Shown in pieces: positions 1-35,727 of a stretch of DNA of 35,727 nt; position 1 is the stretch's first letter, and every line of letters starts with the position of its first letter. The position numbers and the translations under genes were made by a program. Source of the DNA: Nesterenkonia sp. (GTDB lineage Bacteria > Actinomycetota > Actinomycetes > Actinomycetales > Micrococcaceae); contig NZ_JAJUJJ010000026.1 of assembly GCF_029265375.1 (NCBI RefSeq), forward strand, positions 1 through 35,727, in the 5' to 3' direction. A model generated the notes under the pieces. That model saw only the letters and a list, made by a program, of their open reading frames with translations. It was not told the DNA's origin and did no database searches.

Positions 1-626
1 ATCTGGGTGCCGCCGGCCGGCAGCGAGCTGGAGAGCGGGCCCCCGTGCAGGGGCACATCCACCACGCTGAGCGCTGCCGCGGTCAGTGAGATCACCTGGG
101 ACCGGTCGATCAGGCCCAGCCCCTCCAGCAGCGCCTTGGTTGAGGTGCCGTGGGAGACGATGACGACGGTGCGCAGCGGGTAGCTGGTATCCACTGAATC
201 CGTAGGTTCCAGGGACGCGGCATCGCGCACGATCTGGCAGAACGTGGCCGTCATGCGCTCGACCACCGAATCAGGTGCCTCCCCTGCCGGGGGCGTGCCC
301 TCGCCGCGTTTCCAGGACCGGTAGAGCTCGGGGTACTCGTCCTTGGCAGCGGCGGTCTTCATACCTTCCCACTCCCCCAGGTTCTGCTCGATCAGCCCGT
401 CCAGCTGCACCGGCGCGAAGCCGAGGCCGAACTCTGCGAAGGTCGCGTGGGTTCGCTGCAGCGGGGAGACGTATCCGGCTGTGGGGTTCTGGCCGCGGAT
501 ATACCGTCCGGCCGCCCGGGCCTGCTGCAGGCCGGCCTCGGTCAGCGGCACCTCTGACTGGCCCTGCAGCCGGTGGTCGCGGTTCCAGGCGGTTTCACCA
601 TGGCGGGCCAGGATGATGCGGATCAT
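1..626 (-). CDS. Histidine phosphatase family protein (3' end outside window)
   Basis: The protein starts at ATG 626 and runs off the left edge, so about 208 residues are visible. The N-terminus carries the phosphoglycerate mutase-like signature RHGET (residues 8-12, H9 being the expected phospho-acceptor). A second catalytic region reading VIVSHGTSTK comes after a DUF-free alpha/beta body. The family removes phosphate from small metabolites or acts as a mutase, and the substrate cannot be told from sequence. A good ribosome binding site (AAGGAGAG) precedes the ATG. It lies 17 bases after the second TPR/GT29-like gene on the same strand, so it is probably cotranscribed. Any role in glycopolymer synthesis is only inferred from position; it could equally be housekeeping. 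Confidence 0.85.
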   Translation of the reverse strand, partial: MIRIILARHGETAWNRDHRLQGQSEVPLTEAGLQQARAAGRYIRGQNPTAGYVSPLQRTHATFAEFGLGFAPVQLDGLIEQNLGEWEGMKTAAAKDEYPELYRSWKRGEGTPPAGEAPDSVVERMTATFCQIVRDAASLEPTDSVDTSYPLRTVVIVSHGTSTKALLEGLGLIDRSQVISLTAAALSVVDVPLHGGPLSSSLPAGGTQ

Positions 627-643
627 GGCAGAGGTTCTCTCCT

Positions 644-2323
644 TCACTGACGGGGCGGCTCTTCGAGCCAGTCGGCCGGCCGCGCGAGCACTGAATCAGT
701 CTCCAGCCGGGTGATGTACTGCTCGGGGTAGAGGGAGAGCACCTGGTCGGCTGTTCCGTGGGCGACCACCGGCCCGGCGGCCACCAGGCGCTGCATGCAC
801 CGGAACTCGTAGCCCAGGTCATGCATCATCACCACATCGTTGGTCTCCCGGTGCGGGCCGAAGACTCCGTACCCGCTGCGGTAGCCTTCAGCCGCCGCAT
901 GGGCTCCGGCGTAGAAGTCGGCGTGGAAGATGCCGATTTCTTGCGGGTCGAACTGCAGCAGGTCGTAGACGATCCGCTGGATGCCCATCGGCGCCCCGCG
1001 GAAGTAGAGCCCGAATTCGAAGCGGGCGCAGCGCAGCCAGTCCGGAACCGTCTCCAGGGCTTCGTAGTAGAAGGGCCGGGTGACTGCCAGTTTGAGGTGC
1101 CCGGATGCGGCCGCGGTTGCGGCGTCGTCGTAATCCTTCAGCAGGTCCCGGCCCGAATAGTAGGCGATATCGGTGCGGGTGCCGATGCGGGCGGCCTGCG
1201 CCCGGGTGGGAGCGGCCAGGCGCCTGGTGCGGACCACGACGTCATAGGAGTCGATGACCCGGCCGAGCTCGTCCTCGGTAGCGGCGGGGCCCACCACGGC
1301 GATCCGCCGGCCGTTGACCAGTTCTGCCATGATCTCGTCCTGGGGCAGGGGCAGCTGTTCGCGCCGGGCTGCCGCATGAGCCAGCAGCGGCTGTATGTCC
1401 CCGGTGAAGAGTGCGACGTCGGCCTGGAGCTTCTCCACCTGCAGCTGGACTCTGGGGCTGATGATGGCCAGGCGGGGCTTGGCGGCCGCGCGGTTCAGCT
1501 GTTCGGTGTCCTTCAGGTAGGCGTAGGCGCCCAGCAGGTGCTTGAACCACAGGGCGGATTCCAGAGGGATGCCGCGCAGTTCGGCCACCCGGTTGCGGGC
1601 CATGAGCTCCCGCAGCCAGAAGGCGCAGCGGAACTGGCCCAGGAACTGCAGGCGCACGCTGAGCACCTCCAGCAGCAGCTGGTGGAGTCCGGCCAGGTCG
1701 TCGCCCCGGGCCTCCAGAGCGTGGACGGCGCGCTGGAGGGTCTCTCGGCTGGGCCGGCGCAGGAAGAGCGCCCCGATGGGCTCCCACAAAGCTGGTGAGG
1801 CCAGCGCCCCGGTGCGCGGACGCAGGGCGGCGGCGTAGCGCCAGATGCGGGTGAAGTCGAAGTGGGTGCGCACTCCGGTGGAGATGATGCCCTCCACCGA
1901 GCGCAGGTCTTCGGGGTTGAGCCGGTAGGCGTGCTCGTAGTGCAGCGCGGCGGATTCGAAGTCCGCGCGGTAGGGCTTGCGGTACGCCGCGGCGGCGGCG
2001 ATATGCCTGCCGGCGCTGGGCTGCGCCCAGGCAGCCTCGGCCAGTGCCTCAGCCTCGGGCAGCCGGCTGGCGGTGCCTGGGATGAGTCCGGCCACCGGGT
2101 CGTAGACCGGGTCGCTGCCGGTGGTGTCCTCGGTGGTGTCGTAGAGCAGCTGGGCGAGCATCCCGCGGTAGCTGTCGGTGGCCTCTCCCCCGGGGTCAAT
2201 GCGGCCCGCCAGCCCGGCTACGGCCCGCCGTCCCCCGGGGAGGCGTCCGGCCCGCCAGGCGGCGCCTTTGACGACGGCGGCAGCGGCGATCTTGGGTCTC
2301 AGACCGTGCAGGCTCAGCGCCAT
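644..2323 (-). CDS. TPR-like protein with GT29-like (sialyltransferase-like) C-terminal domain, copy 2
   Basis: 559 residues. Residues 1-330 are helical and repeat-like, with an AAAYRKPYRADFESAALHYE segment that resembles a TPR. The C-terminal half carries three blocks in GT29 order. An L-like block (338-385) reads VVGP, then IDSYDVVVR, then IGTRTD. An S-like block (443-470) reads GAPMGIQR, then ends in IFHADF. A VS-like H-x4-E reads HDLGYE at 501-506. GT29 enzymes transfer sialic acid from CMP-sialic acid and are known mainly from eukaryotes, so this assignment is my inference from motif order and spacing. The gene starts 3 bases after the stop of the paralogous gene and is certainly cotranscribed with it. 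A CMP-NulO synthetase gene lies upstream. Other GT-A-like or non-catalytic roles are possible. Confidence 0.7.
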   Translation of the reverse strand: MALSLHGLRPKIAAAAVVKGAAWRAGRLPGGRRAVAGLAGRIDPGGEATDSYRGMLAQLLYDTTEDTTGSDPVYDPVAGLIPGTASRLPEAEALAEAAWAQPSAGRHIAAAAAYRKPYRADFESAALHYEHAYRLNPEDLRSVEGIISTGVRTHFDFTRIWRYAAALRPRTGALASPALWEPIGALFLRRPSRETLQRAVHALEARGDDLAGLHQLLLEVLSVRLQFLGQFRCAFWLRELMARNRVAELRGIPLESALWFKHLLGAYAYLKDTEQLNRAAAKPRLAIISPRVQLQVEKLQADVALFTGDIQPLLAHAAARREQLPLPQDEIMAELVNGRRIAVVGPAATEDELGRVIDSYDVVVRTRRLAAPTRAQAARIGTRTDIAYYSGRDLLKDYDDAATAAASGHLKLAVTRPFYYEALETVPDWLRCARFEFGLYFRGAPMGIQRIVYDLLQFDPQEIGIFHADFYAGAHAAAEGYRSGYGVFGPHRETNDVVMMHDLGYEFRCMQRLVAAGPVVAHGTADQVLSLYPEQYITRLETDSVLARPADWLEEPPRQ

Positions 2324-2326
2324 GGC

Positions 2327-4312
2327 TCAGTCCGTCCTGGTTCTCAGGGCCGGGGATCCTTCGAGTTTGAGGATGTACTCCTCTTCGCTCAGGCCCAGCA
2401 CCTCGCCAGCCACCCCGTGGGCGTTGAGCACTCCGGTGGAGGCCATGGCTTTGGTCAGCCGGTGTTCGAAGACCAGATCGTGGGCCAGGATGATCTCGTT
2501 GACGATCGAATAGGGCCCCAAGCTCTCGTCCTTGGCCTCGCGGTATCCCTTGCTGAACGCGGTCTGCCCGGAGAAGAAGTCCACGTTGAACAGGGAAACC
2601 TCGGCCGGTGAGAACTGCAGCACATCGTAGAGGATCCGCCCGATGCCCATGGGTGGGCCGTGGAAGCCCAGGGAGTAGTCATGCCGGTAGAACCGCAGCC
2701 AGTCGGGCATCTGGCCGTCGAAGGCTTCCAGGCTGAGCCCCCGGCCGATGACCATCTGCAGGTCCCCGGAGGCCACCGCGGCGTCGGCCTCCTGCATCAG
2801 CGGGCCGAGGTCCCGGCCGGAGAAGTAGGCGATGTCGGTGCGGGTGCCCAGCCGGGCTGCCTGCTCGTCGTCGAAGGCGGTCATCAGCCGCGGACGAATG
2901 ACCACGTCGTAGCTGTCGATCAGCTCGCCGAACCGGTCGCCGGTGTCTGCCGGGCCGACTACGGCGACGCGTTTGCCGGCGATCAGCTCGCGCATGCGCT
3001 GCTCACCGTGCAGGGGGGTGTCTTCGGCCCGGCGCGCCGCGTAGTCGATCAGCGGCTCCAGCCGGCCCTGGATCAGGTGCACATCGGCGGCCATCTTCTC
3101 CAGGCGGTGGCGTTCCACCGTGTTACTGGGCTCCCAGGGCAGCGGGTCGATCAGCCGCTGGGCCTCGCTGTACCGGCCCAGGTAGACCAGGGCGGAGAGC
3201 ACCTTCTGGCGGTGCCGGCTGTGCTGGGCGGATGTGGTGCCCAGCCAGGCCAGGCTGCGTTCGGCCAGGCCACGGCGCAGCGCGAACCCGGCTTTCATCC
3301 GCTGGGCGAACTGCAGCCGGTAGATCAGCAGGGCCGTGGTGGGCCAGGACAGCCGCAGCCCCTTGACTCTGGCGACTTCCAGGCAGGTAAGTGCGGCGCT
3401 GACCTCGGCGCCGGTGGGTTCCGGGGTGAACAGTGGACGGATCCATTCCATCAGCTGCATCCTGGCGCGCCGGCTACGACGGCGTCGGGTGGATTCGAAC
3501 AGCTCGGCGTTGCGCCAGAGCCGGGCCCAGTCCTGGTCTGCCCGGCATCCCATGACGATCACTCCGCGGAAGGCGGTGGGGCTGGTGGGTTTCAGCTGCA
3601 GCGCCTGCTCATATGCGTCCAGAGAGCGGTCAAGGTCTGCGATATGGGGTTTGCGGTAGGCGGCCGCCAGATCCACCCACCACTGTGCGCGCGGCTGGGT
3701 CTCTGCGGCCCGGCGCATCAGCTGCAGGCCCGTCTGGTGATCCCCGTGGTTGAACTCGAGTTTGCCACGTTCATGCAGCACATAGGCATTCTGTGGGGCG
3801 AGCTGCTCGGCTCTGCGCAGGGCTTCGCGGGCCTCCTCTGTGCGGGACTGCGGGCCCGAGGTCAGCCCGGCGACGGCGTCGTGGACTACAGCACCGGAGT
3901 CAGCCCGCTGCAGGGCGCGGGCCAGGGCGACCCAGCGCAGCGGATTCTCCGGCTCCAGCTCTACGGCTCGGCGCCGCAGCTGAAGGGCGGAACGGTACTC
4001 CTTGATCCTGAAGCAGCGGGAGGCCAGCCGCTCCATCTGATCGGCGTCGAGCGCCTCCAGATCGGCCTGCTCCACCAGTCGCCGGGCCCCTGAGCGGTTG
4101 GCATCCAGCAGCACCGTGGCGGCCTTGTCATAGAAGGTGCCCGCTGCCGAGCGGCGTCCGGACATGCCGGCTTCCAGCGGGGAGGGAACCAGGCGCCCGG
4201 AGGCGACGACAGCGCGTGCGGCGGCGAGGTCGGCTCCGGGGACGGAGGCCGCGGCACGAACGGCACGCTGGCCCAGGTCGGCGGCGATGACCAGTGGTTT
4301 CAGCATCAGCAT
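2327..4312 (-). CDS. TPR protein with GT29-like (sialyltransferase-like) C-terminal domain, copy 1
   Basis: 661 residues. Residues about 60-290 hold several TPR-like helical pairs (for example RSALQLRRRAVELEPENP, and RSLDAYEQALQLKPTSP). The C-terminal domain has an L-like block at 447-493 (VAVVGPAD, IDSYDVVIRPR, LGTRTD). It also has an S-like block at 552-582 (GPPMGIGRILYDVLQF, then LFNVDFF) and an H-x4-E reading HDLVFE at 611-616. These match the order of the GT29 sialylmotifs. No signal peptide or membrane helix is evident, so it is probably cytoplasmic. It has a clear paralogue directly downstream with the same three blocks. Two ATGs lie six bases apart (4312 and 4306), neither with a strong ribosome binding site. 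The neuA-like gene ends 125 bases upstream, which suggests CMP-NulO as donor. Function is inferred and untested. Confidence 0.7.
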   Translation of the reverse strand: MLMLKPLVIAADLGQRAVRAAASVPGADLAAARAVVASGRLVPSPLEAGMSGRRSAAGTFYDKAATVLLDANRSGARRLVEQADLEALDADQMERLASRCFRIKEYRSALQLRRRAVELEPENPLRWVALARALQRADSGAVVHDAVAGLTSGPQSRTEEAREALRRAEQLAPQNAYVLHERGKLEFNHGDHQTGLQLMRRAAETQPRAQWWVDLAAAYRKPHIADLDRSLDAYEQALQLKPTSPTAFRGVIVMGCRADQDWARLWRNAELFESTRRRRSRRARMQLMEWIRPLFTPEPTGAEVSAALTCLEVARVKGLRLSWPTTALLIYRLQFAQRMKAGFALRRGLAERSLAWLGTTSAQHSRHRQKVLSALVYLGRYSEAQRLIDPLPWEPSNTVERHRLEKMAADVHLIQGRLEPLIDYAARRAEDTPLHGEQRMRELIAGKRVAVVGPADTGDRFGELIDSYDVVIRPRLMTAFDDEQAARLGTRTDIAYFSGRDLGPLMQEADAAVASGDLQMVIGRGLSLEAFDGQMPDWLRFYRHDYSLGFHGPPMGIGRILYDVLQFSPAEVSLFNVDFFSGQTAFSKGYREAKDESLGPYSIVNEIILAHDLVFEHRLTKAMASTGVLNAHGVAGEVLGLSEEEYILKLEGSPALRTRTD

Positions 4313-4437
4313 CCGAGTCTATTACGGCCGGGGTCTGGGATTGTGCAGCCGGAGGCGGGTGGCCAGCCTCAGGGTGTATGCAGGCAGTCGGGCGGCCAAT
4401 CGGGACGGTGAAAGTCGGCCGAGAAAGGAAGGATCGG

Positions 4438-5157
4438 CTAGATGAGGCTCTGGCCACGCAGCTGCTTGGCCCGTGCCAGGTCCTCAAGCAGCTGGAACTG
4501 GTCCTCCCAGTCGATGTCCATCACTGCCTCACCGCTCATCTGGTGCATAAAAGGGTTCTCGCCCACACGGTCGCCGGTGGAGCGTACCGTGGGGAACCCG
4601 ATGAGGTAGGCGACATGATTGATCTCGTAGAGCGGGTCGATGTCCTGGCTGCGGGGCCACCTCTCGGCGGCGGCGTCGTAGTTGTACGGCCGGCCCTGGG
4701 CATCCCAGAGGAAGGTGTGCAGCTTGGTGACGGTCAGCAGGCTGTCGTGCCCGCTGGCTGCGGCTTGACGCCAGGAGGCGATGAGCTCGCGGAAGGTCTC
4801 AGCGGTGACGAACGGGTGGGTGACGTGGGTCATCAGCATGGTGCCGGTCTCGCGCAGGGTGCCCAGGTACTGGATGAACCGGCTCATCGGAGTGGAGGAG
4901 CGGCCGAGCTCGTCGGGCCGCTCCATGACGGTGACCCGCGCATCGTGTGAGGCGGAGAACTTCTCAGCGTAGTCGGCGACCACCGGGTCATTGGTGGAGA
5001 CGATGATCTCATCCAGCTCGTCCACATCGGCCAGCTGGCTCAGCTTCAGCTCCAGCAGGCCATGGCCGTACCCGGCGAACGGCCGGGTGTTCTTGTTCTT
5101 CACGCGTTCGCTGCCGGCACGGCACGGCACCACAGCGGTGATGGGTTCGATGCTCAC
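4438..5157 (-). CDS. neuA: Acylneuraminate cytidylyltransferase family protein (CMP-NulO synthetase)
   Basis: 239 residues, the usual size for a stand-alone CMP-NulO synthetase. The nucleotide-binding start reads AVVPCRAGSERVKNKN (residues 8-23), the family's P-R-x-G-S-x-x-x-x-K-N pattern. Further on are VSTND and LMTHVTHPF, and near the end MDIDWEDQFQ supplies the metal-binding D-x-D before the last helix. The enzyme activates a nonulosonic acid with CTP. The start is GTG 5157, with a GGAG about ten bases upstream. It is divergent from a GT2 gene (5252) and leads the two TPR/GT29-like genes. It is the more divergent of two such enzymes in the window, the other being fused to a phosphatase. 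Which sugar it activates cannot be read from sequence. Confidence 0.88.
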   Translation of the reverse strand: MSIEPITAVVPCRAGSERVKNKNTRPFAGYGHGLLELKLSQLADVDELDEIIVSTNDPVVADYAEKFSASHDARVTVMERPDELGRSSTPMSRFIQYLGTLRETGTMLMTHVTHPFVTAETFRELIASWRQAAASGHDSLLTVTKLHTFLWDAQGRPYNYDAAAERWPRSQDIDPLYEINHVAYLIGFPTVRSTGDRVGENPFMHQMSGEAVMDIDWEDQFQLLEDLARAKQLRGQSLI

Positions 5158-5251
5158 TATGCGTCTCCGTTTCCTCAGCTGTGCAGTGTACCGGCTGACA
5201 GCCCGGCCAGTGGCTGCGGGCGATGAGCGGTCGTGGCCGATGGCTTAGTCT
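5158..5251. promoter_or_regulatory. Divergent promoter region between neuA-like and GT2 genes
   Basis: A 94-base gap between two genes read away from each other, so at least one promoter in each direction is expected. I see no convincing -35/-10 pair and call it from gene arrangement only. Confidence 0.35.
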
Positions 5252-6295
5252 GTGGGGGTGATCAGATCGTGGAGGCGACCGTTGGTGACGGTGGGGGTGA
5301 CCAGCTATAACAGCGCCGGGACTATCCGCCGCTGTTTGGATTCGGTGCTCCAGCAGAGTCTGGGCGCTTCGCGGATGGAGTTGATCGTGGTCGACGACGG
5401 CTCCGACGATGACACGCTCACCCAGGTGCGCTCGTACCGCTCAGCCGCGAACTGGTCTGGCTTCAGGGCAGTGCGTCAGCGCGCTACTGGGAATGCCTCC
5501 ACCGGAAGGAATGAGATTCTCACTCGTGCGGCCGGGAAGTATGTGCTGTTCCTGGATGCTGATGACTACTTGGGGGAGCAAGCCCTGGAGACCATGGCTG
5601 CAACGGCCCGGCGGCACCGGGCGGACATCGTCACCGGGCGCTATGTGGGAGTGGGCCGATCCGCGCCGAACGTATTGGGCGCAGAAGAGCACCCCACGGT
5701 GCATCCCTATCACCCCGGCTGGCTCAACAGTCTGCACATTCAGAAACTCTTTTCAGTGGAGTTCCTGCGGGGGCTGAACTACCGGTTCAATCCCCGCCTG
5801 AACTACGCCAATGACCATCCGTTCATGCTCAATGCCTTTCTGCACGCGCAGCGGACAGCGTTCGTCCACGACGTCGACTGCTACTTCATCACGTTGGCAG
5901 CGGAGGGGCCCGGGCACATCTCCAGAGCGCGGCTGTCAGCTGCCGAGCAGCTGCGGTTCCTGCATGACTGCTTCGGCCTGCTGGCCCTCGCCAGGGGCCA
6001 GGGCGGTGAGATGGCGCGCCTGGCGGGACGGATGCGGGCCGATTATTGGAACCGGCTGCTCAAGCTGCATCTGCCCATGCTGATTCTGCGCAAGAGTGAT
6101 CCCGAAGAGGCGGCCGAGCTGGCGCACGCGGCAGCGAACCTGGCAGAGATCTACGGGGCGCGAACCTCCAGGGCACGTCTGGCGCCTGGCGCAGAGACCA
6201 TGCTGTCTGCACTGAACGAACCCGATGGTCAGCGGATAATGGACGTTGCCGAGCAGGTGCGTGCCGAGGTGCGCGGGGAGGACCCAGCCGGCTGA
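5252..6295 (+). CDS. GT2 family glycosyltransferase
   Basis: 347 residues. A GT-A fold begins at once: LVTVGVTSYNSAGTIRRCL near residue 11, then ELIVVDDGSDDDT, then the metal-binding FLDADDYLG near residue 108. The acceptor side contains NARLNY-like and ANDHPFML segments. The C-terminal 100 residues are helical with no membrane helix. It would transfer a sugar from a nucleotide donor onto the growing glycopolymer at the cytoplasmic face. The start is GTG 5252 or the GTG six bases later. It stands alone on the plus strand, divergent from the neuA-like gene, and ends at a small hairpin facing the next minus-strand gene. Donor and acceptor are unknown. Confidence 0.88.
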   Translation: MGVIRSWRRPLVTVGVTSYNSAGTIRRCLDSVLQQSLGASRMELIVVDDGSDDDTLTQVRSYRSAANWSGFRAVRQRATGNASTGRNEILTRAAGKYVLFLDADDYLGEQALETMAATARRHRADIVTGRYVGVGRSAPNVLGAEEHPTVHPYHPGWLNSLHIQKLFSVEFLRGLNYRFNPRLNYANDHPFMLNAFLHAQRTAFVHDVDCYFITLAAEGPGHISRARLSAAEQLRFLHDCFGLLALARGQGGEMARLAGRMRADYWNRLLKLHLPMLILRKSDPEEAAELAHAAANLAEIYGARTSRARLAPGAETMLSALNEPDGQRIMDVAEQVRAEVRGEDPAG

Positions 6296-6315
6296 CCTCG
6301 CAGAGGTCCGAGCGC

Positions 6316-6333
6316 CGAGCTCTCAAGAGCTCG
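6316..6333. terminator. Short hairpin between convergent genes
   Basis: Perfect 8-base inverted repeat (CGAGCTCT, CA, AGAGCTCG) in the 39-base gap between a plus-strand and a minus-strand stop. There is no long T run on either side, so a terminator role is likely only from position. Confidence 0.4.
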
Positions 6334-6334
6334 T

Positions 6335-6781
6335 TCACCTGTCCCTCAGTGTGGCGCCACCCTCGCTGTGCAGCTGATTCAGGCGTTCCCGGAGTTCCTC
6401 CAGGTCATCCTCTATATGGAAGCGATGGGCTTCGAAGCTGGCGAGCATCCGCTGCTCACCGGCATCCCGGCGACGCTCAGCGGCGACGATCTGCTTGGTC
6501 AGCCGTGCCTGCCGATCCTCGAGCTGACGCATAGTCCGAAGCAGCTTCGCGCTGCTGAGCTCTTGATGCATCTCATGGATTCGCCTGCGGGCACGACCAG
6601 CGGCATAGGTCATTGCCGCCAATGTGAAGATCAGCAGCGCCGAGAACAGGCCGAAGGCGACCACCCCCAGGCCCGCAGCGATTCTCCACTGCTCCAACAT
6701 GACAGCGATGAACGTTGCTGCAAGAACCAGCAGATAGACCCCTATCAAGATCAGCTGCTTCTGTGAGAGTCCTCTGGTCAT
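6335..6781 (-). CDS. Small membrane protein with two transmembrane helices and a coiled coil
   Basis: 148 residues from ATG 6781. Residues about 9-28 (LILIGVYLLVLAATFIAVML) and about 33-58 are two hydrophobic helices. Residues about 65-140 are charged and heptad-like (RRRIHEMHQELSS, DDLEELRERLNQLHSE), predicted to be a cytoplasmic coiled coil. A longer frame extends upstream, but its N-terminal part overlaps the preceding glycosyltransferase and looks like read-through. ATG 6781 overlaps that gene's TGA by one base (TGATG), the classic sign of translational coupling. I do not recognise a family. The context suggests a membrane anchor or scaffold for the large glycosyltransferase translated just before it. 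Confidence 0.75.
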   Translation of the reverse strand: MTRGLSQKQLILIGVYLLVLAATFIAVMLEQWRIAAGLGVVAFGLFSALLIFTLAAMTYAAGRARRRIHEMHQELSSAKLLRTMRQLEDRQARLTKQIVAAERRRDAGEQRMLASFEAHRFHIEDDLEELRERLNQLHSEGGATLRDR

Positions 6782-9303
6782 CAGGTCAGTATCTCCTGTC
6801 TGGGCGCGGCCTTGCCGGAGGACAGTGCGTCGATGAGGGCGAGGTAGTCCGCACCCCCGGCGCGGTATGTGAAGGTCGCCGCTCGGCGTCTTTGCTCTTC
6901 GGCCAGCTCCCGATCCCGCATGAGTCCCAGAATCGTAGTCTGCACGCGAGCCGGCTCCGAGTAGACCGCAGCGTCGCCGTATATGGTCCGCAGGTGCGGT
7001 GACATGATCACCAGGCACCCGGACGCAAGGGCTTCACATACTGCGCGCTCGGGAGCGGCTGGAGTCCCCTGCGGGTAGTGCAGGAATACATCCAGGCCGC
7101 GGTAATAGACCCGTCGGTCGATGTTCTCCGGTGCCAGTGCGAGCCAATGGGCCGGCAGCTCCTCGAGCTCGGCGACCCGCATCGGCACATCTACTTTCCC
7201 GTAGAGGCGAACGTCGGCACTACCATCGGTCGGCAGCAGGCGACGCACTGCATCAGGGTCGTCTGGCCAGTCGGACGTCGCGGTTCCGGACCACGCGCCA
7301 ATGATTGGGCGTATATCCGATGCCTCGGAGTGCCGGCCGGTCCTCCGCAGGAAGCGGGGCCTGTTCTCGGCCCACTGTTCAGTATCGAGCGGTGACCGGT
7401 ATAGCTGACGAGCCACAAGGTCTGCACCCAGCAGACTCGCGAGCTGGTTCTGCACGTGATCTGAGCCGGCGACCCAGAGCGGAGGGCGTCCGAAGTACTG
7501 CGCACCGTGGTCGGTGCAGTCAGTGGGAAGGTATGTCACGGGGGCGTCGTCGCGATCGGGGTCAAACTGCTCGGCAACCGCCACGAGTGCTGCAGGGGTG
7601 AACCCTGCGCGACCGCGGGGCATGAACTGCAGCAGTTCCGGAGAACGCACAATCAGCAACCCGATGCGGCGGAACTCTTCGTCAGCAAGCACGCAGGTCA
7701 CGTCGCCGGAGGAGACGAGGTCCTGCACAGGACCGCAGAGGGTGCGCGCATAGTCAGATGGATGCAGCGGACTCTCCATGTGGAGTATTCCGACGCGGAG
7801 CCCGGCCTCGCGCAGGACACGCAGCTCTTCGAGCATGTCGGCCTGCAGCGCCCCGAACTCACACCAGTCTGCAGCCAGTACGACGTCGAGCTCGTGAGGG
7901 GCCTCGGGCGGCTGGGTGAAGCGGGCGGGGATGTCGATCGGCGGGTCGCTCGACCTGTGCCGCCGCAGCTGCTCCGGCCGGGCCTGGGCGTGCCAGGCTT
8001 CATAGGAGCTCCAGAAGATCCTGCGTGCCGGATGCTGCCAGCCGGGGCGGAAGTCTGCTCGGGAGAGTGAATCCGGCAGAATGCGCATGAAGATCAGCGG
8101 CAGGCGGATAGCATGGACCTCGACCCCCGTATAGGCGGCTACTCTGCTTCGCATCTCATTGTCAGCAGCTTTGCGTGCTGTGAGGTATCCACCTAATTCG
8201 CGCATGAGGTGGGTGCGTACCATCAGGGTCGGCGCGCTGGGGATAAAGGGTAGGTAGCCGCGTCGGATCCGTACCAGGTTCTCCGTCATATTCACGGTGT
8301 ACACCTGGTTTCCGGGAAGCTCTGGGTGCTCCAGCAGGTCTTGGACCTGAACCTCGATCCGTTGCGGATGGGACCAGTCGTCGGCGTCCTGGCCGGTGAC
8401 GAACTCGCCGCGGGCTTGAGCGAGACCGGCATTGCGGGCCGCGTAGGTGCCGCCATTCACGTCCAGGGAGATTACGCGAACCCGGGAGTCGAGCTGCTGC
8501 AGCTCGTTCAGTGTGGGGGCATGGTCGGGACCCGAGGCGTCGTCGACGATCAGCAATTCCAGGTTCTGCCAGGTCTGATTCAGAATGGATCGGGCCGATT
8601 GCAGCACATCGGCCCGGACCGGACGGTACGTGGTCATGATGACAGAGACAAGCGGCCCGTCAGTGCCGGCTCTCTGCTCCTCTGACACGTCGGCGGTGAG
8701 CTTGTTGAAGGGCACCTCTGCTGTGACATGGTCGCCGACTCCGCTTTCCTCCAGGTCTGTGGCGATCAGCCCATTCTGGGTCAGCGGACGGTTGAATCCA
8801 GTCAACCAGCGGTCGTAATTCTGGCCGGGGCGCACGAAGGGGCTTCTGGCGTCCACTGCCAAATAGCGGTAGAACAGTCTGCGCGCACTACGGTTCTCTG
8901 CAAGGACGCTTTCCATCTCTTGGTAGCGCCCCGATTCGAACAGCAGCTCCGCCAGCAGCTTGGCATAACGGGTACGTCTTGTAGGTGTCACGTGCGGCAC
9001 CGCCAGATGCAATGCAGCTATGGCGAATTCAGTATCGCCAGACTCTGCATTCTGCAGCCCTGCAACAGCTGCCAGGCGAGCTAGGGCATCGGGATCCAAC
9101 TCCTCCACCGGGAGGCTGCCCGCCATCACCGCCTCCTGAAGCTCTGGCAGCGTGTGGGCCCCGTTCGTGGCAGCGTGTGCGAACACCTGCCGCAGCTGCA
9201 CTGACTCGCCGCGAAGCGCCGTGCGCTCCAGCTCCCGTCTGGCTCCTTCCGAGCACGCATAGGTGCCGAGGAGCCGTCGCCGCAGCTGCGGCTCATTGAT
9301 CAT
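6781..9303 (-). CDS. Large modular glycosyltransferase (GT2 domain plus GT-B-like C-domain)
   Basis: 840 residues from ATG 9303. GTG 9342 would add 13 residues, but the ATG has a GGGGG about nine bases upstream. A helical N-domain (1-200) precedes a GT-A/GT2 domain that begins PLVSVIMTTYRP near residue 217. It continues LELLIVDDAS, then NGGTYAARNAG, and has the metal-binding DADDWSHPQR near 306. The C-terminal third looks like the second half of a GT-B enzyme: ELDVVLAADW, then GLDVFLHYP, then PERAVCEALASGCLVI and IYGDAAVY near the end. It is a clear paralogue of the 1168-residue protein at 28677-32183, with the same block order. Two catalytic modules suggest that it adds two sugars or makes a repeating unit. 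It is translationally coupled to the small membrane protein downstream. Confidence 0.85.
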   Translation of the reverse strand: MINEPQLRRRLLGTYACSEGARRELERTALRGESVQLRQVFAHAATNGAHTLPELQEAVMAGSLPVEELDPDALARLAAVAGLQNAESGDTEFAIAALHLAVPHVTPTRRTRYAKLLAELLFESGRYQEMESVLAENRSARRLFYRYLAVDARSPFVRPGQNYDRWLTGFNRPLTQNGLIATDLEESGVGDHVTAEVPFNKLTADVSEEQRAGTDGPLVSVIMTTYRPVRADVLQSARSILNQTWQNLELLIVDDASGPDHAPTLNELQQLDSRVRVISLDVNGGTYAARNAGLAQARGEFVTGQDADDWSHPQRIEVQVQDLLEHPELPGNQVYTVNMTENLVRIRRGYLPFIPSAPTLMVRTHLMRELGGYLTARKAADNEMRSRVAAYTGVEVHAIRLPLIFMRILPDSLSRADFRPGWQHPARRIFWSSYEAWHAQARPEQLRRHRSSDPPIDIPARFTQPPEAPHELDVVLAADWCEFGALQADMLEELRVLREAGLRVGILHMESPLHPSDYARTLCGPVQDLVSSGDVTCVLADEEFRRIGLLIVRSPELLQFMPRGRAGFTPAALVAVAEQFDPDRDDAPVTYLPTDCTDHGAQYFGRPPLWVAGSDHVQNQLASLLGADLVARQLYRSPLDTEQWAENRPRFLRRTGRHSEASDIRPIIGAWSGTATSDWPDDPDAVRRLLPTDGSADVRLYGKVDVPMRVAELEELPAHWLALAPENIDRRVYYRGLDVFLHYPQGTPAAPERAVCEALASGCLVIMSPHLRTIYGDAAVYSEPARVQTTILGLMRDRELAEEQRRRAATFTYRAGGADYLALIDALSSGKAAPRQEILT

Positions 9304-9577
9304 AGTGGCGCCCCCGGTCACACTCGGTGCAGGTTTCACCACGCAAGTATGCCAGCTGTTCCCACTACCGGGTGGCAGCTTATCCTCTCCAGGCCCCAGC
9401 GAGCAGCCTCATTGAGCTCGTGCGCGATTCCCGGTGGCGCGACCCGCGCCGAGATGCGAAGCGGGCACCGCACACCTGCTCTATGCTTACCTGGGACACT
9501 TGATATCTGCGTGCTGCGCAGCGAGCGTCCCTACACCAGCAGACGACGTCGCTAGCAGGACCAAGGAGTGCACTCAC
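9304..9577. promoter_or_regulatory. Divergent intergenic region
   Basis: About 270 bases between the large minus-strand glycosyltransferase and the plus-strand ATP-grasp unit, so it should hold promoters in both directions. A perfect 6-base inverted repeat (GGCGCG, ACC, CGCGCC at 9436-9450) could be an operator. I see no confident -35/-10 pair, RNA gene or longer reading frame of coding character. Confidence 0.35.
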
Positions 9578-9709
9578 ATGACGCTGGCACTGCATCAGCT
9601 GAGGCGTCCCCTGCCGGAAGGTGGGCCGCAGCTTAACGCAGGCTTGCGGCTCCACGCTCCCACGCCCGGGATTCCTCGGCTTCCGGGCACCGGCTGCTGC
9701 CAACCTTGA
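9578..9709 (+). CDS. Possible 43-residue small protein or leader peptide
   Basis: ATG 9578 has a near-ideal ribosome binding site (AAGGAG at 9563-9568, nine bases away) and opens a 43-codon frame ending in TGA at 9707-9709. This is 37 bases before the ATP-grasp start. The peptide is rich in L, P, R and G and ends GTGCCQP. It has no membrane helix or signal peptide. It could be a translated leader that couples to the ATP-grasp gene or a real small protein, or a chance frame. The ribosome binding site is the main argument. No family is recognised. Confidence 0.35.
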   Translation: MTLALHQLRRPLPEGGPQLNAGLRLHAPTPGIPRLPGTGCCQP

Positions 9710-9746
9710 GCAGTACGGGCCTACCCCAGGACAAAGGAACTCAGGA

Positions 9747-10853
9747 ATGACAGAGGATCAGGACCTCAGCCCGCAGGAAGTCATCGAGCTGATGCACACA
9801 GCTGACGATGCCATGCGGAGAACGTTGGGGAAGATGCTGGCCCCCCGCGCTATGCGCCAAGGAGGGGACGAGCACATAGATGAACTCCGCAAACTCCTGG
9901 CGGTAGCCTCTCCCCACCATGTTCGGGACATCGTCCTGCATCGAATGCGCCCGAAGAAGCTCTTCGTCGGCCGGGGGCTTTCCTTTATGGGGGCGATCGT
10001 GGCCAAGACCGAGGCGGCCCGCCTGACGTCCAAGGGCTCGCTGCCCGGTTGGATCTTGAGCAACAAGCAGTCGGCCTACGAGTTCATGGACATCCTGGAC
10101 ATTCGCAGACCCCGCACCCCGGACTCAGCAAAACCGATGTCAGAGATTGAGCTGACGCCGGGAACCGTCATCAAGCCCACCGCTGGGTCCGGCTCCAAGG
10201 GCGTGTATCTTGTCTTCGACTCAGATGACATCTTCCACGCCAAGGACGGCCGCCAATTCAGCGACAAATCCTCCCTGGAGCGTCACGCCCAGGCAATTCT
10301 GAAGGACCGGTCCTCTGCCACCAGTGCCAAGCGAGACTCATGGTCGACCGAAGAGCTCGTCCTCTTCGACCGGAAGAATCGCCGGCCCGCCGTCGACCTC
10401 AAGTTTTGGTCCTTCTACGGAAAAATCGCATTCATCACGGAAATCAGTCGGCACCCAGAGACCAGATGGGACTTCTGGAGTCCGACCGGGGAGCGCATTG
10501 AGGCCCCCGGTCGGTGGAAAGCGACCCGGTACCACGGCGTCGGGTTCGAACCTGAGCACCTGGAGCTGGTGAAGAGAATCAGCTCAGAGATCCCGTATCC
10601 CTTTATGCGCATCGACATGCTGCGCGGAGAGGACGAGCTGGTCTTCGGCGAGTTCACACCACGCCCCGGAAGCTCCAATGTCTTCACTCCCGAATGGGAT
10701 CGGAAAATGGGAGAGATGTGGGCACTGGCAGAAATCAGACTGCAGCAAGACCTCCTGAAGGGTAAAGACTTCGCCGCATATAAGGTTTTCCAGGAACGGC
10801 GGCGGCGGCGAGAAAAGGCCGAGCGAGCAGCAAAGCGCAGGAAGAAGAAGTGA
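9747..10853 (+). CDS. TupA-like ATP-grasp protein
   Basis: 368 residues from ATG 9747, preceded by AAAGGAACTCAGGA. A longer upstream frame exists, but its first 42 residues look non-coding. The ATP-grasp features are the lysine loop IKPTAGSGSKGVYLVF (142-157), the metal-binding block PFMRIDML (285-292) and GEFTPRPGSS (301-310). The segment VDLKFWSFYGKIAFIT matches the core of TupA-like ATP-grasp proteins, which are tied to teichuronopeptide and capsule synthesis. The last 20 residues are strongly basic (RRRRREKAERAAKRRKKK). Such enzymes ligate an amino acid or peptide to a carboxylate, so this one may amidate uronic or nonulosonic acid residues of the polymer, which is inference. It is convergent with a second ATP-grasp gene. 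Confidence 0.8.
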   Translation: MTEDQDLSPQEVIELMHTADDAMRRTLGKMLAPRAMRQGGDEHIDELRKLLAVASPHHVRDIVLHRMRPKKLFVGRGLSFMGAIVAKTEAARLTSKGSLPGWILSNKQSAYEFMDILDIRRPRTPDSAKPMSEIELTPGTVIKPTAGSGSKGVYLVFDSDDIFHAKDGRQFSDKSSLERHAQAILKDRSSATSAKRDSWSTEELVLFDRKNRRPAVDLKFWSFYGKIAFITEISRHPETRWDFWSPTGERIEAPGRWKATRYHGVGFEPEHLELVKRISSEIPYPFMRIDMLRGEDELVFGEFTPRPGSSNVFTPEWDRKMGEMWALAEIRLQQDLLKGKDFAAYKVFQERRRRREKAERAAKRRKKK

Positions 10854-10915
10854 GGGCCACCAGCTCCGAGATGGGTCGGGCAGCTCTCCGCAGGTGATAA
10901 GCGCCCAGGACCGGG

Positions 10916-11995
10916 TCAATCCTGCATAGTGCCCATCAAATGGCGCATCAGGGCCCGGTGCGGGTGACGATTGCTGCCATAAGCGGGGTAGCGGAATTCG
11001 GAGATATCGGGAGCAGCAGAGATTCCAATGACCGTGGCCGCCTCGCCGCTGTCAAGGGAGGGCACTATCAGGTCGACTGCTGCCGCCGCGAGGCCTGGGA
11101 TGGCCCACATCGCGTCCACCGCCAGCTCCGCGATCTCGGCGGCTAGGTCGTCTGTGACATCCACACTGATCCGCCCATCAGAGCCGCCCTGCACTGACGA
11201 GGACAAGCGTTGAACTTGCCCGTAAGGCAGCACCTGGCCGGGCTCGATGGACTCGGCGCGCAGAGCATCTTCGTCGATCGCTGGCTGACGTTTGGCCAAA
11301 TAGCTGCACTCCTCGCGTCGGCTCACCTCAGCGTCGGCGAGCTGAAGGACTGTGCGGTCCCCGTCGCCGATGACGTGCAGCGGGATCCTCACCACAGCCG
11401 CGGCGACGCTCTCTCCGACCACCAGCACTCGCACGGGCAGACCCGGCTGTGTGCTGGTGAGAAGAATCTGCTGGGAGCCCTTCGGCTTGGAACCCGCCGC
11501 CTTCTCCTCTCTCTCCCAGGCGCGGTTAAACTCCTCCTCTGACACTATGCCGACGCGGGCGACGAACCCGGGAACCTTGCGCTCTCCAGAGACGATGACC
11601 TCGCCTTCCTGGGCGCGGAAATGCCGCAGGGCCGCCTCGTACTGGTGCGGTGAGAATTTTGCGGTAGGGGGCACCGGCACCCCTGATGCCCGAAGATAGG
11701 TCCGAGTCAGCGTCAGGGACGGAACCACTCGACGCGCCTGGCTGCTGGCCAGAGTGGTGGCCCTGCCGTCGAAGCCGCCGATCACCTCTCCCTTATAAAC
11801 AAGCACGAAGTGGTCCTTGGTGACCTTACGGACCTTCACACCGAGGGAGCGCGCCGCACCGAGAACCAAAGACGAGTGGCTAAAGACATTGCTGCGTATT
11901 CGCAGGTCTTCGGGCGCCAGCCTCTCGCTGATAAAGCGGTCCATGGGAGACGAGCTGCTCTGCTCGGACGAGGCTGCAGTGTCCATGGTCAGCAC
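10916..11995 (-). CDS. ATP-grasp protein related to cyanophycin synthetase, possibly inactive
   Basis: 359 residues from GTG 11995, which has GGGGG eight bases upstream. The fold is recognisable from SLTLTRTYLRASGVPVPP (93-110), PLHVIGDGDRTVLQL near 205, DVTDDLAAEIAELAVDA near 275 and HPHRALMRHL at the end. These match cyanophycin synthetase/GshF-type ATP-grasp domains. Key positions differ. The segment where VVKP is expected reads VIVSGERK, and the usual metal-binding E-x-N near the end reads GISAAP. It may therefore be a degenerate or altered-function member. It lies 93 bases after cysNC on the same strand and faces the TupA-like gene. Confidence 0.7.
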   Translation of the reverse strand: MLTMDTAASSEQSSSSPMDRFISERLAPEDLRIRSNVFSHSSLVLGAARSLGVKVRKVTKDHFVLVYKGEVIGGFDGRATTLASSQARRVVPSLTLTRTYLRASGVPVPPTAKFSPHQYEAALRHFRAQEGEVIVSGERKVPGFVARVGIVSEEEFNRAWEREEKAAGSKPKGSQQILLTSTQPGLPVRVLVVGESVAAAVVRIPLHVIGDGDRTVLQLADAEVSRREECSYLAKRQPAIDEDALRAESIEPGQVLPYGQVQRLSSSVQGGSDGRISVDVTDDLAAEIAELAVDAMWAIPGLAAAAVDLIVPSLDSGEAATVIGISAAPDISEFRYPAYGSNRHPHRALMRHLMGTMQD

Positions 11996-12088
11996 AGTAC
12001 CCCCAATGCAGTTGCCCCTCGTATACCGACCGGCACCCCACTCATGGGCCGCGCTCCTCCACCGGCATGAGGGGGCCCTGACACTGAG

Positions 12089-14008
12089 TCAGCCGATGAT
12101 CTTCTCGACTAGCAGCGCAGTCAGATCCTCCTTAGAACCCGAAGCCGTGTCCACGGTAATCTCCGGTTCCGCAGGGGGCTCGTACGGGGCGGTGATACCG
12201 GTGAAGTCCTTGATCTGACCTTCCCGCGCCTGCTTGTACAAGCCCTTCGGGTCTCGCTGTTCGCACACTTCCAGCGGTGTGTCGACGTACACCTCGACGA
12301 AGTCGCCCTCGTCGAACAGTTCCCGAGCCGCGTCACGGTCTCTGCGGTACGGCGACACAAACGCCGTCAGGACGATGACGCCGGCCTCAGCGAACAGACG
12401 GGCAACTTCAGCCACCCGGCGGATATTCTCGGCACGGTCGGTCTCCGTCATGCCCAGGTCTTTGCAGAGTCCCTGACGCACATTGTCGCCGTCCAGAAGC
12501 ATCGTGTGGTATCCGCGTCGGTGGAGCTCCACCTCCAACGCATTGGCCAACGTGGACTTCCCAGAGCCGGAGAGGCCCGTGAACCAGATGCACCGACCGG
12601 CGTGCCCATTTCGGTCTTCTCGCATGTAACGGGTGACCGCGGTCTTGTGCCAGACCACCTGCGCCTTTGACTCATGCTGGCGGTACTCATAGGGAGAATC
12701 CTGGGAGAGGATCTCCCGGATCATACCCGCACCCACTGTCACGTTGGTCAGACGATCGATGACGATGAAGCTTCCGGTCCCGGGCGAACGACGGTACTTG
12801 TCCACCGGCACATCCCCGGTGAGCTCCACCTGGCAGCGCGCCATCGAGTTCAGTTCGAGCTCATCAGCCTCATGCTTTTCCAGGCTGTTAACGTCAACCT
12901 GGTACTCGATGGACTCCACCGATCCGGAGATCTCACGCGTGGCCATCTTGAAGTCATAGAGCTTCCCCGGCTGAAGGGCGTCCTCATGCATCCACACCAC
13001 GTCAGCCATGAATGAATTCGTCAGAGGAACCTCCGCCTCGCCCTCGACGATCCAGTCCCCGCGAGAGATATCAATTTCGTCATTCAGCGTGACCGTCACA
13101 GCCTGTCCTGGGTAGGCCTCATCAAGGTCACCCTCCCAGGTCACGATGCTCTTCACCGTAGAAGTCTTCCCTGAGGGCAGCGCTTTCACCCGCTGACCTG
13201 GTTTGAGAATTCCAGCGGACAGCGTCCCTGCGTATCCGCGGAAGTCAAGATTGGGACGGTTCACGTACTGCACTGGGAAGCGGAGGTCGTCGAGGTTCTC
13301 GTCCTGAGCCACCGGAACGTTCTCCAGAAGTTCCAGCAGCGCTTCGCCGTTGAACCACGGCGTGTTCGGGCTGCGATTGACGACATTGTCGCCCTCCAGA
13401 GCCGAGATGGGAACAAAGCGGATGTCCTTGGCACTCAGGTTGGTCGCGAACTGATGGTAGTCGGCGACGATCTCTTCAAATCTCTCCTGGGAGAAATTCA
13501 CCAGGTCCATCTTGTTGACAGCGACCACCAGGTGCTCGATACCCAGCAGGTCGGCGATGAAGCTGTGCCGTCTGGTCTGGGTCATCACACCGTGCCGAGC
13601 GTCCACCAGGATCACCGCCAGGGACGCCGTAGAGGCGCCGGTGGCCATGTTTCGGGTGTACTGTTCATGTCCCGGGGTGTCGGCAATGATGAATTTGCGC
13701 TTATTGGTGGAGAAGAAGCGGTAGGCAACGTCAATGGTGATGCCCTGCTCCCGCTCCGACTGCAGACCGTCGACCAGCAGCGCCAGATCCACCCGACCGC
13801 CCTGCGTCCCCGAGGTTTTGGAGGCCGCCGTCACCGCGGCAAGCTGATCCTCATAGATCATCTTCGAATCGTGCAGCAGACGGCCAATCAGGGTGGACTT
13901 GCCGTCGTCGACGGAGCCGCAGGTGATGAACCGGAGCAGATCTTTGTTCTCGTGCTCCTTGAGGTACGCTTCGATATCCTTCTCGATCAGGTCTGACTGA
14001 TGCGACAT
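12089..14008 (-). CDS. cysNC: Bifunctional sulfate adenylyltransferase subunit 1 / adenylylsulfate kinase
   Basis: 639 residues. The N-terminal GTPase (CysN) has P-loop [13 protein letters not shown] (30-42), switch [11 protein letters not shown] near 110 and VNKMDLV near 160. Two beta-barrel domains follow. From about residue 465 comes APS kinase (CysC), with P-loop [14 protein letters not shown], then [11 protein letters not shown], and later [10 protein letters not shown]. With CysD it converts sulfate and ATP to APS, and the kinase then makes PAPS. The fused form is common in actinobacteria. It starts 74 bases after cysD. No APS/PAPS reductase accompanies it, while two sulfotransferase genes lie upstream in the same orientation. 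PAPS for sulfation is therefore the likely product rather than assimilation. Confidence 0.95.
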
Positions 14009-14082
14009 GTGTAGTGATTCCCCTGTGAAGTCCTGTGTAGGTGGGTGGTGAAGGCGGACGGCCTTTCGGCGCAGTTTCCGCT

Positions 14083-15018
14083 TTAGAAATAGCCTTCGCG
14101 TTTCTTCTTCTCCATCGACCCAGCCTGGTCATGGTCGATCGCGCGGCCTGAGCGCTCTGAGGTCGTGGTCAGCAGCATCTCTTGGATGATCTCCGGCAGA
14201 GTGCTGGCTTTCGACTCCACTGCTCCAGTCAGCGGGTAACAGCCCAGGGTGCGGAACCGCACCCATTTCTCAGCGGGCTTCTCGCCCGGCTCCAGCGGCA
14301 GCCGGTCGTCGTCGACCATGATCAGCATCCCGTCGCGCTCCACAACCGGTCGCGGTGCCGAGTAATACAGCGGAACGATCGGGATGCTCTCGAGATAGAT
14401 GTACTGCCAGATATCCAGCTCAGTCCAATTGCTGAGCGGAAACGCGCGAATCGACTCGCCCTTATTGACCTTGGCGTTGTAGACGTTCCACAGTTCCGGG
14501 CGCTGATTCTTCGGGTCCCACCGGTGATATTTGTCGCGGAAGCTGAAGACTCGCTCCTTCGCCCGAGAGGCTTCTTCGTCGCGCCGTGCCCCGCCGAATG
14601 CCGCGTCGAATCCATGGAGACTCAGCGCCTGCTTCAACGCCTGCGTCTTCATCACATCGGTGTACTTGGCACTGCCATGGTCAAACGGATTGACGCCAGC
14701 CTTCACGCCCTCCTGATTTGTGTGAGTGATGAGCTCCATCCCGGCTTCTTTGGCCATCCGGTCGCGGAACTCGATCATCTCCCGGAACTTCCACGTGGTG
14801 TCGATATGCATCAGCGGGAAGGGTGGGGGCCCCGGGTGGAAAGCCTTGCGTGCAAGGTGAAGCATCACCGAGGAATCTTTGCCGATGCTGTAGAGCATCA
14901 CAGGGTTGGAAAACTCTGCCGCCACTTCGCGGATGATGTGGATTGACTCAGCTTCCAGCTGCTTCAGATGAGTCTGACGCTGGGGCGTTATAGGGGTGTC
15001 GGCTGCAATGGCGGTCAT
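14083..15018 (-). CDS. cysD: Sulfate adenylyltransferase subunit 2
   Basis: 311 residues, normal for CysD. It is a PP-loop ATP pyrophosphatase fold with [15 protein letters not shown] (41-55), followed by [11 protein letters not shown]. Later come [20 protein letters not shown] and a C-terminus ending KREGYF, all typical. It forms the catalytic half of ATP sulfurylase with CysN, making APS from ATP and sulfate in the cytoplasm. The ATG at 15018 follows AAGGTAGGGAAA. It sits 10 bases after cysQ and upstream of cysNC, in a tight sulfate-activation unit. Confidence 0.95.
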
Positions 15019-15028
15019 TTTCCCTACC

Positions 15029-15877
15029 TTAGCGTTTTTCTGTTGAACTGCTCAATGCACGGACGAGGGCATTCTCCCAGAGAGGAGCGCGCTGCCCAGC
15101 CACTATGAAGAAGGGGTTCAGGACTGACTCTTTCTGGTTGCAGCGCAACGGCTCTAGGGTGGTGGCCTCGAGCACCACACCGCCGGCTCCGGTGACCACC
15201 GCCTGCGCAGCCGCGGTATCCCACTCTGAGGTCGGCGCCAGCCGCGGGTACAGATCGGCCTGACCTTCTGCAACCAAGCAGAGTTTGATGGAGGATCCCA
15301 TAGACACGCGCTCATGGGCTGGCAGCTGGGCGGCGAAGCGTTCGAACTCTTCCGAACCATGAGATCGCGACCCAACAATCCTCCACGGCTCGCTGCCCGG
15401 GGCTGGAAGCGGGCGAACCGACAGCGGAGTGCGCCCCTGTGCTCCGTCCTGTTCAATCCGCCACGCCCCGCGACCATCCACCCCGATCCATGTGCACCCA
15501 AGCACCGGAGCGTGAACGATGCCGAACACCGGCACGCCGTCCTGCACCAGGGCGACATTGAGCGTGAATTCTCCGTTCTTCTTGATGAACTCCTTGGTGC
15601 CGTCCAGGGGATCGATCAGCCAGTATTGAGACCATGTGCGGCGCTCTTCCCATGGCACTTCGGCTGACTCCTCTGACAGCACCGGCACGCCCGGCGCAAC
15701 CTCGTGCACCAACGCGGTGAGCGCCTGGTGTGCCGAGGTATCGGCCAGGGTCAGTGGAGACGCATCCTCCTTGACGGTGACATCGAAGTCCTGCTCATAG
15801 ATGTCCAACACCCTCTGGCCCGCCTCATGCACGCCATCCAGCAGCCGATTCTGGGCTTCCTGGTCCATCAGTGACAC
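15029..15877 (-). CDS. cysQ: 3'(2'),5'-bisphosphate nucleotidase
   Basis: About 282 residues from GTG 15877, with AGGAG and CAGG just upstream. TTG 15895 and ATG 15868 are alternatives. It is an inositol-monophosphatase superfamily member: a [14 protein letters not shown] block near residue 38, SEES near 68, the metal-binding [15 protein letters not shown] near 86 and [17 protein letters not shown] near the C-terminus. CysQ hydrolyses PAP, the by-product of PAPS-dependent sulfotransferases, to AMP. Its place between the permease and cysD fits a sulfation unit in which PAP must be cleared. It could also act on inositol phosphates, but the neighbourhood favours PAP. Confidence 0.92.
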
Positions 15878-15900
15878 GACGATCCTGCTCCTCAACTCAT

Positions 15901-17667
15901 TCAGAACGGCCAGATCACTGGGACCAGGCCGATGACAACGGTACCCGTCAAGAGACTCATCGGGGTCCCGACCCGCAGATAATCGGTGAACTTGTACCCT
16001 CCGGGGCCGAGCACCATAAGGTTTGTCTGGTATCCCAAGGGGGTCAGGAAGCTGGCTGAGGCAGCAAACATAATGGCGATCACGAACGGCAGAATACTCA
16101 CGTCGAGTTGGTCAGCCACTGCCACCCCGATGGGGAACATCAGCACGGCTGCCCCATTGTTGGTGATCAGCTCGGTGAAGAGGACCGTGACTGCATAAAC
16201 GATCGCCAAGGCGACCCAGGGGGGAAGAGCTTCTGCGAAGAGCAGCCATTCAGCAATCTGCTTGGCTGCGCCGGTCTGAGTCATCGCTGCTCCCAGCGCG
16301 AACGACGCAGCGATCACGATGAGCACGGATAGGTCGATCTCGCGCCGGGCTTTGCCGATCGGCACGCATCTGGTGGCAAACATAGCCAGCGCGGCCACGA
16401 GGCCCGCTTCCAGAATGGAAACCAGTCCTGACGCGCTGAGGGCCACCATCACAGCGAGGATCCCCAGGGCCACAGGGGCCTTCCTAAAGTTCGGGAGCGA
16501 AGCATCGTTCAATGCGCTGACCAGCAGAAAATCCTTACGGTGGCGGTACTGGCCGACGAAATCATCTCCGGCTTCCATCAGCAGTGTGTCGCCAACCTGC
16601 AGCTCAATGTGACCTAGTTTTCCAGTCAGTCGCTCGCCATGCCGCGAGACGGACAGCACGACCGCGTTGTACAGGGACCTGAAGCGAGACTCTCTGATGC
16701 TCTGCCCGAGTCCGGGGAAGTTCGGGCCGATAATGGCTTCAACGATCCGTCGGCGCGAGTGACGAATGTCCAGCTTATGAATGTCACCCTCCGCTGGGGC
16801 CAGACCGTGGACCCTCCGTATTTCGTGGGCGCAATCCGGTGACCCGATGAACACCAATGCGTCGCCCGCATGCAGGGTTGTCTCAGGGGACACCGCCGTC
16901 AGCAGCTCACCGTTGCGCTCAATGTCAGCCAAATACCCGTAGGTGAGACTCCGCAGGCCGGCAGCGGCGATGGTCTTGCCCACGAGTGGTCCGCCGGACT
17001 CAACTATGGCCTCGACCGCGTATTCACGTGCAGACTCAAGCTGCTCCAAGGCTCCCTGACGATCAGGCAGGAGTCGGTCCGCAAAGAAGTACAGATAGAC
17101 CGCACTGACGAGGACCAGCGGGATACCAATCCAGGCCGGGTCAAACATTGAAAGCTGAATATCTTCTTCAGCCTCAAGGAGCCCTACGATCACAAGGTTT
17201 GTGCTGGTGCCGATCAGCGTGCATGTTCCACCGACGATGGATGCGTAGCTCAGCGGAATCATCAATTTGGAGGGGGCGACCTTGAGCCGTGCCGCCCACT
17301 CTTGAACGGCCGGAATGAACATGGCCATCACAGCAGTGTTGTTCATGAACGCACTCAACCCTGCTGTGGGACCCAGCAGCCGCAGCTGCGCCCGTCGTGT
17401 GCCACTCGGCTGGCCCAGCAGCCTGCGCGCAATCCACTGGATCGCCCCGGACTCCTTGAGCCCTGCTGCCACCAGGTACAGCGTGGCGATGGTCAGCACC
17501 CCAGTATTGCCGAATCCCGCCATGGCATCGGCGGGAGAGAGAATGCCCGAGATGATCAGGAACGTCACGGCTGCCACCAGAATGACGTCGGGTGCCAAGC
17601 GCGTCGCAGCCAGAGAAACCAGCACCAGCACAATTGTTGCTAGGGTCAGTATGGCTTCGACGGTCAC
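15901..17667 (-). CDS. SLC13 (DASS) family permease with RCK_C domains, probable sulfate transporter
   Basis: 588 residues. The N-terminal and C-terminal halves each hold about five or six membrane helices with the paired signatures of this family: SAFMNNTAVMAMF and GTSTNLVIVG in the first half, ELITNNGAAVLMFPIG and LTPLGYQTNLMVLG in the second. The central region (about 215-390) is soluble and contains two TrkA-C-like domains (EAIVESGGPLVGKTI, and VGDTLLMEAGDDF). Such proteins import sulfate or dicarboxylates with sodium. Next to cysQ, cysD and cysNC, sulfate is the natural substrate. The start is GTG 17667 with CAGGAG eight bases upstream. It ends 23 bases before cysQ. Confidence 0.9.
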   Translation of the reverse strand: MTVEAILTLATIVLVLVSLAATRLAPDVILVAAVTFLIISGILSPADAMAGFGNTGVLTIATLYLVAAGLKESGAIQWIARRLLGQPSGTRRAQLRLLGPTAGLSAFMNNTAVMAMFIPAVQEWAARLKVAPSKLMIPLSYASIVGGTCTLIGTSTNLVIVGLLEAEEDIQLSMFDPAWIGIPLVLVSAVYLYFFADRLLPDRQGALEQLESAREYAVEAIVESGGPLVGKTIAAAGLRSLTYGYLADIERNGELLTAVSPETTLHAGDALVFIGSPDCAHEIRRVHGLAPAEGDIHKLDIRHSRRRIVEAIIGPNFPGLGQSIRESRFRSLYNAVVLSVSRHGERLTGKLGHIELQVGDTLLMEAGDDFVGQYRHRKDFLLVSALNDASLPNFRKAPVALGILAVMVALSASGLVSILEAGLVAALAMFATRCVPIGKARREIDLSVLIVIAASFALGAAMTQTGAAKQIAEWLLFAEALPPWVALAIVYAVTVLFTELITNNGAAVLMFPIGVAVADQLDVSILPFVIAIMFAASASFLTPLGYQTNLMVLGPGGYKFTDYLRVGTPMSLLTGTVVIGLVPVIWPF

Positions 17668-17714
17668 GAAATGTCTCCTGATTCAAGAATACCTGCGCTG
17701 TTAAGCACACTCAT

Positions 17715-18926
17715 TCACCGAACAAACCGTTCGATTCTTTCCAGATGCTTTCCTGAAACGGGAAGATCGTCAGTAAACCTGCCCTGCAGGTCGGCCACAG
17801 TGAGCGGAGCAGTTAAGCCGTGCCTCACGAATCCGTAAAAGTCTGGAGTCACCTGGTCCATGGGGAAGTACTGGTACACAAGATTACCCTCGGCTACGAG
17901 CTCTACGACGACGCCAGAATTTCCACAGATCGCCACATGCGGCTCGTCCAGGGGCTGATCTCTGAGGGTGAGTCCTGCCCCGCGCAGCTCGTCCCGGTTG
18001 GTCGCCCGCGGATGGGTCTTTACAGAGACACCGTCCACCGCGGGATTGTCCTGCAGCAGCTGACACAGCTCCACCACCTTCTCCGTATCAGATATCCGGC
18101 TCGGATACACCACTACGGGAACGCGGTCCCGCGTCAGCAGAGCCTCGTGCCGGGCACTGATGTCGTCCCAATCCAGGCCGCCGCTGACCCGCGGCACCAC
18201 ACGAACCTCGCCTGCGATCGGCGCAATCGACTCATAGACACGCCGTGAGTGCTCACTGCGCAGTATGGACAGATCGAAGTCAAGCGGCGGGAAGTGCTCA
18301 CTCACCTCAGCATGCTGGAGATAGACGGTCGAGAGTCCCTTCAGCTCCGCCGCCTTGGTGAGCCCCACCGGCACAGGCGAGTGATCATTGGACACGGCAA
18401 AGACTGAGCTTCGGCAGTGCTGCATGAGGTCGAGTCCGGAGAACACGGACTGACTGAACCGAATTACCTGATAGAGCAGCTCCACCTTGACAGCGCTCCT
18501 TGCAGAGAGAAACTGCTCGAATACGATGTCTTGCGCCCTTAAGAATTCGTCGTCTTTGATCCGGAAGCGCTTGACCGGAAAGTCGGCGATGTTAGCGATC
18601 TGGGATGAGTGGCCTTGGTCGGCGAGCATCTCGGCGAAGAAGTCGAACTCGCGGCGGTTGTTCCGGGTTGAACCGTAGGCCAGAGTGTCGCATTTCAGGG
18701 CTGCCGGCGGCGCGATGTACTTGACCCGTCGAGTCTTCCTCATTCGCTCCTTGAAGAACGCAAGCGCCTCCTGGGCGGGCACCAGTCCGCGATCGTCCAA
18801 GGGGAGTTCGGAATAGCTCAGCTCGTCGAGACGCGGCTGAAAGATGTAGGAGTAGTCTTCGCGCGACTCGATGATTTTGGCCACCTTCTCCATGCCGGAC
18901 CGGCTGGCCTGGATCACGTCCTTCAT
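17715..18926 (-). CDS. Putative GT-B-fold glycosyltransferase or polymer transferase
   Basis: 403 residues from ATG 18926, which has GGAGCAGGG upstream and lies one base after the preceding stop. ATG 18953 would add nine residues and overlap that gene. Visible features are SNDHSPVPVGLTKAAELKG (about 180-198), TVYLQHAEVSEHFPPLDFD, VVVYPSRISDTEK, VKTHPRATNR near 302 and CGNSGVVVELVAEGN. The pattern of a first Rossmann-like domain, an H-P motif and a Gly/Ser loop recalls capsule polymerases, polysialyltransferase-like enzymes and CDP-glycerol glycerophosphotransferases. I cannot name the subfamily. No membrane helix is evident. It sits between the rhamnosyltransferase-like gene and the sulfate cassette in the same transcript direction. 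Confidence 0.65.
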   Translation of the reverse strand: MKDVIQASRSGMEKVAKIIESREDYSYIFQPRLDELSYSELPLDDRGLVPAQEALAFFKERMRKTRRVKYIAPPAALKCDTLAYGSTRNNRREFDFFAEMLADQGHSSQIANIADFPVKRFRIKDDEFLRAQDIVFEQFLSARSAVKVELLYQVIRFSQSVFSGLDLMQHCRSSVFAVSNDHSPVPVGLTKAAELKGLSTVYLQHAEVSEHFPPLDFDLSILRSEHSRRVYESIAPIAGEVRVVPRVSGGLDWDDISARHEALLTRDRVPVVVYPSRISDTEKVVELCQLLQDNPAVDGVSVKTHPRATNRDELRGAGLTLRDQPLDEPHVAICGNSGVVVELVAEGNLVYQYFPMDQVTPDFYGFVRHGLTAPLTVADLQGRFTDDLPVSGKHLERIERFVR

Positions 18927-18927
18927 C

Positions 18928-20235
18928 TCAGCCCTGCTCCGGCTCTGCCCCATGAGCGAGGCGTGCCCAGCGCCTGCTGGACGCGCGGCTGCTGAGCCGG
19001 GGAAACGATTGGAATTTGGTGAGGGTCAGTGGGCGCCGTCGGACCACAAGTGTCACCTCGGCCACGCGAAGCCCTTCGGGGCACTGGACCGTCACGTGAG
19101 AATGTGGGCCTTTCTCATCGTGGGGCACAGGAACCCAGAAGCCCAGAGTGCGCGAATGCCGAATACCTTGGAACTCCAGGGCGCGTGACCATGCGCGAGG
19201 GTCAGGGCTCTTGCCGTCCTCGTCCTCAAATGCGAGCAGGACAGCCAGCTCGTGAGCGTCCCGCTTCTCCTTGGTGTCTATGGCCAGGGTGAAAGCCTGG
19301 GGGTGAGCACAAGGGAATGTCAGTCCCTCAGACGAAATAACTTGAGGTTCGGGGAGAAGATTGACACGCTCCTTGCCGTTGAACAGGCCGGTATGGAGCT
19401 TGCCGCGCAGGGCTGGGAATGATTCCAGGACGACGTGGCGAGACACCGGAGAATGGTGCTTCAGCCTCTCATGCATGCGCCGAAGAAAATCCTTCTTATC
19501 ATGCGCGTCCACTAGACTGTCCTGGGTGGGGTTCCGCCCTCTGAAGAAGGCAGGATGCCGGGAGTCCGTAATGACGGGGGCGTACCGATTGCTCTTCGTG
19601 TGGGAACCGTGCCGCCCGTCGCCGATGATTCTTCCGGCAGGGTTGAGGACACAAACCGCCATGAGCCCCGCGCTGGGGAAGTTGCTGTAGTCCTCTCGGA
19701 GATAGAAGTACTTACCATCGGAGCGAATGCCTGTGAAGCCGTATCCGAAAGAAATCTTCCAGCCGGGACGGGCAGCCTTCATATAGCCGAGCACTCTGTC
19801 GAAGTAATCCACTGCAAGAAGATCGTCGTCGTCGAGCCGGTAAGCACCGAACTTGACTCGCTGGCCCGGCTCCCAAGGAAGGAGGGATCGCACGATGTCG
19901 TGCGGAGGCAGCTGCGCGGGGGCCCGCGAATTTTGGACGTTCAGTCGGAGAAATTCATAACGGCTCTCCGCTTCTTTCAGCGCCTCACGGTATGGAGCAG
20001 GCAGGTTCGATGAGTAAGAGACGACGTGGAATATATTGTCACGATCTCTAATACCGCGGGCCAGCTGCGGCAGGACTTCCTCAGTGAAGATTTCCGTGCG
20101 AGCAGCCATCCTTTCCGGGTCGTACAGCCACCGGCGGTACTCTTCCTCATCGGCCGTCTGGGCGGCGGCAAGGCCGGCGCCTGTCTCGCCTTCGAACGAG
20201 TACACGCTGAACCGGGTATGGCCGATGATGAACAA
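18928..20235 (-). CDS. Putative rhamnosyltransferase-like glycosyltransferase (PF11316-like)
   Basis: 435 residues. The start is TTG 20235, preceded by GGGAG seven bases away, and the protein begins FIIGHTRFSVYS, the typical opening of putative rhamnosyl transferases. FHVVSYSSNLP, FLRLNVQN and the acidic metal-binding block AYRLDDDDLLAVDYFD (131-146) follow, as in GT-A enzymes of this group. The last 90 residues are less conserved and end in an Arg/Ser-rich stretch. Donor specificity is not readable from sequence, and the family label rests on limited biochemistry. It is one base upstream of the next gene and so cotranslated with it. Confidence 0.75.
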   Translation of the reverse strand: MFIIGHTRFSVYSFEGETGAGLAAAQTADEEEYRRWLYDPERMAARTEIFTEEVLPQLARGIRDRDNIFHVVSYSSNLPAPYREALKEAESRYEFLRLNVQNSRAPAQLPPHDIVRSLLPWEPGQRVKFGAYRLDDDDLLAVDYFDRVLGYMKAARPGWKISFGYGFTGIRSDGKYFYLREDYSNFPSAGLMAVCVLNPAGRIIGDGRHGSHTKSNRYAPVITDSRHPAFFRGRNPTQDSLVDAHDKKDFLRRMHERLKHHSPVSRHVVLESFPALRGKLHTGLFNGKERVNLLPEPQVISSEGLTFPCAHPQAFTLAIDTKEKRDAHELAVLLAFEDEDGKSPDPRAWSRALEFQGIRHSRTLGFWVPVPHDEKGPHSHVTVQCPEGLRVAEVTLVVRRRPLTLTKFQSFPRLSSRASSRRWARLAHGAEPEQG

Positions 20236-20366
20236 TCAATATCTCCCGACAACTCGCCGCATTGCAGCCCAACACACGAACATGATCCACTCTACAAGCC
20301 CACTCACCGCTCAGAACTCAGTGGACACTCGGAACTGAACGTCTCTGGTTATCCGCACGCCCCGGT

Positions 20367-21743
20367 TCAATTCTCCGTGGGATCGTCCTCCACCGCTGCA
20401 ATCAGTGCAGAGTGCTGTTTCCGGAACTGTTCGGAGTATTCCTCATACAGAGTCTGGTCGACGCTATTAGCCTCCCGCAGGCGCGACTCGAGATCAGGCG
20501 ACAGGCCCGACTTAGGCTGTCCAGAACGGCCGCGATGCACCAGCCGGCGGGTAATCGGAAGACCCACTGCCGCTGCTCCAGCCAGGTGACTGGCCGCAAG
20601 GTGATCCATAGTACCCACCACGTGGAAACGCTCATCCAAGGTTTCCCGGCACATGGACAGCAGACGATCCTCTGAAAGATCGGCTGTGGCTTCAAGCCAG
20701 TACATGTCCTCCTCGGCGTCAATCGACCGGAACATGCCCGGCTGGGAGAATCGCCGCTTGTACGCGTCGGTGAACTCAGGGTGGGTGACTACGATCTGGC
20801 GAGCCAGCATGTTCGTCATACCGCTGTCGATCGTGTACTGCGCGTGCTCCTCAAATGTCTTCGAGTGGTCCTTCGTGGGAACAATGCCCTGCGTGCTGAG
20901 CCGCTTGTAATACCCAGATGACAGTTGCGAAACGGGATCGCGGAGGACCGTGAAGTACGTGAGCTTGCGGCCCGGCAAGTCCAGGGAGAATGCGTGGTGC
21001 TGATGGATCAGTCTTCGATGCGCCAGCTCCTCCTCTGAGAGCCGGAGGAGGGACTCTATTTGGAATAGACCGTGGCGCCTGCTGATTTCAGCCATTGCGG
21101 ACCAGGGAACTGTCTGTTTCAGCGACACGATGGTGCTGGTCCCACCGGTGAAAGGCAGGTGGTAGAAGACCGGCAGCGTCTCAGGTCTGTGGCCAGACAC
21201 CAGCCGGGCGAACTCGCGGCCGACGGCGGTTTCGTCCCACGCGGCGACCAGGTCCTCTCTTAGAACCTGCGCGTCTTCACGCAGCTTGGCGAGCATCTCG
21301 GCGGCGCCCTCCTGGTCGCCGAGCATGAGGCGGGCGGACACCAGAGAAATCAGCGCCCAGGGGGGTGGCCCCGCCTCACCTATCCGGTGGGGCAGCGTGA
21401 CTGCGTCCTCGTAGCGCCCAGCTCCGGCCATCATCACGGGCAGCCAGGCACGGGCACGCCGGTCGTCAAAGTGGGCCGCGAGGATGGAAACGGCCGCAAG
21501 GGCTGTACCGTTCCAGTCGCGACGGCGCCTCTTGACCGCCAGAGAGCGCAGCTCACGCAGGAGCGAGGGGTCTGGGGCGCGGCGCCCGGCCGCATCGGTC
21601 ACCACCTGGTTCAGGAGCCATACGAGGCGATCGTGCTCAGAACGACGGTCACTTGGAGCCTGCAGCGATTTATAGGCGAACCGCTCCCCCGCTGCGCGTC
21701 CCGCCGCGTACCCGTCAGTCCAGTCGTTCACCTCACCAGCCAT
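20367..21743 (-). CDS. Sulfotransferase with helical N-terminal domain
   Basis: 458 residues. Residues 35-180 are helical and TPR-like. The catalytic part begins VFYHLPFTGGTSTIVSLK (192-209), matching the 5'-phosphosulfate-binding loop of carbohydrate sulfotransferases. YFTVLRDPVSQLSSGYYKR (263-281) matches the 3'-phosphate-binding R-D-P...S-x-Y block. LIHQHHAF lies between them, where a catalytic base would be expected. The arrangement is closest to the heparan-sulfate 2-O-type (Sulfotransfer_2) group. It should move sulfate from PAPS to a sugar hydroxyl. It starts with a GGAAGG site 69 bases after the second sulfotransferase. PAPS would be supplied by cysD/cysNC downstream. Confidence 0.82.
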   Translation of the reverse strand: MAGEVNDWTDGYAAGRAAGERFAYKSLQAPSDRRSEHDRLVWLLNQVVTDAAGRRAPDPSLLRELRSLAVKRRRRDWNGTALAAVSILAAHFDDRRARAWLPVMMAGAGRYEDAVTLPHRIGEAGPPPWALISLVSARLMLGDQEGAAEMLAKLREDAQVLREDLVAAWDETAVGREFARLVSGHRPETLPVFYHLPFTGGTSTIVSLKQTVPWSAMAEISRRHGLFQIESLLRLSEEELAHRRLIHQHHAFSLDLPGRKLTYFTVLRDPVSQLSSGYYKRLSTQGIVPTKDHSKTFEEHAQYTIDSGMTNMLARQIVVTHPEFTDAYKRRFSQPGMFRSIDAEEDMYWLEATADLSEDRLLSMCRETLDERFHVVGTMDHLAASHLAGAAAVGLPITRRLVHRGRSGQPKSGLSPDLESRLREANSVDQTLYEEYSEQFRKQHSALIAAVEDDPTEN

Positions 21744-21812
21744 TCAGCACACCTTCCAGAATATGACGCATTGAACTGCAGTCCCCCTCAGACATTGGCA
21801 ATCTTCCCGCCT

Positions 21813-22697
21813 CTACTCGATAAGAACACCAGGCCACTTGGCTCGAATCGCTTCGACGTGGCTCTGGTACTTCTCCTCCAGGTACTTCTGCTCGCTCTCG
21901 CTCCAGGGCCTGAATCCGGCGAACTCGTCTCCGCGGGGAAATCGCTCCTCAACGAGCTCAACGGCACGCGATGCCTTTCGAGACCCCGAGACTTCGTCGA
22001 TGATGTGCAATGTCTCAACCGCGACACCGGACATACCTTCGCGCCTCTCCTGAACTTCGGGAAGTGACGCTTCATCGATGCGCCCTCCGGTGAGCAGATC
22101 GATCATTCGAGGAAGGTCTGAGCCGATGCGCTCTAGCCGGAAGACACGGACACAGTCTTCTCCGAACGATTCCACAATCCGGCGAATGGGCCGCAGCCAC
22201 AGCTCATCGTCCTCGAGGATTCGGTGCCGAAAGTCGTCGAAGCGGGTGAACTCTCCATGGCGGAGTGACTCTACGTAGCACGACGCCAAGAACCCCGGAT
22301 AGCTGCGAATCGTGAATGCCACAGCGCTGGGTCTCTCCCCCAGCAGATCACGTAAGGCCTTCAATCGTCGGTCACAGTGAAGGTAAACGCGCCCTGATCG
22401 GACAATTCGGTTACAGTCACCCATCAGGTTTTCGTCAGAGAGGATCACCTTCCCGGATGGGGACTGCTTGTACTCCCCAAGGACTGTCTCCAGCTGCTCC
22501 GTGGTCGGCACTGCCCCGCGCAGCTTTCTGCCCGCGAGCCACGCGTCGAAGGGTGAAGAGAATCGGCGCCGCAGCGTTCCCATCGTGACGTAGTTGATGT
22601 TCTGCTCAGCCAGCAGGTCGTTGCCCAATGCTAACCTGCGCTGCAACCACGTGGTCGCGGTCTTGTGCGCCCCAAGATGGAGTGCGACGTCAGCCAT
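21813..22697 (-). CDS. Sulfotransferase family protein
   Basis: 294 residues. The N-terminus LHLGAHKTATTWLQRRLAL (6-24) is the PAPS 5'-phosphosulfate loop (H-K-T-x-T-T). VAFTIRSYPGFLASCYVESL (126-145) fits the 3'-phosphate-binding R...S block. SDENLMG near 87 lies where catalytic acid residues are found in such proteins. There is no signal peptide, so it acts in the cytoplasm. It overlaps the end of the polysialyltransferase-like gene by eight bases (ATGGCTGA), which indicates translational coupling to that enzyme and suggests that both work on the same polymer. It differs from the first sulfotransferase in size and motif style, so it probably modifies a different position or sugar. Confidence 0.8.
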   Translation of the reverse strand: MADVALHLGAHKTATTWLQRRLALGNDLLAEQNINYVTMGTLRRRFSSPFDAWLAGRKLRGAVPTTEQLETVLGEYKQSPSGKVILSDENLMGDCNRIVRSGRVYLHCDRRLKALRDLLGERPSAVAFTIRSYPGFLASCYVESLRHGEFTRFDDFRHRILEDDELWLRPIRRIVESFGEDCVRVFRLERIGSDLPRMIDLLTGGRIDEASLPEVQERREGMSGVAVETLHIIDEVSGSRKASRAVELVEERFPRGDEFAGFRPWSESEQKYLEEKYQSHVEAIRAKWPGVLIE

Positions 22698-24123
22698 TCG
22701 CTACCTGCTTCTCACCTGTCGCCGGATCGTTCGCCGCCCCGTCAATGACAGTTGCATCCTTCGCGACACCATCGTTGGCAGCTGCATCCTTCCCGGCCCC
22801 ATCGCTGGCAGCCGTGTCGGTTTCGAGCACGGGAAGTCCCAGTGACTTCAGGCGCGAAGTGGTGAAGTACGGTTTGATCTTCTTGAAGATCTCCTCTGAC
22901 GCCTCGAGGTCGTCTCTCAAGTGGGACACCACTTCAGGCTGCATCGTGTAGGCCACGGCGTGGAGCAGTTTCTCGACCTTCTCCGGGTGACGCACGGCAA
23001 ATGGCTGGTTCTTCCACGGCCCGGCGTGCCTACCGGCCGCGGTAGCCTCGTCGAGTCTCGCATCGGGCAGGACTTTGTGAATCAGCGCCAATGGAACTCG
23101 ATTGCTGTTCTGGTACGGCGAAAGACTCCTGAGGACCGGGTAGGTGCCGTACCGCCATGCGGGAATCTGGTAGTAGGTGGCCGCAGTGATCAACCCTGTG
23201 GAGAAGCAGCCGTAGACCGCAGAGACTCGACACAGCGTATACAAGGTTTCGGCCGTGACCGGTCCAGTCACTTCGTCGAAGTTCACCCCCAGTGACTCTG
23301 CTTCTGCGCGCAGAACCTCGCCCTGAAGGTGGGGAGCCGCGGGGTGAGGCTTGAACACAATATGGGTATGACCGTGAGCGACCGCCGCCTTCAGCATTGT
23401 CAGATATAGGTCGGCTTCCTCTTCGGGCGTGGTGATCCGCAGCGCAGACAGGTACTGGCCCAGGATGAGCGCGACCGGTTTGTGCTTGAAGGGGTCGATC
23501 ACTTCGCCGGCGCGCTCCTGCTCCTGACGAGCCACCGCATCGAACCCATCGGTGATGAGATTCGGAGGCACCGGAGTCGTGGCCACACCGAATTCACTGT
23601 GAAGAAGGGGGCGGATCCCCGGAAGGAGGTCCGAGTAGATCAGACGCTGGATTCGAGTTCCAAGCTGCAGCGGCAGCTTGTCGCGCGTCGGCCCATAGGC
23701 CATCAGGCCGTCAGACATGACGTCGATGGGGGCGTTGTGGAAGATGCGGGCCAGCGCCAAGGACTGCTTGGCCTGCATGGTCTCCAGAATCAGTCGGATA
23801 CTTGCGGAGCCCAGACCCCACTTTTCACGCGCGTACCGCTCCCACAGTGGGGCGTCTTCCTCGCGCGGCACCCAGTGAGACGGGTGGTGAGGACGGATAA
23901 AATCGTTGTAGTCCTCGACACTGTCGAAGTAATGGGCGACGCTGGAAAAGGCCGGAGTCTCCATCAACTTCGGCTTCAGCTCAGGGGTCATTGCCGTACT
24001 GACACAGAGCAGAACACGACGATTCTCGGAAGCACTCCCGAAAAGTCCCGATTCGATTCCTGCCCGAATAAGAACGAGCTCTGAAATGCTGGCCGGGGCG
24101 AATATCTGAACTCTTTTCTGCAT
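22690..24123 (-). CDS. Polysialyltransferase-like protein (PF07388/GT38-like)
   Basis: 477 residues. The three short motifs reported for bacterial polysialyltransferases are visible in order. They are an acidic-acidic-Gly type SDGLMAYGP at 137-145, the H-P motif in FKPHPAAPH (257-265), and a Ser/Thr-Gly loop in GCFSTGLITAATYY (305-318). LILGQYLSALR at 219-229 is also typical. These GT-B-like enzymes polymerise sialic acid from CMP-sialic acid. With two CMP-NulO synthetases in the window, a NulO polymerase is the natural guess. Residues 437-466 are three 10-residue Ala/Asp/Gly/Lys repeats forming a disordered tail. It starts at ATG 24123, overlapping the upstream stop (TAATG), and ends inside the next gene. 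Confidence 0.75.
   Translation of the reverse strand: MQKRVQIFAPASISELVLIRAGIESGLFGSASENRRVLLCVSTAMTPELKPKLMETPAFSSVAHYFDSVEDYNDFIRPHHPSHWVPREEDAPLWERYAREKWGLGSASIRLILETMQAKQSLALARIFHNAPIDVMSDGLMAYGPTRDKLPLQLGTRIQRLIYSDLLPGIRPLLHSEFGVATTPVPPNLITDGFDAVARQEQERAGEVIDPFKHKPVALILGQYLSALRITTPEEEADLYLTMLKAAVAHGHTHIVFKPHPAAPHLQGEVLRAEAESLGVNFDEVTGPVTAETLYTLCRVSAVYGCFSTGLITAATYYQIPAWRYGTYPVLRSLSPYQNSNRVPLALIHKVLPDARLDEATAAGRHAGPWKNQPFAVRHPEKVEKLLHAVAYTMQPEVVSHLRDDLEASEEIFKKIKPYFTTSRLKSLGLPVLETDTAASDGAGKDAAANDGVAKDATVIDGAANDPATGEKQVANG
22726..22815 (-). repeat. Three tandem 30-base repeats in the polysialyltransferase-like gene
   Basis: Three imperfect 30-base units (22726-22755, 22756-22785, 22786-22815) share the frame atc-ttc-c--c-cc-tc--tg-cag on the plus strand. 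They encode 10-residue units ending in Asp on the minus strand. Being a multiple of three, copy number can vary without breaking the frame. Confidence 0.7.
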
Positions 24124-25199
24124 TATTTCACGACTCCCATTGTGTTCAGAATTCGCCTCGCTCGCTTGTCGTCGAAGTCCCTGAGAGATTCCAGCAGTCT
24201 GCCAGACGGCAGCTTGTAGAGCCCTTCACGGCACAGCTCCGGCAGCTTAGCGGCCAACTCTGGCGTGTAACGGCTCGTGGTGTTGAGATGATGCACCATG
24301 ATCACTAAATAGTTGCGAATTGCTTTTGGGACGTACTTGTCGGGATCAGACGATGCCATGGCATCCTCTACCCCCTGGCGCATGGCACGGACAAAATCAA
24401 ACTGTCGTTCGTCGCCCACCATGGACAACGACCCTTGAAGTCCTCTTCGATAGAAATATCCAGGATGAGGAATCACTGCGAACCTGTCGCTCATCAGGTG
24501 GAGCCTCATCATCCATGACCGGTCTTCACATGTCTGCAGGTTGGGCATGAAGTAGAGCAGGCCGTTGTCAATGAGTTTTGCATCGAAAATGCCCGCCCAG
24601 GCATACGTGTAGTCGACGGCGGTTCTGTCATCGAACGGATGCAGGCCCTCCCGTGAGTCGAAGGGCTCCCACGCCGGACCGAACGGGACGCGGATGATGT
24701 GTCTCTTGTGTCCCTCGAACTTCACGTGGTCAGTTCGCACAAAATCGACGCCTAGGGTTTTGATGGCGTCGAGAAGCACAGCATAAAAGTCTGACGCCAC
24801 ATAGTCATCTGGATCCAAGAAGGCGATATAGCGGCCGCGTGCCTGGTCCAGTCCGGTGTTGCGGGCCTCCGCCAAGCCCCGGTTTACCGAGTGGGTCACC
24901 ACACGGCTGTTGGGCAGAGACGGCGCAAGCTCGTCGAGCAGCTGCGCGGTCATGTCTGTGGAGGCGTCGTTGATGAAGATGAACTCGTACTTCTCTAGCC
25001 CCTCCAGAGCGCGCAGACTCCGCATGGTGTCGGGCAGGTATTCCGCGGTGTTGAAGCAGGGGATCACGAGCGACAGTTCAATCCCGGAACGCGCACGCTC
25101 CTCCGCCGAGACCGGACGGGCTTCGTGGACTGTGTCGAAGAATTCGACCCGCAGCACTGACCCATCGTCAGCCCACACACCTATGTCCCCCACATTCAT
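24123..25199 (-). CDS. GT2 family glycosyltransferase
   Basis: 358 residues from ATG 25199, which has GAGGAAGGA directly upstream. GTG 25238, with GCAGGTGGG upstream, would add 13 residues and cannot be excluded. The GT-A domain starts ELSLVIPCFNTAEYLPDT near residue 40, followed by FIFINDASTD, then VNRGLAEARNTGLDQARG and the metal-binding FLDPDDYVAS near 127. CEDRSWMMRL near 225 is the usual E-D region after the acceptor loop. It is the first gene of the long minus-strand series and is translationally coupled to the polysialyltransferase-like gene through TAATG. It may prime the chain or add a side branch. Donor unknown. Confidence 0.88.
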   Translation of the reverse strand: MNVGDIGVWADDGSVLRVEFFDTVHEARPVSAEERARSGIELSLVIPCFNTAEYLPDTMRSLRALEGLEKYEFIFINDASTDMTAQLLDELAPSLPNSRVVTHSVNRGLAEARNTGLDQARGRYIAFLDPDDYVASDFYAVLLDAIKTLGVDFVRTDHVKFEGHKRHIIRVPFGPAWEPFDSREGLHPFDDRTAVDYTYAWAGIFDAKLIDNGLLYFMPNLQTCEDRSWMMRLHLMSDRFAVIPHPGYFYRRGLQGSLSMVGDERQFDFVRAMRQGVEDAMASSDPDKYVPKAIRNYLVIMVHHLNTTSRYTPELAAKLPELCREGLYKLPSGRLLESLRDFDDKRARRILNTMGVVK

Positions 25200-25238
25200 T
25201 CCTTCCTCTGTAAGCGTCCGGGCGAAGTCCCCCCACAC

Positions 25239-25452
25239 TCTAACCCACCTGCTCCGCTCCGCAGCGCTTGAGACGGCGCTGCTCCCCGTCCCCTTCCAAC
25301 TCCCCTGGTCAGCGGCTTAGAACTGCATCAGCATGTGGCGAATAGCCGACTGCGCCCGGTCCGAAGAAGTCCCGGCGGCTGCCGGCTGAGCTAACGTACT
25401 AGTAGTAACCGCTGCACCAGCGCTGCCACAGCCGTTTCGAATGGAGTTCTGC
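25239..25452. promoter_or_regulatory. Divergent promoter region
   Basis: About 214 bases between the long minus-strand series and the plus-strand NulO synthesis pair. Both units need promoters here. An AT-richer stretch (taacgtactagtagtaacc around 25391-25410) stands out against its surroundings and may hold a -10 element, but I cannot pair it with a good -35. Confidence 0.4.
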
Positions 25453-26685
25453 ATGCCTACCTCGCTCGCCATTATTCCGGCCCGCGGAGGATCCGTCGGC
25501 GTTCCCCGGAAGAACGTACGCCGGATTCAGGGGAGGTCACTCACTCACCGGGCGGTGCGTGCAGCCCAGAGGGCCGGGGTCACGCGGGTCGCAGTCAGCA
25601 CCGACGACGAAGACGTCGCAGCTGAGGCGCTGGCCGCCGGAGCCGACGTGGTACGCCGGCCAGACAGTCTCTCCGGAGGCACAGCTACATCTGAGTCAGC
25701 TCTGCTGCATACCTTGGACGTTTACGCCGGTGCACCGGGAGTCGAACATGAGGACAGCCCCGTCCAGCTCGCCGAGGAACCGGGCCAGGGACCCGGCTTC
25801 ATGCCCGACGTCGTAGTGTTCATCCAAGCGACGTCCCCCTTCATTGATCCGGCGAGCATCAGGACTGCAGTTTCTCGAGTGGCATCACAGGAAGTGGATG
25901 TCGCGTTCGCTGCCAAGGAGTCTCATGCCTTTCAGTGGCGGGAGCCCACACCTGGTCAGCTGGTCCCGATCGGCCACGAGGTGGGCCACAGACCGCGCCG
26001 TCAGGATCTCCCCCCGCAGTACCAGGAAACCGGGGCCTTCTACGTGATGAATGCTCGAGGCTTTCAGGAGGCCCGGCACCGCTTCTTCGGACGGATCGCC
26101 GTGCAGGAGGTGGACGCCGACACCGCCATCGAGATCGACACCTGGGAAGACCTCCGCATGTGTGAGGCCATAGCGCCGCTGCTGGACGACAAACTGGGAC
26201 TGACTGCCGATCTGGATCTGGATGTGGATGCACTCGTCACAGACTTCGATGGCGTCCATACCGACGACCGGGCCTCGGTGCATCAAGATGGCACCGAATC
26301 CGTGCGTGTCTCCCGTGCCGACGGCCTTGGCCTCTCCCGCCTGCGAAAGACAGGCATGCCGATCCTGATCCTCTCCAAAGAGCAGAACCCAGTGGTGAGA
26401 GCTCGCGCCGCGAAGCTGCAGGTCGACGTCCTGCACGGTGTTGATGACAAGGCAGGAGCTATCAGGCATTGGATCAGAGAGAATGATCTCGACGCCGCAC
26501 GAGTTGCCTACGTCGGCAATGACATCAACGACATTCCCGCACTTCAGGAAGTAGGGTGGCCGATCGCGGTGGCTGATGCCAAAAATGAAGTGAAGCTTGC
26601 CGCTCGCTTAATATTGGCCCAACGCGGCGGGGACGGCGCCGTGCGCGAGGTGTGTGACCGTATACTAGCGGCGCGGCAACAGTAA
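25453..26685 (+). CDS. Fused CMP-nonulosonate synthetase and KdsC-like HAD phosphatase
   Basis: 410 residues from ATG 25453, with GGAG ten bases upstream; ATG 25441 lacks a site. Residues 1-245 are a cytidylyltransferase: IIPARGGSVGVPRKN, then VSTDDEDV, then FIQATSPF, then QETGAFYVMN and EIDTWEDL. From about 255 a HAD phosphatase of the KdsC type follows, with ALVTDFDGVHTDD (D-x-D), LILSKEQ, and YVGNDINDIPAL as motif IV. Such fusions make the acid from its 9-phosphate and then activate it. The combination implies that the upstream synthase makes a phosphorylated sugar acid, such as KDN-9-phosphate or Neu5Ac-9-phosphate. About 25 extra residues (95-118, acidic and Pro/Gly-rich) interrupt the cytidylyltransferase domain. 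The synthase gene follows 38 bases later. Confidence 0.88.
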   Translation: MPTSLAIIPARGGSVGVPRKNVRRIQGRSLTHRAVRAAQRAGVTRVAVSTDDEDVAAEALAAGADVVRRPDSLSGGTATSESALLHTLDVYAGAPGVEHEDSPVQLAEEPGQGPGFMPDVVVFIQATSPFIDPASIRTAVSRVASQEVDVAFAAKESHAFQWREPTPGQLVPIGHEVGHRPRRQDLPPQYQETGAFYVMNARGFQEARHRFFGRIAVQEVDADTAIEIDTWEDLRMCEAIAPLLDDKLGLTADLDLDVDALVTDFDGVHTDDRASVHQDGTESVRVSRADGLGLSRLRKTGMPILILSKEQNPVVRARAAKLQVDVLHGVDDKAGAIRHWIRENDLDAARVAYVGNDINDIPALQEVGWPIAVADAKNEVKLAARLILAQRGGDGAVREVCDRILAARQQ

Positions 26686-26702
26686 CAGGCGTTTGACGCC
26701 TG
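26686..26702 (+). promoter_or_regulatory. Hairpin between the fused synthetase and the NulO synthase
   Basis: Perfect 6-base stem (CAGGCG, TTTGA loop, CGCCTG) starting one base after the TAA and ending 22 bases before the next GTG. There is no T tract, so it may modulate read-through or mRNA stability rather than terminate. Confidence 0.4.
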
Positions 26703-26723
26703 ACCCACCCGAAAGGACCTCTC

Positions 26724-27599
26724 GTGACCACAGCAATTCAGACGATGACTATCGGTAATCGCACCATCGGCCCCGGCCACCCCACCTACGTCATCGGCGA
26801 GATTGGGCTCAATCACAACGGCAGCGTCGAAACCGCCAAGAAGCTCATGGACGTTGCCAAGGAGGCAGGCGCCGACGCCGTCAAGTTCCAGAAGCGCAAC
26901 CCCGAGGTCTCCACCCCCGCAGCAATGCGCGATAAGCGCCGCGAGACTCCCTGGGGCGAGATGAGCTATCTGGAGTACCGGTACAAAGTTGAATTTGAGC
27001 GGCCCCAGTACGAAGAAATCGCAAAGTACGCTGAAGAGCTCGAACTGGACTGGTTTGCCTCGCCCTGGGATGTGGATTCGGTCAAGTTCCTCGAAGATAT
27101 GGGCGCGGTCACCCATAAAGTCGCTTCAGCCAGCCTGTACAACGACGACATCCTCAAGGCTCTGGCAGAAACCGGCAAGCCGATCATCGCATCGACCGGG
27201 ATGTCCAACATCGAAGACGTGGACCATGCAGTCGAGATTCTGGGTACAGACAATCTGGCTCTGCTCCACACTTCGTCCACTTACCCCATGCCTGCTGAGG
27301 AAGCTAACCTGAAGGTCATTCCGATGCTTGCTGAGCGCTACGGCGTTCCCGTGGGCTGGTCCGGTCACGAGCCCGGACTGCAGATTTCGGTTGCGGCAGT
27401 GGCCTTGGGCGCTGCGATTGTGGAACGGCACATTACCCTGGACCGCACCATGTGGGGCTCCGATCAGGCCGCATCAGTCGAGCCTCAGGGCTTCACCCAC
27501 CTTGTTCGCGACATTCGTGTCATCGAGAAGGCCCTGGGCACACCCGAGAAGAGGGTCCAGGAGGGCGAGAAGGCGAAGATCGCAAGCCTTCGCGGCTGA
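26724..27599 (+). CDS. neuB: NeuB-family nonulosonic acid synthase, short form
   Basis: 291 residues from GTG 26724 (AAAGGA seven bases upstream). It is a PEP-condensing TIM barrel with VIGEIGLNHNGSVETAKKL (20-38), GADAVKFQKRNPE, WFASPWDVDSVKFLEDMG, IIASTGMSN, LLHTSSTYP, WSGHEPGLQ and IVERHITLDR. It ends soon after the barrel and lacks the C-terminal antifreeze-like (SAF) domain of typical 340-350-residue NeuB proteins. It condenses PEP with a mannose-derived sugar or sugar phosphate. With the fused phosphatase just upstream, a 9-phosphate product is likely, and KDN-9-phosphate would fit the nearby manA. That substrate choice is inference. Confidence 0.88.
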   Translation: MTTAIQTMTIGNRTIGPGHPTYVIGEIGLNHNGSVETAKKLMDVAKEAGADAVKFQKRNPEVSTPAAMRDKRRETPWGEMSYLEYRYKVEFERPQYEEIAKYAEELELDWFASPWDVDSVKFLEDMGAVTHKVASASLYNDDILKALAETGKPIIASTGMSNIEDVDHAVEILGTDNLALLHTSSTYPMPAEEANLKVIPMLAERYGVPVGWSGHEPGLQISVAAVALGAAIVERHITLDRTMWGSDQAASVEPQGFTHLVRDIRVIEKALGTPEKRVQEGEKAKIASLRG

Positions 27600-27617
27600 A
27601 TCTCTTCCATACCATCC

Positions 27618-27658
27618 CAGCGGGGGCCCGATCTGCCTGGCAGGTCGGGCCCCCGCTG
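27618..27658. terminator. Strong bidirectional hairpin terminator
   Basis: Perfect 14-base stem (CAGCGGGGGCCCGA at 27618-27631, its complement at 27645-27658) with a 13-base loop, placed between convergent stops at 27599 and 27663. It is the clearest terminator in the window, although no long T run follows, as is common in actinobacteria. Confidence 0.8.
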
Positions 27659-27662
27659 CATG

Positions 27663-28673
27663 CTATTCACGCTCCAGAGCCAGACCATTCCTCATTGTCT
27701 GCCACATCTTCCTGAATGACGGGCCGTACGAGGCCGCGTCGATGCGCTTGCATGTCTTGAAGAGCCGTTTCGCCTCGTCCTCCCCGACTCGAGGCTTCTC
27801 CCGAGCCAAGACGAGGCATTCGTAGGCGGCCTGATGGGGCACCTTAAGCTCTTTGAAGTGGGCAAGAGTCTTGTCAGCGTCTCGAACCGCGTTCTGAAAT
27901 AACGTAAACGCCTGATCGGCGTACTTCTCTACCGCATCCATCTCCCCATGGGCCGCGTGGTACAAGCATAGGATGAGCAGCGCCTTATTCGCGTTATAGA
28001 CGACATTGAAATAGTTGGAAAGGGTGTTCTCCATAAAGACGGCGATCTCCCGCCATACACGAAGTGCTCCCTGAAAGTCCCCCCGCAGAAGCAGCAGATG
28101 CCACTCGGCCGTCCACAGGGAAACCGCCAGATTCTCTCGGTTCTTCCGGACACTCCGTGCGAGTGGACACGTCGGCAGCAGCTGGTGGGCTTCTCTCAAC
28201 AGGGCGCCCGCGGCTTGTATGTACTCCTCTCGGTTCAGCTCCACGGCCTTGTAGACGGCCACCACAGCGGCGGCGACACGGTACGACGGCGAACCGGGAA
28301 AGTACTGTGCCATCTGCCAGGAGATGAAGAAGTTTAGGTCGGGGTCCTCCGGACGTCGCTTCTTCAGCCGCATACCTCGCTCGTACTCGACGTCATCGGC
28401 CGGCATCAAGCCGTCTATCCGCAGAATCTCCTGTCCTGCGGGCGAGTGGAGCCGCACCTCGGTGATGGGTTCATTCACGTCTCGAAGACTGAATCCCCAG
28501 CAACTCTCGTAGTCGGACAGTCTCACTGGGACCTGGCTTCCCCACAGTGTGTGGGCCACCAGGAACGGATCATCCCCTTCACTGAGTTGTCCGTTCAGCG
28601 CCATTTTTGAGAGGCGCGCTTCGTCGAAGAAGTTGAGCGATTCAAAGTGCTGCTCCCAGTCGAATCCAAGCAT
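27663..28673 (-). CDS. Unknown helical protein in glycosyltransferase operon
   Basis: 336 residues, mostly alpha-helical, and not recognised. Residues about 120-310 look like helical hairpins of the TPR kind (REEYIQAAGALLREAHQLLP, GDFQGALRVWREIAVFMENT, EMDAVEKYADQAFTLFQNAV). The first 110 residues are mixed, with aromatic and acidic segments such as FDWEQHFESLNFFDEARL. There is no signal peptide or membrane helix. The ATG at 28673 follows AGGAAAGGG and lies three bases after the stop of the 1168-residue glycosyltransferase, so it is cotranscribed. A scaffold or partner for that enzyme is plausible. The coding evidence is the tight spacing, the ribosome binding site and the convergent terminator. 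Confidence 0.75.
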   Translation of the reverse strand: MLGFDWEQHFESLNFFDEARLSKMALNGQLSEGDDPFLVAHTLWGSQVPVRLSDYESCWGFSLRDVNEPITEVRLHSPAGQEILRIDGLMPADDVEYERGMRLKKRRPEDPDLNFFISWQMAQYFPGSPSYRVAAAVVAVYKAVELNREEYIQAAGALLREAHQLLPTCPLARSVRKNRENLAVSLWTAEWHLLLLRGDFQGALRVWREIAVFMENTLSNYFNVVYNANKALLILCLYHAAHGEMDAVEKYADQAFTLFQNAVRDADKTLAHFKELKVPHQAAYECLVLAREKPRVGEDEAKRLFKTCKRIDAASYGPSFRKMWQTMRNGLALERE

Positions 28674-28676
28674 GCG

Positions 28677-31600
28677 TCAAGCCCTTTCCTGCTGCAGCTT
28701 CGCAGCAGCTAGTCGATTCAATCGTTCCCGGAAGTCCCCTGGGCGCCGATGCCGCGCCAAGAAGTCATAGCCTCGCTGGCGCTGTGCCTGCATCTTCGCG
28801 GCACTTTCCCATAGCTGCAGGATGCTCTGCCGAATCTCTCCCGGCGCCGCGTACACTGCGGCATCGCCGAATACCGGCGCATAGGATGGATTCAGCACGC
28901 ACACGACCCCTCGCTCAAGAGCCGCTGTCACCGTCGGCTCAATGTGCGGATCCCACACCTCTGAGGAGTAGTGCACGAAGAAGTCCCACGAAGCAATGAA
29001 GTCCTCATGGGACCGCAGGGCAGCAGGTTCCACTGCCCACGACGCGGGCGCAGAAGACTCGGGGACCACTCCAGCCGCCGACAGGCGCCGGAGGGAGGAC
29101 TGAACGGCTACGCGCACCTCCGTGTCGTCCGGGTAGGCATCTTTGCGCACCCGTGCCACCGGCCACCATGCTTCCTGTTCATCCAAAATCCGGCCAATGA
29201 CCGGCTGCCCAGCAGCCGCGCTGCCTGCCGCCCGGAATCTGGTCCTGGTGCTATCGGCTGGATAGGACGGCGTCCATCCGAAATTCTCAAGTATGCGTTC
29301 AGGGGCAACTTCACCCTCCAGCGCGTCCCGGAGGAAGGGGGCTTGTGGGGCCCAGAACGGTGGGACGCCGAACAGGTCGCTGACCTTCTGGTCAATATGC
29401 TGAACCTCGTAGTAGTACTGGTATTGCGTCTGACTCCGCGGGGGAAGGTCAGTCCTGACCACCACGCGTTCGCTGACCAGGCCGATCGCCGAAGTCGGCG
29501 TCAGCACGAGGTCGCGCGGGCTTCCGATGATGACGACGTCAGCAGCTGCCTCAGCTCCCCATGAGAGCCAGCGAACCGCTCCCTGGTGGAGCAGCTCCCG
29601 GATCTCCGGTGCCAGACGTCGTCTTGACGCCTCCGGACGTACACCATTGCGAATGGGGAGGATCCCCACAGTCATGCCAGCCTCGACTGCGGCACGGATC
29701 ATTCGACCCTGAGCTACAGCTTCGCCTCCGAGGTCGCCGAACTCGGCGGCGAATACAACGTCAAACCTCGGAACTGTCATCTCGTCTCGATCAGGCAGGA
29801 ATCCTAGCGGCGAGGGGAACGGACGTTCTGACTGGTTGTGACTCAGCCGCGGAGACGCACCCTGAGCGATTTGGTCATGCCAACCCGAGTAGGCCCATTG
29901 ATAGGCCTCCCGATCTGGGTGACGGTAGCCCAGCCCGAAATCACTGCTGGTCAGGTTGTCTTCGCCCAGCAGAGAGAATGCCAGGGGCGCCTGAATCTCC
30001 GGCTGCAGAGTGGTGCCGAAAACCAGTTCCAGGCGCCTCTTGTATTCATTGTCTGCAGACTTGCGCACTGGGTCCCAGTACCCGATGGCATCCATCACCT
30101 GTCTGCGACGGAACATGATGCAGGCGAAGGCCGGATGAACCACTCGATCGGGCCCCCACCGGACTTGAAACAGCAGATCCTCGTTGACCCGTACCCAGTT
30201 GACGATGTTGGCCGGCTTATTCATGTGGGTCATCAGGTCCCGGGCTTGGAATTCGATGCGCTGCGGGTGGTGCCAGTCGTCTTTGTCGGCCACTGTCACG
30301 AATTCTCCGCGAGCCATCTGAAAGGCGTCGTTGCGCACCGAGTATGCTCCGCGGTTCTTCTCGCAGAGGATAAGCCGGATGCGCTCGTCCTGCTCCGCCC
30401 AGGATTGGAGTTGCTCTCGGTATCTCGTCGGCTTCCCGTCGACGTCTACGGCAGGAGAGGCGTCATCGATGATGATGATCTCGATATTGCGCCAGGTCTG
30501 ATCCAGCAACGACCGGATAGCCACGTCGGTGGCTTCGTTCGGCTCGTAGACCGGCATGATGATGGAGACCAGGGGCTGATCCCCCTGTGCAGGTGACGCT
30601 GCAGGGCTGCTCAGCCTGAAGAAGTTCGGCGTCTCGCCAGACACTATGGGGGCGAAGCCCTCCTCACCCAGTATCCGATTCAGCTCACTGAACCACGCCT
30701 GTGCGTTCCGTGAACCTTCGGGGGTTGCAGGATTGAGGGTATTCAGCAGCAGGAACTGCTGTGAGTACGCGCGGGAAAGGTTCTGCTCGGGATGCCGAAG
30801 GATGCGCCTAGCGTCGTCCAAGGACCCATGCTTGGTCAGCAGGTCCGCATAGTAGGACCTGTCGACCCCGGAGAATGCCTCGTCCACGGAGAAGGCCTCC
30901 TCCGCGTAACGATAAATACTGAGTACGTCGTCCAGGTCCTGCGGGTTCATCCGTTGGCTGTAGACGACTTGCGCAAGTGTCAGAAGTGCTGGGACCCAGC
31001 TGACCTCGCGGCTATTCGACGTGAAGGAGCGGAGCAGTGGGCGGTAGCTCAACACCCCTCCGGTGGCGGCGAGAGCCAGCACGTCCCGTGCTTCGCAGGA
31101 CCGCGTTTCCCTTGCCAGCTGAGAGAACCAGCGCAGGCGTGCATCGCCCCCTGCGTGAAGCTGTTGGGCGAACCAGGTCAACGTATCGCGCGCTGGAAAA
31201 GAGTCGTGGTTGGAGGATTCTTCCAGGTCGATGGACGTCGGCAGGTAGCGAGGACGGCTCCCGGAAGGGTCGCCGAGTCGAAGATCATAGGTGCGCCCCA
31301 GGGAATCGCCGGGAGCGAAGAGCTCGTAGTCGCCTCTCGCGCGACCAACATCGGGGGGCAGTGTTCCTCGGTAGCAGCCCCACTGCTGAGATATGGAATC
31401 CTCTGGCTCCGCGGAGCTGTCCAGGACCAGGTCCACAGTCTTCATGCCCAGCCGGAGTGCTGCACGTCGATTGACTATGTGCCCGAACAGGTCGACTGTG
31501 ACAGTCCGGTTGATGATCCGTATATCCCCCACAGTCACTGAGGCGTGCTGTGCCGCCGGATGGCGCCAGGTCTGCAGCTTGCGGAAGCTGCGAGACCAGG

Positions 31601-32183
31601 TGATCTCTTCCTGTCCAAGCAGGTGCTGTTCTGACGAGGCGGAGACCGTCACGCGTACGGTATGCGGCTGTCCATCATAGAACTTTGGGGGAATCAACGC
31701 TTGAAAACCATAGAGTCGGCGCAGCGTATTGATTTCGTGTTCCTGTGCGTGCTCGACGGAGATGTCTTCTTCGTCGATTGTCACCGTCGGCAGCTTGCGG
31801 ACGCCGTCCGCTGTTGCCCAGCCCCGTATGACCCCCTTGTCTGTTCCCTGATATTGGCCGAACAGATCGTCGTCGAACGAGACCGCGTAATTCTCCAGCC
31901 GGAGGGTGCGGGAGACCCGGGCGCCGGACCGTGGTTCGACTAACTCAATGCTGTGCGGCTCTCCGTCATGGAGCTCAATCGGCAAGGGATGGTGGAAACC
32001 TATCGGGTGATCAGCAGTGGAATCCGGATAGGCCTCACGGAGCGGCACATCCGCGACCATTGAGCCGTATTGCGTGCCGTCAACAACGAGGTTCACTTGC
32101 AGGGTGGCCGAGGGGTCTGCTGGGTCGTAGCACCAGCCGATGATTCCCGCGGAATCGACCTTCACTACCTTCAGAACGATCAC
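28677..32183 (-). CDS. Very large modular glycosyltransferase (beta-sandwich repeats, GT2, GT-B-like)
   Basis: 1168 residues from GTG 32183. The N-terminus has two beta-rich repeats about 100 residues long (GIIGWCYDPADP near 13, GVIRGWATADG near 117). Each ends with a D-G-x-P-H block, the style of carbohydrate-binding-like modules attached to glycosyltransferases. A helical region (330-530) precedes a GT2 domain: PLVSIIMPVYEPNEATD from 537, IIIIDDAS near 570, and the metal-binding VADKDDWHHPQR near 631. The C-terminal third, from FDVVFAAEFGDLGGEA onward, looks GT-B-like and ends with VFGDAAVYAAPGEI. It shares this layout with the protein at 6781-9303, so the two are paralogues. The next gene starts three bases after its stop. 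Confidence 0.85.
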   Translation of the reverse strand: MIVLKVVKVDSAGIIGWCYDPADPSATLQVNLVVDGTQYGSMVADVPLREAYPDSTADHPIGFHHPLPIELHDGEPHSIELVEPRSGARVSRTLRLENYAVSFDDDLFGQYQGTDKGVIRGWATADGVRKLPTVTIDEEDISVEHAQEHEINTLRRLYGFQALIPPKFYDGQPHTVRVTVSASSEQHLLGQEEITWSRSFRKLQTWRHPAAQHASVTVGDIRIINRTVTVDLFGHIVNRRAALRLGMKTVDLVLDSSAEPEDSISQQWGCYRGTLPPDVGRARGDYELFAPGDSLGRTYDLRLGDPSGSRPRYLPTSIDLEESSNHDSFPARDTLTWFAQQLHAGGDARLRWFSQLARETRSCEARDVLALAATGGVLSYRPLLRSFTSNSREVSWVPALLTLAQVVYSQRMNPQDLDDVLSIYRYAEEAFSVDEAFSGVDRSYYADLLTKHGSLDDARRILRHPEQNLSRAYSQQFLLLNTLNPATPEGSRNAQAWFSELNRILGEEGFAPIVSGETPNFFRLSSPAASPAQGDQPLVSIIMPVYEPNEATDVAIRSLLDQTWRNIEIIIIDDASPAVDVDGKPTRYREQLQSWAEQDERIRLILCEKNRGAYSVRNDAFQMARGEFVTVADKDDWHHPQRIEFQARDLMTHMNKPANIVNWVRVNEDLLFQVRWGPDRVVHPAFACIMFRRRQVMDAIGYWDPVRKSADNEYKRRLELVFGTTLQPEIQAPLAFSLLGEDNLTSSDFGLGYRHPDREAYQWAYSGWHDQIAQGASPRLSHNQSERPFPSPLGFLPDRDEMTVPRFDVVFAAEFGDLGGEAVAQGRMIRAAVEAGMTVGILPIRNGVRPEASRRRLAPEIRELLHQGAVRWLSWGAEAAADVVIIGSPRDLVLTPTSAIGLVSERVVVRTDLPPRSQTQYQYYYEVQHIDQKVSDLFGVPPFWAPQAPFLRDALEGEVAPERILENFGWTPSYPADSTRTRFRAAGSAAAGQPVIGRILDEQEAWWPVARVRKDAYPDDTEVRVAVQSSLRRLSAAGVVPESSAPASWAVEPAALRSHEDFIASWDFFVHYSSEVWDPHIEPTVTAALERGVVCVLNPSYAPVFGDAAVYAAPGEIRQSILQLWESAAKMQAQRQRGYDFLARHRRPGDFRERLNRLAAAKLQQERA

Positions 32184-32404
32184 GGAAATGCTAGTCTCTC
32201 TCCGTCATGGCCGGCGGCACCTCACGCTCTTCCATCACGCTTTTCATCGTGAGGCTCTACGGATTCTACATGGGGCGCGATTGACACCTGCCGCCACTCA
32301 GAGACCACTGGTCCTCCCGGCCGCTAGAACTCGCCGGCCGACCCGCTTCCTTAGAGAGTCTTCAGCGGCTTGTTCCGGCAAATAAATGCGGTAGCGTGTG
32401 GCTT
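32184..32404. promoter_or_regulatory. Divergent promoter region upstream of manA and the large glycosyltransferase
   Basis: About 220 bases between oppositely directed genes. On the minus strand a TAGAAT hexamer (plus 32263-32268) could be a -10 for the glycosyltransferase, and the context GTAGAATCC recurs upstream of the gene at 33730-35301. On the plus strand TTGACA at 32281-32286 is a consensus -35, but no good -10 lies at the right distance. The assignments are weak. Confidence 0.35.
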
Positions 32405-33655
32405 ATGCACTTGATGGGGAATACGGTCCGCAATTATGCGTGGGGCTCTAGATCTGCATTCGAGTCTCTTTTCGGCTGGAGCGCCAGCGACGTGCCGCAG
32501 GCGGAACTGTGGATGGGGACCCATCCCGGCGCCCCATCAACTGTTGAGCTTGAGGAGGGGCCAGTACGCCTGGACCACTATATGGAGGGCGTTCCCGACT
32601 CCAGATTCCACGAACTTCCGTATCTGCTCAAAGTGCTAGCAGCTGAGCAGCCCTTGTCCATTCAGACGCATCCGAGTAAGGCGCGAGCGCAGAGGCGATT
32701 CGCGCAGGAGGAATCAGAGGGCATCCCCCGCGACGCACCGTTTCGCAACTATAGGGATGACAACCACAAGCCAGAGCTCATCGTCGCCCTCACAGACTTC
32801 GCCGCGCTCTGCGGGTTCCGAGATCCTCGGGACTGCGCGCACGATATTCACATCCTCGGAGAATTGGTGGAAGGGGAACCGACGCTTCTGCGCGGGAGCT
32901 CTTCCGAGTCCCGCCGGGCTCTCGCTCTGCTGAGCGACCTGGAAGGAATTGTCCGTGCCGGAAATCTGAGCCGTGCTTTGGACACCCTTCTGAGATCGCG
33001 CAGAGAGGACGCGTCCGAGGCCGCGGACCTGGCCACCCGCGCGGCCCGACGCTTTGCTGAGTCACCGGACGTCATCCCGCCGGCCGCGCGACCTGCCTTG
33101 GACACGATCGTCCTGACCGGTGAGGCTTTCCCGGCGGATCCGGGGATTCTAGTCTCCATGCTGCTGAACCGGGTCGACCTTGCACCAGGTGATGCATTAT
33201 TTCTCCCCGCGGGAAATCTTCACGCCTATCTCCGCGGGGTCGGGGTAGAGATCATGGCCAGCTCGGACAACGTGCTGCGCGGGGGACTCACCAGTAAGCA
33301 CATTGATGTTGATGAGCTCCTCGCTGTGACCGAGTACTCCGTTTTGAGGAACCCGCGGTTCACTCCTGAGAATATCTCTGAAGGGCACGCCCTGTACCGA
33401 CCTGAGGTGGAAGAGTTTCAGCTGGAACGCATGACGTTCCCGACCGCTGGTTCGAAACGTCCTGCCGCCAGCGATGGCCCTCGCATCGTGTTGTGCATCT
33501 CCGGAGAGGCACAGGTGGAGGACCCAACGGTCCCTGAAGCCGCTGCCCTGACCTTGACACCTGGGGCGTCGGCCTTTGTGTCTGCGGGTGAGGACCTGAA
33601 AATTTCAGCTGCCGAGGCGAGCGAAGTGTTTGTCGCCGCAGTGCCCACTGGCTGA
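32405..33655 (+). CDS. manA: Mannose-6-phosphate isomerase, type I
   Basis: 416 residues from ATG 32405; GTG 32396 would add three. It opens with NTVRNYAWGSRSAFESLFG, the usual ManA start. The zinc-binding and active-site blocks are QAELWMGTHPGAPS, SIQTHPSKARAQ (88-99 counted from the GTG), NHKPELIVALTDFAALCGFR and LPAGNLHAYLRGVGVEIMASSDNVLRGG. It interconverts fructose-6-phosphate and mannose-6-phosphate. In this locus it could feed GDP-mannose-type donors or the mannose-6-phosphate that KDN-9-phosphate synthases use. It is a single plus-strand gene between two minus-strand glycopolymer genes. The neighbourhood suggests a dedicated copy rather than the housekeeping one. Confidence 0.93.
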   Translation: MHLMGNTVRNYAWGSRSAFESLFGWSASDVPQAELWMGTHPGAPSTVELEEGPVRLDHYMEGVPDSRFHELPYLLKVLAAEQPLSIQTHPSKARAQRRFAQEESEGIPRDAPFRNYRDDNHKPELIVALTDFAALCGFRDPRDCAHDIHILGELVEGEPTLLRGSSSESRRALALLSDLEGIVRAGNLSRALDTLLRSRREDASEAADLATRAARRFAESPDVIPPAARPALDTIVLTGEAFPADPGILVSMLLNRVDLAPGDALFLPAGNLHAYLRGVGVEIMASSDNVLRGGLTSKHIDVDELLAVTEYSVLRNPRFTPENISEGHALYRPEVEEFQLERMTFPTAGSKRPAASDGPRIVLCISGEAQVEDPTVPEAAALTLTPGASAFVSAGEDLKISAAEASEVFVAAVPTG

Positions 33656-33729
33656 CCCGCCAGGCGCCGCCGGCAGGGCGAGAGCTGCGCCCGCCATTTC
33701 GGCCGCGCTGGAATCAAACCCAGCCCCGG

Positions 33730-35301
33730 TCAGTATTTGTGATGCTCAGACGCGGTGATCTTCTTTTCGGTTGAGCCGACGTGGATCTGTGCCTTGCGAA
33801 CCGCTGCCACGTACTCCTTGAACTCGTCTGTGGTGAGGTCCACTGCCACCGCATCAAAGTGCGCCCATTCGGTGTTGCCCAGCTTCACGTGCTTCTCCAC
33901 CATGCCAGCGCCTGCAGCCACTGCCAGGGCAGAGGCCATCCAGCCGAAATCGTGACTGGAATAACCTGGCACAATACGCGGCCCCGGTCTCTGAGCCTGC
34001 CGCTCAGCCAACTGGGCATAGTGGCGCACGACGCCGATGTTGGTGTGCTCGTCCGGGGTCGGATAGGCAGAATTGCAGTGGAGCAGGTACAAGGTGTCCT
34101 GCTTGGTGAACGTCTCCAGCAGCCAATCTTCGTAGACCTTGTCAGTCATGCCCGTCGAGATCACCAGAGACCCGGTGTAGTTATCCGCTACAAACTTCAG
34201 ATAGTCCTTCTTCTCTGAAATGGTCGAGGGGAGCTTCAGCAGTGGAACATCCAGTTCCTCGACCATCCATTCGAATGATGGGCGGTCCAGCACCGAGGGG
34301 AACCACCCGATGCCCAGATCGCGCGTCAGCTCATCCAGGAACCTGAAGCCATCTGCGTCCAGCTCGAGCTGTCGCCGATAATCGCCGAACGTCGTGCCGA
34401 AAGGAGACTTATACGGAGCCGCGAGCTGCTCAGGTGTGTAGAAGGTCTCCACATCACGTTTTTGAACCTTCACCCAATCCGCACCCGCCGAGTGTGCGGC
34501 CCGCACCAGCTTCTCGAGCCGATCCAGGTCCCCGAAGTGATTAGTGGTGATCTCTGCCGTGATCTCCACGGTGGGGATCTCGAGCTCCCCCTCGTCCTCC
34601 TCGCGGCTGGGGCGCGAATCGGCGACCTGCACACGTGACTGTGCGTTGAGGTCATCTACGGTGAGATGAGAGAACTCGTGGATTCCCACATGTTTGACGT
34701 CAAGATTGGAGTCCTCCAGCACATAGAGCGCGTTGCGCAGAATGTACTGTTGGATTTCGATGTTCGCCCGTCGCACAGTGCTGTCGGGTGCGAATTTCGT
34801 GGTGGCCGCCCGCGCCGGACCCGTTCCGGGCGTAAAGTCGAATCCAACCATATAGACCGTCTGGGTCTTCCCCTTGTGGTCCGCAATGGCCCGGGCGATC
34901 TCCAAGGCACTCAAGAAGATGGCACCTTCGACCGCGAATTCATCCCGATCCTGAAAGCGGGAAAGCATCAGGTCTTCTTCGTTATTTCCCAGCGGCTTGT
35001 GCGGGGCCTTAATGACCTTGTGCCCCGCGGGCTCGAACTCCGTCGACGTGACATACACTCTGGATCGCAAGCCGTCGTCCTTGAGCGAATCAGCGACCCA
35101 GTCCTCATAAAAGATCGTGACGTCAGTGGGACGAATGCGTTCAGCATCGTTGATCCCGATGACCACATGTCCGTCGAAGATGCGGGGATCAATCTTGTCC
35201 ACCGAAGGGCCTTTACCCAGGATGACGATGGTGTCACTGCTGTAGTCTGCAGCCAGATCCGCAGCCAGCTCAGTGATGGCCTGCGTCGTAGAGTCTGTCA
35301 T
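33730..35301 (-). CDS. Fusion of a GT42/MAF-like N-domain with a NeuB-type synthase
   Basis: 523 residues. Residues 20-215 form a Rossmann-like domain with VILGKGPSVDKID (26-38), IGINDAERI, EGAIFLSALEIARAI (125-139) and TVYMVGFDFTPG (148-159). These resemble GT42 sialyltransferases (G-x-G-P-S-x-x-x-I-D start) and the related DUF115/MAF proteins that put NulO sugars on flagellin. An acidic linker (232-241) leads to a NeuB-type barrel (245-510): AEITTNHFGD, WVKVQKRD, ISTGMTDK, LLHCNSAYP, GYSSHDFG and VEKHVKL. There is no SAF domain. ATG 35301 is preceded by AAAAAGG. One polypeptide may therefore both make and transfer, or bind, a nonulosonic acid. The N-domain assignment is the less certain half. 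Confidence 0.78.
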   Translation of the reverse strand: MTDSTTQAITELAADLAADYSSDTIVILGKGPSVDKIDPRIFDGHVVIGINDAERIRPTDVTIFYEDWVADSLKDDGLRSRVYVTSTEFEPAGHKVIKAPHKPLGNNEEDLMLSRFQDRDEFAVEGAIFLSALEIARAIADHKGKTQTVYMVGFDFTPGTGPARAATTKFAPDSTVRRANIEIQQYILRNALYVLEDSNLDVKHVGIHEFSHLTVDDLNAQSRVQVADSRPSREEDEGELEIPTVEITAEITTNHFGDLDRLEKLVRAAHSAGADWVKVQKRDVETFYTPEQLAAPYKSPFGTTFGDYRRQLELDADGFRFLDELTRDLGIGWFPSVLDRPSFEWMVEELDVPLLKLPSTISEKKDYLKFVADNYTGSLVISTGMTDKVYEDWLLETFTKQDTLYLLHCNSAYPTPDEHTNIGVVRHYAQLAERQAQRPGPRIVPGYSSHDFGWMASALAVAAGAGMVEKHVKLGNTEWAHFDAVAVDLTTDEFKEYVAAVRKAQIHVGSTEKKITASEHHKY

Positions 35302-35614
35302 GTAGAAGGACCTTTTTATTGCGGTGAGACGACTGAAGATATGCCTTAAGGATTCTACAGGCTCGCTGAAAATGTGCGCTCATCCCACTCGCCCTCGATT
35401 GGCGCAGTACCCTGCCGATTATGACCGGGAGACGACATACGAGCCAGGGCTGGGCAGGACACTTCGAGTCCCTATTCAACCGCAAACAACACTCCACGAA
35501 CACGCCCGACGATGGAACGTCCGACCCCCTTGAGAAGACGGAGTAGGAGCCACCGGACAGGAACCGTCGCAGATCCGACAGGCCGTGGGGGCTGATGCAG
35601 GGATGGGTGACAAC
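35302..35614. promoter_or_regulatory. Upstream region of the fusion gene
   Basis: About 313 bases without a gene of coding character. A TAGAAT hexamer on the minus strand (plus 35352-35357), about 50 bases before the ATG, could be the -10 of the fusion gene, but no matching -35 is seen. I see no RNA gene or repeat in the rest. Confidence 0.3.
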
Positions 35615-35727
35615 TGATCTGGCTCGGTCGCCCCGGGCCTGGAAGGATTGTCATCATGCCCAAGCCTTATCCAAAGGAGTTCAAAGAGGACGTGGTGCGC
35701 GTTGCTCAGCAACGCGATCATGACGTC
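35615..35727 (+). mobile_element. Left end of an IS3-family insertion sequence
   Basis: The window ends inside an insertion element. TGATCTGGCTCGGTCGCCCC from 35615 resembles the TGA-starting terminal repeats of IS3-family elements and lies 41 bases before the transposase start, a usual distance. The other end and the target duplication are outside the window, so the exact boundary is provisional. Confidence 0.5.
35656..35727 (+). CDS. IS3-family transposase OrfA, N-terminus only
   Basis: ATG 35656 follows GGAAGGATTGTC, and 24 codons are visible before the window ends. They begin MPKPYPKEFKEDVVRVA, the well-known start of actinobacterial IS3-family OrfA proteins with an N-terminal helix-turn-helix. 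OrfA normally works with OrfB through a programmed frameshift to make the active transposase. Nothing can be said about intactness. It marks the right border of the glycopolymer locus in this window. Confidence 0.8.
   Translation, partial: MPKPYPKEFKEDVVRVAQQRDHDV

Follow-up and report, generated by a model that had tools for sequence, protein, structure and literature searches.

Gene content and layout of the locus

Does a contig of Nesterenkonia sp. (NZ_JAJUJJ010000026.1) encode one surface polymer that carries both nonulosonic acid (NulO) and sulfate? The window, i.e., the whole stretch of 35,727 nucleotides that was analyzed, harbors side by side a Kdn-type nonulosonic acid gene set, a polysialyltransferase-family gene (polyST), two sulfotransferase-like genes (ST1 and ST2), and a transporter-CysQ-CysD-CysNC cassette. 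We read it, with a probability of about 0.72, as a locus for making a surface glycopolymer that contains Kdn and bears sulfate, i.e., a sulfated teichulosonic acid. The initial annotation had placed such a locus at positions 10916 to 27599; its genes were found where it had put them, but the range was too narrow, since manA, neuB1, and neuA1 fall outside it.

Eleven genes, from gt2b to atpgrasp, lie on a single strand with intergenic gaps of -26 to 131 bases, consistent with one putative operon. Its limits are set by spacing only, because a scan for promoters and terminators gave 1 promoter-like site against 3.7 in shuffles and 14 terminator-like sites against 11.4. Overlaps were seen between polyST and ST2 (8 bases), gt2b and polyST (1 base), and rhamnoT and gtx (26 bases). 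The atpgrasp gene (10916 to 11995, minus strand) encodes a cyanophycin-synthetase-like ATP-grasp ligase, by NCBIfam matches far below cutoff; of the 13 Nesterenkonia surface loci examined, 9 contain a relative of it. No exporter was matched among the 24 window proteins scanned. The arrangement of the locus is not due to chance: the order of the PAPS genes is kept in five Nesterenkonia genomes, and the module of NulO and polyST genes is found repeatedly in the order.

The PAPS-supply cassette

Family models confirmed dass, CysQ, CysD, and CysNC, bearing out the sulfate-import and PAPS-making set first proposed. On the minus strand, dass (15901 to 17667; CitMHS, 9e-74) encodes an SLC13/DASS-type anion, probably sulfate, transporter that scores 106 bits against the dass model, below its cutoff of 198.6, and has 77 to 86% identical counterparts in four other Nesterenkonia. 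The same strand carries cysQ (15029 to 15895; TIGR01331, 285 bits, cutoff 228.8), for a PAP phosphatase that clears the sulfotransferase by-product; cysD (14083 to 15018; TIGR02039, 525 bits), for the small subunit of ATP sulfurylase; and cysNC (12089 to 14008; NCBIfam PRK05506, 981 bits, cutoff 715), for the large subunit fused to the APS kinase that makes PAPS. A strong APS kinase match was present in 5 of 30 Nesterenkonia genomes, always within this same dass-cysQ-cysD-cysNC set. In genomes G029 and G010 of the genus, a sulfotransferase adjoins the cassette inside a glycosyltransferase locus, that of G010 matching Sulfotransfer_1 above cutoff; the G010 locus also holds neuB1, the G029 genome is without NeuB, and CysH had no match in either genome. 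In G024 and G008, the cassette is separate from the polymer genes; in G008, the distance is about 5 kb to glycosyltransferase genes and 19 kb to neuB1. In these two genomes it may also feed assimilation, because both have CysH and sulfite reductase elsewhere.

Chain-building and sulfotransferase-like genes

The polyST gene (22690 to 24123, minus strand) encodes an alpha-2,8-polysialyltransferase-family glycosyltransferase (PF07388, 76.4 bits, cutoff 23.3; 3.8e-21), a predicted NulO transferase and possibly a polymerase. In an alignment of 64 sequences, D138-G139, K258-P-H-P261, and S308-T309 are conserved in 85% or more, the protein is the only match in 30 Nesterenkonia genomes, and a PDB sequence search found nothing. 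Of the label "polysialyltransferase-like polymerase" given initially, the family membership stands, while the polymerase role comes from the family name only. A NulO glycosyltransferase of this family is a feature of Kdn teichulosonic acid loci, and we take the Streptomyces coelicolor SCO4873-SCO4882 set to include a polysialyltransferase gene; the window has the PF07388 transferase as well as NeuB and a CMP-NulO synthetase together, as in loci of this kind.

The first gene of the putative operon, gt2b (24123 to 25238, minus strand; PF00535, 5.4e-31), encodes a GT2 glycosyltransferase with homologues in 63 of the 66 other loci with a polyST-family match. The glycosyltransferase-like rhamnoT (18928 to 20235, minus strand; PF11316, 8.1e-21) has relatives in two NulO loci of the genus, those of G001 and G013, at 31% and 37% identity. 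The overlapping gtx (17715 to 18953, minus strand) has no assigned family: searches of Pfam, NCBIfam, and PDB gave nothing significant, the PDB sequence hits being at chance level, and a relative of 39% identity occurs in Nesterenkonia G001. Neither gtx nor rhamnoT was matched in the 66 polyST loci of other genomes. The products of gt2b and polyST would build the chain, and those of rhamnoT and gtx may take part.

The PAPS 5'-loop and the 3'-phosphate motif are sulfotransferase features. In ST2 (21813 to 22697, minus strand), residues L6, H7, G9, K12, and T13 of the loop LHLGAHKTATT, together with R131 and S139, are invariant in five aligned sequences, and the best PDB fold match is the sulfotransferase 3rnl (E of 1.2e-4; TM of 0.40, weak), suggesting that ST2 has both motifs and perhaps the fold of a PAPS sulfotransferase. 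It had no Pfam match, and members of its family occur beside PAPS cassettes and also in Kdn loci. ST1 (20367 to 21743, minus strand), which has a long N-terminal part, appears sulfotransferase-like by its PAPS-loop motifs and neighborhoods; its only Pfam hit was Gal-3-O-sulfotransferase (E of 0.048, below cutoff). The ST1 motifs HLPFxGGTS and YFTVLRDPVSQ are kept in one 45 to 46% identical homologue beside gt2b-polyST in genome G108, and its predicted structure (pLDDT of 38.8) was unusable for fold comparison. PDB sequence searches with ST1 and ST2 returned chance-level matches only, profile comparison of both with Sulfotransfer_2-type neighbors gave no match, and no polyST-sulfotransferase fusion was found among the open frames examined. 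The two sulfotransferases initially called are thus backed by motifs, neighborhoods, and the ST2 fold match, but both lie below Pfam cutoffs. The analysis thus puts forward candidate families of bacterial sulfotransferases that may act on nonulosonic acid polymers; Pfam missed several of these families here or gave them low scores. In the proposed route, the SLC13-type transporter would import sulfate, CysD and CysNC would convert it to PAPS, ST2 and ST1 would sulfate the chain, and the resulting PAP would be removed by CysQ.

Recurrence in the order and the question of one or two products

PF07388 was matched in 67 of 396 genomes of the order. Among the 66 other polyST-family loci (one per genome), 58 have NeuB, 53 have NeuA, 53 have the Kdn-P-phosphatase domain, 16 have a sulfotransferase, and 12 have an APS kinase; each of these 12 also has a sulfotransferase, and they fall in two genera (Fisher 3.7e-10, with genomes not independent). 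Some genomes had two places, and a single stretch was counted for each genome (60 kb in G108, 40 kb in G042, otherwise at most 20 kb); five loci not refound by the polyST profile built in this analysis (L233, L235, L236, L237, and L244) were kept in the denominator of 66, and loop-less ST2-family copies (G042 and L214 to L218) were left out of the sulfotransferase count. Because the profiles for sulfotransferases were built from sequences of the window and of the surveyed loci, the 50 negative loci could contain other families that escaped detection. Of the 16 loci with a sulfotransferase, 12 were examined with wider flanks; G042 and G108 were longer already, and G062, G372, and the other 50 loci kept their original flanks. 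On this basis, cysQ-D-N together with cysC was complete in 10 of the 16, and no PAPS genes were found in three, namely, G165, G220 (where one side had been widened), and G390 (which lies at a contig end). The search for this neighborhood in other actinobacteria that the initial annotation had proposed therefore found sulfotransferase and PAPS genes with the NulO-polyST module in two other genera, and in these two only.

In one of these genera (g15), 7 of 12 loci show the run gt2b, polyST, and ST2-family gene on one strand, which is the order of the window, the polyST stop lying 45 to 116 bases before the sulfotransferase domain. In genus g14, an ST2-family gene pair adjoins neuA-kdnP in 6 of 7 loci, with the loop-less copy nearest. 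The overlap of the polymerase-like and sulfotransferase genes, which had been read as a sign that one product is both polymerized and sulfated, is real; it suggests co-translation but not by itself one chain, and the gene order shared with g15 is the stronger argument.

A rather unlikely alternative is that the locus makes two products, a NulO polymer (neuB, neuA, and polyST) and a separate sulfated glycan or glycolipid (ST1/ST2 and the PAPS cassette). Neighbors in surface loci, which are mosaics, need not share a product, the window holds many glycosyltransferases, the genes lying between the shared ones differ among Nesterenkonia relatives, the cassette stands apart from polymer genes in G024 and G008, and Halomonadaceae cassettes lie near several kinds of polysaccharide-type genes. 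Nevertheless, the polyST-ST2 overlap together with the order kept in the seven g15 loci, the ST1 homologue adjoining gt2b-polyST in G108, and the recurrence of sulfotransferase and PAPS sets of a different PAPS lineage with the NulO-polyST module argue for one chain, and a sulfated Kdn heteropolymer is known from the available text of PMC6801904.

Nonulosonic acid genes and identity of the sugar

NulO synthases and activators are present, as first described: two NeuB proteins and two CMP-sugar synthetases, one pair outside 10916 to 27599. The synthase gene neuB2 (26724 to 27599, plus strand; NeuB, 1.7e-78) is 66 to 67% identical to its best relatives among other Micrococcales polyST loci. On the same strand, neuA2-kdnP (25441 to 26685; PF02348, 1.5e-20) encodes a CMP-NulO synthetase fused to a KdsC/Kdn-9-phosphate-phosphatase-like HAD domain, whose best PDB match is 3mmz (1e-47), a putative HAD hydrolase, followed by KdsC-type entries. 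The second NeuB, with an extra N-terminal domain, is encoded by neuB1 (33730 to 35301, minus strand; NeuB, 1e-38) and has relatives in other Nesterenkonia genomes; neuA1 (4438 to 5157, minus strand; PF02348, 2.4e-11), a second CMP-NulO synthetase-like copy, has 63 to 65% identical proteins in the NulO loci of G001, G002, G023, and G026. A mannose-6-phosphate isomerase gene, manA (32396 to 33655, plus strand; TIGR00218, above cutoff), may supply mannose-6-phosphate for Kdn and is also found in all seven polyST loci of genus g14. ManA would form mannose-6-phosphate, NeuB2 would condense it with PEP to Kdn-9-phosphate, and the fused HAD/CMP-synthetase protein would dephosphorylate and activate this to CMP-Kdn.

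That the sugar is sialic, legionaminic, or pseudaminic acid instead of Kdn seems quite improbable. The best-scoring model for NeuB2 is N-acetylneuraminate synthase and neuA2-kdnP reaches 99 bits against the Kdn-phosphatase model NF058599 (cutoff 180), both below cutoff, and Billgrantia has the same cassette with pseudaminic-type genes. However, Neu5Ac appears disfavored, and Kdn fits, because Epimerase_2 (NeuC/WecB-type epimerase) had no family match in the host genome and ManA is encoded in the locus, as is the NulO-phosphate-phosphatase-like domain; moreover, Kdn occurs in a Streptomyces teichulosonic acid, according to the accessible part of PMC7831098.

Sulfur metabolism of the host

The initial annotation had named a separate, reductive use of PAPS as what would speak against it. 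In the 100%-complete host genome, no such use is apparent, because the sole PF01507 match is the CysD of the window, leaving no match for the PAPS/APS reductase CysH, and NIR_SIR (sulfite reductase) was unmatched genome wide. We rejected as barely credible the explanation that the cys genes belong to a sulfate assimilation route, from PAPS through sulfite to sulfide, with the sulfotransferases as unrelated neighbors: CysD, CysN, and CysC are textbook assimilation genes, and the SIR-CysH locus of G008 shows no CysD/CysN of its own, which the cassette may supply, but CysH and sulfite reductase are missing from the host genome matches and from the window and the 16 sulfotransferase-bearing polyST loci (two positive controls were found), and the Nesterenkonia assimilation loci of G013, G003, and G012 hold another CysD in genomes without a strong APS kinase match. 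With no reductive sulfur route visible, PAPS would go to sulfation alone, and gene removal would be clean to interpret.

Origin of the PAPS genes

The CysD tree (midpoint root, quick method) places the Nesterenkonia cassette CysD, 85 to 90% identical to Halomonadaceae CysD, among that family with a support of 92, not starred, and in the dass tree Nesterenkonia stands next to a group made up of Halomonadaceae and Arthrobacter. The cassette is, as judged from these comparisons, probably of Halomonadaceae type, in the variable middle of the NulO locus of the genus. The PAPS genes of polyST loci in the other genera belong to a different lineage, and the CysD tree led us to reject one shared origin for the PAPS genes of all polyST loci. 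Because two PAPS lineages, one common to Halomonadaceae, accompany the same Kdn/polyST module, sulfation probably joined it at least twice.

All 17 Halomonadaceae loci fetched have dass-cysQ-cysD-cysNC in the order of the window, with other genes interposed in some. They differ from it in that the best match covers the CysN part only in 4 of 17 (L060, L087, L090, and L092), the window polyST had no match there, and pseudaminic-type genes follow the cassette in L066, L068, and L070. In the survey of dass loci, 44 of 80 were gene-called, and ST2 relatives adjoin the cassette in 2 of the 41 of these from outside Nesterenkonia. Halophilic exopolysaccharide producers include Halomonas maura, and some of their polymers are sulfated, as given in the available text of PMC4189415. 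A doubtful but specific extension is that ST2 and/or ST1 sulfate Kdn itself on a chain made by polyST, so that the product would be a bacterial poly-nonulosonic acid bearing sulfate. In this lineage it would have arisen when an actinobacterium showing no reductive sulfate route acquired, within its NulO locus, a PAPS-supply cassette of the kind also present in Halomonadaceae.

Comparison with known systems

Sulfation of a nonulosonic acid is known from the vertebrate sialate O-sulfotransferases WSCD1/2, which act on vertebrate glycoconjugates (PMC9304399, in the part available). Granular sludge exopolymers combine NulOs, including Kdn, with sulfated glycans in a bacterial matrix, but the accessible text of PMC10483923 describes mixed communities, with no gene cluster and few sulfotransferase matches. 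The SCO4873-SCO4882 set of S. coelicolor, likened here by description only, serves a wall polymer that contains Kdn and lacks phosphate, for which the available sections of PMC13011467 and PMC7831098 describe no sulfation.

The closest product is that of Promicromonospora citrea 665T, a sulfated, pyruvylated Kdn teichulosonic acid with sulfate on the glucose beside pyruvylated Kdn (PMC6801904, available in part; original work, Dmitrenok 2017). Like the predicted product, it is a sulfate-carrying, Kdn-containing actinobacterial wall polymer; it is described chemically, whereas the window is known from its genes alone. PAPS supply and sulfotransferases, weak by family models, are linked to Kdn genes in the window, and no pyruvyltransferase (PS_pyruv_trans) was matched among its 24 proteins; the locus of G042 has one. 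Described teichulosonic acids, in the literature as far as it was accessible, are heteropolymers. Because P. citrea has its sulfate on glucose, a "sulfated nonulosonic acid" polymer need not bear sulfate on the NulO; the initial reading is supported for the sulfation unit standing with NulO-polymer genes, but not necessarily for the position of the sulfate. The same polymer means that the product class is not new, although no paper found in our literature search describes a gene set for a sulfated Kdn polymer. The window thereby offers concrete candidate genes for sulfated teichulosonic acid, a class of wall polymer found in the literature as chemistry only.

Gene organization of the locus

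The window is a complete contig (G000:C18, 35,727 bases) of a host assembly of 2.72 Mb in 58 contigs that is 100% complete. On the minus strand, from 25238 to 10916, a GT2 glycosyltransferase gene (gt2b), a PF07388 polysialyltransferase-family gene (polyST), two sulfotransferase-like genes (ST2, then ST1), rhamnoT, gtx, an SLC13-type transporter gene (dass), cysQ, cysD, cysNC and an ATP-grasp gene follow one another, separated in that order by -1, -8, 69, 131, -26, 47, 5, 10, 74 and 93 bases. A gene for a fused CMP-NulO synthetase/phosphatase (neuA2-kdnP) and neuB2 are divergent from this run, and manA and a second NeuB gene lie farther along the contig, beyond neuB2. The gene set described by the initial annotation is confirmed, and the best explanation for the locus is a sulfated Kdn-containing surface polymer, to which we assign a probability of roughly 0.7.

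Two ATP-grasp genes within the locus, one TupA-like (9621-10853) and one cyanophycin-synthetase-like (10916-11995), could possibly provide an amide-forming modification of the polymer. A protein encoded at 644-2323 weakly resembles GT29 sialyltransferases (E 0.018) and is adjoined by a protein with TPR matches (2327-4312); both have relatives in the NulO loci of other Nesterenkonia. The NeuB encoded at 33730-35301 is extended N-terminally by about 230 residues, and other Nesterenkonia have near-full-length matches to this extended form in their NeuB loci, split into pieces in G017.

Sulfation and reduction routes in Nesterenkonia

The initial annotation had named a reductase gene as a refuting finding. 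In the whole host genome, the sole PAPS_reduct match is the CysD of the cassette itself (dass, cysQ, cysD and cysNC), and no match to NIR_SIR (sulfite reductase) was obtained. The PAPS unit also encodes CysQ, which breaks down the PAP left over from sulfotransferases.

A strong APS kinase match was found in 5/30 Nesterenkonia genomes, all five with dass, cysQ, cysD and cysNC in the window order. In N. ebinurensis (G029) and N. haasae (G010), the cassette CysD is likewise the only PF01507 match, and no sulfite-reductase-type match was found; N. haasae does show one weaker NIR_SIR match (1e-24), which falls in a long reading frame of a kind that many relatives share. In G008 and G024, CysH and sulfite reductase are present at a separate locus. 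Nine other genomes (G002, G003, G004, G009, G012, G013, G017, G020 and G022) have CysH-like next to CysD-like PF01507 matches together with NIR_SIR and no strong APS kinase match; the assimilation loci were read for three of them (G013, G003 and G012). This distribution of cassette, reductase and APS kinase across the genus shows two sulfur routes in Nesterenkonia, with the window on the sulfation route. Assimilatory SIR-CysH loci were seen in other Nesterenkonia (L266-L269). As CysD and CysN were not seen at the one in G008 (L267), the sulfation cassette of this genome may serve both sulfation and assimilation.

The arrangement of the common genes varies among the 13 Nesterenkonia surface loci read. 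NeuB occurs in 19/30 genomes of the genus and the polyST family in the host only (1/30). As in the window, the NulO locus of G023 runs from neuB1 through gt2tpr, gt2a, neuA1 and a GT29-like gene, and further genes are interspersed. The cassette starts about 12 kb from neuB1 in N. haasae, where it adjoins a Sulfotransfer_1-family gene, and lies 19 kb from neuB1 and about 5 kb from glycosyltransferase genes in G008. It adjoins an ST2-like gene within a glycosyltransferase locus in N. ebinurensis, whose genome has no NeuB, and is surrounded by unrelated genes in G024.

Polysialyltransferase loci across the order

PF07388 was found in 67/396 genomes of the order, and one neighbourhood was fetched for each of the 66 genomes other than the host. 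These loci contain NeuB (58), NeuA (53), a Kdn-phosphatase domain (53) and gt2b (63). A sulfotransferase with the PAPS loop is present in 16 and an APS kinase in 12, all within the 16 (Fisher p 3.7e-10, same-genus genomes not being independent). By genus, the sulfotransferase occurs in 7/7 loci of f8/g14, 9/12 of f9/g15 and 0/47 elsewhere, as detected by profiles built on sequences of the window and of these same loci. Searching other actinobacteria for the neighbourhood, as the initial annotation had proposed, recovered NulO-polyST loci with sulfotransferase and PAPS genes in both genera. In wider stretches, full cysQ-cysD-cysN plus cysC was present in 10 of the 16 sulfotransferase-bearing loci; in G062, G372 and G346 the stretch or contig ended within the PAPS set, and none was seen in the stretches examined for G220, G165 and G390. 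The 16 loci and the window yielded no CysH and no sulfite reductase in a search that detected two positive controls.

Matching the window order, gt2b, polyST and an ST2-family gene are consecutive on one strand in 7/12 g15 loci, with 45-116 bases between the polyST stop and the sulfotransferase domain. A polyST-sulfotransferase fusion was considered for these loci and rejected, the two being separate genes. In g14, an ST2-family pair adjoins neuA-kdnP in 6/7 loci, the loop-less copy closest. Such a copy without the PAPS loop adjoins an intact one in the g14 loci L182 and L214-L218 and is possibly a non-catalytic partner. TauE-type transporters lie beside the PAPS genes in G244 and G108; in G042, an ABC ATPase is accompanied by a below-cutoff permease match, and a polysaccharide pyruvyltransferase is encoded as well.

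ST1 was detected in 2/396 genomes of the order, the host and G108 (46% identity). In G108, the homologue adjoins gt2b and polyST; the distance is about 10-17 kb to the PAPS genes and about 28-34 kb to NeuB, NeuA-phosphatase, manA and a second polyST. The LH.G..KT loop, R131 and S139 are kept in ST2 relatives at 18-24% identity. The predicted ST2 structure (mean pLDDT 70) gave a bacterial sulfotransferase (3rnl) as top fold match at E 1.2e-4 with low TM-scores; heparan and tyrosyl sulfotransferases ranked lower, mixed with other P-loop and unrelated proteins.

Origin of the PAPS genes

The window CysD is 85-90% identical to the compared Halomonadaceae CysD and about 47-53% identical to those of g14/g15. 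In the CysD tree, the Nesterenkonia cassette falls among Halomonadaceae (support 92), distant from assimilatory Nesterenkonia and g14/g15 CysD, and in the dass tree the Nesterenkonia group lies next to Halomonadaceae plus Arthrobacter. By either placement, the Kdn/polyST module seems to have gained sulfation with PAPS genes of two or more distinct lineages. A 67% identical transporter occurs in Arthrobacter castelli (L078) and Arthrobacter sp. H14 (L085), with no cys genes beside it in the fetched stretch.

In Halomonadaceae, 17 loci have the window gene order (4 matched over the CysN part only) and one is rearranged. Halomonas heilongjiangensis and H. salipaludis each have an ST2 relative immediately next to the cassette, the 2 such cases among 41 gene-called non-Nesterenkonia loci. 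Pseudaminic-acid-type genes follow the PAPS set in two Billgrantia loci (L066, L070) and one of Halomonas (L068), so the window is not the only place where NulO and sulfation genes are neighbours.

Comparison with known teichulosonic acids

Streptomyces coelicolor produces a Kdn-galactose teichulosonic acid, according to PMC7831098, and its genes SCO4873-SCO4882 are described in PMC13011467 as salt-raised PhoP targets. For sulfated teichulosonic acids, no paper naming the gene set was found in the open-access literature. The closest known product is the sulfated Kdn teichulosonic acid of Promicromonospora citrea 665T, which carries Glc-3-sulfate and 7,9-pyruvylated Kdn (PMC6801904, section 23). 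In its core, a sulfation unit joined to NulO-polymer genes, the initial interpretation is supported; its novelty claim is corrected, the product class being known from this polymer, and so is the likely site of the sulfate, which is glucose in P. citrea and need not be the nonulosonic acid. A polymer of the P. citrea type would require a Kdn set, polyST, sulfotransferases, a PAPS set and a pyruvyltransferase, and the genes found at the G042 locus appear to match these needs.
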